A stretch of DNA of 64,000 nt. Source: Neocallimastix lanati (nom. inval.) (Eukaryota; Neocallimastigomycota; Neocallimastigomycetes; Neocallimastigales; Neocallimastigaceae). Every line of letters starts with the position of its first letter. The first letter of the stretch is position 1. The stretch spans positions 39,267-103,266 of the forward strand of contig JACVTC010000242.1 in assembly GCA_016946835.1 (NCBI GenBank), written 5' to 3'. Below are positions 1 through 64,000 of this stretch, one piece after another. A program made the translations under genes and the position numbers. Under the pieces are notes generated by a model, which did not search any database, had not been told where the DNA came from, and worked only from the letters and a program-made list of their open reading frames with translations.

Positions 1-20
1 AAATAATAAATTTTCTTAAA

Positions 21-992
21 TTGGAAGACTTAGAAAGACTCTTTGAAACATTATCCTTGGAAGAGATAATGGAGAATCACGAAGATAACGATGTATTTGG
101 TGTAATTAATAAGCCGCCATCATTTACTGGAAGAAAATGCGACCTTGAGGGATTCCTTACAGGGGCAGAACTAGCAATGGAATCCCGACCAAATCAATTT
201 AATAACGATGCAGCAAGAGTAAGATTCCTAATGTCTTACATGCTTGGGAAACCTTTGGAATGGGTCTCTTGTTTGCGTAGAAATAATAGCCCATTACTTA
301 ACTCATACGATGACTTCGTGAAAGAGTTAAAATCAAACTTCGGTGATTATACCAGCGAATCCATTGTTGTCAATAGTAAGTTGTGTAGTATTTATCAGAA
401 GAAGAATGGGCACGTATTTGAATATATTTCAGAATTCCAATGGATCCCTCAATATTCTGGCTTTAATGAAAGTGCAAAAATATATATGTTCATTAGAGGA
501 TTAAAACAACCATTAAGAGAGAAACTTGCTTTAATCGATCCAAATCCTAGATCTCTTGATAGGTTAACTACTACAGTATTAAATATAGAAAGCTTAATTA
601 GAAGAAACGAAAAGGTAGAATTTTTTAGTAATACTGCTGTGCATAACGACCCAATGGACATTGACCTTTACCGTATAAAAAGAGGTCCCAACGAGAGAAA
701 ATATACTTACCGTCCAATAAAGTATAAAGAAGAAAAGAGAGATTATTCAGAAGAAAGAAAGAAGGGTGTTTGTTTCCTATGTAAGCAACCCGGACATCTT
801 AAATTCAATTGTCCAAATAGGATAAAGCCAAAAAATTTAAGGTTAATTATGAAGGGAAAGGATACCGATGATAGTGTTATGGGTAACTTTTCAAATATGC
901 GTAGAATAAGAAGACTTACTGGACAAGAAGAACTTTTAATGATGAGGGAAGTTACTTGTGAAGACAAAAATCACCAAAAAAAAATATTTTAG
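21..992 (+). pseudogene. gag: Gag of element A2 (capsid and zinc knuckle)
   Basis: The reading frame is already open at the window edge; the first ATG is at 69. Residues 30-190 match the capsid-like gag domain of the A1 element, and a CCHC zinc knuckle (CX2CX4HX4C, Cys at about 260) follows, the nucleic-acid-binding motif that packages element RNA. The frame ends at 992 just after a run of nine A, where A1 continues straight into the protease, so a slip in the A run has split gag from pol. Gag would form the cytoplasmic particle in which reverse transcription occurs. Confidence 0.85.
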
Positions 993-3241
993 ATTTTTTT
1001 ATCAAGACTAATGAGATTGAAGGAAGCAAGGTTAAGGTTCTTATTGACTCTGGATCCGACTTAAATTTTATCCATCCGGAGGTCGTAAAGAAACTTGGTA
1101 TTAAAACCGAAAGGATCAACAAGTCTTTTAGCGTTTCAGGACTTGGATATGGAATCGCTAATGTCACTAAAGAAACTGAAAAGTGTATTCTACGTTATAA
1201 GAATCACTTAGAAATTATTCAATTTTATGTTCTCCGAATCCCAGATGTAGATGTGATTCTAGGACTACCTTGGATTGATAAGCACAGTCCAAGTAATTAC
1301 CATGATGCTAAGAAAATCGCTTTTAGTTCTGGTTTTTGTGCTCGCCATTGTAATAATGGAAAAAGAAGAAGCAAAAGATAAAGGACTACTAAGAGAAATA
1401 AGATGGCTATTCTTGAACAAGAACTTAAAGTAACTGATGAAGAAAAAAGGAAAGAACCATCCTGTTCAAGATCCACTTTAAAATATTATTCTGACTCCGA
1501 ATCCGAACCCGAACCATATTTCAAAGGACGAGTTGTTCGAACTATAAATGATGAATCCGATAGCGACTATGATTTAGATGATAATTTTATGTACGATAGT
1601 ATTAGTGAAAGTGAATTAGAAAAAAGTTTAGAATGTGAAAATGATAGTGATAGTATAGTTAAAAATGACTCATGTAATAATATTAATTCATGTAATAATA
1701 TTAATGTTTCATGTAAAAAATTTAAATCTTGTAACGAAAATGAAAATTTAAATAAAAATCAAAATTCGGTCACCGTACCAATCATCTATTTAGATTATAA
1801 AGAAGTGTTTAATGAAAAAAATTGTAGTGTGTTACCTCCACATAGAGTATATGATTGTGAGATAAATTTAAAAGATAATTCAATTTTATTTTATGGTCCT
1901 TTGTATCCTTTGACGGAATTAGAGCGTGAAGAATTAAAGAAACAATTAAAGGAATTATTAGATAAAGGATTCATTAGAAAATCCACTTCTCCTGCTGGTG
2001 CTCCAGTTCTATTTGTTATGAAAAAAGATGGTACATTACGTTTAGTTATTGATTATAGAAAGTTAAATGAAATGACGATACGTAATTCATATCCTTTACC
2101 TTTAATTAGTGAACTACTTGATAGAGTTAAAGGTGCTAAAATATTTACGAAACTAGATTTAAAATCTGCATATAATCTAGTCCGTATTAAAGAAGGCGAT
2201 GAATATAAAACTGCCATTAGAACCAGATATGGGCATTTTGAATTCTTAGTTATGCCTTTCGGACTAAAGAATGCACCTGCTACTTTTCAGCACTTTATCA
2301 ATGATGTTCTCAGTGATTATTTAGATGATTTCGTCATTTCTTATATTGATGATATTCTTATCTTTTCCAATAATATCGAAGAGCATCACATACATGTTAA
2401 AAAGGTATTAAAAAGATTACTTGAAAATAATTTAGTTGTGAAATTGGAAAAATGTAAATTTGATAAATCGGAAACCACTTTCCTTGGCTATGTAATTTCG
2501 AAAGATGGATTAAAAATGGATAATGAAAAAGTTAAAGCAATTTTAGAATGGCCTTCTCCAACAAACGTTAAGGAAGTTCAATCGTTCATCGGTCTTTGCA
2601 ATTATTATCGTCTTTTCATAAAAGATTTTGCTAAAATCGCAAATCCTATTCACAAACTCACTAGAAAAAATGTTGAATTTGTTTGGGGTAAAGATCAACA
2701 AGACGCTTTCGATAAGTTAAAGCATTTATTTACTTCTGCTCCTATCTTAAGAAATCCCGACAGTGATAAACCTTTCATAGTTGAAACTGATGCTAGTAAC
2801 TTTGCTGTTGGTGCTGTATTATCTCAAGAATTTGAAGGTAAATTACATCCCGTTGCATTTCTCTCGAAAAGTTTAACTAAATGTCAGAGGAATTACCAAA
2901 TTTATGATAAAGAATTGTTAGCAATCAAATTAGCACTTGAGGAATGGCGACATTACTTAGAAGGTGCTCGACATCAATTTATCGTTTATACTGATCATAA
3001 AAATCTTACTTTCCCTAGAAAACCAGAAATGCTCTCTCAACGACAAATTCGTTGGTACGAATTTTTATCTAGATTTGATTTTAAGCTTATTTATCGTGCT
3101 GGAAAGAAGTCTGGCAAACCTGATTTACTCTCAAGAAGAAGTGATCATTTATTCGCCAATTTACGAACTGTGTCAAAATGTTGTTTAACAATTAGTAAAA
3201 ATCTAGTGATTCTCTCATTAATTCCATATTGTCTTCATTAA
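993..3241 (+). pseudogene. pol: Protease, reverse transcriptase and RNase H of A2
   Basis: After the A-run frameshift the second frame carries an aspartic protease (DSGSD near 1050), a TAA at 1379-1381, then the same frame continues from ATG 1403 with an acidic Ser/Asp/Glu linker, the RT fingers and palm, the catalytic YIDD motif near 2345, and RNase H with the ETDAS and TDHKN motifs. The frame runs off at 3241, where A1 continues in the equivalent region, so a second indel lies between about 3170 and 3235. The order PR-RT-RH-IN is that of Ty3/gypsy elements. Confidence 0.85.
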
Positions 3242-4752
3242 ATTCGGATGAATTATTTTGTAAAATTAAAACTTATTTAAGCAACAATTCCTCATCTTCG
3301 CCTCCTATTAATAATATAAATAAAGTAAAAATTGATGAGGAAGGATTTCTACTTTTTGATAATTTGATTTATGTTCCTGAATCATTAAGAACGAGGATTC
3401 TTGAACTTCATCATGATTCAGTTTCTGCTGGTCACTTTGGTATTAAAAAGACGTCCGAACTTATTTCCCGTAATTTTTGGTGGCCAAAATTATTCAATGA
3501 TGTTTCAAGGTTTGTTAGGTCTTGTGAGATTTGTTGTAAAAACAAGGTCCCACGTCATAAACCTTACGGTCTTCTTTCACCTCTTTCTACACCGAATAAA
3601 CCGTGGTCTGAATTATCTATGGACTTTATTGTTGATCTGCCAAAGTCTAAAGATCTTACTTGTATTATGGTTGTTGTAGATCGTTTAACTAAAATGGCAC
3701 ATTTTATTCCCTTTCGCTGTCTTCCTACTGCTGCCATTGCCGCTGATGCTTTTCTTTCTACTATTTTTCGTTTGCATGGCTTACCGGAATCTATTATTTC
3801 TGACAGAGGTTCTCAGTTTACTTCTGCGTTTTGGAACAGACTATGTAGCCTTTATGACATTGAACATTCTCTTTCTACTGCTAATCATCCTCAAACAGAT
3901 GGTCAAACGGAGAGGGTGAACGCGATATTGGAACAATATCTCCGTTGCTTCATCAATGAAAGACAAAACAATTGGGCTGATCTTTTACCATTTGCTGAGT
4001 TCTCATATAATAACTCTATACAGCAATCAATTAATCAAACACCATTTTTTGCAAATTATGGATTTAATCCTAAAGCTCATCCAGAAATTCCATCTAATAA
4101 AAGACCTAGTAGGGCGGAAAAACGTGTAATTGAGATTAATGAAAATATAAATTTTTTAAAAGAGAATTTACATAGAGCAAAAGAAACTTATAAGAAATAT
4201 GCTGATCAAAAAAGAATGGATCCTCCTAAATTCGAAGTTGGTGATAAAGTTTGGTTACTTAAAGGAATTAACGTAAAAAATAAGAAAAAGAAGCTTTCTA
4301 ATCAAATGGCTGGTCCCTTCAAAATTAGTAAGAAAATAAGTGATTTAGCTTACGAACTTAATCTTCCAAAGGGAATGCGTTGCCATCCAGTTTTTCATGT
4401 TTCATTACTTGAACCTTACTATGAAAACGAATTTAAAGATAGGAGAAATTGCAAAAGAAAAAATATACGTTTAACAACTGATTATGAAGAAAGAATTCCG
4501 GAAAGAATTAACGACATGAAGAGACGTAATGGAAAAAACTTTTACCTTGTTTCTTGGAAAGGTGGTGACATTGTCGAAAACAACTGGATTGAAGAAAGTC
4601 AAATCCCTGATCCACAGTTAATTCAAGAATATCAGAAAAGATGCAGAAAAGGAAAACAATCAACTGATACTGAAGAATCCGTTGAACCGGAATATTATAT
4701 CAGGCATAAGTATCAACCATTTACGATAGATATACCTTCGAGAAAACTTTGA
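3229..4752 (+). pseudogene. pol: Integrase with chromodomain of A2
   Basis: Third frame of the broken polyprotein. The HHCC zinc finger (HHDS...GHFG, then CEICC) is followed by the DDE core: D in MDFIVD near 3620, D in SDRGSQ near 3800, E in QTERVN near 3910. A GPY/F module (AGPFKI near 4310) and a chromodomain (YLVSWKGG...NNWIEE, about 4540-4590) follow. Chromodomains tether chromovirus integrases to modified histones (family knowledge). This part has no stop until 4752. Confidence 0.88.
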
Positions 4753-4783
4753 TCTCGCAGGAGCTCGATTTAAGGAGGGAGAT

Positions 4784-5486
4784 TGTAAAGATGTGATTAT
4801 CCCAATCACATTTTAAATTAAAAATTTTTCTTGTATAATTCAAAAATGTAAATTATTCTTTGATTTATAAAATAATAAACAAAGTAAATAAATCATATGA
4901 ACTAAAATTTTGAATTATATTCTTTAAGCCACAAGATAAATTTTTACTGTAATAATTTTTATAAAATTTAATTCTAAGAAAATTATTGTTGTAAAATAAT
5001 TTAAATGAATTAATTAAAGTTTAAAACAAAGTAAATTAATAATTTATTTTGTGAAAATTAAGTTTCAAAATTTAATCATGACTCCTTTAACATTGTTTTT
5101 AAATTGAAAATAAATAAAGACTTTACTTATAATATTAAAATAATAAATAGATAATAAATGTACTTAATTTTAATTATTTAGTATTTAGTTTAATTAATAA
5201 TTATATTTTTCTAAATTTAGTTATATTTTATAAATTTATTATTTAATAAAATTCATTAATATAGTTTTATATTAAAATATATGTAATTTAAATAAAATAA
5301 TATATTATCAATGTATTTAGGAAAAGTATAAATAGAAGATACTTTTCACATTTTTTCTCGATGTAATTGTTATTTTAACAAACAACTATTAAATATTAAT
5401 AAAATATATTTTAATAAAAAATATTTTAATAAAATAAAATTTATTGTATTTTGTTATTGTAATTTATTTTAGTGTTTTCTTTTACA
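4784..5486 (+). repeat. 3' LTR of element A2
   Basis: Starts TGTAAAG right after the purine-rich tract at about 4771-4782 and ends CTTTTACA. Length 703 bp. TATAAATA is at 5327-5334, and 36 nt after its first base comes GTAATTGTTAT (5363-5373), the same 11-mer that in element A1 is complementary to the primer-binding site. Another Ty3 relic begins at 5487. Confidence 0.88.
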
Positions 5487-6194
5487 TTAACTCCTAGGCA
5501 AATTAGATGGCAAGAACTATTCGCCACGTACTGATTCGAAATAGTATACAGACCTGGGAAGAAGAATGGTAAAGCCGATATCTCAAGAGTAGAAACAGAG
5601 AAAACTAAGGGTAAAAAATTTTATAAGGATAGCCTATTAAAACCCGATCAATTGGTAGGATTTGATGATGTTGATGGAGAAGCTAGTTATTTAGCTTTAG
5701 CTACCAATTTCATGGATGATATTAAGCAGGCATACAGACATGACAAAATGGCCCAAGAGATAATTAAAGACATAGCGGAAGATACCAGAAACAATTACAA
5801 CAAGAAGCATTGGCTAGAAGTAAATGGCCTTCTGGTAAGAAAGGAAAACCCTGAACATGTATACGTACCCACAACGTTCAGGAAGACAATCATCCAATTA
5901 AACAACGACTCGGAGTACTCAGGTAATTTAGGAATTGACAAGACTTCGGACCTAGTATCTAGGAATTTCTACTGGCCGAGGATAAGGAAGGATATTTCAG
6001 GCTACGTAAAAGCTTGTAAAACCTGCGCTACTAAGAAGGATGATAGACACAAAGAATATGGTACTGCAGTAAGAGTTCCAGTTGCGGAATTACCCTGGCA
6101 AGAGATACAATTAGATTTTATAACAGATCTGCAAGTAAAATGTAGAACAAGAACAGAAGATGGTTACATTTGGGAAACAAAAAGAGAAGGTTGT
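5487..6194 (+). pseudogene. Relic of a third Ty3 family (C): RNase H end and integrase start
   Basis: Reads from the RNase H tail (PRQIRWQELFATY, then an in-frame TGA, then EIVYRPGKKNGKAD) into the integrase HHCC finger (5880-6060, ending CKTCATKK) and the first catalytic Asp (LDFITDL near 6115). It differs clearly from families A and B. It is cut on the left by the A2 LTR and on the right at 6194 by another LTR, so only about 235 codons remain. Confidence 0.8.
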
Positions 6195-6807
6195 GTAAAG
6201 ATTTATTAAATCTTTAATATATTAAATAGATTAATTTTTCGTACAATTAATTTATTTAATGTATATGAATTATTTTTTAATATAAAATTTATTGAAATAA
6301 AATTTAATTATTTTTTAAATTGAAAATATTTTTTAATTAGTTTAGTTAACTTAGTTTAGTTTTAAATAGTTAAATATTAATTTAGGAATAATCTTAAATA
6401 GTTAATATTTATAAAAATAGTTTTTCAATATTAAATATATAATTAAAATTATTATAAGTATTAAAATAATAAATAAAATATAGAGTTTAAAAAATTAATT
6501 TTAGTTTTAGTAAATTAATAAATAATAAAAATTATTAATTAAAAAAATCTTTTGTTTATAAATAAATAGTTTTATATATATTATTAAATAACATCATATA
6601 TTAATAATGTAATAAGAAAAAATATAAATACATGTAATTTTTCTCAATTAAATCGAAGTATTAGTTATTAACTATTTTACAGTTAATAATATAAAATAAA
6701 TTTATAATTAATAAAAAGAATTTAATAATAAAAGAATTTACTTATTTGTTTAAATTGTAAAGTGTTTTTTATTGTTATAATCTGTTTTAATTGACGGATT
6801 CATTACA
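6195..6807 (+). repeat. Solo LTR, TGTAAAG type (613 bp)
   Basis: Begins TGTAAAG at the point where the family C integrase is cut and ends ATTACA. TATAAATA at 6623-6630 and a GTATTAGTTAT motif 35 nt later resemble the 26399-27154 LTR. The bases flanking it (ggttg and ataat) do not match, so the present flanks are probably rearranged. Confidence 0.65.
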
Positions 6808-7524
6808 ATAATTATTCATAAAACAATTTAATAATAAAGCTAATTTAATAATAAAATATAAAATAAAATAAAATATTAAAACTAATTAAAAATTCTCTTT
6901 CGGAAATCTTTAGAATGATAAAGAATTCCTTAGAATCTTTTAGAAAATAATTGAATAAAATATTATAATAAAATATATAAAACTTATAAAATTATTTAAA
7001 ATATTATAAAACTATTACTAATAATTAATCTGTATTTTTAATTAATAATAAAAATTAATAATATAATTTCCAAGTTAAGAGATTTTATCTTATATAGTTT
7101 CTAATTAATAATTTAGGGTCTTAATTAAATAATTAAATTATTTTTTATATTTAGAATATCTTTAAAGTCCAATATCTTGTTATCTAGTTGTCCAATAAGG
7201 TTGGTTTTAACATATGTTGTAGTTCTCGTCCGTAGCTTTCTAAAGAATATACTTTTAGCGGGAAATCACGATATAATATTTCCATTATTTGTTGAGTTAT
7301 CGTTGTTTTTCTTCAAGTTATTTTTATCAAATTCTTAAGGGTTAAAATAAATTAAATTATCTTTAATAAATAAGTCCAAACCCTTTGGTTTCTAATTATT
7401 TAATGTTTCTAATATTTATTTTTATAATTAAAATCAAATTAAAATAATTTTTATCAATAACTAAATTAAATTTTGATTTATCTAATAGTGAATTTTAATC
7501 TCAAATCCACTAGTATTTGTGACA
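6808..7524 (-). repeat. Partial D-family LTR, reverse orientation
   Basis: Near-identical to the right half of the complete D copy at 12432-13622 (shared from about 12900 on) and weaker to 53190-54243. Read on the minus strand it starts TGTCACAAATACTAG, the usual TG end. Its other half is missing at the junction with the LTR ending at 6807. Confidence 0.65.
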
Positions 7525-8542
7525 AAATGCTACTTGGAGACCAAAATTCTCAATTCCAGTGAATGTAAAATAAAATACTTATCAAGTCTAGGTTTGTGGC
7601 TATTCTAAACTAACTTTACTACACTAATAACACTATATCTTAAACCTCTATTATTTAATTAATTATTTTCATTTTTAATTTCTTTTATTTATTTATTTTA
7701 TTTATTAACTAATTTTCAACAACCACTTAACTGGGTAACGCAGGGTCCTTTTCGGAGTTCCCACTAGCAGTTAAGATTTTACAAACTATAATATAATTGT
7801 TTTATAAGAAAGTAAATATTCTAATAATAGTTACGAAACTAATAATAAAATTTAAATTTTCCTATTACTATACGATTTTCCAACTATCGTTCAATAGTTG
7901 AAAAATTAACTCTTTTTATACTTTTTCAAAATAAAGTTTTAAATCAAAATAAATTTTAATAAATTACATAAACATATTATTTTATATTATCAATTACATT
8001 ATATAATAAATTACATGAAATGTTATGAATTATTTTAATATAAATCCTATTTAAAACTATCTAATTTTTCTAAAATTTTCTATGAAGGAAATTTAGAGTT
8101 TAATTCATTAATTATATGATTAAATATATTCTATCCATATATTTAATTTAAATTTTGCCAAGTTGTGAAAACCAATTTACTAAACCACAACTTGCTATTT
8201 TTATTTTTAGAATTTCTATAATTTAAAAGACAAGTAAACAAAACGGCAAGTTTTTGTAAACAAACGGAAAAGGCAATATTCCTTTAATAATTTTAATTTA
8301 ACTAATTAATGACTAATTATTTTTTAATTTATGAAGTTTCGTGATTCAACTGAGTAATTGTTACGTAAATTCTCCAAATAATTTAGTCATAAATTTTTGA
8401 GAAAATTATTTAAATTAATAATTTGGAATACATTTAAATTTATATTAAAAATTTGGAAAACATTTTTATCCACAATAATTTGCATTACATTACATTTAAA
8501 TACGTATTCAAATTATTAAATATTTTACAGTGAACGATATCA
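7525..8542 (-). repeat. E-family repeat, probably a reverse LTR
   Basis: Non-coding. The right half (about 7860-8535) matches 45306-46016, ending acagtgaacg here and acagcgtaaca there. On the minus strand it would start TG-like, as an LTR does. The part 7525-7850 has no second copy that I recognise and no reading frame. Confidence 0.45.
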
Positions 8543-8547
8543 GTATC

Positions 8548-9345
8548 TGTAAGAAACGATAATTATTTGTTAAATAATTATAATTTCTTTATTTGATTAT
8601 TTATCTATTATATAATTTATACATTCATTCATTAAATTAGTAATTATTTATCAAGTTAACATGTATTTGTACATTTAATTATAGTTTTAATTTAATTAAA
8701 AAATTTTTTCTTTAAATTTATTTAGTATACATTTATTTTATTTAATTTATTTAATTAATTATAAATTTTATTAATTTTTATAGTAATAAATTAATTATTT
8801 AATTATTATTTTTAATTAAAATTTGAATTAACGGACTTTAAAGTTTTTTTATTTTCTTATTAAAATATAAATTAATTTTATCGGACTTTAAGGTTTTTTC
8901 TAATTTATTATAATAATAAATTGGTTTTTCCTTAAAGAACTTATCTAGTTTTTTCTTCTAATCTTTTTCTAGATAAGATAATTGTTAAGATTAGAAAACC
9001 TTTTAAATTATTATTTTATATAAAATTTATAAAATTTTATTATTTAATTTTTCGTATAAATAGCTATTGATTTCTCTAAATTTTTGAGAAATCAAGAGTT
9101 ATTATTATATAACAAATATTAATAAATATATAATAATAATTAATAAAATCTACAAACATTTTCAATAAGTGTTCTTTTATTTTGTGTTGTTTATTATATT
9201 TGTTTATAATAAACTCTTCTCTGTCAAGATAAGTTAAAATTTTCTTTATTTTTTCTAATTGTTTTCTTATTTTCTCAACTTGATGTTAGTATCAGGTTGT
9301 AGTTAATAATTTTGTTATAATAAATATTATAATGAAATTATTACA
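8548..9345 (+). repeat. Solo LTR, B type (798 bp) with TSD gtatc
   Basis: TGTAAGAA to ATTACA, flanked by gtatc at 8543-8547 and 9346-9350, a perfect 5-bp target duplication. Contains the B-type paired stem CTTATCTAG/CTAGATAAG (8940-8948 and 8969-8977), TATAAATA at 9055-9062, the start-site hairpin ending GAGAAATCAA, and the AGAGTTATTAT primer motif at 9095. It left only the LTR, presumably by LTR-LTR recombination. Confidence 0.82.
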
Positions 9346-9350
9346 GTATC

Positions 9351-10227
9351 TGTAATAATTCTATTAAGAACTAACTCAAAATAGAATTATTAACTACAAC
9401 TTAACGACTAATTCATTAAGTTGAGAAAATAAAATAAAATAAATTTTTTTACCTTTAATGTAGAGTTTATTATAAAATTAATTATAATAATAACACAAAA
9501 TGTAAGAGAAGAATTGTTTGTATAAATTGATCTTAAAAATATGTTTTTGAATAAAATATTTTTATTAATTTATTAAAGTTAAAAATATAAAATTGTTACT
9601 ATTATAACTATGTTTTTTTATAATAATAACTCTTGATTTCTCAAAGAGAACTCAAGAGCCTTATTTATATTTTTTTATGAAAATAAGGTTAAATAAGAAA
9701 GAGTTTTCTAATCTTAACAAATCTCTTATCTAGGAAAAGATTAGATAGAAAAACCTAGATAAGTTTTCGATCGATATTCTATCCATATCGATCATCGCAT
9801 TAATTAAGTAAAACCGATTACTTCTAAAAAGTAATTGGAAAAAATCTTAATTAACCGATTTTCCAATCTAATGATCGAAAATAAAAGAATAAAATAATAA
9901 AAAATATTTCGATCATATAATTTATCCTTATATTAAAAATATAAAATTAAATAGTTAATAAAATACAGAATACATTATAAAATACAGAATACATTATAAA
10001 ATACAGAATAAAATACAATACAAAATACATTAGTTACAGTAGAGAATTTAGCATATTGTAAATATATTATTTAAAATTAATTAAATAAATTTTGTTAAAT
10101 TAATGAATATTTAAAATTAAATTAAATAATTTAATAAATATTATATGTAATTAAATAAAGTTATAGTTATAATAACTTAACTAAGAAAATATAATTATTT
10201 GCTAACAAATAATTATAGATTCTTACA
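9351..10227 (-). repeat. Solo LTR, B type, reverse orientation (877 bp)
   Basis: On the minus strand it runs TGTAAGAATC to ATTACA. Flanks are gtatc (9346-9350) and atatc (10228-10232), four of five matching. It carries the B-type stem CTTATCTAGG/CCTAGATAAG (9725-9734, 9754-9763), the loop-complementary segment, and ataataactctt, the reverse complement of the primer motif. It shares one copy of gtatc with the LTR to its left, so the two inserted at the same spot. Confidence 0.72.
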
Positions 10228-10232
10228 ATATC

Positions 10233-10650
10233 GTTATAACTTGGCTGAAGTTACTCAATGGTACCTACCTTGAGTTACCATAATGGATGACGCAAGTTCG
10301 AATTTTACATTTTACCTTTTTGATAAAATAATTTAATTAATTCTTAATTCATTCATTTAATTATATTTATTTAAAATATTAATAATCATTCATTTAATTA
10401 AATTTATTTAATTATTTAATATTTATCCATTTATAATCAATCAATCATGTAATAGAATAATTTTTATCTTTGAATATAAATAACATGTATTATTATTTTA
10501 TTTTGACTCTTCCAGTCAATATTGCTTAACGTGAATAATAAATAAATAAAATATAATATAAAACCATAAAATATAATTTTATTATTTTTTCAATTTATTT
10601 ATTTACTTCATCTACAACGACCTAGTGATCAACATCACTAAAATCGTTAC
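10233..10650 (+). repeat. tRNA-headed LTR (G1), 5' tip split off by B-type LTRs
   Basis: Begins with a tRNA-like module: a box A-like TTGGCTGAAGTTACTCAATGG (about 10241-10261) and a box B-like AGTTCGAATTTTA (about 10294). It continues with a Pol II-like LTR body (TATAAATA near 10479) and ends CGTTACA at 10650. Related copies start at 46605 and 48389. Its first bases (tgaacgatatc) appear to lie at 8530-8542, left of the two inserted B-type LTRs. Confidence 0.6.
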
Positions 10651-12431
10651 ATCCTGTCATCTTAGAAACCACAAAACAAAGTCATTTAATAGGAAAAAAT
10701 ATGAATTCAATAAAACAGTACTAAGTCGAGAAATCTACATCATAGGAAGAACAAGTTCAAGAAAGAAATACTCTCTGCAAATTATACGCCAAATAGTTCC
10801 AATTCTATGACAACTACCTTTGTTATATCTACCAACTCAAAGTTTTTCAAAATTAACTAATTGATTCAGGTTCTGCCAAAAGCTTTATTTGCAAGGACTT
10901 TATTTCAGCTAATAAAATTCCAATTTCAGGCCTTTCTTCTCCTATTAGTATCCAATTGCCCAATAGTAAAAGTATGGTAATTAAACAATCTACGAAGACT
11001 TTAAAACTGAAAATAATGGACCATACTGAAACCTATGAATTCTACGTTGGTAATCTACAACTTCAAGGTATAAGTGGTATTTTAGGAAGGGATTGGCTCT
11101 CGATTCATAATCCCTATATCAACTTTAAATCCAATAAAATCTATTTCTTGGAAAGTAACTGTGGACAACATTGTTATTCTTGTAAAGGAAATAAGATTAT
11201 ATTCAGTTCTAATAATATAACAGCACCTATGCTAGAAGAATCCTCACAATGTGGCCTTGACTCAATTATACCTTCATTTATTTCTGACGATGAACTATAT
11301 GATGAGGATATATGTTGTGTAATTGTTGAAAATCAAAAACAAATCAAAACTGATAAAATAACAAAAATTAACTAAGAAATAAAGATAAAATATTCAATAA
11401 TATGAAACTTAGTACTAAATAAATCATTCAAAAATACTATCCAGATCTAGTAAAAGTCTTTAAAAAAGAAGAAGCTGATAAATTACCTCCCCACCGGAGC
11501 TATGACATAACAATCTACTTGATCCCAGGAGGACAATTATTCTTTGGTCCAATATATCCTTTAACTATGGTGGAAATGAAAGCTTTGAAAGAATATGTCG
11601 AAGAAAATTTAGCTAAAGGCTTCATTCGAAAATCAAAATCCCCAGCTTGTGCTCCAATATTGTTTGTTAAAAAACACGATGGTTCTTTCAGGTTATGCCT
11701 GGATTATCGCCGTATGAATGCTATTACAATCCGTAATAGTTACCCACTGCCAAGGATTAACGATTTAATGAAAGTATTTAAAGGATCAAAGATTTTTACC
11801 AGACTTGCCTTAAGGTCTGCGTATAATCTTGTTAGAATAAAGGAATGACATGACTATCTAACAGCCTTCCGTACTCCAATAGGTCATTTCGAGTATCTTG
11901 TAATGCCTTCAGTTTTTCAAAGATTCATACAAGATACATTGTCAGAAATCGTTGGATCCTTTGTTCAGGCATATTTGGATGATATAATTATCTTTTCTTC
12001 TGACTTTGATACTAACATTAAAAATGTTCGTCATGTTCTTACTCTACTAATAAAAAATGGCTTATTCGTGAAATTAGAAAAATGTGAATTTCACGTATTA
12101 GAAACAACATTCTTATGTTTCACGGTTTCTATACATGGACTCATTATGGATAAGGATAAATTAAAATCAATTTTGGAATGGCCCATACCCAAAAACATCA
12201 TTGAACTCCAAAGTTTTCTAGGTTTAGGGAATTACTACCGAAAATTTATAAAAAACTTTGCTGAAATCATTGAACCTTTGAGGAAACTTTTAAAAAAGAA
12301 TGCTGATTACTTATGGAACGAGGAAGCAAATAATGCATTTAATAAACTTAAAAATGATTTCCTCAACAATGAAGTAGTTATCTTTCCCGATCCAAAGAAA
12401 GAATTTGTAGTAGAAACAGATGCCAGTGATT
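10651..12431 (+). pseudogene. pol: Ty3-B2 gag end, protease and RT (broken)
   Basis: Weak gag-end similarity from about 10651, then the protease active site DSGSAKSF (about 10863), frameshifted from the preceding frame. PR continues at 10956-11375. RT starts near 11519 with the fingers motif RKSKSPA; there is a TGA at 11846-11848, then an in-frame loss of about seven residues (FGLRNAP in the intact copy) near 11907, and the catalytic YLDD near 11973. It ends in the RNase H motif ETDASD where a D-family LTR has inserted. Non-functional. Confidence 0.85.
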
Positions 12432-13622
12432 TGTTAAATTAAATTGTTTATTTAGGTAAGATTCTTGCTATATCTTTCCTAGTTTAGGTTAAATTGGTCA
12501 GGTCAAGATGTTCCTATTAATTATAACAATTTAATTAAAATTAAATAATAAATAACACACACAGAGTTTTATAATTAAGATTTCAATATTTAAGATTTAT
12601 GTTTTATTAGAACTTTATTTAATATATTTTTTAATAATAAATTAACTAAGATTAATATAAAAATTATTTATTGTTATAATTAATTCATTAATTTTATGTT
12701 AATACGTTAAAAGGTTAATAATCTTTCAAAGAATTCAAAATATGGAATTTCAAATCCTTTTTATACTAAACTAAAATAATAATAAACAATATAATTAAAT
12801 AATACATTCTAATCTTAACATATTCATACATGTATATAAACTATATAAAATATAATAATAAAATAACATTGATAAGAATCTTTTAATACAATAACTATAT
12901 AATTATTCATTAAACAATTTAATAATAAAGCTAATTTAATAATAAAATATAAAATAAAATAAAATAAAATATTAAAACTAATTAAAAATTCTCTTTCGGA
13001 AATCTTTAGAATGATAAAGAATTCCTTAGAATCTTTTAGAAAATAATTGAATAAAATATTATAATAAAATATATAAAACTTATAAAATTATTTAAAATAT
13101 TATAAAACTATTACTAATAATTAATTCTGTATTTTTAATTAATAATAAAAATTAATAATATAATTTCCAAGTTAAGAGATTTTATCTTATATAGATTTCT
13201 AATTAATAATTTAGGGTCTTAATTAAATAATTAAATTATTTTTTATATTTAGAATATCTTTAAAGTCCAATATCTTGTTATCTAGTTGTCCAATAAGGTT
13301 GGTTTTAACATATGTTGTAGTTCTCGTCTGTAGCTTTCTAATGAATATACTTTTAGCGGGAAATCACGATATAATATTTCCATTATTTGTTGAGTTATCG
13401 TTGTTTTTCTTCAAGTTATTTTTATCAAATTCTTAAGGGTTAAAATAAATTAAATTATCTTTAATAAATAAGTCCAAACCCTTTGGTTTCTAATTATTTA
13501 ATATTTCTAATATTTATTTTTATAATTAAAATCAAATTAAAATAATTTTTATCAATAACTAAATTAAATTTCAATTGATCTAATAGTGAATTTTAATTTC
13601 ATATTCAATAGTATTCGTTAAA
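12432..13622 (-). repeat. Solo D-family LTR (1191 bp), TSD tgatt
   Basis: Interrupts the B2 RNase H codons (ETDASD before, DFAVGFILSH after). tgatt is duplicated at 12427-12431 and 13623-13627. On the minus strand it runs TTTAACGAATACTA to TTTAACA, a decayed TG...CA pair. Other copies: 6808-7524 and 53190-54243. Confidence 0.8.
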
Positions 13623-13662
13623 TGATTTTGCTGTTGGCTTCATTCTTTCACATGTTAGTCCT

Positions 13663-15364
13663 TGTAACGAATACTAAAATGTTATGGCTCGAGGAATTAA
13701 AAAAAAATTATATAATATTAAAACATTAAATAAGTAGAAAATTTACTACACATAATAATTTTTATTTATTTATTTTATTTTTATTTTAATTTTTATTTTA
13801 TTTTTATTATTATTTTTATTTATTTATTTTATTTTTATTTATTTTATTTTTATTTATTTTATTTTTATTTATTTTATTTTTATTTATTTTATTTTTATTT
13901 ATTTTATTTTTATTTATTTTATTTTTATTTATTTTATTTATTATTTCTATTTTATTTATTATTTCTATTTTATTTATTATTTCTATTTTATTTATTATTT
14001 CTATTTTATTTATTATTTCTATTTTATTTATTATTTCTATTTTATTTATTATTTCTATTTTATTTATTATTTCTATTTATTCTTTTTTTTCTCCCCCCTA
14101 GAAAGGGATTCCAAGGTAGTCAATTTATATCTTTTTGAAGATATAAAAGTAGCAAGGCCTCTGGAAATAGTTGAAGAGATGGAAAAACAATAGATTTTTA
14201 AATCTTATTGATTATTTCCTTATTGTAATAAATAGAAATTTTATTATTTCCTAATATTCAAATTAACTAAAATAAATCTATAATATAAAAGATGCATTAT
14301 AGATAAGAATTAAATAAAAAAAGAAGCAGCATTACAATAAAATTGAATATTTTAACTTAATTTTGATACTAATTTAATATGTAATCTTATATATTAATTT
14401 GAATGACATAATAGAAAATAAAATACATTTATTAATATATGAAAAATCTTTTACAATTTTAAATACAGAAAAAATTTTTTTTATTTATTTCTTTCATTTC
14501 AATTATTTCTTAATTCGAAAGACAGAAATATTGAATAAGTTATTTAAGTTATTTATATACAGTAATTATTCCTTATTTAGAAGAATAATACTAAAAGTAA
14601 TTAGTACTATGTTGTTGATAGACTCTCATAAATTTAATTTACCTTTAAAAAGAATGAACATAAATTTAAATTAAATTTTATGTATAAAACTTAAATTTTT
14701 AGATCAAATAATATAGTAAAATTATTAATGTAAAGAATACATAAATTTATTAATATTTTAAAAATCACATTGACTATATTAAGAGGTTTTTAATAAGAAT
14801 CAATTTATTATTTCATTCTTTATCAAAAATTTGTTAAAGGAAATCTTGGTATAGCTGTTAGAGCTATAGCAATGAATCGAACTACTCGAGTTTGATTCAC
14901 ACTTACACCTACTTTTTGAATATTTCATTTTCATTGTTCTAGTTAATTCTTTCTGTATTTTCTTTAAGAATTTCATAGAAATTCTTAATAATCAAATTTT
15001 TATTTTTATTTTATTTTATCCTTTATTCCATTAGTTTCTAAATTAACCGCGAAAATCAGTTTTAAACGATTTTTCTAAGATTATAAAATTTTTGAAAATC
15101 ATACAAACTTTTTTTTCCGTAAAAAGTATAAATATGAGTAAAATTTTCACAAAAGAAATATTTTTAATTCGTGCTTTTATTAATTAATCAATTAATAATA
15201 AGTAATTTGGTATATTACAAAATTAGTTAATTAATAAATAAATAATTACTTTAATAAATTTTATTTTAATAAATTAATAAAACAAAATTTTTTAAAAAGA
15301 CATTTTAACTTATTATTAATTTTCCAGTGTTGCCTATTGCTATATAAGTGACCAGCTCGTTACA
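13663..15364 (+). repeat. tRNA-headed solo LTR (T2) carrying a nested insertion
   Basis: Starts TGTAACGAATACTAAAA and ends CGTTACA, same family as 42348-42957. Flanks gtcct (13658-13662) and gccct (15365-15369) are a target duplication with one change. Across it, B2 RNase H reads on (HVSP, then KDILLHPVVFYSR). The family sequence stops at 13680 and resumes at about 14826, so bases between are a separate insertion. The tRNA-like module is at about 14846-14905. Confidence 0.8.
13681..14825. repeat. Insertion inside T2, with long simple repeats
   Basis: Flanked by aaaat at 13676-13680 and 14826-14830. From about 13755 to 14085 it is tandem TTTATTTTATTTT and then about eight copies of an 18-bp unit (TTTATTATTTCTATTTTA). 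After 14090 is a single-copy stretch with a C-rich ctccccccta, then AT-rich DNA. A 91-codon frame at 14399-14674 is low complexity and I do not call it a gene. I recognise no transposon family. Confidence 0.5.
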
Positions 15365-16210
15365 GCCCTAAGGATATTTTGTTACACCCTGTAGTATTTT
15401 ACTCTCGCTCTATGAATAAGGCTGAAATTAATTTTACAATTTACGATAAAGAACTTTTAGCAATTATTACAGTATTTGACGTATGGAGGCATCATTTGAA
15501 AATATCCAGTTCAAATTCTTATAGACCATAGGAACCTACTTTATATGAAGAAACCTCAGCATCTTAATCAGAGGCAAATTCGTTGGAGCCTCTTCTTATC
15601 AAAATTTGACTTTAGAATTGCTTATATATCGGGAGTTAGTTGTGGTAAACCGGATTCCTTGTCAAGAAGACCGGACTATAAGAAAAGTAATTCCTTAGAG
15701 GGCTCATCTGTCATCAGTGATGATGTATTTTGCTGTACAATAGACAGAAATATCAACGGCTTAAAAGAGTCCAAGTTGTCTGATAAATTTTGTCAAGATA
15801 CGATAAGAAAGATCCAAGAAAAATCTGGTATAGTTAAAAGCTCTATCTTCAGCCTCATTAAAGGTATCCTACATTTCCAAAATAGAATAATTGTACCAGC
15901 ATCACTCAAAGCTAGACTTCTAAAATCCTTTCATGATACTTAACTAGTGGCCATCAGGGAGTAGATAGGACCCTCGAAAAACTTAGAAGGTACTACTGGT
16001 GGCCTAATATGAAAAAGGACGTTATTAATTACGTTCATTCATGTGAAGTATGTGGACGAAACAAGATAAGAAGACATAAACCATATGACAAGTTACAGCC
16101 ACTCCCCACTCCTACAAAACCCTGGGAAGTTATAGGTGTCGATTATATTTTCTACCTCCCTACTTCAAGAGATTGTATCATGGTAGTATCGGACCACTTA
16201 ACTAAAATGG
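15365..16210 (+). pseudogene. pol: Ty3-B2 RNase H end and integrase start (broken)
   Basis: Continues B2 after the T2 LTR: YSRSMNKAEINFTIYDKELLAI, a frameshift near 15500, then RNase H to LSRRPDY and the connection to integrase (15545-15943). A second shift at 15943 separates the first part of the HHCC finger from YYWWPNMKKDV...CEVCGRNK (16009 on). The first catalytic Asp (GVDYIF, about 16139) is present. Cut at 16210 inside the codons for LTKMV by element A1. Confidence 0.82.
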
Positions 16211-16982
16211 TGTAAAGATATTATTAATATCTTTAAATAATTTTAATTAAATTTAATCATAAATTTAAGTAAAATTAAAATAAATTTATTTGAAATCACG
16301 TGTATAAAATTATTGAAAATATTTTTAACATAATTTCGATTTTTTCCCAATCATACTAATAAATTAAAAATTTCTCTTGTGAAACTAGTATTTGAAAATC
16401 ATTTCTTTTTATGTAATTTAATTTAAATAATAAGAGTTAAGGTTTTTCACAAGATAAATTAACAACATGAAACTATGAAATTAGTCATGTTGAAACTTAC
16501 TGCATTTTATGCTAAATTTATATTAAATAATTATGACAACTTTTATATTATTTTTAAATAGAAAATATATAATAAATTTACTAATAATATTTAAATAATA
16601 AATAAATAATAAATGAACTCAATTAGAATTGATTATATTCATTTTAGTTATTAATTATAATTCTCTTTATTTAGTAATAGTTAATTATTTATTATTAGTT
16701 TAGGTTAGTATTGTTTTTAAATAAATAGCTAGATAATATAATTCAATAGGAATTATATATTATAAATGTAATAAGATAAAAATATAAATAGTTATCAAAT
16801 TTCATGTATTTTAATCGATGTAATTGTTATTAACGATTTCTTGTTAATAACACTTTAAAATAAATAAAGATTTTAATATTTAAAAAAATTAATAAAACTT
16901 GTTCTTTAAAACTATTATTTTGTGTTTTAGTGTTATTATTGAAGTGTTGATTTATAATCTATTTTTTTACTAAAACTTTATA
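16211..16982 (+). repeat. 5' LTR of A1
   Basis: TGTAAAG...CTTTATA, identical in length to the 3' LTR. Contains inverted pairs CTTGTGAAA/TTTCACAAG (about 16377 and 16448) and CAACATGA/TCATGTTG (about 16464-16492), and the TATA box described separately. Confidence 0.92.
16783..16830 (+). promoter_or_regulatory. A1 LTR promoter and self-primer
   Basis: TATAAATA at 16783-16790. GTAATTGTTAT at 16820-16830 starts 37 nt from the first T and is the reverse complement of 16983-16993. If transcription starts at about 16820, the first 11 nt of the RNA can pair with the primer-binding site, as in Tf1 of fission yeast (known mechanism; inferred here). Confidence 0.7.
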
Positions 16983-16993
16983 ATAACAATTAC
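16983..16993 (+). other. Primer-binding site of A1 (self-priming type)
   Basis: ATAACAATTAC directly follows the last base of the 5' LTR. It is complementary over 11 nt (13 counting the last two LTR bases) to 16820-16830 in the LTR. I see no match to the 3' end of a tRNA gene in this window. Confidence 0.7.
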
Positions 16994-17196
16994 CTTTTAA
17001 ACAAACAAAAATACGTTATAAATCAATAAAAAATATTTAAAACACGTGACTCTTTTGTGGCTTATTTGTGGCTTGAATCAAGATATTTTTACCAGATATT
17101 TTTACCAAGGATTTTTAGAAGCTACCCACTTTTGACACTACCGACTTTGGAATACTCACAATTTTAGATTATTGCTACCAGCTTTAGGATATCGCT

Positions 17197-17322
17197 ACCA
17201 GTTTAAGGAAATATTCAACTCGATTCAGGCTATTTTACCAGTTTAAGGAAATATTCTACTCGATTCAGGCTAATTCTACCAGTTTAAGGAAATATTCTAC
17301 TCGATTTAGGCTAATTCTACCA

Positions 17323-17366
<44 letters not shown>
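17197..17366 (+). repeat. Leader tandem repeats and poly(A) tract of A1
   Basis: Three copies of a 40-41-bp unit beginning TACCAGTTTAAGGAAATATT, preceded by looser TACCAG-containing units from about 17080 and followed by an uninterrupted run of about 38 A. It lies between primer-binding site and gag. No reading frame. Confidence 0.8.
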
Positions 17367-17368
<2 letters not shown>

Positions 17369-17650
17369 TTACCAGACTCATACCATACCATTTATCATAT
17401 TGGGACACTTGTGCAAGACTTTTGAATAAAATTACCAGATTACGTGAGAAATCCATAATATTATTTGGAATTAAATTTTAACCAGTAAGATACTATATTA
17501 TAATATTCAGTTTACTCGACGGCACCACTACAATTGGAGAGAGCCAGTTCGACTTTACATACAATATTATAATAGAAATATCTTTTTATTAGAACATCTA
17601 TTTCAAATATCATTATTTAAAATATTCAAAAGTAAATAATAAGTTACAAA

Positions 17651-20600
17651 TTGAACGAAGTTGAAGATTTAATTCAAAAATTCGAAAACCTTGATTTAGA
17701 AATGAACCAAGCAAATAATCAAGGCTTCTTAAGAAACACTCAGAAAACAGTAAATGATCCACCACTGTTTTCTGGTATCAAGAGGGAATTCGACGGGTTC
17801 CTAACCAGAGCCGAAATTGCTATGGAATCCAACCCACATGGAATTAATAATGACATCGCAAAAGTCAAATTCATAATTTCTTATTTAATTGGAGAACCTT
17901 TAGACTGGGCTTCGTCTTTGAGACGCAACAATGACGAAATTTTGAATTCCTATGAAAATTTCATTAATGAACTTAGAGCTCGTTATGGTGAAGAAGAAGT
18001 TAATACTGTAATTGCTAATGGGAAACTTTGTTCAATCCGTCAACATAAGTTTGGCCACGTTAACGATTACATTAATGAATTCAATAAAGTTGCAAGAAAC
18101 TCAGACTTCAACGAGTCTGCAAAAATATACATGTTTATCAAAGGATTACATTATAAAATGAGAGAACATCTTGCCGTGGTCAATCCGAACCCAAACAATT
18201 TAAGAGCTTTGTTTACTGACGTTATTAGCATTGAGAGTTTAACCAAAAGACACAGTATTAATGAATTTTATTTTCATCAATACAATCACCGAAACAACGC
18301 TAGTTCCAGTACACAACTCACTAATAATGATCCCATGGAAGTTGACCTCTATCGAATCAAGAGAGGTCAAAGGAATACCAACTATTTCCCATCCAACAAG
18401 AAATTGTACCAGGAGAATGTTAACTCTAAGGAAGAAGAAAGAAGAAAAGGTCTTTGCTACTATTGTAAGCAACCAGGGCATCTAAAATTTAATTGCCCGA
18501 ACAAGAAGAAGCCCGCTACAGTTAAAATGATCAACAAGAAAGAAAGAAATGATAATATTGCATCTACTAGCTTAAGAAGAATCAGAAGAATCAACAGCCA
18601 AGAAGATATTTTGAAAGTCAGAAAAATTGTTGAAGAGCAAAACTCACTCTTGACCAAGAAAAGTAACATTATTGATTTTTATATCAAAACAAACGATACA
18701 GAAGAAGTAAAGGCAAGAGTTTTGATTGATTCTGGATCAGATCTTAACTTTATTCACCCAGAATTTGCGAAGGCTTTTGGAATCAAAACCCAACAAATTG
18801 AAGAACCATTCCGTGTTACTGGTCTTGGTTACGGAATATCAACAGTTAAAAAGGAAACGGAGAAGTGCATTTTACGTTTAAAAAATCACTTAGAAACCAT
18901 TCAATTGTATGTACTCAGAATTCCTGATGTTGATATTATTTTAGGTCTACCTTGGATTGAGAAGCATTCGCCTTATAATTACCACGACGCAAAGAAGATC
19001 TCCTTTGGCTCAGGATTTTGCGCTAGACACTGTAATAACGGTAAAAGAAAAAGAAAGAACAAGATCAAGAACAAGAAAAAGAACAAAGGAAAAGAATCTG
19101 CTACCGACTTGGAAGAAAATAAAATTATTGAAGACTCAAGAAAAAGAAAATCTTTCTTTGACTCCGATTCCGAATCTGATTCTGAAGAAGAAATTTCTAT
19201 TCGTGGCCGCCGAACTCGTATTAGAACTTGTACTGAATTTATTAATAGTGATAGCGATAGTGATATTAATGATACTTTTATGTTAGATAATTTTAGTGAT
19301 AGCATTAGTGATAGCGATAATTTTAGTGATAGTGATGATATTATTGTTATGAATTGTGATAGTAAAATTAGTAAAAATAGTTTAAAGATCTTAAAGAAAA
19401 TTTGTGAATCAAGTAAATGTAAGAAATTAAATGTAATTGAAAAATGTAATAATGAAAATAATAATTTAAATAAAGATGATGAAAAGGTCGAAGTACCTGA
19501 AATCTATTTGATGTTTAAAGAAGTGTTTAATGAAAATAATTGTAATGTGTTACCTCCGCATCGTAATTATGTTTGTGAGATTAAATTAAAAGATAATTGT
19601 AGTTTATTTTATGGACCGTTGTATCCTTTAACTGAGACGGAGAGAGAAGAATTAAAGAAATATTTAGAAGAAAATTTAAAAAAGGGTTTTATTAGAAAAT
19701 CTTCTTCTCCCGCTGGAGCACCTATTTTATTTGTTAGAAAAAAGGATGGTACATATAGATTAGTTATTGATTATAGAAAATTAAATGAAATGACCATCCG
19801 TAACTCTTACCCTCTTCCTTTAATTAGTGAATTGTTGGATAGAGTTAAAGGTGCTAAATATTTTACTAAGTTAGATTTAAAATCTGCCTATAACTTAGTA
19901 AGAATTAAAGAAGGTGACGAGTACAAAACTGCCTTTCGCACAAGATATGGGCACTTTGAATATCTCGTTATGCCTTTTGGGCTTAAGAATGCCCCTGCTA
20001 CATTCCAACATTTTATAAATGATGTTCTCAGTGATTACTTAGATGATTTTGTAATCTCTTATATTGATGACATTTTAATTTATTCTAATACTTTAGAAGA
20101 ACATCATGTACATGTCAAGAAAGTTTTAAGAAAATTGTTAGAGAATCATTTAGTTGTTAAATTAGAAAAGTGTGAATTTGATGTAACTGAAACTACTTTT
20201 CTTGGTTATGTTTTATCAAGAGATGGAATTAAAATGGATAAAGAAAAAGTTAAAGCAATTTTAGATTGGCCTGTTCCAACAAACGTTAAAGAAATTCAAT
20301 CGTTTATTGGACTTTGTAATTATTACAGAATTTTTATTAAAGACTTTGCGAAAATTGCAAATCCTCTCCACAAATTAACTAGAAAAAATGTTCCTTTTAA
20401 TTGGAGTTCTGAACAACAAAAAGCGTTTGATACTTTAAAAGAATTATTTACTACTGCTCCTATTTTGAAACATCCTGATAGCAACAAACAATTCATTGTT
20501 GAAACTGATGCTAGTAATTTTGCTGTTGGTGCAATTCTTTCTCAGGAATTTGATGGGCATTTGCATCCAATTGCTTTTATTTCTACTAGCTTAACTAAAT

Positions 20601-21076
20601 CCCAAAGAAATTACCCTATCTATGACAAAGAACTTCTTGCTATTAAAGTTGCATTGGAAGGATGGAGACATTACTTAGAAGGAGCTCGCCATCAGTTTAT
20701 TATTTATACTGATCATAAAAATTTAACCTTTCCTCGAAAACCCGAACTCCTTTCCCAACGTCAAATCCGTTGGTATGAATTCTTATCTAGATTTGATTTT
20801 AAACTAATTTACAGAGCTGGTAAAAAGTCAGGTAAACCAGATATTTTATCCAGGCGTAGTGATCATTTATTTGCTAGTGTTCGTCCTATTTCATGCGTTA
20901 TTAATTCATGTAGTTTTAAGAATGATTCTTTAATCTCATCTATTCATGATTCTCTAGCTAATGATGAATTCTATTGCAAAATAACTGAATTTCTTAAAAA
21001 TGATAAATCAAAAGATCCCCCTTTTAGTAAAATCGATAAATTTTCTCTTGACAAAAATGGTTATTTACTTTTTTGA
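17651..21076 (+). CDS. gag-pol: Gag-Pro-RT-RNase H polyprotein of A1 (first part)
   Basis: The open frame runs from 17651 (a TTG); the first ATG, at 17702, is the likelier start. Gag domain residues about 30-200; CCHC zinc knuckle CYYCKQPGHLKFNC near residue 275; aspartic protease VLIDSGSD near residue 358; an acidic Ser/Asp-rich insert at about 495-580 (DSDSESDSEEE and repeated SDSD); RT with YIDD near residue 814; RNase H with ETDASN and TDHKN; tail DILSRRSDHLF. No frameshift divides gag from pol, as in Tf1. It ends at TGA 21074-21076, created by a sixth T where element A2 has five; the sense frame goes on in the next entry. Confidence 0.92.
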   Translation: MNEVEDLIQKFENLDLEMNQANNQGFLRNTQKTVNDPPLFSGIKREFDGFLTRAEIAMESNPHGINNDIAKVKFIISYLIGEPLDWASSLRRNNDEILNSYENFINELRARYGEEEVNTVIANGKLCSIRQHKFGHVNDYINEFNKVARNSDFNESAKIYMFIKGLHYKMREHLAVVNPNPNNLRALFTDVISIESLTKRHSINEFYFHQYNHRNNASSSTQLTNNDPMEVDLYRIKRGQRNTNYFPSNKKLYQENVNSKEEERRKGLCYYCKQPGHLKFNCPNKKKPATVKMINKKERNDNIASTSLRRIRRINSQEDILKVRKIVEEQNSLLTKKSNIIDFYIKTNDTEEVKARVLIDSGSDLNFIHPEFAKAFGIKTQQIEEPFRVTGLGYGISTVKKETEKCILRLKNHLETIQLYVLRIPDVDIILGLPWIEKHSPYNYHDAKKISFGSGFCARHCNNGKRKRKNKIKNKKKNKGKESATDLEENKIIEDSRKRKSFFDSDSESDSEEEISIRGRRTRIRTCTEFINSDSDSDINDTFMLDNFSDSISDSDNFSDSDDIIVMNCDSKISKNSLKILKKICESSKCKKLNVIEKCNNENNNLNKDDEKVEVPEIYLMFKEVFNENNCNVLPPHRNYVCEIKLKDNCSLFYGPLYPLTETEREELKKYLEENLKKGFIRKSSSPAGAPILFVRKKDGTYRLVIDYRKLNEMTIRNSYPLPLISELLDRVKGAKYFTKLDLKSAYNLVRIKEGDEYKTAFRTRYGHFEYLVMPFGLKNAPATFQHFINDVLSDYLDDFVISYIDDILIYSNTLEEHHVHVKKVLRKLLENHLVVKLEKCEFDVTETTFLGYVLSRDGIKMDKEKVKAILDWPVPTNVKEIQSFIGLCNYYRIFIKDFAKIANPLHKLTRKNVPFNWSSEQQKAFDTLKELFTTAPILKHPDSNKQFIVETDASNFAVGAILSQEFDGHLHPIAFISTSLTKSQRNYPIYDKELLAIKVALEGWRHYLEGARHQFIIYTDHKNLTFPRKPELLSQRQIRWYEFLSRFDFKLIYRAGKKSGKPDILSRRSDHLFASVRPISCVINSCSFKNDSLISSIHDSLANDEFYCKITEFLKNDKSKDPPFSKIDKFSLDKNGYLLF

Positions 21077-22472
21077 AAATTTAATTTATGTTCCCAATAA
21101 AATTAGAATAAGAGTTTTAGAACTCCATCATGACTCTATTTCTGCTGGTCATTTTGGAATTAATAAAACTATTGAACTTATTTCTCGTAATTTCTGGTGG
21201 CCTAAATTACAAAAAGATGTTAAAATGTTTATTAAATCTTGTGAAATTTGTTCAAAATCCAAAATCCCAAGACATAAGCCATATGGTTTACTTTCTCCAC
21301 TTTCTACACCCAATAGAGCCTGGTCTGCTATCTCTATGGATTTTATTGTTGAACTTCCGAAATCCAAAGATATGACTACTATAATGGTTGTTGTGGATCG
21401 CTTAACTAAAATGGCTCATTTTATACCATTTAGATGTCTTCCTACTGCTTCTATTGCTGCTGATTCTTTCATTGCTAATATTTTTAAACTTCATGGTTTC
21501 CCCGATTCTATTATTTCTGATCGTGGTTTTCAATTTACCTCTGATTTTTGGAATCGTCTTTGTTCTCTTTTAAATATTAAGCATTCTTTTTCTACTGCTA
21601 ATCACCCGCAGACTGATGGTCAAACGGAAAGGGTGAACTCGATATTGGAACAATATCTTCGTTGTTTCATTAACGAAAAACAAAATAATTGGTTTGATTT
21701 ATTACCTTTTGCAGAATTTTCTTATAACAATACTTTACAACAATCAATAAATCAATCACCATTTTTTGCAAATTATGGATTTAATCCAAAGTTTAATCCT
21801 GAGATTCCTTCAAACGAGAATCCACATAGAGCTGAAAAAAGAACATTGAATATTAACGAAAACATAAAGTTTTTAAAAGAAAATTTAGAACAAGCGAAAA
21901 AGACTTATAAAAAATATGCAGATTTAAAAAGAATGGATTCTCCTGATTTTAAAGTAGGAAATAAAGTTTATCTTTTAAAGGGTAATACAACAAAGAAAAA
22001 TAAAAAATTATCTGATCAACTAATAGGACCCTTTGAAATCATTAGAAAAGTTAGTGATTTAGCGTATGAACTTAAACTTCCTAATAATATGCGCTGTCAC
22101 CCTGTATTCCATGTTTCGCTCCTCGAACCTTACCATGAAAATGAATTCCCAAACAGAAGAAATACTCGTAGAAGAAATATTAATCTTACTACGGATACAA
22201 TTAATAGAAGTCCTGAAAGAATAATTAAAATGAAAACTTTTAACAATAAAAATCGTTACTTGATTAAATGGAAAGGATGCGATTCTAATGAAAATACTTG
22301 GATCGATGAAGATCAAATTTTTGATAAACAATTAATACAAGAATACTATAGAAAAGAAAAGAAGAATAAATCTTCGAATATTAACAATGAATTTTGCCAA
22401 CTACCTGAAGATTCGAACGAGTACTATGTTAGGCATAAATATCAACCTTTTGTGATCGATCTTCCTTCCTAA
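21077..22472 (+). CDS. pol: Integrase with chromodomain of A1 (after frameshift)
   Basis: The remaining frame is open to 22472. It begins ENLIYVPNKIRIR, continues with the HHCC finger (HHDS...GHFG...CEICSKSK), the DDE core (MDFIVE, SDRGFQ, QTERVN), the GPY/F module (IGPFEI near 22030) and a chromodomain (RYLIKWKGCDSNENTWIDED, near 22255-22310). One T fewer at 21069-21074 would join it to the upstream polyprotein, so the break is one base in a homopolymer, either a real inactivating mutation or a read error. The element would otherwise be complete. Confidence 0.9.
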
Positions 22473-22509
22473 AGTTAATCTCGCAGGAGCTCGACTTAAA
22501 GGGCGAGAT

Positions 22510-23281
22510 TGTAAAGATATTATTAATATCTTTAAATAATTTTAATTAAATTTAATCATAAATTTAAGTAAAATTAAAATAAATTTATTTGAAATCACGT
22601 GTATAAAATTATTGAAAATATTTTTAACATAATTTCGATTTTTTCCCAATCATACTAATAAATTAAAAATTTCTCTTGTGAAACTAGTATTTGAAAATCA
22701 TTTCTTTTTATGTAATTTAATTTAAATAATAAGAGTTAAGGTTTTTCACAAGATAAATTAACAACATGAAACTATGCAATTAGTCATGTTGAAACTTACG
22801 GCATTTTATGCTAAATTTATATTAAATAATTATGACAACTTTTATATTATTTTTAAATAGAAAATATATAATAAATTTACTAATAATATTTAAATAATAA
22901 ATAAATAATAAATGAACTCAATTAGAATTGATTATATTCATTTTAGTTATTAATTATAATTCTCTTTATTTAGTAATAGTTAATTATTTATTATTAGTTT
23001 AGGTTAGTATTGTTTTTAAATAAATAGCTAGATAATATAATTCAATAGGAATTATATATTATAAATGTAATAAGATAAAAATATAAATAGTTATCAAATT
23101 TCATGTATTTTAATCGATGTAATTGTTATTAACGATTTCTTGTTAATAACACTTTAAAATAAATAAAGATTTTAATATTTAAAAAAATTAATAAAACTTG
23201 TTCTTTAAAACTATTATTTTGTGTTTTAGTGTTATTATTGAAGTGTTGATTTATAATCTATTTTTTTACCAAAACTTTATA
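22510..23281 (+). repeat. 3' LTR of A1, with polypurine tract just upstream
   Basis: Same 772 bp as 16211-16982 with about three substitutions (for example gaaat/gcaat, acttactg/acttacgg and tactaaaac/taccaaaac). The purine-rich aaagggcgaga just before it (about 22497-22507) is the expected plus-strand primer; A2 has aaggagggaga at the same place. Confidence 0.92.
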
Positions 23282-24072
23282 AATGGTCCATTTAGTCCCT
23301 TGCTCTGATGTTCCTTCTGCTGATCAAACTGCAAAGCTCCTTCTTCTCAATGTGTTCAAATTTCATGGATTTCCTAAAACCATTGTTTCGGATCATGACT
23401 CACAGTTTTCTTCCGAATTTTGGACCTCCTTGTGTTATGCCCTTCAGATAAAGCCCAGATTAGCTACTGCTAACCACCAACAATCTAATGGTCAAGTAGA
23501 GCGTGCGAATGCTGTTATTGAACAATATCTTCGTTGCTATTGTTCTACTGCTCAAAGTGACTGGTGTTATTATCTACCTTTATGTGAGTTTGCTTATAAT
23601 AATTCTCTACATAGTTCCATTGGTATGTCGCCTTTTTATGCAAACTACGGCTTCCATCCCAATTGTTTTATAGATTCACCTTCTATTCTTTTAAAGGATA
23701 ATGCTTCATGCTTAACAAGGGATTGATCTTCATATTTGGGAATCTCTCAAGAAACACCTTATAAAGGCAAAAGAATACTACAAAAAATATGCGGATGTTG
23801 GAAAAGCTGAAGGCCCAAATTTCAATGTTAATGATTTAGTATGGTTAAGAAGATACTACTTTTCAAACGAACCCCCGAAAAAATTAGCTTCTCAATATCT
23901 CGGTCCATTTAAAATCATTGAGAAAGGGCAAAGAATGAACTACCGTTTGGAGTTACCGGAAAACCTCCATCTCCATCCGGTATTTCATATCTCTCAGCTT
24001 GAGCCATATACAAAAAGAAATCCAGAATTATCAGAACCATTAGATACAGAAGAAAAAAGAAGAGCAATGTAA
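23282..24072 (+). pseudogene. pol: Ty3-B2 integrase C-terminal half
   Basis: Resumes B2 after A1: VHLVPCSDVPSADQ, second catalytic Asp in SDHDSQF (intact copy has SDHGSQ), Glu in NGQVERAN, end of core YANYGFH. A TGA at 23724-23726 and a frameshift follow; then the GPY/F module (YLGPFKI near 23903) and HPVFHISQLEPY. The ORF ends in ATGTAA where TG is the first dinucleotide of the 3' LTR, so stop codon and LTR overlap. No chromodomain, as in the intact B element. Confidence 0.85.
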
Positions 24073-25069
24073 GAAATCATAATTATTCAATAATGAATAA
24101 TTAATATTTCTTATAATTAATGAAAAATCATTAATAATCTATAATTATTTATAAAATAATAATTATTTTTTAAAAATATTTATTTAAATAATAATTAATA
24201 TATTCATTGATTTAAACTTATAAATTTATTTAATAGTTATTTTTTCATATATTGATCTAAATTTATTTACATATTATAATTTATACATTTATATAAATAA
24301 TATAAATTTTATTTACTTATTATTATTATTCATTTAAATAGAATTTTTACAAATGATTATATAAATTTGTATTTAATATTTTACCATAAAAATATTAGTT
24401 ATTTTAATTAAAATGAATTATGTATTTTATAATGTATTATAAACTATATATGTATCTAATCTATCATATTATTTAATCTTTATTTTTTAAATGAAAAAAA
24501 AAAGTTTTTTTTTTATTAATTCCTATCCTATCAATATTTTATATTTTAATAATTAATTAGAAAATCGGTAATTAATGTTTTTTCTAACAAATAGGTTTTC
24601 TTTAATTATACGATGATCAATATGATTAGAATATTGGTCGAAAAACTATTTAGGTTTTTCTTCTAATCTTTTCCTAAATAGATTTTTTGTTAAGATTAGA
24701 AAATAAATTTATTTAACCGATTGTTTTTTTTGAAAAAATATAAATAGGACTCTTGAATTCTCTTTGAGAAATCAAGAGTTATTATTTTAAGAAAATATAT
24801 AAATAATTACTACTAAAAAAAATTTTTTATATCAAAAAAATATTATTAATCATAAAAGCTTTTTTTATTTTAAAAAATATTTCCAACTACTATTCTACTA
24901 TTGCTGAGTTATTGTTTATTATATTTACTTATAATAAACTCTACATAATTATTAAGTATAATTTTAATTTTTTAATTTTTATTTTCTCAATTTTAATATT
25001 ATGTAAAAATAATATTAAAATGTAGATAATAGTTATATTAATTAATTTTAGTTTAGTATAGCTATTACA
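24068..25069 (+). repeat. 3' LTR of Ty3-B2 (1002 bp)
   Basis: TGTAAGAAATC to GCTATTACA. Has the B-type stem CTATTTAGG/CCTAAATAG (24646-24654, 24673-24681), loop TTCTAATCTT (24661-24670) complementary to 24692-24701, TATAAATA at 24739, AGAGTTATTAT at 24775 (36 nt on), and TTATAATAAACTCT with an AATAAA signal near 24930. Confidence 0.82.
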
Positions 25070-25072
25070 CTG

Positions 25073-25633
25073 TGTAAAAGGTAGGTTTACTATTAACTAA
25101 AATAACGAATAATAACTAATTTCAAAGGCTAAGATAATTTAACACCTCTCTATTCGAGTTGTTAATAATAAACACTAAAATTAATTATAATTGCAATTAT
25201 TTATCTTTAATACTCTAGAATATAGCGAAGCACTTTATAACTCTATTTAATATTAGTTGCTAGGCTTACACAGGGTAAATTTATTTATTTAATAATTAAA
25301 TTTTATTTATTAATATTAATATTTATTTTAACAATTTACGTTAATAGTAACGCTAGCGTGTTACAGTTACAAGTTCAATTATTTTTATACATTTAAATAA
25401 ATGAATAATTTGTAAATTATTTACTTTAACATGATTCACTAATCATTTACTAAACTACATATAACTATATAACTAATAATAAAATAAACTATAAAATATA
25501 ATAAAATTTAATGTATGAAATTAAGTAAAGATTTTATTTGATTAGCTAGTATTGCTAACTGTTTATGGATACGATGCGTAACCAAAGGACTATCATTGGA
25601 TAGGCGTTATGTTACCATGTATCTATTAGAGCT
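25073..25633 (-). repeat. H-family LTR, reverse orientation
   Basis: Reverse complement of 49143-49699, for example ggactatcattggataggc here against gcctatccaatgatagttc there. On the minus strand it reads from a decayed TGTAACAGAT-like end to TTTTACA. No target duplication found. Stops about 17 bp before the box A of the next tRNA-like module. Confidence 0.6.
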
Positions 25634-26145
25634 AATAAAGTTAGAACCTTGGTTCAATGGTTAGTTAGAACCTTGACCATGACCAATGCTTCATGGGTTC
25701 AACTTATACCTCACTCTATTTCGCAAAATTAATTATTTTATTTATAATTAATAATAACTTCTTGAATATTCTTTCTGTATAAATTATAGAAAGTTTAAGG
25801 TTCTTTAGGTTTGTAATTCATCCGACATGAATTTAGAAGTACTTACTTTAAAATATTATTTTATTATTTTTCTATAAGATTCATTTTCATCAATTAAAAT
25901 CTATTGTTAAGAAGTTTTTCATTATTAATTATTACTAACATATTTCTAAATATTTCTTGAAAATTATTATTACATTTAAAAACTGTTTTTCCGTTATCTA
26001 TTTTTGTGTCACATCATAATTATAATTATTTTTATAATAAACTCTAAATAGTTAAAATTTATTTTATTTTCTTAACTTAATGGTTTAGTCGTTAAGTTGA
26101 AGTTAATAATCATATTAAGTAATAGTACTTAGTATGATTATTACA
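25634..26145 (+). repeat. tRNA-like module and B-type LTR tail
   Basis: Box A-like TGGTTCAATGGTTAG at 25650 and box B-like GGGTTCAACTTATACC near 25697. The sequence then turns into AT-rich LTR-like DNA; from about 26025 it is the tail of a B-type LTR (TTATAATAAACTCT...ATTATTACA ending 26145). No gene. Confidence 0.45.
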
Positions 26146-26150
26146 TAGAG

Positions 26151-27732
26151 TGTAAAGAATTATAATTATTTTTCAAAATAATTATTATTCTTTATTAAAA
26201 AAAATTAATATTTAAAGTTTATTATTTTATAAAATTCTATGAATAATTTTATTAATTATGTCACATAGTAATTATTAATTAATGTTATTGTTTTAAAATT
26301 TATTTACATTAAATTAAATTATCAATAATTAATATATTAAATTATAATTATGTATTATTGTTATTATTGTATTAAAATAATGATAAATTCTATTTAATTG
26401 TAAAGATATGATCAATATCTTTAGTACATTAATTAATTTATTTTGTACATTAAATTATTTAATGTAATTCACGTTTACAAAATAATGCTAATGCATTAAA
26501 TTATGTAAAATATATTAATTTATGAAATTAATTGATTTATGAAAATTAATAATAAATTTATATTTCATATAATATATAAATTTAAAAATATAAAATTAAT
26601 TTTTAAATAACCTAAAATTTAGTAATAAAATATTTTAATAATTTTAGTTTAGTTTAATTTTAGTTTAGTTTAATTTTAGTTTAGTTTAATTTTAGTTTAG
26701 TTTAATAATCATAAAAATTAAATAGTAATATATAATTAATAGTATTAATAATAAAAGAATAATAAATAAATAATAAATAAGAACTTATTCAATTTGAGTC
26801 AAAACAAATTGAATAAAAAGCTTATTGAATTAGTTTTAGTTTTTTATAACTTTATTTAATTTTAGATTAGTTTTTGTTTATTTTATATTGAATATATATT
26901 TAAATAAATAGAAATAGTATATTATAATATAATTAAGAAAAAATATAAATACATGTAAAATTATTCTATTAAAGAAAATGTAGTTGTTATTAACTATTTT
27001 GCAGTTAATAACTAATAAAAAGAATTTTTATAATAAAGTGATTAATAAAAGAATTTTTTTAAAAAATAAATTTCATTTGAGTATTGTTATTGATAGTGTT
27101 GTTTTTGTTTTTTTTTTTCGTAATTGTAATCTGCTCCATAAGGAACATTTTACATTAATTAAGAAAAATTAAATTATATTAAAATGATAATTTTATTTAA
27201 TTAAGAAATAATTAAATTATATTATTTCTTGGACTTTTAATTAAGAAAATTAAAAGAATTAATTATTTAATTATACTTGTGATTAAATATTAATAAAATT
27301 GATATAATTAGTTAATAGATTGATGTAATTAAACACCAATCGAAATCTATCTAGTTTTTTCTTCTAATCTTTTTCTAGATAGAAATAATTTTCCAAGATT
27401 AGAAATCAAATTAATATAAATAGGACTCTTGATTCTTCTAAAAATAATCAAAAGTTATTATTATAAGAAATTATAATAATTAACACAAATATTTTAAAAT
27501 TACTTTTAATAAAAAATTTTTTATAATAAAATAATTTCTAAAATACTCTTCACTTTTGACTTTTAGTGTTGTTTATTATAATCTTATAAAAAACTCTAAG
27601 TTTTAATATTTTCGTTTTCAAAATTTTATATTATATCTTTTAATTTTATCTCAATTAATAATATTTTTTATTATTAATTGTAGAAAGAATTAATTATTAA
27701 TATAATTGAATATTTTTAATTAATTGTTTACA
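26151..27732 (+). repeat. Solo B-type LTR with TSD tagag, itself interrupted
   Basis: TGTAAAGAAT at 26151, GTTTACA ending 27732, tagag at 26146-26150 and 27733-27737. Removing the nested LTR 26399-27154 and one ttaat leaves 821 bp. Has stem TCTATCTAG/CTAGATAGA (27346-27354, 27375-27383), loop TTCTAATCTT paired with 27395-27404, TATAAATA 27415, and AAAGTTATTAT at 27451 (36 nt on). Confidence 0.8.
26399..27154 (+). repeat. Solo TGTAAAG-type LTR (756 bp), TSD ttaat
   Basis: TGTAAAGATATG to CATTTTACA, with ttaat at 26394-26398 and 27155-27159. TATAAATA at 26944, GTAGTTGTTAT at 26980 (36 nt on), a variant of the family A primer motif. Contains short tandem tttagtttaatttta units near 26640-26700. 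Confidence 0.85.
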
Positions 27733-27737
27733 TAGAG

Positions 27738-28189
27738 TTATCCAAAGAGTTACCATGGTATGGTGTAATACACCATGACCATCAAGCCGAACTTTCGGGT
27801 TCGACTCACATCCTTTGCTAATCTATAATAATTTTTGTTTAATATAACTAGATTATTGTAGAAATTACTAGAGTTTCTTCGGTTAAATTTATTGAACCGA
27901 ATGAAACTAGAAAGTTCTATTTTATTAATTATTTAATCATTTTTTCCATAAGACTCAATTTCTTGAAAAAAATCACGATTTCTCGAACTTTCATCAAATC
28001 AAACTTTATTTTTTCGAAAAAATTTAAATAAGTGTGAATTTCGCAATAAAAATATTTTTTTTCGTGCTTTTTTTAATTAGTTAATAAGTAATTTGAAATA
28101 TTACATCTACTAATTAATAAATAATAATATTTTGTACCTTTTTTCTTTTATAACAATTAATAAAACAAATTTCAATAAAAAATATTACT
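27738..28189 (+). repeat. tRNA-headed LTR body
   Basis: tRNA-like start: box A-like TTATCCAAAGAGTTACCATGG (27738) and box B GGGTTCGACTCACATCC (about 27797). Then an LTR-like body with a TATA-like region and cgtgctttt (near 28060) as in 42348-42957. The module begins 6 bp after the end of the LTR 26151-27732. Confidence 0.55.
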
Positions 28190-28495
28190 TTCTTTTTGTT
28201 TCGTACTTGATTTTGGTTCTATATAATTTAAGGTTCTATTAACTTGGACAATGAATATAGAACTTCTTGTCCTTAATTGTTCCAATAAATTAATTTGATT
28301 TATAATGTCCTGACAAGTTTTACTTTCTAAAAAATTATCTTCCTCTAACATTTTTACTTTTGATTTAAGGACGTGAATAAGTTTTTGAATTCATATTAAT
28401 TCGTCCAATCGATCATGAAGTTCTTTCTAGGCCTTACCAATAAACCCGTTGTATTCACTAATGGGAATCATATCTTCTTCATTGGGATAGATATA
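28190..28495 (-). pseudogene. Relic of an unknown coiled-coil protein
   Basis: On the minus strand one frame reads about 100 codons with two in-frame stops (TAG after FIGKA, TGA after DELI). It is rich in heptad-like Leu/Ile (LHDRLDELI, KLIHVLKSKVKMLEEDN, DIINQINLLEQLR) with charged residues between, suggesting a coiled coil. Base composition is less AT-extreme than the flanks. I do not recognise the family; a retroelement Gag or a host gene fragment are both possible. Confidence 0.45.
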
Positions 28496-29339
28496 TCATT
28501 CCTTTTAAATGATATAACTGAAGTAACTTTTATTTGTTTAGGCGTTTTAAGGTAATCGATAGATTGTTGATAGATTATTGTTAAAGTTTTAAGATAATTT
28601 GGTCTTAATGATTAGGTCAAGATACCAAATTATCGTAATTAATTAATAATTTAAATTTACTCTTTTTTAAAACATATTGTTATTAGTAAATTTTATAAGT
28701 TTTTATTTAAAATATAAATTTTATTTAATCTTAATAATATTTTATTACATTATTATTTTATATAATTATTACTATAATTTAAATTACAATAATCCTACAA
28801 AGGATTAATCAAAAGATTTAAACATTTATTTATATATGTAACGATATCAAAATCTTATACAATTAATTTAAAAAGTATCATAAAACATGGGAAAAGCAAG
28901 AGGGAATTAATCAAGAAATATCGTATTTATGAAATAGTATAATGATTATTATATATTTATATAATACACTCAAATTATTATTTTAGAATATAATGTTCAT
29001 TTTATTATATTTATTTATTAAAATTATTCACTTTATTATATTTATTTATTAAAATAATTATTCACTATTATTCATTCTCAATTAATACATTTCAATAAAA
29101 ATAAAAACACAACCCTTTTTTTTTTATAATTAAAACTTCATAATTTTTATTTTATTATTCTCTATATTATTATTATTAAATTTGTACTTATTATATAATT
29201 AATTATATTATATATATTTTTACAATAAACTTATATTAATAATAAAATAATAAAATAATTTTATAATATTATATCTTATAAAATATTAATTTTAACTTAT
29301 TTAAAATATTAATAATAAAATTATTTACAATAATTTTTA
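28496..29339. other. LTR debris, no gene
   Basis: Non-coding. About 28570-28660 resembles the start of D-family LTRs (ttaggtcaagat). The string aatcctacaaaggatt near 28793 recurs inverted near 44130. The rest is plain AT-rich DNA. Confidence 0.4.
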
Positions 29340-29347
29340 TGTAACGA

Positions 29348-30008
29348 TGTAAGAATATAGATTTATTTCTTATAAAATAATCTATCTTCTTATTTAATTA
29401 ATTTATATTTCATTTATATTTCAATATTTATTAACATGTAAAAAATATATTAATTTATCCAAATTAATATATTGAAAAATAATGTAAACAAATTTGTTGT
29501 AATGTATTAATTACTTAAAAATATTATTTATATTTTATTATTTCAATTAGTTGATAATTTATAAGATTTTAGCAATCGGTTAATTAATTTTTTCCCCAAT
29601 ATTATTATGATTGGGTTTTTATTAATTAATACGATGATTAATATATTAGAATATTAATCGAAGTTATTCAGGTTTTTCTACTAATCTTTTCCTGAATATC
29701 AATTTGTTAAGATTAGATACCTTTATTTGATTTGTTAACTTTATCTTATCTATTTTATTTATTTAATAATTACATCTATTTAATAATTTCATCTATTAAA
29801 ATAATTATAAATAAAAAAGTATAAAAGAACTCAAATTTCTTTGATTAAAGAAATTAGAGTTATTATTATATAATGCTATATAATAAATTAAAAGAAAATA
29901 AAGTCTTTTTGTTTATTTCAATATTTATATAAAGTTAAGTATAAATTTTTATATCTTAAAATATTAATAATCTAGTTATAGTTAGTATATTATAAATAGA
30001 TTATTACA
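29348..30008 (+). repeat. 5' LTR of Ty3-B
   Basis: TGTAAGAAT to ATTATTACA. Paired stem TATTCAGG/CCTGAATA (29665-29672, 29691-29698), loop CTAATCTT (29681-29688) complementary to AAGATTAG (29709-29716), TATAAAAG at 29820, AGAGTTATTAT at 29856-29866. Compared with the 3' LTR it lacks 19 bp containing AATAAA (see 35206-35224). Confidence 0.92.
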
Positions 30009-30019
30009 ATAATAACTCT
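30009..30019 (+). other. Primer-binding site of Ty3-B (self-priming type)
   Basis: ATAATAACTCT directly after the 5' LTR. Reverse complement of AGAGTTATTAT at 29856-29866, which lies 36 nt after the start of the TATA box. Same geometry as element A1 with a different sequence. Confidence 0.72.
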
Positions 30020-30045
30020 CATTAGTAATTTAAATAAAATTATTA

Positions 30046-30053
<8 letters not shown>

Positions 30054-30078
<25 letters not shown>

Positions 30079-30312
30079 TTTAGATACTTTAACTTTTGAG
30101 ATAAATTTTTTCAATTTAATTATAATTTAAAGTTTGAATCAAATAATATATTACAATATATAAAATAAATTAATTTAATTAAATAATTCAATCAATACAT
30201 ATATTACAATTAATTCTTTAGTATTTAAATAATAATAATAAAAAAAAAAAAAAAAAAAAAAAATACGTATATTTTAATAGTAGTAATAATAATAATAAAA
30301 ATAGTAATAGTA

Positions 30313-30343
<31 letters not shown>

Positions 30344-30384
30344 TAGTAATAATAATAATAGTTTTAGTAATAATAATAGTTTTA

Positions 30385-30433
<49 letters not shown>

Positions 30434-30470
30434 TAAAAATAAAATAAAATAAAAAAAAAAAAAAAAAAAT
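30054..30470 (+). repeat. Microsatellites in the Ty3-B leader
   Basis: Runs of about 24 A (30055-30078 and 30241-30263), AAT and AGT trinucleotide repeats (30283-30430) and a further A run (30450-30468). Non-coding leader between primer-binding site and gag. Confidence 0.85.
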
Positions 30471-30549
30471 TATATATATATTTTGATACTACTTAACTTT
30501 TTATTTTATTTTATATATTAAATTTTTTTTTTTAGGAAAATAAATCAAG

Positions 30550-33500
30550 ATGGAACTAAATGAACAAAGTATGAAAGAGTATGCCCCTAAAGAAAATGAA
30601 ACTTCAAAATTTATCTCTACCCTGACTGAGTTCATTCCAACATTCTTTTCATCAAAAGGTGTCTTATCAAAAGACGAAGATGAAACGTTGATGAACATCA
30701 ACGACGTCCTGGAACAAAGTGAGATGTTCTTTCAAGAACATCCAAACTCTTTTCCATCGGACATATATAAAAACACCTTTGTTATTAATAAACTTCAAGG
30801 TGTTGCAAAAAAATGGGGTCTCTCCCTAAAAACTGATAATATTTTAGAAAGTTTAAGTTATAAAAAATTTAAACATCTACTTATAAAAAATTTTGGAGAT
30901 ACGAAAGAGCAGAAATATGCTCTTATCGAACAATTATTGGAGTTAAAACAAAAACATTTAGGTAAAGCTACCTTTTATACCATTGAATTTAGAAGGTTGT
31001 CAAGGAGGATCGGATGGCAAAATAATGTCCTTATAGACTTAATAAGACGTGGACTAATTGATGAAGTTAAAGAAGAATTTGACAAGGTAAAAAATAAACC
31101 TCAGACTTTATTTGAAGCTACCAACATGATAATTGAAATTGATAAAAGATGTCTTTTGAATAATAAAATAACCAACAGTCATATTAACAAATTTAATAAA
31201 AAATCAACGTTCAGAATGAAAAGACATGAGCTGAACAAGAACGATAAAAAAGCATATAATCATTTCAAACATAACGAATTAAGATCTAAAAAGAAAAATT
31301 TATTATCAGCAAATTTCACACCCAGTTTTACAGGGAAAATGACTAATACTTTTACTATATCCTTCAACAATAAGCCTTTAAAAATAAAACTCATGATAGA
31401 CTCCGGATCTGCTAGAAGCTTTATATGTAAAGACTTTGTAACCGCTAACAAAATACCAGTTTCTGGCCTCCCTTCACCAATAAATATCCAGCTACCGAAT
31501 AATAAAAATATGAATATTAAACAAACAACTAAAAGCCTTCAACTTCAATTTATGGATCATAAAGAAAATTTTGAATTCTCTGTAGCAAATCTTCAACTCC
31601 ATGGAATCTCAGGAATTCTCGGAAGAGATTGGCTTAATATCCATAAGCCATATATTAACTTTGAAAATAATTATATTTACTTTTTGGAAAAATTCTGTTC
31701 TGATCATTGCCCTTCGTCCAAAGGAAACAAATTCATGTTTCACTCTAAAGAAATAACTGCATCTATGGTACCCGAAGCTATCCTTACTAACGATTCGATC
31801 TTTTCTGAAAGCAACGTTGAGGAAGATATCTCTGACGGTGATTTGTGTGCTGTTATGGTAGATAATATCAAACAACAAACAATGGAAGAAAAAGAAGAGA
31901 TAATCAATAAATATTACTTAGAATTTAAGATAGTTTTTGAGAAACAACAAGCTGACAAATTACCAAAGCACAGAAAGTATGACATGTCGATAGAACTCAT
32001 TCCCGGAAGTCAATTATATTATGGTCCAATATACTCACTAACTGCAAAGGAATTAAAAGCACTTAAAGAATACATAAAAGAAAATCTGAAAAAAGGCTTT
32101 ATTCGGAAATCAAAATCTCCCGCAGGCGCACCTGTTCTTTTTGTTATGAAACGTGACGGAACACTACGTCTTTGCGTAGATTATCGAAAATTGAATGCGA
32201 TAACTATTCGCAATAGTTATCCAATTCCAAGAATAAGTGATCTAATTGAATGTTTCAAGGGAGCAATTATATTTACGAGACTTGACTTAAGGTCTGCGTA
32301 TAATCTTATACGCATCAAAGAAGGACAAGAATATCTTACAGCATTCCGCACACCATTGGGTCATTACGAATATTTAGTTATGCCCTTTGGATTACGCAAT
32401 GCTCCTTCTGTGTTCCAGAGATTCGTTCAAGATATATTTTCTGAAGTTATTGGAAAGTTCGTACAGGTTTACTTAGACGATATAACTATCTACTCAAGTA
32501 ACAATACCAGTCATATTGATCATGTTAAGACAGTTTTGAATCTCCTAATTAGTAATGGACTCTATGCAAAGTTAGAAAAGTGCGATTTCCATGTGAAATC
32601 CACAACATTCCTAGGATTCACTGTCTCATCTACAGGATTGATAATGGATGCAAGTAAATTAAACTCAATATTAGAATGGCCAACCCCAACAAATATCAAA
32701 GATTTGCAAAGCTTTCTCGGTCTTTGTAATTATTATAGAAAATTTATAAAAAATTTTGCCAAGATAATGGAACCTCTAAGAAATTTATTAAAGAAAAATG
32801 TAACTTTTATTTGGGATGAATCTAAAGATGAAGCTTTCAACAAATTAAAGTCTGCTTTTAAAGATAATGAATTTTTAATTTTTCCTGACCCAGAGAAGGA
32901 ATTTATACTGGAAACAGATGCTAGTGATTACGCTGTCGGTTGCGTACTATCACAAATTTATGACAAAGATAAATTACTCCATCCAATTGCATTTCACTCA
33001 AGAGCACTAAATAAGAATGAAATAAATTATACCATATACGATAAGGAACTCCTAGCCATCATCGTTGCATTTGAAACGTGGAGACATCACTTGGAAGGTG
33101 CCAAATATCCCGTTCGAATTATAACTGACCATAAAAACCTACTGTATTTTAGGAAACCCCAAAATCTTAATCAACGCCAGGTTAGGTGGAGTCTATACTT
33201 GTCAAAATTTGATTTTAGAATATCTCATAGACCAGGAGAAAATAGTGTAAAACCAGATTCATTATCCAGACGCCCCGATTATAGAAATAAAATTCCAAAA
33301 AACGATTTCAATCCAGCTGTTCTTGATGATAATATTTTCTGTTGCGCTTCTGTTGAAAATATAAGCTTACTTATCGACGCCCAGAAGAAGGATAAATTTT
33401 GTAAAAATACTATGGAAAAGATTTATGATAAATCTTCAAATAAAGTTAATTCATCATTATTCACTCTTGTTGATGGAGTTTTACACTTCCAAAAAAGGAT

Positions 33501-34590
33501 TATTGTCCCATCCTCTCTTAAACATAAGGTGCTCAAATCTTTCCACGATACTCCTACAAACGGACACCAAGGTATTGATAAAACTCTCGAAAAACTTCGG
33601 AGATATTATTGGTGGCCGAACATGAAAAATGACGTTCAAAATTACATTAAGTCATGTATCACTTGTGGAAAAAGCAAAGTACGTAAGCATAAACCTTACG
33701 GAAAAATACAACCTCTTCCGGTGCCCAGTAAACCTTGGGAAATCATTGGAGTAGATTTCATAGTATCACTCCCTAATTCTCAAAACTGCTCCTGCATTTT
33801 GGTTGTTTCAGATCATTTGACAAAAATGATACACCTTACACCTTGTTCTGACGTTCCATCCGCTGATTTAACTGCCAGACTCCTCTTAAACAATGTTTTC
33901 CGATACCACGGATTCCCGAAGATTATAGTTTCTGACCATGGTTCCCAATTTTCCTCCGAATTTTGGACTTCACTTTGTAGTGCCCTTAGTATAAAACCAA
34001 GCCTAGCTACTGCATTCCACCAACAATCAAATGGCCAAGTAGAAAGGGCTAACGCTGTAATAGAGCAATATTTAAGATGCTATTGTTCTTCTGCCCAGAC
34101 AGATTGGTGTTTTTATTTACCATTATGTGAACTCGCATATAACAATTCATTGCATAAATCAATAGGATGTTCTCCCTTTTATGCCAATTACGGATTCAAC
34201 CCTAGTTGTAATATTGATTCTCCTCCAGTTCTTCTTACTGACAATGCTTCTGTCCTCACAAGAGATTGGGCTTCTCATTTCAATGGCCTTAAGAGACATC
34301 TCATTAAGGCTAAGGAAGACTACAAGAAATTCGGAGATAATAGAAAATCTTTCGGTCCAAAATTGAAGGTAAACGATAAAGTATGGTTAAAAAGACATTA
34401 CTTTTCTAATGAACCTTCACGCAAATTATCTTCTCAATATTTAGGACCCTTTAAAATAATTGAAGAAAGAGAAAGATTAAATTATCGGTTAGAGCTACCA
34501 GAAAATCTGCATCTGCATCCGATTTTCCATATTTCACAATTGGAACCATACTCTGAAAGGAATCCTGAATTAAAGGAAAACAACATGTAA
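30550..34590 (+). CDS. gag-pol: Gag-Pol polyprotein of Ty3-B, intact, 1346 codons
   Basis: ATG at 30550 to TAA at 34590 with no break. Gag region about residues 30-200, then a basic stretch without a CCHC knuckle (KFNKKSTFRMKRHELNKNDKK), unlike family A. Protease MIDSGSARSF near residue 282; RT from about 500 with YLDD near residue 645; RNase H ETDASDY and TDHKNL; HHCC finger (HDTPTNGHQG...CITCGKSK) from about residue 1000; DDE core GVDFIV, SDHGSQ, NGQVERAN; GPY/F module LGPFKI near residue 1300; end HPIFHISQLEPY. No chromodomain. A single gag-pol frame means Gag excess must come from processing or turnover, as known for Tf1. Possibly functional. Confidence 0.95.
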   Translation: MELNEQSMKEYAPKENETSKFISTLTEFIPTFFSSKGVLSKDEDETLMNINDVLEQSEMFFQEHPNSFPSDIYKNTFVINKLQGVAKKWGLSLKTDNILESLSYKKFKHLLIKNFGDTKEQKYALIEQLLELKQKHLGKATFYTIEFRRLSRRIGWQNNVLIDLIRRGLIDEVKEEFDKVKNKPQTLFEATNMIIEIDKRCLLNNKITNSHINKFNKKSTFRMKRHELNKNDKKAYNHFKHNELRSKKKNLLSANFTPSFTGKMTNTFTISFNNKPLKIKLMIDSGSARSFICKDFVTANKIPVSGLPSPINIQLPNNKNMNIKQTTKSLQLQFMDHKENFEFSVANLQLHGISGILGRDWLNIHKPYINFENNYIYFLEKFCSDHCPSSKGNKFMFHSKEITASMVPEAILTNDSIFSESNVEEDISDGDLCAVMVDNIKQQTMEEKEEIINKYYLEFKIVFEKQQADKLPKHRKYDMSIELIPGSQLYYGPIYSLTAKELKALKEYIKENLKKGFIRKSKSPAGAPVLFVMKRDGTLRLCVDYRKLNAITIRNSYPIPRISDLIECFKGAIIFTRLDLRSAYNLIRIKEGQEYLTAFRTPLGHYEYLVMPFGLRNAPSVFQRFVQDIFSEVIGKFVQVYLDDITIYSSNNTSHIDHVKTVLNLLISNGLYAKLEKCDFHVKSTTFLGFTVSSTGLIMDASKLNSILEWPTPTNIKDLQSFLGLCNYYRKFIKNFAKIMEPLRNLLKKNVTFIWDESKDEAFNKLKSAFKDNEFLIFPDPEKEFILETDASDYAVGCVLSQIYDKDKLLHPIAFHSRALNKNEINYTIYDKELLAIIVAFETWRHHLEGAKYPVRIITDHKNLLYFRKPQNLNQRQVRWSLYLSKFDFRISHRPGENSVKPDSLSRRPDYRNKIPKNDFNPAVLDDNIFCCASVENISLLIDAQKKDKFCKNTMEKIYDKSSNKVNSSLFTLVDGVLHFQKRIIVPSSLKHKVLKSFHDTPTNGHQGIDKTLEKLRRYYWWPNMKNDVQNYIKSCITCGKSKVRKHKPYGKIQPLPVPSKPWEIIGVDFIVSLPNSQNCSCILVVSDHLTKMIHLTPCSDVPSADLTARLLLNNVFRYHGFPKIIVSDHGSQFSSEFWTSLCSALSIKPSLATAFHQQSNGQVERANAVIEQYLRCYCSSAQTDWCFYLPLCELAYNNSLHKSIGCSPFYANYGFNPSCNIDSPPVLLTDNASVLTRDWASHFNGLKRHLIKAKEDYKKFGDNRKSFGPKLKVNDKVWLKRHYFSNEPSRKLSSQYLGPFKIIEERERLNYRLELPENLHLHPIFHISQLEPYSERNPELKENNM

Positions 34591-34625
34591 GTATTTTCCC
34601 ATTTCAAATTAAGAAAAAAGGGCAA

Positions 34626-35305
34626 TGTAAGAATATAGATTTATTTCTTATAAAATAATCTATCTTCTTATTTAATTAATTTATATTTCATTTATATTTC
34701 AATATTTATTAACATGTAAAAAATATATTAATTTATCCAAATTAATATATTGAAAAATAATGTAAACAAATTTGTTGTAATGTATTAATTACTTAAAAAT
34801 ATTATTTATATTTTATTATTTCAATTAGTTGATAATTTATAAGATTTTAGCAATCGGTTAATTAATTTTTTCCCCAATATTATTATGATTGGGTTTTTAT
34901 TAATTAATACGATGATTAATATATATGAATATTAATCGAAGTTATTCAGGTTTTTCTACTAATCTTTTCCTGAATATCAATTTGTTAAGATTAGATACCT
35001 TTATTTGATTTGTTAACTTTATCTTATCTATTTTATTTATTTAATAATTACATCTATTTAATAATTTCATCTATTAAAATAATTATAAATAAAAAAGTAT
35101 AAAAGAACTCAAATTTCTTTGATTAAAGAAATTAGAGTTATTATTATATAATGCTATATAATAAATTAAAAGAAAATAAAGTCTTTTTGTTTATTTCAAT
35201 ATTTAGTGTTTATAATAAACTCTATATAAAGTTAAGTATAAATTTTTATATCTTAAAATATTAATAATCTAGTTATAGTTAGTATATTATAAATAGATTA
35301 TTACA
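34626..35305 (+). repeat. 3' LTR of Ty3-B
   Basis: 680 bp, TGTAAGAAT to ATTATTACA. 35206-35224 is the segment missing from the 5' LTR and includes AATAAA at 35214-35219, the likely polyadenylation signal. It forms an inverted pair with the LTR that starts at 35788. Confidence 0.92.
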
Positions 35306-35787
35306 AACGAATCATGAAAATTAGCATAATGTCTTAGTTGTTAGTAACTAAGACTTTAGTTCGAACTTCTCAAGTTCGAAACCTTTATTTTTCCAAAAAA
35401 TATATTTTATTATTATTTTTATTTTATTTTTATTTTTATTAAGAAAAATAGCTTGATTGGTTATTTTTAATTCATTAAAATTTCTTTATTTTATTTATCA
35501 AAATTTTTATATAAATAGGTGTAGATTTTCCTCTAAAAATATTTTATACTTTGAGTTTTTATTAATAAAATAAAATTATTATTAAACACTAACTTATTAA
35601 GTTAATTAATGTGTTTTTGATAATAAATTTATAATTAATAAAATAAATATAAATAAAAATATTTTACTTATTTTATTTTAAAGGTTTTAAGTGTTTATTT
35701 TTAAATTTATTGTCAAGAACCATTTCGTGACAATTTATAATAATAATTATATCACTTTACATTATTATTTAATATCTCGTATCAAAT
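35306..35787 (+). repeat. Remainder of tRNA-headed LTR F
   Basis: With 29340-29347 (TGTAACGA) it rebuilds a start TGTAACGAATCATG, like TGTAACGAATCCT at 42348. Box A-like TAGCATAATGTC at 35322, box B-like AGTTCGAAACC at 35373, TATAAATAGG near 35511. The 3' end is not certain; it stops by 35787 where an inverted B-type LTR begins. Confidence 0.6.
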
Positions 35788-36369
35788 TGTAATAATCCAT
35801 TTATAATATACTAACTATAACTAGATTATTAATATTTTTAAATATAAAAATTTATACTTAACTTTATATAGAGTTTATTATAAACACTAAATATAGATAT
35901 AAACAAAAAGACTTTATTTTCTTTTAATTTATTATATAGCATTATATAATAATAACTCTAATTTCTTTAATCAAAGAAATTTGAGTTCTTTTATACTTTT
36001 TTATTTATAATTATTTTAATAGATGAAATTATTAAATAGATGTAATTATTAAATAAATAAAATAGATAAGATAAAGTTAACAAATCAAATAAAGGTATCT
36101 AATCTTAACAAATTGATATTCAGGAAAAGATTAGTAGAAAAACCTGAATAACTTCGATTAATATTCTAATATATTAATCATCGTATTAATTAATAAAAAC
36201 CCAATCATAATAATATTGGGGAAAAAATTAATTAACCGATTACTAAAATCTTATAAATTATCAACTAATTGAAATAATAAAATATAAATAATATTTTTAA
36301 GTAATTAATACATTACAACAAATTTGTTTACATTATTTTTCAATATATTAATTTGGATAAATTAATATA
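35788..36369 (-). repeat. Inverted B-type LTR, left part
   Basis: Reverse complement of the Ty3-B LTR (carries the 19-bp segment that the 5' LTR lost). Split at 36369 by the copia element; the rest resumes at 43625 with atatattttatatatgttaata and is recognisable to about 43680, after which it diverges. Confidence 0.85.
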
Positions 36370-36705
36370 TGTTAGAAATAAAGTTTAATATATGAATATT
36401 ATTCTTGTTATTAAACAAAATAACATATATAAATTTTATGTATAAATATTATAAATTATTAAGATATTAACTATTATATAAATTGTAATATGGCGCATGG
36501 ATGACGTACATAAAACATTTATGTAATAACACATAAAATATAATTGTGACATAATTAAAATTTATGTAGTAAAAAATATATATAAAAAATATTAAAAATA
36601 ATTATTAAAAAGTAGTTAACTATAATTATAAATAAATAAATAAAAATATTAATAAAATAATAAATAAAATTTGAAATTACGAAATTTGAAGTGTTAATTC
36701 TCATA
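36370..36705 (+). repeat. 5' LTR of the copia element
   Basis: TGTTAGAAAT to ATTCTCATA, 336 bp; the ends are an imperfect inverted repeat (the 3' LTR ends ATTCTAATA). LTR identity and the target duplication set the boundary. Confidence 0.85.
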
Positions 36706-36719
36706 GATTAAGAGTCTCA
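36706..36719 (+). other. Primer-binding site, matches tRNA-Lys(CUU) anticodon arm
   Basis: GATTAAGAGTCTCA directly abuts the LTR and is the reverse complement of TGAGACTCTTAATC in the anticodon stem-loop of tRNA-Lys(CTT) at 56136-56149 (15 nt if the last LTR base is counted). Drosophila copia is primed by a tRNA half cut in the anticodon arm (known); the same is inferred here. Confidence 0.75.
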
Positions 36720-36828
36720 ATTTGAGCTTTAAAAATATTTTACAGTATATTCAAGATAACAAAATTAGTATATTTAATTATTTTTTAAGAATTACAAGTT
36801 TTAATTATTTTTGAAATTTCAATTTAAA

Positions 36829-37697
36829 ATGTCAAACTTCAAAATTGATAAATTCATAATAAACAATTCAAATGGCACATTCAAGAAGTTGGAAATTGAT
36901 TGTGACTACTATGAAGTTTGAGCAATTAAAATGAAACTATTATTTATTATAAATGGTCTCGAGGAATGCATTGAGAAAGACATGCAACCTAAGATTAATA
37001 AAACTGATTCCGAGTACGAGGAAGGACTGATTAAAGTAATTGGAACCAGTGATAAATATTACAAAAGAAAATAACTAAAGACATGATTAAAGAAGATTGT
37101 AAAGCAAAATGGCTTATTAGCGAGAACATTTCTGATGAATTACTTATGAAGATTGGCTTCGAGGAAAAGTCTTCTTACGATATTTGGAATAATATTAAAA
37201 TAACTTTTAAGAAAAGTAACAATTCATTGAAGACCGAGATAAAAAATGAATTAGATGAAATGAAATACAATAGAAATGAAGATTTCAACTTATTTCTTTC
37301 AAATATGATAAATAAATTCAATAAATTAAAAGAATTGAATGCAGAACCATTCTCAGATGAAAAATTTGATTATTTATGGTCTGCTTTACCTGATGATATT
37401 CAATCTAAATCAAATATGATGGAATATCAAGATGACTGGGATAAGTGTTGCTCCCATATGATAAAGTCCGTACCAAGATTAAAGCAATTGAAAGATAAAA
37501 AAATCAAGAAAACACAAGGTATGGCACTATACAGCTATAATAAAAATAATAACTTTAAAAAATATAATAGTTTCAACAGAACAAATAATGTTATTTGTTA
37601 TAAATGCAATAAAAGAGGACATATCGCAAAATATTGTCCTGATAAACAAATAGCAAGGAAAAGCAAAAGTAAATATATAAATAAAAATGAACATTAA
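36829..37697 (+). pseudogene. gag: Copia Gag (broken) with zinc knuckle
   Basis: ATG 36829 (SNFKIDKFI). TGA replaces a probable Trp codon in YEV-AIKMKL near 36920; a one-base loss in an A run near 37068 shifts to the frame open at 37083-37697. That frame has the copia gag core (KWLISENISDELLMKIGFEE...YDIWNNI) and a CCHC knuckle CYKCNKRGHIAKYC at about 37598-37640. TAA at 37695-37697 ends it, with similar sequence continuing in frame after it. Confidence 0.8.
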
Positions 37698-39452
37698 TCT
37701 CCTAATCACAACAAAAGATACAACAAAAGAAGAAGATACAAAGCTAATAATGTAGAAGATAAGGGATATGATGATTCTTATTCAGAGGCATTTACAGCTG
37801 ATTACAATAATAATGAGGAGAATCAAAATAATTTAGCCATAGTACTGAATAAGAGCAAAGGTAAACAAAGGGATCAAAAATTCAACAAAAACAAACATAT
37901 AAATTTTTAGATAAGCAAGGTATATTGCAACGCAGTTACAAATACTACACTGTTGACAATATACAAAATAACATAGATGAAGATTTCAATAACAATAGCG
38001 TACAATGTTGGACACTGGATTCTGGTGCATCATATCATATGACAAATGATGTAAACATACTTACTAATGTCAAAAGGATACATAGATTAATTTACTTTGC
38101 TACGGGGGAATACGTCATAGCGAAATCTATTGGACAATACATTGGATACGTTAACAATACAAAAATCAAACTTAAATAATGTTTTATATATTCCAGAATT
38201 CAAAAGAAATCTCATCTCAATTGATCAACTTATAAATAAAAATTATAAAATAATTTTTTATAAATGCAATAATAAAAATTGTGTTACATTGTATAATAAA
38301 GTAAAGAATAAAATTTGTACAATATTTTCAAATGATTCTAAAACATACAAATTATATACAACATTAAAAAATTTAAATTTTAATAAAAAATCTATTGTTT
38401 GCTATAATTTAGAAAATGCATCAAATAACAATCTTGAATTATGGCACAGAAGACTAGGTCATTTTAATATTGACCTTATTAAAGAGAAATTAAAAGATAT
38501 ACCCATTAAACAAAAGTGTCCTATTTGCTCAAGAGCAAAACTTAAAAATTTTCAATATCCTAGGTCTGAAAATAAAACTAAAGGCACCTTTGAATTAATT
38601 CACATGGATCTTGTGAGTTCATCAGAACCATCTATATATGGTAACAAATATTTTCTCTCCATTTTAGATGATTATTCTCGTTATGGATGGGTTATATTCC
38701 TAAAATCAAAGGCGGATACCTTTGATGCTTTCATTATATGGTATAAAAGAATAAAAAATATATTTAATAAAACTATAAAATATATTAAAACGGATAATGG
38801 ACTTGAATTCGCGAATTCGAAATTTAGAGAATTTTTAAATAACGAAGGTATTGTTCATCAACTTACAGTACCTTATAATCCACAACAAAACGGAAGGGTT
38901 GAAAGGCTTAATGGAACTGTTATTAGTAATGCTAGTGCCATGCTTGAAGATGCCAAATTAAGTCGTAGATTTTGGGAAGATGCTGTCTCCACAGCAAATT
39001 ATATACATAATAATTTACCTCACAAAGGAAACAACAATAAAGTCCCCTTTGAAGTATTATTTGATAAAAAGGTAAATTACAATAAATTTAAAGTTTTTGG
39101 TTGTAAATGTTTTTATTACGTTCCAAAACAATTTAGAAAGAAATTTTATAACTCTACCCTTCCAGGCATATTTATTGGATATGACAATTTAAATCCAACT
39201 GCATACAAAATATACGATTACAATAACAATAAAGTTATATTATCTCGTGCAGTGGAATTCTTTGAGGATATTCCTGGAAATGTTGGAAATCCTATTACTA
39301 TTCCGGATAATGTAAATTTTACAATTTTTTCTGAAGATAATAATAACGATGATATTCAAGAAATTTTTAAAGATTTTAATTATAACAATCAAAGTGATTT
39401 AAATAATAATATAAATTTAAATAATAATTTTAACCAAAATAATTTAATTTAA
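37698..39452 (+). pseudogene. pol: Copia protease and integrase (frameshifted)
   Basis: Protease in one frame (37925-38179: WTLDSGASYHMT, active Asp in DSGA). A shift near 38150 leads to 38130-39452: the pre-integrase region ending LWHRRLGH, HHCC finger with CPICSRAK, DDE core (HMDLVSS, TDNGLEF, QQNGRVERLN) and the copia C-terminal GYKCF/FIGYD-like motif (VFGCKCFYYVP, GIFIGYDN). The Asn-rich tail ends at TAA 39450-39452. Confidence 0.83.
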
Positions 39453-40771
39453 AATTTTAATCAAGATAACCTTAATCATAATAATTTAAATAATAATTTA
39501 AATTTTATTAATAATAATTTAAATGGTCAATTAAATTTTAATATAAAAGAAAATAATATAAACGAAAAATTAAATTCACAAAACATAAATGCTCCATTAA
39601 ATAATTTAAATCCGGACATTTATAATAATTATTTTCAAAATGAAAATTATAATAATTTTTCTAATGAAAATAATGACCATTTAAATAATAAAAATAATTT
39701 TAATAACTTAAATAATAATAATAATTTAATAAATAAAAATGATTTAAATGTTAATTTGGATAAATTAAATAAATTATCAAATAATTCAAATGTAAACAAA
39801 TCTTCAAATTCAAATTTAATTGAGGAAAATATCGATACTCATTTAAAGGATATTTCATATAAACAAAAGGGGAAGGAAATCGCCAACACTAGTGAAGAAA
39901 ATTTACAAAATGTAATTTCAATTGAAAACAAGGAATTGAAACATATTCAGAATTTAAACAATTCGAATAATGTAAACAAAAAATCAAGTTTCACAAATGT
40001 AAACAAAAAACCAAATTTAACTCAACATAATAATTTTATTAATAACTCTTTTAAAAGTAATGTTTATTCAGATAAGCAATTAAGTGAACGCGTAAGTAAT
40101 ACTGTAAGTAATAATGATATTATAAAACAAATTAATGAACGCGTAAGTAATAACACAAATAATATCGATAATGTAAATTCTAATGAAATAAACGTATTAA
40201 ATAATAATGAAAACAAAATTAATGTAAATGATAATATAAATACAAATTTAAATAATATAAATGACCCAACCAATTTAATTACGAAAGATATAAGTAATGA
40301 TATTAATAATTATAATATGGTTAATAAAAGATATAATTTAAGAATGTAAACAAAAGGTTAAATAATAAATTAAAAAATAATAATTCAAATTCAAAAGATA
40401 AGAAAATTAAAACTAAGGAATCGAATAAATATAAAAATAATTCTAAATTCACCAATGAAGATAAACGTATAAATAATTCTAAATTCATTAATGAAGATAA
40501 ACACTCAAACAATTCCAATTTAAAAAATAAAATTAAGAATATTTCGTTGGAAAGAAAAAAGGTTAAGGAATCCGTAATTTCAAATGAAAATAAACAAATA
40601 AATTCTAATTTTAAAAATAAAAATTCAATTGAAGATAAACAAGTTGATTCTACTAATTTAAATAATTCCAAAGACAAATTTACAAAAATGAATTCAGATA
40701 ATTTCAATGACAATTCAAATTCAAATTCAAATTCAAATTCAAATTTAAATGATTTAAATGACAGTAAATTA

Positions 40772-40804
<33 letters not shown>

Positions 40805-42342
40805 TCCTTAAGAGTGAATAGGAAAAGAAAATTTAAAAGAAATAATACTGAAGTTCGCAAGAAATATAAAACTTTTAACATAGAAGATATATTTGACAAT
40901 GATACATCAATTAGTGAATCACCTCTTAGCGAATCCAGTATTATTGAATACAAAAGAAAACTTAGAAAAAGAAAATATAATCGTATCAATAAATCTAATA
41001 TAGGTAACTATGAAAGTAAAAAATATATTTCTTTTGATATAGATGAAATCATGGAAAATAATGCATTCATGACTGTCGATATGAAGAAAGAATCTGATGA
41101 ACCAACTTCCTATCAGGATATTTTCTTTCGAAAAGATAAAGATGAGTGGATTACAGCAATTAATAATGAATTAAATAATATGAAGAAAATGAATGTTTAT
41201 ACACCTATTAAGAAACTTCCTAAAGGTGTTAACGTTATTTCTACTCGTTGGGTATTTAAAAACAAACACGATGCTAATGGTAGAGTATATAAGAAAAAGG
41301 CAAGATTAGTGGCACGTGGTTTTACTCAACAATATGGAATAGATTATAAAGAAACATTCGCACCTACTTTAAAACAAGATACAATTAGAATCATTACTTC
41401 GATAGCTGCAAAGAATAATTATAATATACATCAATTAGATATTAAGGCAGCTTATTTAAATGCAAAATTAAATGAAGACATATATATGGAACTACCAGAG
41501 GGTGACGACCATCGAGGAATGAAATATTGTAAATTAAACAAAGCTTTATATGGTCTTAAACAAGCCGGACATATGTGGAATGACACCCTAAATGAAGCTC
41601 TAATTAACATGAAATTTAATAGACTATTAAGTGAACCTTGTCTCTATGTTAAAAGGAATGCACATAATAAAATTATTTGCCTTCTAGGTGTATATGTAGA
41701 TGATATTCTCATCACAGGTGAAAATAAAGAAATTTTAAAGGTTAAAAGATTATTAAAAGATAAATTTGATATAACTGATACAGGTTATGTTGATTTTATA
41801 GTAGGTATAAAATTTGTGAAATGTAAAGATGTATATTTAATTCATCAAAAGAGATATTTGAATGATATATTTAAAAAATTCAATATAAACAAATTAAAAC
41901 CATGCTCAAATATGATTCCAATTAATAATAAAAAATTAAAAGAGAAACCATTCAATCCAACAAAATATAGACAAGCCGTTGGTAATCTATTATATCTTGC
42001 CATATGTACAAGGCCAGATATCTTATTTTCGATAAGTAAAGCATCACGTAAAAACCAAAATCCAAATTATGAGGATTGGTTTAATGTCTTTAAAATATTT
42101 AGATATTTAAAATACACGCCAAATTATGGAATTAAATTTAGTAAAAATGATAATTACAATTTTGAGGTCTACGTAGATGCGGATTTAGGTGGTGATCCCG
42201 ATACTAGAAAATCTACCACTGGATATGTAATGACAATAAACTCAGGACCCGTTAGCTGGTATTTTAAATTACAAAATACTGTAGCAGTTTCTACAGCAGA
42301 AAGTGAATATTACGGAATACATGAGTGCACACATCAATGTTT
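39453..42342 (+). pseudogene. pol: Copia Asn-rich linker, RT and start of RNase H
   Basis: From 39453 to about 40850 the reading frame is almost only Asn, Lys, Ser, Leu and Ile, including (AAT)n-coded poly-Asn near 40773-40803; frame breaks lie near 39452 and 40349. RT begins about 41090: WITAINNEL, RWVFKNKHD, QLDIKAAYLNA, LNKALYGLKQAGHMW and catalytic YVDDIL near 41694. RNase H has VDADLGGD and the conserved STAESEYYG. It is interrupted at 42347 and resumes at 42963. Confidence 0.85.
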
Positions 42343-42347
42343 ATGGT

Positions 42348-42957
42348 TGTAACGAATCCTAAAATTTCAGAATAAGAAATCTTGGCATAGTAGCTAGAGA
42401 TATGACCATGAATCGAACTACTCGGGTTCGATTTACACTCAAAGCAAATTTTAATAATTTTTATTTTCATTTTCTAGATGTTTCTTTCTGTAATTTCTTT
42501 AAGAATTTTAGAGAAATTCTTAATAGTTAAAATTATATTTTATTCTATTTTATTCCTTCTTTTTATTAGTTTCTATTTTTGTGGCTAAAATCGGTTTTAA
42601 ACGAATTTTCAACAATTCTATAATTTTTCAAAATCATGAAAACTGTTTTTCCGAAAAAAGTATAAATAGGTATGAATTTTCACTTGAAAATATTTCTCTT
42701 CGTGCTTTTATCGTATTTTAACGTAGTTTATTATTATTAGTAATAAAACATTTTTCTAATAAAACAATTTTTAATAAATAATTAAATAAATAAAATATTA
42801 AATAAAACCAATATTACTAATATTTCAGCACCGACCTTCCTAATCAACAAAGGAATCAAGTGCTCCAATATTAATATTTTGTGTTTACTAATTCTTGTGT
42901 TTAGTTTACTTATTCTAAGTGTCCTTTTAGTATTGGAACACCCAGGTTTCTGTTACA
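42348..42957 (+). repeat. tRNA-headed solo LTR (T1, 610 bp), TSD atggt
   Basis: TGTAACGAATCCT to CTGTTACA with atggt at 42343-42347 and 42958-42962. Uninterrupted reference copy of the family. tRNA-like module at 42381-42440; TATAAATAGG at 42661-42670 preceded by ttttccgaaaaaag; cgtgctttta near 42701. Sister copies: 13663-15364 and 49121-50908. Confidence 0.9.
42381..42440 (+). promoter_or_regulatory. tRNA-like module (box A and box B) in T1
   Basis: TGGCATAGTAGC at 42383-42394 fits the box A consensus TRGCNNARYNGG except its last base; GGTTCGATTTA at 42425-42435 fits box B GGTTCGANTCC except the last two. Spacing of 30 nt is that of a tRNA gene. The arms do not pair well, so it is not a working tRNA. 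Pol III activity is inferred only. Confidence 0.6.
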
Positions 42958-42962
42958 ATGGT

Positions 42963-43243
42963 ATAAAAATATATTTAAAGAACTAAATATCAATATAAAT
43001 AATATAACAATTAATTCGGATAATAAAGCTGCAATTTATAATTGCGAAAATGAAACTATAAATTTAAAGTCAAAGCACATTGATTTAAAATATCACAAAA
43101 TTAGAGAACTAGTTCGAGAAGGTAAAATAAAATTAAATTATATTAAATTAGAACATAATATAGCTGATGGTTTTACCAAATATCTTAATTCTACTCTAAT
43201 GAGTAAATTTAGAAACAACATTCTTTCTAGCTTTAGTAATTAA
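42963..43243 (+). pseudogene. pol: Copia RNase H, C-terminal part
   Basis: Resumes after the T1 insertion: KNIFKELNININ, SDNKAAI, SKHIDLKYHKIRELV, HNIADGFTKYLN, all RNase H signatures of copia elements. Stop TAA at 43241-43243. The polypurine tract tttagggggaa follows at 43279-43289. Confidence 0.87.
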
Positions 43244-43289
43244 AAATAATAGATTTTTTTATTTAAAGAATATTAAACTTTAGGGGGAA

Positions 43290-43624
43290 TGTTAGAAATA
43301 AAGTTTAATATATGATATTATTCTTGTTATTAAACAAAATAACATATATAAATTTTATGTATAAATATTATAAATTATTAAGATATTAACTATTATATAA
43401 ATTGTAATATGGCGCATGGATGACGTACATAAAACATTTATGAAATAACACATAAAATATAATTGTGACATAATTAAAATTTATGTAGTAAAAAATATAT
43501 ATAAAAAATATTAAAAATAATTATTAAAAAGTAGTTAACTATAATTATAAATAAATAAATAAAAATATTAATAAAATAATAAATAAAATTTGAAATTACG
43601 AAATTTGAAGTGTTAATTCTAATA
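43290..43624 (+). repeat. 3' LTR of the copia element
   Basis: 335 bp, directly after the polypurine tract, about 99% like 36370-36705. Followed by target duplication atata and the interrupted B-type LTR. Confidence 0.9.
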
Positions 43625-43629
43625 ATATA

Positions 43630-44473
43630 TTTTATATATGTTAATAAATATTGAAATATAAATGAAATATAAATTAATTAAATTGATAAGATAATAACTG
43701 AATTTCAATTCAATTTCAATTTCGATAATTCAGTTATTTGAATTTCAATATTAATAAATAATAATATATAATAAATATTATTAAATTAACTTTATTAAAA
43801 TATTTAGGAATTAGTCTAGGCCAACTAATTACTAAATATTATTGACATATTGAAATTAATATATATTAAATAATGTAAACACGTGATTGTCATATTAAAT
43901 TAATTTCTATATTAATTTATTATCAAAATCTTTACATATTATATTTTAATTATAAAATATAATATTTAGTTATATTAAATTCTTATATTGCATTTATATT
44001 AAATATTTATATTATTATCTTAGTTTATATTATCAATATCAAACTTATATTAATACTATTACATATTCATATTAATAATTAATATTTTAATAATTAATTA
44101 TTTTATATAAATACATGTTTAAATCTTTTGATTAATCCTTTGTAGGATTACTGTTAATTAGTATTTAGTTTAATTAATTATTATATTTTTCTAAATTTAG
44201 CTATAGTTTATAAATTTATTACTTAATAAAATTCATTAGGATAGTTTTATATTAAAATATATGTAATTTAAATAAAAAAATAATATATTATCAATGTATT
44301 TAGGAAAAGTATAAATAGAAGATACTTTTCACATTTTTTTTGATGTAATTGTCATTAACTATTAATTAATATATAATATATAATATTAAGAAAAATATTT
44401 TTAATGAAAATTTTAATGAAATAAATTGTTAATGTATTGTTATTGTAATCTATTTTGGTGTTCTCTTTTTACA
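43630..44473. repeat. LTR pieces: end of inverted B LTR, then A2-type LTR part
   Basis: 43630-43680 ends the inverted B-type LTR. A short inverted TGTAAAG-type end (aaatctttaca) is at 43926-43936. 44157-44473 matches the second half of the A2 LTR, with TATAAATA at 44310 and GTAATTGTCAT at 44345. No gene. Confidence 0.55.
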
Positions 44474-44995
44474 ATCTTAGTATTTCAACCCCAGCCCGTA
44501 TCATACTGATATCGTTACATTAATTATAAGATTTTAAATTTTGTTAGTTTATAATAATTATTTATAAAATTTTATATAAAAATTTTTTATTATTTACAGG
44601 TTTATTATTTTATTCGTTTATAAAATAAATATAACAATATTAATATAATTTAGTTTTTAATTAAAATAGTTAATGATTTATTGGATTGTTAATATTTTTA
44701 TTTTAATTTATTTTTATTTAATTAATTTATTTTTAAAATAGATATCGGTTTTTAGCAAGAATTAATTTTTGGGTTAAGTTAAATACAAATTTGTTATTTA
44801 TTAATTATTTTAATTTTATAATTTCATTATATATAAGTTATCAAAGAAGAAGTTACCATGTTTATGTGGTAATCCACTATGACCATCAAGCCGAACTCTC
44901 TGGGTTCAACTCAACCCATTTCCTAATTTATTATAATTTTTGTTCAACACAACTAAATTATTGTAGAAAATACTAGAGTTTCTTCAGTTGGACAT
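44474..44995 (+). repeat. AT-rich DNA with a tRNA-like module
   Basis: Near 44840-44925 a module close to that at 27738: GTTACCATG, then GACCATCAAGCCGAACT and box B-like GGGTTCAACTCAACCC. The rest is AT-rich without frames; no clear LTR ends. Confidence 0.4.
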
Positions 44996-45305
44996 TCTCT
45001 AAAATAGAATTTAAAATAGAATTTAAAATAGAATTTAAAATAGAATTTAAAAAAATTATATTTGAAATGGAATTAAAATAGAATTTGAAAAGGAATTAAA
45101 ATAGAATTTAAAATAAAATTTAAAATTGATTTTAAAATAAAATTTACAACAGAATTTAAAATAGAATTTGAAAAGGAATTTGAAAGGGAATTAAAATAGA
45201 ATTTAAAATAGAAATTTGAAAATGAATTAAAATAGAATTTGAAAAAGAATTTTAAAAGTAATTAAAATAAAATTTACAATAGAATTTAAAATAGAATTTA
45301 AAATT
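44996..45305 (+). repeat. Tandem satellite, 12-13 bp unit
   Basis: Degenerate repeats of AAAATAGAATTT / AAAAGGAATTA for about 300 bp between the module at 44845 and an E-family repeat. Confidence 0.85.
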
Positions 45306-46016
45306 AATTATATAAAAATTTCTTTTTATAAATTAATTATTCAAATAATAGGTATAAAATATTAATAATTAAAAAATATATAATATACTAAACTTTTCTA
45401 AACTATTTTCCAACTATTGTTCAAATAGTTTAAAAATGATCTCTTTTTATATTTTTTGAAAAATAAATTTTAAATTTAATAAATTCTCATAAATTAAATA
45501 CAAATCTTATTTTATTTTTTATGAATACATTTAATAATAATAAATTATTGACATTCCTTTGAATTATTTTAATATAATACCTATTTAAAACTATCTAATT
45601 TTTCTAAAATATTTTTGGAAAATGATTTAGAATTTAATTCGTTTACTATATTATTAAATACTATTTATATATTTAATATAAAATTTTCAAAGTTTTAAAT
45701 ACTAAATTCTAAAACAACTTACTATTTTTAATCCAGAGTTTATATTTTTCAAAAAAATGTAAATAAAACTGCAGATTTTGTAATCAAATTAAAAGGTAAT
45801 ATTTCTTTTATTATTTTAAATTGTCTCTTTAATGATTAATCACTTTTAATTTATATAGTTTTGTGATTCAAAGTGAGTAAATGAGACAAAGATTCTTCAT
45901 ATATTAAATTCATAAATTTTTGAGGGATTATTTAAATTTATATTATTTATTTAGAATATTTACATTACATTACATTGAATTAAGTATTCAAATTATCATA
46001 TATTTTACAGCGTAAC
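45306..46016 (-). repeat. E-family repeat, second copy
   Basis: Matches about 7860-8535 (ttttccaactatt...caaatagttt; tttctaaaat; attttacag). Ends acagcgtaaca. Followed, as in the first copy, by atatca and a B-type LTR. Confidence 0.5.
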
Positions 46017-46024
46017 AATATCAC

Positions 46025-46598
46025 CATTTATAAGAATCTAGATATATTCTTATAAAATAATATCTAAATTCTTATTCATAATTAATAATTAATATTAATT
46101 AGATTTCGTTCTATATTTTATTCTGCTTTAATTTTTATTATATTTTATTCTTTTTTATTATTAATTTGTTAAAATCTGTTATTAGAATTTTTGCATAATC
46201 AATAATGGTTTTATTCAATAATTAGATTATTGATATATATATATTATTAATAGATGCTTTTTTTACAATTTTTATATAAATATTGTTTTGATTTTTTTTA
46301 GAAAACCAGAATTATTATTTTAAGATTTAATGAATAATTAATAATAATTATTTTTCTAACTCTAAAATATTTTATAATTGATAAAAAAATATTATTATAA
46401 GATTTATTACATAATTCTTTTTCAATATTACTGTATTATTCTGTTTATTATTCAATATATATTTATAATAAACACTACCATATGAAGATAAGTATTTCTA
46501 TATTTATTTTTATTACTTTCTAATAATTAATTAATAATTAATTATTAGATTGATATAATAATATAATTATAATTAATTTTAAAATTAATTATTAAATT
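46025..46598 (+). repeat. Decayed B-type LTR
   Basis: Starts TATAAGAATCTAG (compare TGTAAGAAT). Has the AATAAAC motif near 46455 and weak hairpins. No exact target duplication. The tRNA-like module of the next repeat starts about 15 bp after it. Confidence 0.45.
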
Positions 46599-46604
46599 AT
46601 CGTT

Positions 46605-46980
46605 GTAATCTGGTTATTATTAATCAATGGTGTATATCATGCCCAATATTCTAATGGTCAATGGTTGGAATAGTATCTTTTACCTTTTTATAAAATATTA
46701 TTTATTTAATTTTTAATTGTTTCTTTTATTTTATTATAATAATAATAATATTTACTTAATATTTAATCATTTATTTATTTATTTTAAACCAATTATGTAT
46801 TTTAATAATAAAATCTTTAAATATATAAAACATGTTTTATTACTTTATTTTGACTCCTTTAGTTGATATTATTTACATAACATTGTCAATTTATAGATAA
46901 TAAATAAAATATTAATATTAAACCATAATTTGAGATTAAATATTTTAATTATATCATGTATTTAATTATTTATAATAAAT
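46605..46980 (+). repeat. tRNA-headed LTR G2, partial
   Basis: Similar to 10233-10650: TCTGGTTATTATTAATCAATGG at the head, tatataaaacatg and ttttgactcctttagttgatatt in the body. 3' end unclear. Confidence 0.45.
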
Positions 46981-47044
46981 TGTATTATTGCATAATTTAA
47001 TAAATATTTTTTTATTATAAATGCATCAAGGTGTGATAAATCTC

Positions 47045-47415
47045 AAAATACTTACATTTTGACAATTTTTAAACATATTAGAAGAAATAATACCAATTGG
47101 ATTTGTTAAAAATAATATTGTTTAGCTATTATATAAAAATAATATTAATACTTCATCTTCTAATTAATTAAAGGTTCAATTTGAAAAACCAGCAATTCAC
47201 GATATTTTCAGAATTATAAATAATCAGCAAAATGCATTTTTTGCTTTAATTGACTAAATAATATTTAAATAAAATAATCCAATTATAAATCCTATTGATA
47301 ATAAATTATATGCTTCTTGAGAAAGTAATACATGAATGTGTATTCCATGGCTTTTTAAAGAAAAGAAAGGAATTTTCATTGGTGATGATGAAATTGTTGA
47401 ATTAATAAACATATG
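47045..47415 (+). pseudogene. Decayed reading frame, unknown protein
   Basis: One frame reads about 120 codons without a frameshift but with about seven stops. Readable parts: QFLNILEEIIPIGFVKNNIV, KVQFEKPAIHDIFRIINN, MCIPWLFKEKKGIFIGDDE. GC is higher than in the flanks. I do not recognise the family. Could be a host gene relic or part of an unknown element. Confidence 0.35.
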
Positions 47416-47477
47416 ATGAAACAAATTCTGATATTAATACTTATTCCTAAATTAATTGCTTTTGTAACGATATCAAG

Positions 47478-48388
47478 TGTAAAGAATAATAATTAATTTT
47501 TATTATAATAAATAATAATTATTAATCTTTATTAAATAAAAATTATTTAATAAAATTTTTTAACTTTCTAATATAAATTTATTATTAATAATTTATAATT
47601 AATATTATAAAAATTATTATTCTTTATCATTATAATAATATAATAATATTAAAATAATTAAACATAATATTTTTTATATTTGTTAAAACTCATTTGATAA
47701 TTAAATTTTAAGTTTTAATCTAAATAATTGTTACATTAAAATAATTTTAAAAAAATATAATATAAATTATAGAATTGTAATTTAAAAATAATTATAAAAT
47801 TATATTAAAAATTATAATGTAACAAATAAAATGAAAAAAGAATAATTAATGTTTAAAAGATTAATTAAAATAAAACAATGTCATGTATAATTGACATTGT
47901 TTAAATAAAACAAATGTTAATTGAAGTTTTCCCATTGGAAAATATCGGTTTTTATTCAATTAACATATGATCAATTTTGTTAATAATTGATCATTAAACT
48001 TTTTAGGTTTTTCTCCTAAATTTTTTCCTAAAAAGTTATTCATTAAGATTTGAAACTTTATTATAAATAATTCTTGATTTTCTTTATTTTGAAAATCAAG
48101 AGTTATTATTATAAGAATATAATTATAATAATAAACAAAATAAAATTTTAATTATTTTAAAATAACAAAAATTTTAATAAAAATTATTTTTAATAAAAAA
48201 TATTTTAATAAAAAGTTTATTTGAACTATTTACCAAACTAAATCTCTTATAATAAACTTCTCCCTATATTTTTAGTTTTGTTAAGTATTTTCCTTTATTT
48301 TTTTTTTAATTCCTCTATTAATATTAATTATTAGTATTAATTGTAGAAAAGGATTAAATTTAATTAAGTTTAAATTTAATTCTTTACA
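47478..48388 (+). repeat. B-type LTR (911 bp)
   Basis: TGTAAAGAAT to TCTTTACA. Stem AACTTTTTAGG/CCTAAAAAGTT (47997-48007, 48027-48037), loop 48017-48024 pairing with AAGATTTG (48045-48052) including two G-U pairs, TATAAATA 48062, AGAGTTATTAT 48099 (37 nt on). It splits a TGTAACGA LTR: tgtaacga before (47464), taacgaatcg after. No clean target duplication. Confidence 0.7.
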
Positions 48389-48907
48389 TAACGAATCGTT
48401 ATGGTTGCTAAAGTGGTTCAGTGGTACCAGCTTGAATAGTAATAGTGGTTGTCACTGTTTCGAATTTTACTTTTTATCTTTTAAAATAATATTTTTAATA
48501 ATAAAATAATTAAAAGAATAAATAATTAATATTTAGATAAATTTATATTTTAATTAATTAAATGATTGCTAAATAATAACTTAAATAAATCTTTATAATA
48601 TGTAAATGGATAAATTAATTAATAGTTAGATTAATTATATTTTAATAATAATTAAATATATTTTTTATTTTAAATTATATAACCAATTATGTAATATTTA
48701 GAATAGATTTTTGAATATAAAAATCATGTATTTTATTTTATTTTTACTCTTTGAATCGATATTAACATTCAATCAATAATAAATAAATTATAAACCATAA
48801 ATAAATAAGTTTTATAATCAAATATTGTGTCAATTAATATTTAATTTTCTGTTATTTATTATTGATTCCTATAACAACCTAGTGGTTATAGCACCCAGTT
48901 CATTACA
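48389..48907 (+). repeat. tRNA-headed LTR G3
   Basis: TAACGAATCG start, box A-like TTGCTAAAGTGG at 48405-48416, second TTCAGTGGTA, box B-like TTTCGAATTTTAC (about 48459), end CATTACA. Body similar to 10233-10650 (attctataacaacctagtgg-like end). Confidence 0.6.
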
Positions 48908-49120
48908 GCTTTATTGAGTAAATTAATATTAATATTAGCTTTACGTCAACTTTTATTGGTATATGTATGTTCGTTTACATTTATGATTTAGTCATATTTT
49001 CCATTCAATCAGCAACATATTATTATATCAAAAAAATTCTCAATTCTATCAAATAAAACGGATTAAAAATTAATATTGAATTTTTTTATTTTCATTAGAG
49101 TAAAAGTAGTTTTTCCTAAG
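48908..49120 (-). pseudogene. Unrecognised coding relic, one side of an LTR insertion
   Basis: Less AT-extreme DNA that continues at 50914 after the LTR. On the minus strand, joining across the insertion with one ctaag removed gives an open stretch of about 56 codons at the junction (includes DNTDNRINRFIQEYIN), then several stops. Function unknown. Confidence 0.3.
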
Positions 49121-50908
49121 TGTAACGAATCCTAAAGTTTCATGTAACAGATTCATGGTAACTTCAAGCCTATCCAATGATAGTTCTCTGGTTACGTAAC
49201 GTATCTCTAAACAGTTAGCAATTTCGGCTAATCAAATAAAATCTTTTATTAATTTCGTACATTAAATTTTATTTTCTATAATTAATTATATAGTTAAATA
49301 CTTAGTTAAATATATTTCATTTAGTGATTAGTAAACTAAGTTAAATTAAATTATTTACCAATCATAAAATTATTGACATGTATAAATAATAATTGAACTT
49401 GTAACTGTAACGCACTAGCGTTACTATTAATGTAAATTTTTAAAAATAAATATTAATATTAATAAATAAAGATATAATTATTAAATAAATAAATTACCCT
49501 GTGTAAGCCCAGTAGCTAATAACGAATAGAGTTATAAAGTGCTGCACTATATTCTAGTGTAATAGTAATAAATAATTATAAATAAAATTAATTCTAGTGT
49601 TTATTTTTAACAACTCTAATAGAGAGGTGTTAAGTTATCTTAGTCTTTAAATTTAGTTATTATTCGTTATTTTAGTTAATAATAAACTTACTTTTTACAT
49701 TTGATAAAGGATTAAATTATAAATCAATAAAACATTATATTATTGAGAATGAATAAAATTATTAAACAAAATAAAATAAATCATATTACCATCTAAACAA
49801 TAACTATAAATTAATTAATAATAATAATAGTAAATATTTTAAATAAATAATATAAATAAATTAAATTGTTAAAATAATTAAAATTATTAAATATTAAATA
49901 TTTTATTTTAAAGAACAATGTAATTTTTATAATAAAAATTAAAAATGTTATATTATAAAAATCTTAATGTAAACTTAAGTTTAAAAATAATGATAATTGT
50001 TTAAAAATAATAATTAGATAGTTTTATTTTAAAATTTTTAATTTAAAAGAAAAATATATAAACTTGTAAAAAAAATCTCAAATTAAAAGAAACAGAATTA
50101 ATAAAAAAAAATAATTAATTTCTCAAAAATTATTAATTTAAAATTTTATTATATTTTAACTTAAAAGAAATTTGCTTTTCTTTATAGTTTAAGATATTTT
50201 GTGTTTTAGTAAAATTTTAATTTATTGATTATAAAACATTTAATTTTGTTATACTTATTATCACTTTTAGAAATTAAATTCTAAATTAAGATAATAAGCA
50301 AACTATAATTCATTGCAGAAAAAGAAATCTTGGAATAGTGGCTAGAGTTGTGATCATGAATCGAACTACTCGGGTTCGATTCACACACAAAGCAAATTTC
50401 AGTAATTTTTATTTTCATTTTCTAGATATTTTTTTCTGTAATTTTTTTAAGAATTTTATAGAAATTCTTAATAGTTAAAATTAAATTTTATTTTATTTTA
50501 TTCCTTCTTTTTATTAGTTTCTATTTTTTGGCTAAAATCGGTTTTAAACGAATTATCCACAATTCTATAATTTTTCAAAATCATGAAAACTTTTTTTTCA
50601 AAAAAAGTATAAATAAGTATGAATTTTCACTTGAAAATATTTCTTTTCGTGTTTTTATCGTAGTTTATTATTATTAGTAATAAAACATCTTTCTAATAAA
50701 ACAATTTTTAATAAATAATTTAATAAATAAATAAATATATAAAATAATAAATACAAAACCAATATTACTAATATTTCAGCACTGACTTTCCTAATTAACC
50801 AAGGAATTAAGTGCTCCAATATTAATATCTTGTATTTACTAATTCTTGTGTTTGGTTTGCCTATTCTAAGTGTCATTTTAGTATTGGAACACTCAGGTTT
50901 CCGTTACA
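49121..50908 (+). repeat. tRNA-headed solo LTR (T3), TSD ctaag, with nested insertion
   Basis: TGTAACGAATCCTAAAGTTTCA (49121-49142) then, after an insertion, gaaaaagaaatcttgg... to CCGTTACA at 50908, matching 42348-42957. ctaag at 49116-49120 and 50909-50913. Box A TGGAATAGTGGC at 50331, box B GGTTCGATTCA near 50374, TATAAATAAG near 50609. Confidence 0.88.
49143..50312 (+). repeat. Insertion inside T3: H-family LTR plus unknown DNA
   Basis: 49143-49699 (TGTAACAGATTC to TTTTTACA) is an LTR whose inverted relative is 25073-25633. 49700-50312 is AT-rich DNA of unknown origin. Possible target duplications: tttca before, ttgca after 50312 (or tttga after 49699), each with one mismatch. Confidence 0.6.
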
Positions 50909-50913
50909 CTAAG

Positions 50914-51470
50914 AATATTTTCATTACATAAGAACTCTTTAATAATAATATTAATTATATTTTTATTAATATATTCTTGTATAAATCTATTTATTCTATT
51001 ATCAGTATTGTCATCTACTCTATTAATATTTACAATTTTTTGTTGATATGAATCTTCTACAAACTTCAATAATTATGTTTTTCTTTATCTCCCCGTAAGC
51101 TATCTTTATATTTACTTAGAAAATTTCTATGATATACTTTAAATTGAGGCTATTTGTGGGTTCTAGTTTATCAAATCGTTCACTAATAGTTTATGGCCAG
51201 TGATGACCTTTGAAGTAAAAGAATCTTATTTATAAAAGGCTTTAATTAATTTGCACAATAATAAACAGTCTTTCCTTCCATATCAATGATGCTGTAGATC
51301 ATTTTCGTTAAAAAATTTTAAATTTTTACTTTTTAAAATATAAATGAAATAATTCTCTTTACTGATAATAACGTTTTGTAGAAATATACTAAATTAATGT
51401 ATCCAATAATTTCAGAAAATCTTGATGTATTTTATTAAGTTCAATTATTAAAATTAAATGTTATAGTTTT
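50914..51470 (-). pseudogene. Unrecognised coding relic, other side
   Basis: Continuation of 48908-49120. On the minus strand there are pieces such as IIDMEGKTVYYCAN and DDNTDNRINRFIQEYIN in different frames with stops between. I cannot name the family. Confidence 0.3.
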
Positions 51471-51479
51471 AAGATATAT

Positions 51480-51960
51480 GTATCGAAACATTTATTTATT
51501 TAATTGTATTAATGGTTAAGTGATAGGTTATTATGACTATTAGGTTGAATACAAAAGGTTCTAATCACAGTCTTTCCAAATTTTGATAATTTTTATTTAT
51601 TATAAATAGAATATTATAGAAATTATTAGTGCTTTATGGCTTAAATAATCAGACCAATAATACAAGAATGATCTATTTAATTAATAATTTGTATTATTTT
51701 TTATCTAAGATTCTATTTTAGAAAGAAAACATATTTTCTTTAACTTTCCATAATTATTAATTATTAGTAATATTTACAGATAAATTCGATTAATTATTTT
51801 TAAGTAAAAATTATAAATAGGTTTAAAATTTTATAATAAAATATTTCAAACTCACATTTTATTAATCAGTCATAATTCAAAAAATTATATTAACTAATTA
51901 ATTAATAAATAATAATTAATATTTATATTTAATAAATTAATAAAACTAGTTTTTTATAAA
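51480..51960 (+). repeat. Decayed tRNA-headed LTR, not interrupted
   Basis: TGTATCGAAAC start, box A-like TTAATGGTTAAGTGATAGG (about 51511), box B-like AGGTTCTAATCACAGTC (about 51557), TATAAATAGG near 51812. Ends not defined. Downstream to 52206 is plain AT-rich DNA. Confidence 0.45.
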
Positions 51961-52211
51961 CAAATTTCAAATTACTTAAGTCTTACGAATCTATTGTGTA
52001 TAAAAGTTTAATTTAAATTAAATTAATCCCCTTTTACAATAGAAAAATGATATTGTTAATGCACTATCTAAGTTTTCAATAATTCAAATCACATTATTAA
52101 TATCCTTTATTTAATTGTTAACGAAAATATGTCAATAATTTACATTTATCGTTTATATTAATTTTACAATAACTAATGTTGAAGAATTATATTAATATTT
52201 TTTATAAAAAT

Positions 52212-52708
52212 TGTAACGGTTTACACCCAATAGGTCTACACTAATAAAGTAATTCGTTTTCTTAAAAAAAATTTGTTTCATTAATATTTTTATTAAAATA
52301 TAAAATTTATTATTATTTTTTTATTATTATTAATTAGTTATTGTAATTTTTCGAATTACTTTTAACTAGTTAATAAAAGCACAAAGAAAAATTATTTTTT
52401 TGTTGAGAAATTATTTATACTTTTTCGGAAAAAGCTAAGATTAACGAAAGTTCGAAAAATTAAGTTTTCTTTCTAGAAAATGAATCTTATTGAAAAATTA
52501 TAAAATAAATATTAAAATAGAACTTTCAAGTTTCATTTAGTTATATAATATTAACCAAAGAAACTTCCTACAATAATTTAATTAATTAACTAAAATAATT
52601 ACAGATTGGGAAAGTGTATGAGTCGAACCAAGGTAGTTCAGCTTCATTGTCATGATGTATTACAACCAGACTATAGCAACTATTTTACTATCTCTAAGAT
52701 TCTTTACA
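52212..52708 (-). repeat. tRNA-headed solo LTR (497 bp), TSD aaaat
   Basis: On the minus strand TGTAAAGAATCTTAG to ACCGTTACA; aaaat at 52207-52211 and 52709-52713. Box B-like GGTTCGACTCA (minus, about 52619-52629), box A-like near 52675, cgtttttccgaaaaag TATAAATAA region near 52420. Uninterrupted. Confidence 0.7.
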
Positions 52709-53189
52709 AAAATGAAATTAATTAAAGACCTAAATTCTAAAATTAGTCTTAAAATTAGAATCAAACAATTTTTTAAATTCATTATTTTTATTTAATAGAT
52801 ATTTTAACTTGAATTAAATGATTAAATAATTACTATATTTCGATTTAATATTACATTAAATTATTATTTAAAAGTTTAATTTTTAAATAAAATATAAAAC
52901 AAATAATTTTATACTAACAATTTTTAAATTAATCATATTTTTCATAATTATTTTTTAATTATAAATTAAAATTTCAATATTATTTTATTTATTTTATACT
53001 TTATTAATTTTTATTTAAATATGAAAGTAATTAATTTTATTTATTATATTTTTTAATAAATTTAATTTTTAAATTTTACAAATTTAATATATTATTTTTA
53101 TATATATTGTATTATATTTTTAATATATTATTTTTTGTACGAAAATTAATTTTTATTAGGTTAGACTTAATTTTGACTTAATTTATTTA

Positions 53190-54243
53190 TGTTAAATTTT
53201 TTGATAAGGTTACGGATTGAGTTTCTTAAGGACTCTCAAAATTTTGGGTTAAATTGTTCAGATCAAGATTTTTATTAATAATTATAACAATTAATTAAAT
53301 TAAATAATTATTGATACACACAAAGTTTTATAATTAAGAATTCAATCTTTAAGATTTATGTTTTATTATAATTTTATTTAATATATTTTTTAATAATAAA
53401 ATTTTACTAAGAATTAAAATTAAGTATTATAATTGTTATTATTAATAATTATAATTATCGGTTAATAATTAATAATCTTACAATGATTTCTAAGGATGGA
53501 ATTTCATTTCCTTTTTATACTAAATTAAACAAATAATTAACAATATAAATAATTAATCCATTTTAATATTAATATATTCATACAGGTATATAAACTATAT
53601 AAATTATAATAATAAAAAATAATATTTATAAGAATTTTTTAATACAATACTATATTATTATTCATAAAACAATTTAATAATAAAACTAATTTAATAATAA
53701 AATATAAAATAAAATAAAATAAAATATTAAAACTAATTAAAAATTCTTTTTGGAAATATTTAGAACTATAAAGAATTCCTTTGAATCTTTTAGAAAATTG
53801 TTGAATAAAAATATATAATGATAAAATATATAAAAATTATAAACTTATTTAATATATTTTAAAACTATTACTAATTTTGTATTTTTAATTATTAATTTTT
53901 GTTAATAAAGTTAATAATATAATTTTATTTAATATATTTTATTTATATAAATTTCTAATTAATATTTAAGGTTCTTATTTAAAATAATTAAATTATATTT
54001 TTATATTTAATTTTTTTAAAATCCAATAACTCGTCTCTTAGTTTTCCATATTTGTTGTAGTTCTTGATCATACCTTTCTAATTAATATAATTTTAGCAGG
54101 TTTTTTTTAAATTTCGTGTCGTGATATTGTTATTTCTCTTTAAGTTATTTTTGTTAATTTTTTAAGGGTTAATTTAAATTATATTATCTTTTATAATTAT
54201 AACGAAATTAAATTTCATTTTATTTAATATTGAATTTTAATAC
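53190..54243 (-). repeat. D-family LTR, third copy (decayed)
   Basis: TGTTAAATTTT start; shares gttcagatcaagat, acacacaaagttttataattaag, aaaattctttttggaaat and later segments with 12432-13622. No target duplication found. 52714-53189 and 54244-54476 are AT-rich with nothing recognised. Confidence 0.65.
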
Positions 54244-54476
54244 TAAATAAATAAAATAATAAATATAAATATATATATATTTATAATTATTATATAATAT
54301 ATTTTAAACTTAAATATTACTAAATTTTTTAATTTAAATCAAAATTTCATTTTAACTTTAAATTGTATATTTGATATTAATTTAAAAATATCAAATGATA
54401 AAATCAAAATAAATTTTATTTTCTATATTTTTATGGGGTTGTTAGTTGTTTAAAAATAAATTTAAAAACAAGATAA

Positions 54477-54548
54477 GGCTCATTGGTCTAGTAGTATGAT
54501 TCTCGCTTTGGGTGCGAGAGGTCCCGGGTTCAATTCCCGGATGAGCCC
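54477..54548 (+). tRNA. tRNA-Pro(TGG)
   Basis: Cloverleaf: acceptor GGCTCAT/ATGAGCC, anticodon stem CTCGC/GCGAG, loop TTTGGGT (anticodon TGG), T-loop TTCAATT. No intron, T run after the gene. First gene of the cluster. Confidence 0.95.
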
Positions 54549-54901
54549 CTCTTTTTTAATTTTGACTTTTTATAATAGTTATTACTTTTATAAATTCATT
54601 TTTAAAATCTACTGATAATTAATATCAGAATTTAAATAAAAAAGCGAAGCAAAAATATTTTGAAAAAAGGTAATAAATGTATTAAAATATTAATTTTATT
54701 CATAATTTTAGCAATATTTTATAATTTAAATAATAAATATATATAAATATAAATAAATATCTAAAATATAATTAATTAATACAAATAAAGTAATAAATAC
54801 TATCTTAAAATCATATATTAATAATAAATTTAAACACTTATCAATTATATTAAATTGTAAGGTATACAAGAATATTATATATTTAATAATTTACTAAATA
54901 T

Positions 54902-54973
54902 GGTTCTATAGTGTAGCGGTTAGCACATTGGACTTTGAATCCAATAACTCGAGTTCAAATCTCGATAGGACCT
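54902..54973 (+). tRNA. tRNA-Gln(TTG)
   Basis: Acceptor GGTTCTA/TAGGACC, anticodon arm TTGGA-CTTTGAA-TCCAA, box B GAGTTCAAATC. No intron. Confidence 0.95.
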
Positions 54974-55176
54974 AATTTTTAATTATATTTTTAACAATTT
55001 TTAACAATTTTAACAATTTTAAAAATTACTAAATATTAATACATTAACTTTTATTTTTATCTTTATCTTTAGTTTTTTAGCATTTAATAATAATAATATT
55101 TTTTGTAAAAAAAAAAAAGAAAATATTCTAATAAAAATAAAATTATATTGTTAATAAAAAAAATGAAAAAGGCTTA

Positions 55177-55248
55177 CTCCCAGGCGGGGAATTGAACCCC
55201 GGTCTCCCGCGTGACAGGCGGGGATACTCACCACTATACTACCTGGGA
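55177..55248 (-). tRNA. tRNA-Asp(GTC)
   Basis: Minus strand TCCCAGG...CCTGGGA acceptor, anticodon loop CTGTCAC, box A TAGTATAGTGG. No intron. Confidence 0.95.
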
Positions 55249-56019
55249 TGGCTTTAATTATCTTTTGATCTTATTTTGTCATATACACTATGTCACCGAA
55301 TTTTAAAGTATGATCATATAATTAAAGCATTTAATTAGAATTTAGAATTTCATTAAATAAAATATATTCAATATAAATTTATTTCAACATTTAAATCATG
55401 TTATACTTATTTAATTGTATTTTGTACTTAAATTTAATTGTATTTTGTACTTAATTTTAAAGATAAAGATTTTTATGAAAACTTAATTTTTTATTTTTAT
55501 TATTTTAATAAATATATATAAATATATATAAATTAAATATATAATATTTATAAATATTAAGAATTAATCAATAAAACATACTATAACATTGAAATTAAAA
55601 TAAATATTATATTATTCAATTATTTAATATTATATAATCAAAAATGTATAATTCATTTTAATTATTTGCTTTTGACTTTTTTTTATTTTTATTTTTATTG
55701 CTTTCTTTTATTTTATTTATTATTTTATTTTATTTATTATTTTATTTTATTTATTATTTTATTTTATTTATTATTTTATTTTATTTATTATTTTTATTTT
55801 TAATATATTGTATTCGAGTTTAAATAATATTTAATTGTTAATTAATTATTTCATTTTCAGTTGAATAATAATTCATAAATTTAATTTTTATCTCCATAAT
55901 TATTTACAAATTTATTTTTAAAAATTTTTTTCATAAATACTACATAAAAACAAAAATTATTTTATAACCATTTGATTTTTAGTAGTACAAGATTTATTCT
56001 TAATCATAATTATAGGCAA
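55249..56019. other. AT-rich spacer with TTTATTATTTTATTTTA repeats
   Basis: Tandem repeat at about 55690-55805. No gene seen. Confidence 0.7.
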
Positions 56020-56093
56020 GCTCTGTTAGCTCAGTCGGTTAGAGCGTGGTGCTAATAACGCCAAGGTCGCAGGTTCGACCCCTGCACAGAGCA
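56020..56093 (+). tRNA. tRNA-Ile(AAT), copy 1
   Basis: Acceptor GCTCTGT/ACAGAGC, anticodon arm TGGTG-CTAATAA-CGCCA. Identical to the copy at 61784-61857. 16 nt before tRNA-Lys(CTT) with no T4 run between, so a joint transcript is possible. Confidence 0.95.
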
Positions 56094-56109
56094 AACTGAA
56101 TGTAAAATT

Positions 56110-56182
56110 GCCCGGCTAGCTCAATCGGTAGAGCGTGAGACTCTTAATCTCAAGGTTGTGGGTTCGACCCCCACGTTGGGCG
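56110..56182 (+). tRNA. tRNA-Lys(CTT), copy 1
   Basis: Acceptor GCCCGGC/GTTGGGC (two G-U), anticodon arm TGAGA-CTCTTAA-TCTCA. Its anticodon arm is complementary to the primer-binding site of the copia element at 36706-36719. Identical to 61703-61775. Confidence 0.96.
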
Positions 56183-56962
56183 ATATTTTTTGGTAGTATT
56201 CTTTTAATCAAATAGCCTAAGTATATATAAATATTTTAATTAAACTACTTTTTAATGTATATATATATATATATATTTTAATTAAACTACTTTTAATATA
56301 TATATATATAATATATATTTTAATTAAAACTACTTTTTAATATATATATATGTTTTAATGATAAATCAATATTTATATATATAATAAATAATAAGTTATG
56401 ACTAACCACTAGTTTCATAAATTAAATTTTAAATTTGAATTATATAATATATATATTTTTAATTTTATAAATTACATATATATATAATATTTTTCTTATT
56501 ATATATATTTATATATATATTAATGAAATATTAAATAAATTGTATATTGTTATTAATTGAAAATATTTAATATGATAACTATAATTTTATAACATTTAAA
56601 ATTTTAATACAATAGAATTATTTTTAATTTAAAATTAATTTGTCTAACGTTTATTTTGATATTAATATTTATTTTGATATTAAAATTTATTTTGAAATTA
56701 AAATTTACTAATATCTTAAAATAGATATTAATTATTATGAATTAACAAATTTTAAACTTAAAATAAGAAAATATGCTAATTTATTTAAATATATTGTTTA
56801 AGTTAACATATTTTCTTATTTTAAGAAAATATAAAAACAAAAAATAATAAATAATATATATATATATATATATATTTTTATCATAAGAATTTCCAAAAAT
56901 TATTAAGTAATATAACGAGAAAAAAAAATTTAAAGCAGGAAAAAACGAAACCAGAAAGCGTA
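56183..56962. other. AT-rich spacer with (TA)n tracts
   Basis: TA repeats near 56257-56350, 56507-56520 and 56855-56875. An inverted repeat centred near 56790 pairs taagaaaatatg with catattttctta. No gene. Confidence 0.7.
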
Positions 56963-57035
56963 GCCCTGTTAGCTCAGTTGGTAGAGCGTGCGGCTTTTAA
57001 CCGCAAGGTCGGGGGTTCGAGCCCCCCATAGGGCG
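56963..57035 (+). tRNA. tRNA-Lys(TTT)
   Basis: Acceptor GCCCTGT/ATAGGGC, anticodon arm TGCGG-CTTTTAA-CCGCA. Ends 2 nt before tRNA-Asn with no terminator between. Confidence 0.95.
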
Positions 57036-57037
57036 TA

Positions 57038-57111
57038 GCTCTTATGGCGCAATTGGCTAGCGCGTTCGGCTGTTAACCGAGAGGTTGGTGGTTCAAGCCC
57101 ACCTAGGAGCG
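57038..57111 (+). tRNA. tRNA-Asn(GTT)
   Basis: Acceptor GCTCTTA/TAGGAGC, anticodon arm TTCGG-CTGTTAA-CCGAG. T-rich terminator (tttcttttttatt) right after. Probably co-transcribed with tRNA-Lys(TTT). Confidence 0.95.
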
Positions 57112-57181
57112 TTTCTTTTTTATTATTTTCATGAAATAATATTGGTATTATTAATTTTTTACAATTTAAAGCACTAAATTA

Positions 57182-57231
<50 letters not shown>

Positions 57232-57579
57232 ATATATTTATCATTGAATTAATAAATAATTTATTATTATTCATTGTATTTTATGAGATAAAAAAGATTT
57301 ATATAAAAATATAAAAAATATAAAAAAAATAAAAAATATTAATATTAAAAATAAAAATAAAAATAAAAATAAAAATAAAAATAAAAATAAAAATAAAAAT
57401 AAAAAATAAAAATATTGTATTGCTATTGACTATATTATTTATTAAAGTAAAATAATTATTAAATGTTGTCTTTTACGTAGTAAATTATTATACCATTATA
57501 TTAAAATGAATAAAATAATTTATTTTATATTTTACTAACCTATAATTATTAATTTAAATAAAAAAAATAAGGTTCAAAA
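57112..57579. other. Spacer with poly(T) and (AAATA)n
   Basis: About 40 T at 57184-57224 and AAATA/AAAATA repeats at 57347-57410. No gene. Confidence 0.8.
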
Positions 57580-57652
57580 TGGAGAATCCGGGCGTCGATC
57601 CCGGTGCCTCTCGCATGCTAAGCGAGCGCTCTACCATTTGAGCTAATTCCCC
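57580..57652 (-). tRNA. tRNA-Ala(AGC)
   Basis: Minus strand acceptor GGGGAAT/ATTCTCC, anticodon arm CTCGC-TTAGCAT-GCGAG. Confidence 0.94.
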
Positions 57653-58322
57653 TTCTTTGATAATATTTCTATGTTGTCTATACTTGTGGTACGAAGTAAA
57701 TTTATAATTTTATTATCATTATTATTGTTATTATTATCATTATTATCATTACTATCATTATTATCATTATTATTATTACTATCACTATTATTGTTATTAT
57801 TGTTATAAATATTATTATAATTGTTATTAATATTATTATTATTTTTGTTAATATTATTATTACTAGTACTAATATTAATGTTATTATTATTTTTATTATT
57901 TAATTTTTGGTATAAGTCGTTTTTATCTATTTAATTTTTTATCTAAATAAATTAAAATTGTAATTTTTATAATTTTTATTACTTTTAAGATTGTATTTAA
58001 TTTTTATAATTTTTATTACTTTTAATACTGTATTTATTTTTAATTATATAAAAGAAAAATCTAATATAAAATAAGCAAATAAATAATGTTAATAATTAAT
58101 ACTTAAATTTTACATAATAAATAATATATTATATATATTATATATTATATATATTATATATTTTATGTATTTTATGTATTTTATGTATTCTATATATTCT
58201 ATAATAAATCATATATCTAAAAATTGTATTATTAAGTAAATAAATATTATTTTAAATATTATAAACTATTTCTATTTGACATATTCATTAAAGAAACAAA
58301 AAAAAAGAAAAAACCTAAAAAG
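57653..58322. other. Spacer with TTATCATTA-type and TATATTA-type repeats
   Basis: 57705-57900 is a (TTA/TCA/TTG)n array, 58125-58195 a TATATTA/TTTTATGTA array. No gene. Confidence 0.75.
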
Positions 58323-58395
58323 TGCCGTTCCCAGGATTCGAACCTGGGTCGAGTCGGCCACAACGACTTATACTAAACCACTATACGAGAACGGC
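58323..58395 (-). tRNA. tRNA-His(GTG)
   Basis: Acceptor GCCGTTC/GAACGGC, anticodon arm AGTCG-TTGTGGC-CGACT, discriminator A. The base 5' of position 1 happens to be G in the DNA (58396), the -1 base that eukaryotes normally add by enzyme. Confidence 0.93.
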
Positions 58396-58747
58396 CAAAA
58401 TCACTTTATTTATATAAGTTTGAAAAGTATAAATTCAATATAGATTAACATTAAATAATGGTAATTATTTTACTAACTTCATATTTATGTATAAAAAATT
58501 TCTTGACAATTTGATAATAATTTTAATTTAATAATTATTAGAAATCTGAATTTTGATAATAAATTTTCATTAAAATATTAAACATTATTAAAATTAATAA
58601 TAATATTAATCTTTAATTTTTTTTTAATTTCATATTATTTTTATTATTAATGAATTTAATAAATAAATAAATATATATAGAAGTACTATTAAATGAATAA
58701 AAACTGAAAACGCATAAAAATTAAAAATTTAAAAAATTAAATAAAAA

Positions 58748-58820
58748 TGCGACCTCCGTGGCTTGAACACGGGACCTTTAGATCTTCAGTCTAACGCTCT
58801 CCCAGCTGAGCTAAGGTCGC
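58748..58820 (-). tRNA. tRNA-Phe(GAA)
   Basis: Acceptor GCGACCT/AGGTCGC, anticodon arm TTAGA-CTGAAGA-TCTAA. On the same strand 11 nt downstream of tRNA-Tyr. Confidence 0.95.
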
Positions 58821-58831
58821 TAAATTTTAAA

Positions 58832-58916
58832 TCCTTCGAACCGGAGTCGAACCAGTGACATGTTGATTACTATATAATTCTACAGTCAACCGCTCTACCA
58901 ACTGAGCTATCGAAGG
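58832..58916 (-). tRNA. tRNA-Tyr(GTA) with 12-nt intron
   Basis: Acceptor CCTTCGA/TCGAAGG, anticodon stem GTTGA/TCAAC, anticodon GTA. The 12-nt intron (58868-58879) lies one base 3' of the anticodon, the normal eukaryotic place. The only intron-bearing tRNA here. Confidence 0.93.
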
Positions 58917-59720
58917 ATCTTGTAAAATTATGCCAGAGAACCAATATAAAATATACTTATTATATGTTAAACATAAAACTCTAGATTTTTAAAGAATATA
59001 TTTTAATATATATCATAAAATGGATACAATTTAATGGTTTAATAATATCATTAATAAATATTTATATTTTAATTAAAAAATTATAATTAAGTACTTTAAT
59101 TTATAAATTTATATATTATATTAAAAAAAAAAAAAAATTTTTAGAAATTTAATTAAAATATTTTTATTAAATTAATTAATAGGTTTATATATAAATATAA
59201 TATCATGAATTATAAATAGCTATAAAAATAGATAAATTTTTTATAATTGAAAATATTACTATTTTCTATATTGTATTTTATAAGTATTAATATTATTTAT
59301 GAATTTTAATTAAAATATTTATTATATAATTATATATTGATATACACATTTCTTTATATTGTAATTAAAACTTAAATACATTATTATAATTATTTTATGT
59401 CTTTGTTTTTATTATTTTTTTTTAAAATATTTATTTATATTTTTAATTTTTCGTTATTTATTATTTTTGATTATCATAACTTTTATTATTAATTTAAGAA
59501 TTTTTAAAATTTCGTCTAATACTTTAAAAATTGCTTACATATATATTTTATTATAACTAAATAAAAAATAAATAAAATATAAATTATAAATAATATATAA
59601 CATTTTTATATCTTAATTTATCATTATCATTAAATCATTTATTATTTGTATTAATAGAAATAAAAAAATAAAAATAAAAAAAAAAGAACGAAATATTGAT
59701 ACCAAAATTTAGTAAAAAAG
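58917..59720. other. AT-rich spacer
   Basis: No gene or clear tandem repeat; short A and T runs only. Confidence 0.7.
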
Positions 59721-59803
59721 TGAACAGAGTGGGATTCGAACCCACGCCTACGAATAGATCACGGCCTTAACGTGACGCCTTAGACCAACTCGGCCATCTG
59801 TCC
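59721..59803 (-). tRNA. tRNA-Leu(AAG)
   Basis: 83 nt with a long variable arm, acceptor GGACAGA/TCTGTTC, anticodon arm TCACG-TTAAGGC-CGTGA. Confidence 0.93.
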
Positions 59804-60034
59804 AAGTTAATAATTTTTAATTGAAATTTTCTTTTCTACCAATACTAAATTATCATTATATGATAATAATGTTATCAATGATATATACTATGCTAAAATT
59901 ATTAACTAAATAATATAAATAGTAAATAGTGCAATTAATCATAATCAATTTTAATTTTATTGGTAAATAATATATATGTATTTAAATTTTAATATACTTT
60001 AATCAAAATATAGAAAAAAAAAAGATCAAAAGTA

Positions 60035-60107
60035 ATTCCGCATCGGGGAATCGAACCCCGGCCGCCACGGTGAAAGCGTGGAATCCTAGCCACTGGACCA
60101 ATGCGGA
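60035..60107 (-). tRNA. tRNA-Glu(TTC)
   Basis: Acceptor TCCGCAT/ATGCGGA, anticodon arm CCACG-CTTTCAC-CGTGG. Confidence 0.95.
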
Positions 60108-61231
60108 TCTTGTTATTTTAAACTTTCATTTCTTGCTTTTTTATTATATCTTTGTAGTACAAAATTTTTCAATAGGTTAGGATTATTAATTTTATTATTA
60201 ATACTATTAAATTATTAAATTATTAATATTACTAAATTGTTACATTTTTTCTTAAATTTTATATAATTAAACTTTACATTATTTAAATTAATTGTTTAAA
60301 GTTATTTATTAATATACATTATTTAAATTAATTGTTTAAAGTTATTTATTAATATCTTTTCATTTTTTTTCTTATTTAAATTTTTATTTATCTAGTATTA
60401 TTTTATTAATATTTTTATTTTTTCTTTTTTTTTTTTATTTTTTAATTTTCTTTTTTCATTTTTGTCTTTATTTAATAAATAATATTTTTCAAGTTAATTG
60501 TAATACTTAAAAGTGAATTTGTTCGATTCAATATAATCTTAGCAAAACTTCTAAATATTATTTATAATATTAATAAACTAATATATATGCATTTCAATGT
60601 ACTTAATTTAATATTTATTATTAATAATAAATAATTATTTTTAATTTTATTTCATTCTTAAATTAGTTTTGAAAATAACAAATATATATATATATATATT
60701 ACTATTATTTTATAATGAAAAAAAAAAGAAAAAAAAAAAGTTAAAAAGTTAAATTAATATTAAAATATTATAAATTGTGAAAATTTTATATTTTATTTAT
60801 TTATTTTATACTTTTAAGTTTAGTTATTAAATTTTAATTTACCTTATTTTTAATTTAGTTTTAGTTTTTCTGTTTGATTGTTCCATTATCTTCAAAAGTT
60901 TTTATAAGCTATTTTAATATTAAATATTATATATAAATTAAAATAAAATTAACAGTTATTTATTTATTAAAATTATTTCCAATAAGTTTATTTAATTTCT
61001 TAAAATACTAAATTTTAATTTTTAATTATTTTTAAACATTTATATTATATATTAATAAATATATTATTATTTAATTTAATAAATATATAATATATATTTA
61101 ATTAATATATCTATTCAATTAATATATCTATTTAATTGAAGTGATATTGATAATTTTATAAATAATTTATAAATATTTTATATTGTAAATTATTATACAA
61201 TATAGAAAATTTTGAAAAATTTTGTCAGATT
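60108..61231. other. AT-rich spacer
   Basis: A direct repeat of about 40 bp (acattatttaaattaattgt..., 60276 and 60313) and short TA tracts. No gene. Confidence 0.7.
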
Positions 61232-61305
61232 GATTTCGTGGTGTAGTCGGTTATCACGTCTGTCTAACACACAGACGGTCCCCGGTTCGAATCCGGGCGA
61301 AATCA
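61232..61305 (+). tRNA. tRNA-Val(AAC), copy 1
   Basis: Acceptor GATTTCG/CGAAATC, anticodon arm TCTGT-CTAACAC-ACAGA. Identical to 62919-62992. Six nt before tRNA-Ser. Confidence 0.95.
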
Positions 61306-61311
61306 TTATTT

Positions 61312-61393
61312 GACAGCATGTCCGAGTGGTTAAGGAGTGTGACTAGAAATCACATAGGCTCTGCCTGCGCAGGTTCAAGTCCTGCTGCTGTCG
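61312..61393 (+). tRNA. tRNA-Ser(AGA)
   Basis: 82 nt with long variable arm, acceptor GACAGCA/TGCTGTC, anticodon arm TGTGA-CTAGAAA-TCACA; T run after it. Confidence 0.94.
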
Positions 61394-61702
61394 TTTTTGC
61401 TTTATTTTTATTATAAAAATGCAATTATACATTAAATTTTATATATTAAAAAACTCAAAAAAAAAAAAAAAAAAGTTAATATTAAAATGCAATATGAAAT
61501 TTTTAGAAATTGTTATTTTTTTTTTTTTTTTTTTTTAATTTTTTTATTTTTTATTTTATTTTTATTTTTTTTTTTTTGTTTTGTTTTTATTTATTTATTT
61601 ATTTTTTTTTATTTTCATTTATTTATTTGCATTTTTATTTTCTTTTTTATTTTTATTTTATTAAAAACAAAAACTAAAAACAAAAATTAAAATATAAAAA
61701 AG
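61394..61702. other. Poly(T)-rich low-complexity spacer
   Basis: 61515-61670 is nearly all T with rare G/C/A. The long Phe-rich frame here is a composition artefact. Confidence 0.8.
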
Positions 61703-61775
61703 CGCCCAACGTGGGGGTCGAACCCACAACCTTGAGATTAAGAGTCTCACGCTCTACCGATTGAGCTAGCCGGGC
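61703..61775 (-). tRNA. tRNA-Lys(CTT), copy 2
   Basis: Identical to 56110-56182, opposite strand, again downstream of tRNA-Ile (8 nt spacer). Confidence 0.96.
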
Positions 61776-61783
61776 AAATGAAA

Positions 61784-61857
61784 TGCTCTGTGCAGGGGTC
61801 GAACCTGCGACCTTGGCGTTATTAGCACCACGCTCTAACCGACTGAGCTAACAGAGC
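61784..61857 (-). tRNA. tRNA-Ile(AAT), copy 2
   Basis: Identical to 56020-56093; with 61703-61775 it is an inverted copy of the Ile-Lys pair. Confidence 0.95.
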
Positions 61858-61914
61858 TATTTTATCTTTATTTTGAAAAATATTTTTGAAATAGGGTATA
61901 TTATTTAATATATT

Positions 61915-62031
61915 ATATAATATATTATTTATTATTATTTATTATTATTTATTATTATTTATTATTATTTATTATTATTTATTATTATTTATTATTATTT
62001 ATTATTATTTATTATTATTTATTATTATTTA

Positions 62032-62079
<48 letters not shown>

Positions 62080-62426
62080 TATTATTATTTATTATTATTT
62101 ATTATTAATACTTAAATTTATAAATTAGAAATATAATATAATACGCATATATTATTGTATTATGTAGTTTATACTATCAAAAAAATATTTAAATAAAATT
62201 ATAAGTAATTTAAATATTTGTAATATTATATTATTCTAATAAATTTAGAAATATTTAATTTTTATTTTATTTTTAGCAAAAAAAAATATATTTTAAGTAA
62301 TAATATTAAAAAAAATTTTTTTATAATATTTTGTAAGTATTAAAACGAATATTTTATTTTAATAAAAAAAAATCAAAAGTAAAGATACTAAAAAAAAATA
62401 CTATAAAAGAATTCATTATATATTAA

Positions 62427-62495
<69 letters not shown>

Positions 62496-62505
62496 AATAA
62501 ATAAA
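61915..62505. repeat. (TTATTATTTA)n and (AAT)n microsatellites
   Basis: 61925-62105 is a long TTATTATTTA/TTA array; 62430-62505 is AAT then AATA. No gene in 61858-62840. Confidence 0.9.
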
Positions 62506-62840
62506 TATTATTATTAAATTTTATTAATCTATATCAAAGCAGTTGATAAATAATTATTAATTAATTAATAATTAATACGAAATATTAGAATTAAAATCTA
62601 AACTAGTCAAAGACTATGATTTTATAAATTATATTGTAATATTATTATTTAATATTAAATATTGTGATTAATAATTTCATACTAAATTTAAATATAATTT
62701 TAGATTATATCAATATTCTAAAATATTATATATTAATGATTGAAATATTTTACTATGGGTAAAATACTTTAATTACTATTGTCTGAAAGCCTAAAAGGAT
62801 CTAAGGAAAATAAAACAGGAATATTAAAATTCTTAAATGC

Positions 62841-62914
62841 GGGCTGTTAGTTCAGTTGGATAGAACGCTTGACTACGGATCAAGAGGTCGCAGGTTCAAG
62901 TCCTGCATAGCTCG
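62841..62914 (+). tRNA. tRNA-Arg(ACG)
   Basis: Acceptor GGGCTGT/ATAGCTC with G-U pairs, anticodon arm CTTGA-CTACGGA-TCAAG. Only TTTT separates it from tRNA-Val. Confidence 0.93.
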
Positions 62915-62918
62915 TTTT

Positions 62919-62992
62919 GATTTCGTGGTGTAGTCGGTTATCACGTCTGTCTAACACACAGACGGTCCCCGGTTCGAATCCGGGCGAAATCA
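62919..62992 (+). tRNA. tRNA-Val(AAC), copy 2
   Basis: Identical to 61232-61305; followed by a run of eight T. Confidence 0.95.
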
Positions 62993-63180
62993 TTTTTTTT
63001 ACATCATTTTCTAGATATAAATTAAAAATGCTAAAAAAAAGAAAAAATTTAATATTTTTAATTTAATTATTATAGCAAATATTAATTTTTTGTTTCTCAA
63101 AATATTTTCGTTTCGTAAAAATAAAAGAACTAAAATGTACAATACATATAAATATATTTAGCTTTAGCAATAAAAAGAAC

Positions 63181-63263
63181 TGCCAAGAGTGAGGTTCGAA
63201 CTCACGCCTCTTTCGAGACCGCATCTTAAGTGCGGCGCCTTAGACCGACTCGGCCATCTTGGC
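63181..63263 (-). tRNA. tRNA-Leu(TAA)
   Basis: 83 nt with long variable arm, acceptor GCCAAGA/TCTTGGC, anticodon arm CCGCA-CTTAAGA-TGCGG. 63264-63960 beyond it is AT-rich with an (AAT)n tract near 63531. Confidence 0.94.
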
Positions 63264-63529
63264 TAAATATAAGTTTATTTTCTTTTTAATTTGTTTTTAA
63301 GATCAGTTTCTTTTCATTTAATTATTTTTTTAATTTAAAAAATTAATCTATAGCATATTATAATTTTATGGTACTATTAATGGAAAAATAAATTGATATA
63401 TGTCTAAACGAACAAATAATAATAAAATTAATTATTAATGTTATAATAAATATAATTATATTAAGTATATGGATAAATTATATTTAATGATATAGTATAA
63501 TATTATTAATAAAGATTATAAGTGAACTT

Positions 63530-63562
<33 letters not shown>

Positions 63563-63960
63563 TATATGTATTTATTTATTTATGCTTTTTCAGTTTTAAA
63601 TTTTATAATTAATCTTATAATCTTATAATCTTATAATTTGAAATACCCATAAAATAAATTAATTATAATAAAATGTAATAATAAAAAATATTTATATTTA
63701 TAAGAATGCCAATGATTTTCTAAAGCATAAATAAAAAATATTTATTTTTAAATAATTATTATTATATAATTTTAATAAAAGATCAAATATAATAGCATTA
63801 CTAAGTATGAATAATGAATAAAATAGTAAATAAATAAAATATATAATAAAATAAAAATCTGTAACTAAAAATAATGTTGAAATAATTATGTTATTGATAT
63901 ATATTATATGTACTTAGGATAAGTCTTTCTTTTCAACAGAATTCGGAAAAAACAACTAAG

Positions 63961-64000
63961 GCATTGATGGTTTAGTGGTATAATTACCGCCTGCCACGCG
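63961..64000 (+). tRNA. tRNA-Gly(GCC), cut by window end
   Basis: GCATTGATGGTTTAGTGGTA (box A) and the anticodon arm CCGC-CTGCCAC-GCG with anticodon GCC; the T-arm and 3' acceptor lie outside. Confidence 0.88.

Follow-up and report, generated by a model that had tools for sequence, protein, structure and literature searches.

LTR-borne modules and their inserts in the window

The window, a stretch of 64,000 nucleotides, is part of the 199-Mb, AT-rich genome of Neocallimastix lanati. The AT content, together with a 49%-identical protein from an Orpinomyces gene set (P0053), points to an anaerobic gut fungus. The window holds long terminal repeats (LTRs) of two families, A and A′, in which A and B boxes, spaced as in tRNA genes, lie close to the 5′ end. 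The uninterrupted form is seen in an intact solo LTR of family A, a target family (42348..42957, + strand), which sits in a Copia pol frame, has a 5-bp duplication (ATGGT) and carries its module at 42383..42434 (+). Under a fixed rule (A box plus B box, at most three mismatches in total, spacing 38–49), seven modules were found in window positions 1–54400, at 27756, 35330, 42383, 48414, 50331 and 51513 on the + strand and at 52673 on the − strand; 20 first-order Markov sequences gave 0.2 on average. The modules that were tested against a tRNA covariance model gave no match at E up to 10.

The initial annotation had listed eight modules hit by another LTR element and three left unhit. The three unhit modules all pass the rule (42383, 51513, and 52673 on the − strand). 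Four of the eight do so as well (27738, 35322, 48405 and 50331), with box A of the first three re-placed to 27756, 35330 and 48414, respectively; those at 10242, 25650 and 46611 are weak, and that at 14847 fails the rule, yet is a clear relative of the module at 42383. With the boxes re-placed, the tips end about 14–26 bp upstream of box A, and not 6–20 bp as first thought. A weak module at about 44839, absent from the list of eight, has upstream sequence in common with that at 27738, so the two may not be independent.

Five of the eight window insertions could be traced at both ends, each with a target duplication. The inserted LTR at 8548..9345 (duplication GTATC) shares its site with a second LTR of the same family (9351..10227), placed in the opposite orientation as judged by the ends; the copy of GTATC after 10227 reads ATATC. 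An A′ LTR is split by the insert at 13680..14825 (duplication AAAA or AAAAT) into a 5′ remnant (13663..13679, +) and a remainder with the module at 14847 (14826..15364, +; 3′ end set by eye). The insert at 26151..27732 (TAGAG) lies upstream of a module of LTR family C (27756..27807, +), while H1, a full-length Ty3/gypsy element (29348..35305, +; AACGA), ends 25 bp upstream of box A in a module of LTR family E (35330..35382, +). A family A LTR, with its 5′ remnant at 49121..49142 (+) and its remainder and module (50331) at 50313..50908 (+), holds an insert of LTR T (49143..50312), which starts with TGTAACAG and has a duplication with one mismatch (TTTCA/TTGCA). For the inserts at 25633, 46598 and 48388, a repeat match was obtained at the near end only, and for 46598 at just 77%; the tip ending at 48388 precedes a module of LTR family D (48414..48466, +). 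No upstream tip was recognised at the module at 51513..51566 (+) or at that of a family C LTR at 52620..52673 (−). A cluster of 20 tRNA genes follows at 54477..63263 (20 by ARAGORN in 54.5–64 kb; an earlier count gave 21), and an upstream LTR tip shared with other sites was found at none of the 20.

Breakpoints across the genome

A pattern search listed 69 A and A′ modules: 37 have a break at LTR positions of about 11–20, 31 keep their 5′ end and one is broken elsewhere. We also drew a sample of 30 loci from 78 pattern matches, picked by the module alone. In this sample, 15 loci are broken at LTR positions 11–17 (14 without the duplicate L034), and 11 have the 5′ end. The other breaks are few and scattered: four loci are broken at positions 28–54, and the downstream breaks lie at 126, 155, 266, 364, 450 and, in one case, 587. 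A 7-bp zone out of 610 thus takes 14 of these 24 breaks (binomial 1.2e-21), and the breaks are not evenly spread through these LTRs. The first LTR search, in which 40 of 546 candidates were scored, favours near-complete copies; proof was therefore drawn from the module-chosen sample and not from the clustering of starts at 11–19 in that search.

Clustering, for which 15 intact and five otherwise broken copies were listed by hand, separates the 47 interrupted copies collected into 42 distinct junctions and 19 types of LTR tip; L044 (C81) was scored intact but is diverged, and can alternatively be read as hit. Eight of the 47 fall into three groups of duplicates (L150/L152/L153/L154, L161/L162 and L025/L027). 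One exception, L053, has its insert inside box A itself. The nested cases are therefore not copies of one or two composite elements. Both orientations are established for H1, the orientation of most inserts not being readable from tips alone.

The module-bearing families include at least one chromodomain Ty3/gypsy element, A′. In one copy, L042, integrase and chromodomain frames stand just before the 3′ LTR (PF00385, E 8.2e-18), with the chromodomain after the integrase as in chromoviruses, and similar frames were recognised by eye in L037 and L043. An LTR of a coding family holds a Pol III-type module plus a TATA-like sequence. Special conservation of the module was considered and rejected: A and A′ agree in 45 of 55 module columns and in 308 of 523 columns in the rest of the LTR, but the 60-bp block after the module reaches 87%.

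H1 and the real tRNA genes

Among the inserting families, the coding region was read for H1 alone, the others being known from LTR tips only. The 1348-aa frame of H1 (30544..34590, +) encodes gag, protease, RT, RNase H and integrase, in the Pfam domain order of Ty3/gypsy elements, followed by an SH3-like end, and its closest solved structure is that of Ty3 (7q5b, E 6.8e-144). A Pfam search of the frame for the chromodomain (PF00385) found none; among the matches listed, all 19 relatives at 66–76% identity likewise list no PF00385, and many at 51% or less list it. The family is young, with LTRs 98–100% identical among 40 scored matches.

We read 27 H1 copies, inserted in both orientations; an exact 5-bp duplication is present in 20 and missing in seven. 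Seven copies directly adjoin a tRNA gene or B-box module and 20 adjoin other repeats, mostly LTR tips, and none is flanked on both sides by plain unique DNA. Beside tRNA genes (C301, C555, C390 and C271), box A is 22–25 bp away and H1 ends about 14–18 bp upstream of the tRNA start; the module-adjoining copies are C749 (24 bp), that at 35330 in the window (25 bp) and C136. An exception is C66, which ends only 4 bp upstream of box A. H1 has the insertion position of Ty3-like Pol III targeting, upstream of Pol III genes at a short and fixed distance. In each of the 20 copies with no visible tRNA gene or module, a repeat known from other loci starts within 7 bases of one end, and the stacked tips may mark a Pol III site there too.

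The same LTR tips recur at real tRNA genes. A tip known from modules was found upstream of 22 of 71 tRNA genes and downstream of two (both near 80%); in three of the 22 it lies about 100 bp upstream, before a paired tRNA-Asn gene. The initial annotation had recognised no LTR near the real tRNA genes, which holds in the window (0/20) but not at loci sampled elsewhere (22/51). The tRNA sample was limited to the top-scoring matches and is therefore made up mostly of Arg, Thr and Asn genes. Conversely, for 15 module sites the best tip partner is a tRNA gene, at 80–99% identity over 112–144 bp; the matches end 14–24 bp from box A in 12 of these and 7–11 bp in three, one of which has a 7-bp deletion in the module. 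At 31 of 52 module sites, a tip common to another site class was not found. A cross-class tip partner exists for 43 of 65 tRNA sites, but many partners are merely neighbouring tRNA genes, so the count of 22 of 71 was used instead. In the window, the tip of the insert at 26151..27732 matches the L053 insert (94% over 139 bp) and a tRNA-Asn tip (L078; 96% over 53 bp), and the tip ending at 48388 matches a tRNA-Arg tip (L080; 85% over 123 bp). The tip of the LTR at 9351..10227 recurs at the modules of L018 and L057 and, with lower similarity, at the tRNA genes of L063 and L072.

Proposed targeting of Pol III start regions

Yeast Ty3 integrates at the Pol III start sites of tRNA genes, just upstream of box A. 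We consider it very probable that a guild of LTR retrotransposons here targets Pol III start regions for integration, including putative promoter modules borne by LTRs, and the role of the modules as landing pads is strongly supported. The initial proposal, that modules draw integration to the DNA upstream of box A just as tRNA genes do, withstood the checks for evenly spread breaks and for composite copies, and gains from the presence of the same LTR tips at a similar box A distance at real tRNA genes. The guild would insert mostly about 14–27 bp upstream of box A, with tRNA genes as ordinary sites. Other LTR elements, A′ among them, carry A and B boxes near the LTR 5′ end in modules that appear not to be tRNA genes structurally but to resemble internal Pol III promoters; integration would therefore treat them like tRNA genes, at the same offset, and repeated hits at one site would build stacks of LTRs. 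By analogy with Ty3, recruitment would be by Pol III factors, with TFIIIC binding the boxes, TFIIIB placed upstream and the integrase drawn to TFIIIB.

The initial annotation had also suggested that the modules are decoys. As a trait that pays and has evolved for this, diverting Pol III-targeting elements from tRNA genes or offering a safe site as a mobile harbour, the decoy is unlikely and was left unsupported: the hits on 37 of 69 A and A′ modules and one module-bearing copy nested inside another element fit it, but each hit splits the carrier's own LTR 11–20 bp from its end, the module shows no special conservation, and the sampled tRNA genes outside the window are still hit (22/51). It is very improbable that the inserting elements simply prefer a DNA sequence or an LTR end, with Pol III uninvolved. 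An AAAATTT stretch at the break zone is common to A and A′, and insertions stack beside other LTR tips too; against this, the same tips stand at a similar box A distance at Arg, Asn and Thr tRNA genes, where the upstream DNA differs, and likewise in LTR families whose upstream DNA is of another kind (35330, C136 and C749).

Random insertion, after which only copies at harmless sites remain, is hardly credible. The insertions seen are old and recent, none of them new, and harmless sites at tRNA genes would be kept; however, in dead LTRs there is no reason why insertions at positions 11–17 should outlast those at the other 600, and H1 is young (LTRs 98–100% alike), yet 0 of 27 copies lie in unique DNA on both sides. 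Next to no weight can be given to a few composite elements copied many times, since the duplicate groups above, to which L022/L030 may be added by eye, still leave 42 distinct junctions and 19 tip types.

The preferred reading, targeting of Pol III start regions, combines kinds of element that are known already; their combination is new. DGLT-A of dictyostelids, described as inserting 13–33 bp upstream of the mature tRNA and as having no chromodomain, resembles H1 in the latter respect, and both Ty3 and DGLT-A resemble it as Ty3/gypsy elements that insert upstream of tRNA genes at a short and fixed distance (PMC5006619, PMC5911963). Unlike in those systems as described, the present genome has 19 tip types, its sites are reused, and modules in the LTRs of other elements are also targets. 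Tj1 of Schizosaccharomyces japonicus is likewise an LTR element found just upstream of Pol III genes (of 17 new insertions, 13 were at tRNA genes and three at 5S genes), but it takes a single orientation there whereas H1 takes both, and the available text mentions no LTR-borne target (PMC4600332). TRE5-A of Dictyostelium is also a retrotransposon targeted to Pol III complexes, as we propose here, and was used to reveal putative Pol III binding sites other than tRNA genes; it is, however, a non-LTR element, and those sites are on extrachromosomal rDNA, not in LTRs (PMC5391098).

On the side of the targets, Helenus, Ajax and Cassandra ("TRIMp3") are short, non-autonomous elements whose LTRs hold sequence derived from Pol III genes, the tRNA-like Helenus being present in fungi with 5-bp duplications (PMC10886601). 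As to tRNA-derived sequence in the LTR, A and A′ have A and B boxes at tRNA spacing, but the modules tested gave no tRNA covariance match, and A′, with its integrase–chromodomain frame before the 3′ LTR (L042), is not a short non-autonomous element devoid of coding region. A coding-family LTR with both a module and a TATA-like sequence goes against the expectation, voiced in the Discussion of that paper, that Pol III-promoter LTRs share little with autonomous partners; the terms "nested" and "Ty3" are absent from the paper (PMC10886601). Searches of an open-licence library listed no paper that describes targeting of tRNA genes in anaerobic fungi or insertions at modules borne by LTRs, which does not prove absence in print. 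Ty3-like target choice is known for cellular Pol III genes; here, putative promoter modules inside other mobile elements are hit at a similar offset.

Because a single pair of module families has been hit independently dozens of times, the genome amounts to a natural experiment on what integration has to recognise, probably the boxes and their spacing and not a tRNA. It is possible, though doubtful, that chromodomain elements, through Pol III promoter modules in their LTRs, spread mobile landing pads through transposon-rich DNA, sustaining a guild that dwells on these pads as well as at tRNA genes and shifting insertion load off the tRNA genes. If so, one group of transposons would set the habitat of another, and this genome would offer a testable case of such niche shaping.

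Putative promoter modules near LTR starts

Under a fixed box A plus box B rule, seven modules are found within 1-54400 against 0.2 expected; their boxes lie 42-44 bp apart, and those of most window tRNA genes 43-45 bp. The modules sit close to the 5′-terminus of LTRs, and TGTAACGAAT is the start of several of these LTRs. The families that stand out most clearly are A (LTR 42348-42957) and A′ (with a relative at 14847). Further module-bearing LTR families carry our own labels C, D and E. The modules tested against the tRNA covariance model gave no match; it is a putative promoter, rather than an RNA, that they retain. In the A module, box B lies within a predicted hairpin (z -2.8), and modules compared across the LTR were no better conserved than the best neighbouring LTR stretches. 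A TATA-like GTATAAATA is found at 42660, ~310 bp from the start of the family A LTR and 3′ of the module, and this LTR may combine signals of the Pol II type with those of the Pol III type. By eye, family A loci L003 and L020 contain just gag/protease-like frames ahead of the 3′ LTR, that of L020 having no match in Pfam; A′ may therefore have a non-autonomous relative in family A.

A 30-base pattern within the module had 78 genomic matches and none in a reversed control, and the best 30 were cut out as loci. Fifteen of them are broken at LTR positions 11-17 (L034 among these is a duplicate of L032), 11 keep the 5′-end, and the remaining four have 5′ breaks at 28, about 40, 54 and 54. Downstream breaks in this sample fall at 126, 155, 266, 364, 450 and 587. 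With A′ copies aligning to 525 of 548 excluded from the broken class, and a second break at 14 in L051 left out of the count, 14 of 24 breaks fall within 7 of 610 bp (binomial chance 1.2e-21). On the box A side, with up to three mismatches allowed, 46 A′ and 23 A modules were listed, the LTR start being in place by pattern in 19 and 9, respectively. Upstream stretches were read for 24 further listed modules, 22 of which are interrupted and two intact though diverged (L156, L171). Altogether, 37 of the 69 are interrupted in the zone at LTR positions ~11-20, 31 are intact (C81/L044 placed among them), and one is neither (L055). Interrupted copies, some from outside the 69, total 47 and represent 42 distinct junctions with 19 types of tip, the inserted LTR end adjoining the target.

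Common tips at modules and tRNA genes

The genome (199 Mb, 762 contigs) has 9278 first-look tRNA candidates, from which 63 scored matches gave 30 sampled loci. Together with the window, these hold 71 distinct tRNA genes (20 window, 29 Arg, 11 Thr, 10 Asn, 1 undefined). Tips known from modules occur upstream of 22 of the 71, none of these in the window, and the match stops 7-20 bp ahead of the tRNA start in 19; in the other three, the tip is ~100 bp ahead, 5′ of a paired tRNA-Asn. Downstream, such tips occur at two of the 71, with 80% identity over 51-56 bp. Common tips pair, for example, the tRNA gene of L070 with the module of L011 (96% over 132 bp; distance to box A 18 at the tRNA gene and 18 at the module), L075 with L014 (98% over 133 bp; 17 and 17), L081 with L041 (99% over 133 bp; 17 and 17), L080-Thr with L017 (98% over 128 bp; 21 and 20), L083 with L052 (99% over 127 bp; 23 and 22), L066 with L006 (92% over 126 bp; 24 and 23), and L086 with L008 (94% over 133 bp; 14 and 14).

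In the window (contig C160, 39267-103266; GC 13-35% in 2-kb steps), nested Ty3/gypsy and Copia elements precede a cluster of 20 tRNA genes at 54477-63263. This cluster is without the common LTR tips that sampled tRNA genes elsewhere often have. On contig C555, tRNA-Arg(TCT) matches ~545 bp apart at about 330-334 kb suggest a tandem tRNA array.

Insertions of the H1 family

The window copy of the Ty3/gypsy family H1 (29348-35305) is inserted in an E module with target duplication AACGA. Its LTR has 98-100% identity in the 40 scored of 1346 first-look candidates, which include paired ends of single elements, and flanks were read for 27 elements. Four adjoin tRNA genes, namely Gln at C301 and Cys at C271 (ARAGORN), Ser at C555 (covariance model), and C390, assigned through its identity to C555; the H1 end lies 22-25 bp from box A in these copies (partly by eye). 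Another three adjoin a B-box module (C749, at 24 bp; C136; C66), that at C66 being a second E copy with box A just 4 bp from H1. By eye, H1 at C13 and C739 lies inside LTR starts of TGTAACGAA type. In all 20 elements without a tRNA or B box, a known repeat, meaning one present in other fetched DNA, starts ≤7 bases from one end, and many of these repeats are tips found at tRNA genes too. Insertions are in both orientations, and 20 of the 27 have an exact 5-bp target duplication; among the other seven, C752 is a 5′ LTR with internal sequence on its other side, and C170 is off by one base.

One target site at 8548-10227 holds two same-family LTRs in opposite orientation, with duplications GTATC twice, then ATATC, and the pair represents repeated insertion at one pad. 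A reversed second H1 LTR (35786-36373) lies beside a Copia element (36369-43624). A family A module is the insertion site of LTR T (TGTAACAG..., 49143-50312), the tip of which is itself adjoined by H1 (flanks of C158, C179 and C141); LTR T either plays both roles, inserting element and target, or belongs to stacks.

The closest solved relative of H1 is Ty3, and Pfam places no chromodomain in its coding region. Among 120 relatives listed of 3303, the chromodomain PF00385 is listed in none of the 19 at 66-76% identity (some fragments) and in many, not all, at ≤51%. Because a chromodomain element within the window shares 58% identity with H1 over 456 residues, H1 may have originated within that lineage. 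A chromodomain is present in the A′ copy L042, and this contrast resembles that between DGLT-A and Skipper (PMC5006619). Inserting families other than H1 are known here from LTR tips alone.

LTR modules as probable landing pads

The initial annotation proposed that these modules are integration landing pads upstream of box A. The zone breaks, the 42 junctions and the tips in common with tRNA genes strongly support this reading; the observation itself is real, and stronger than it was put. The box A offset at both tRNA genes and modules, the common tips, the duplications and the stacks were observed directly. In the Ty3 scheme, TFIIIC is on the boxes, TFIIIB is upstream, and integrase is drawn there. 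By analogy, TFIIIC would occupy the module boxes and TFIIIB would sit upstream of them, with integrase drawn to the TFIIIB position; the involvement of Brf1 and TBP in Ty3 targeting (PMC4600332) is part of the basis for this proposed mechanism. The open-licence literature searched contained no report of Pol III-targeting retrotransposons combined in this way with Pol III-promoter LTRs. The finding unites two known kinds of element, retrotransposons that target Pol III and LTRs that bear Pol III promoter sequence.
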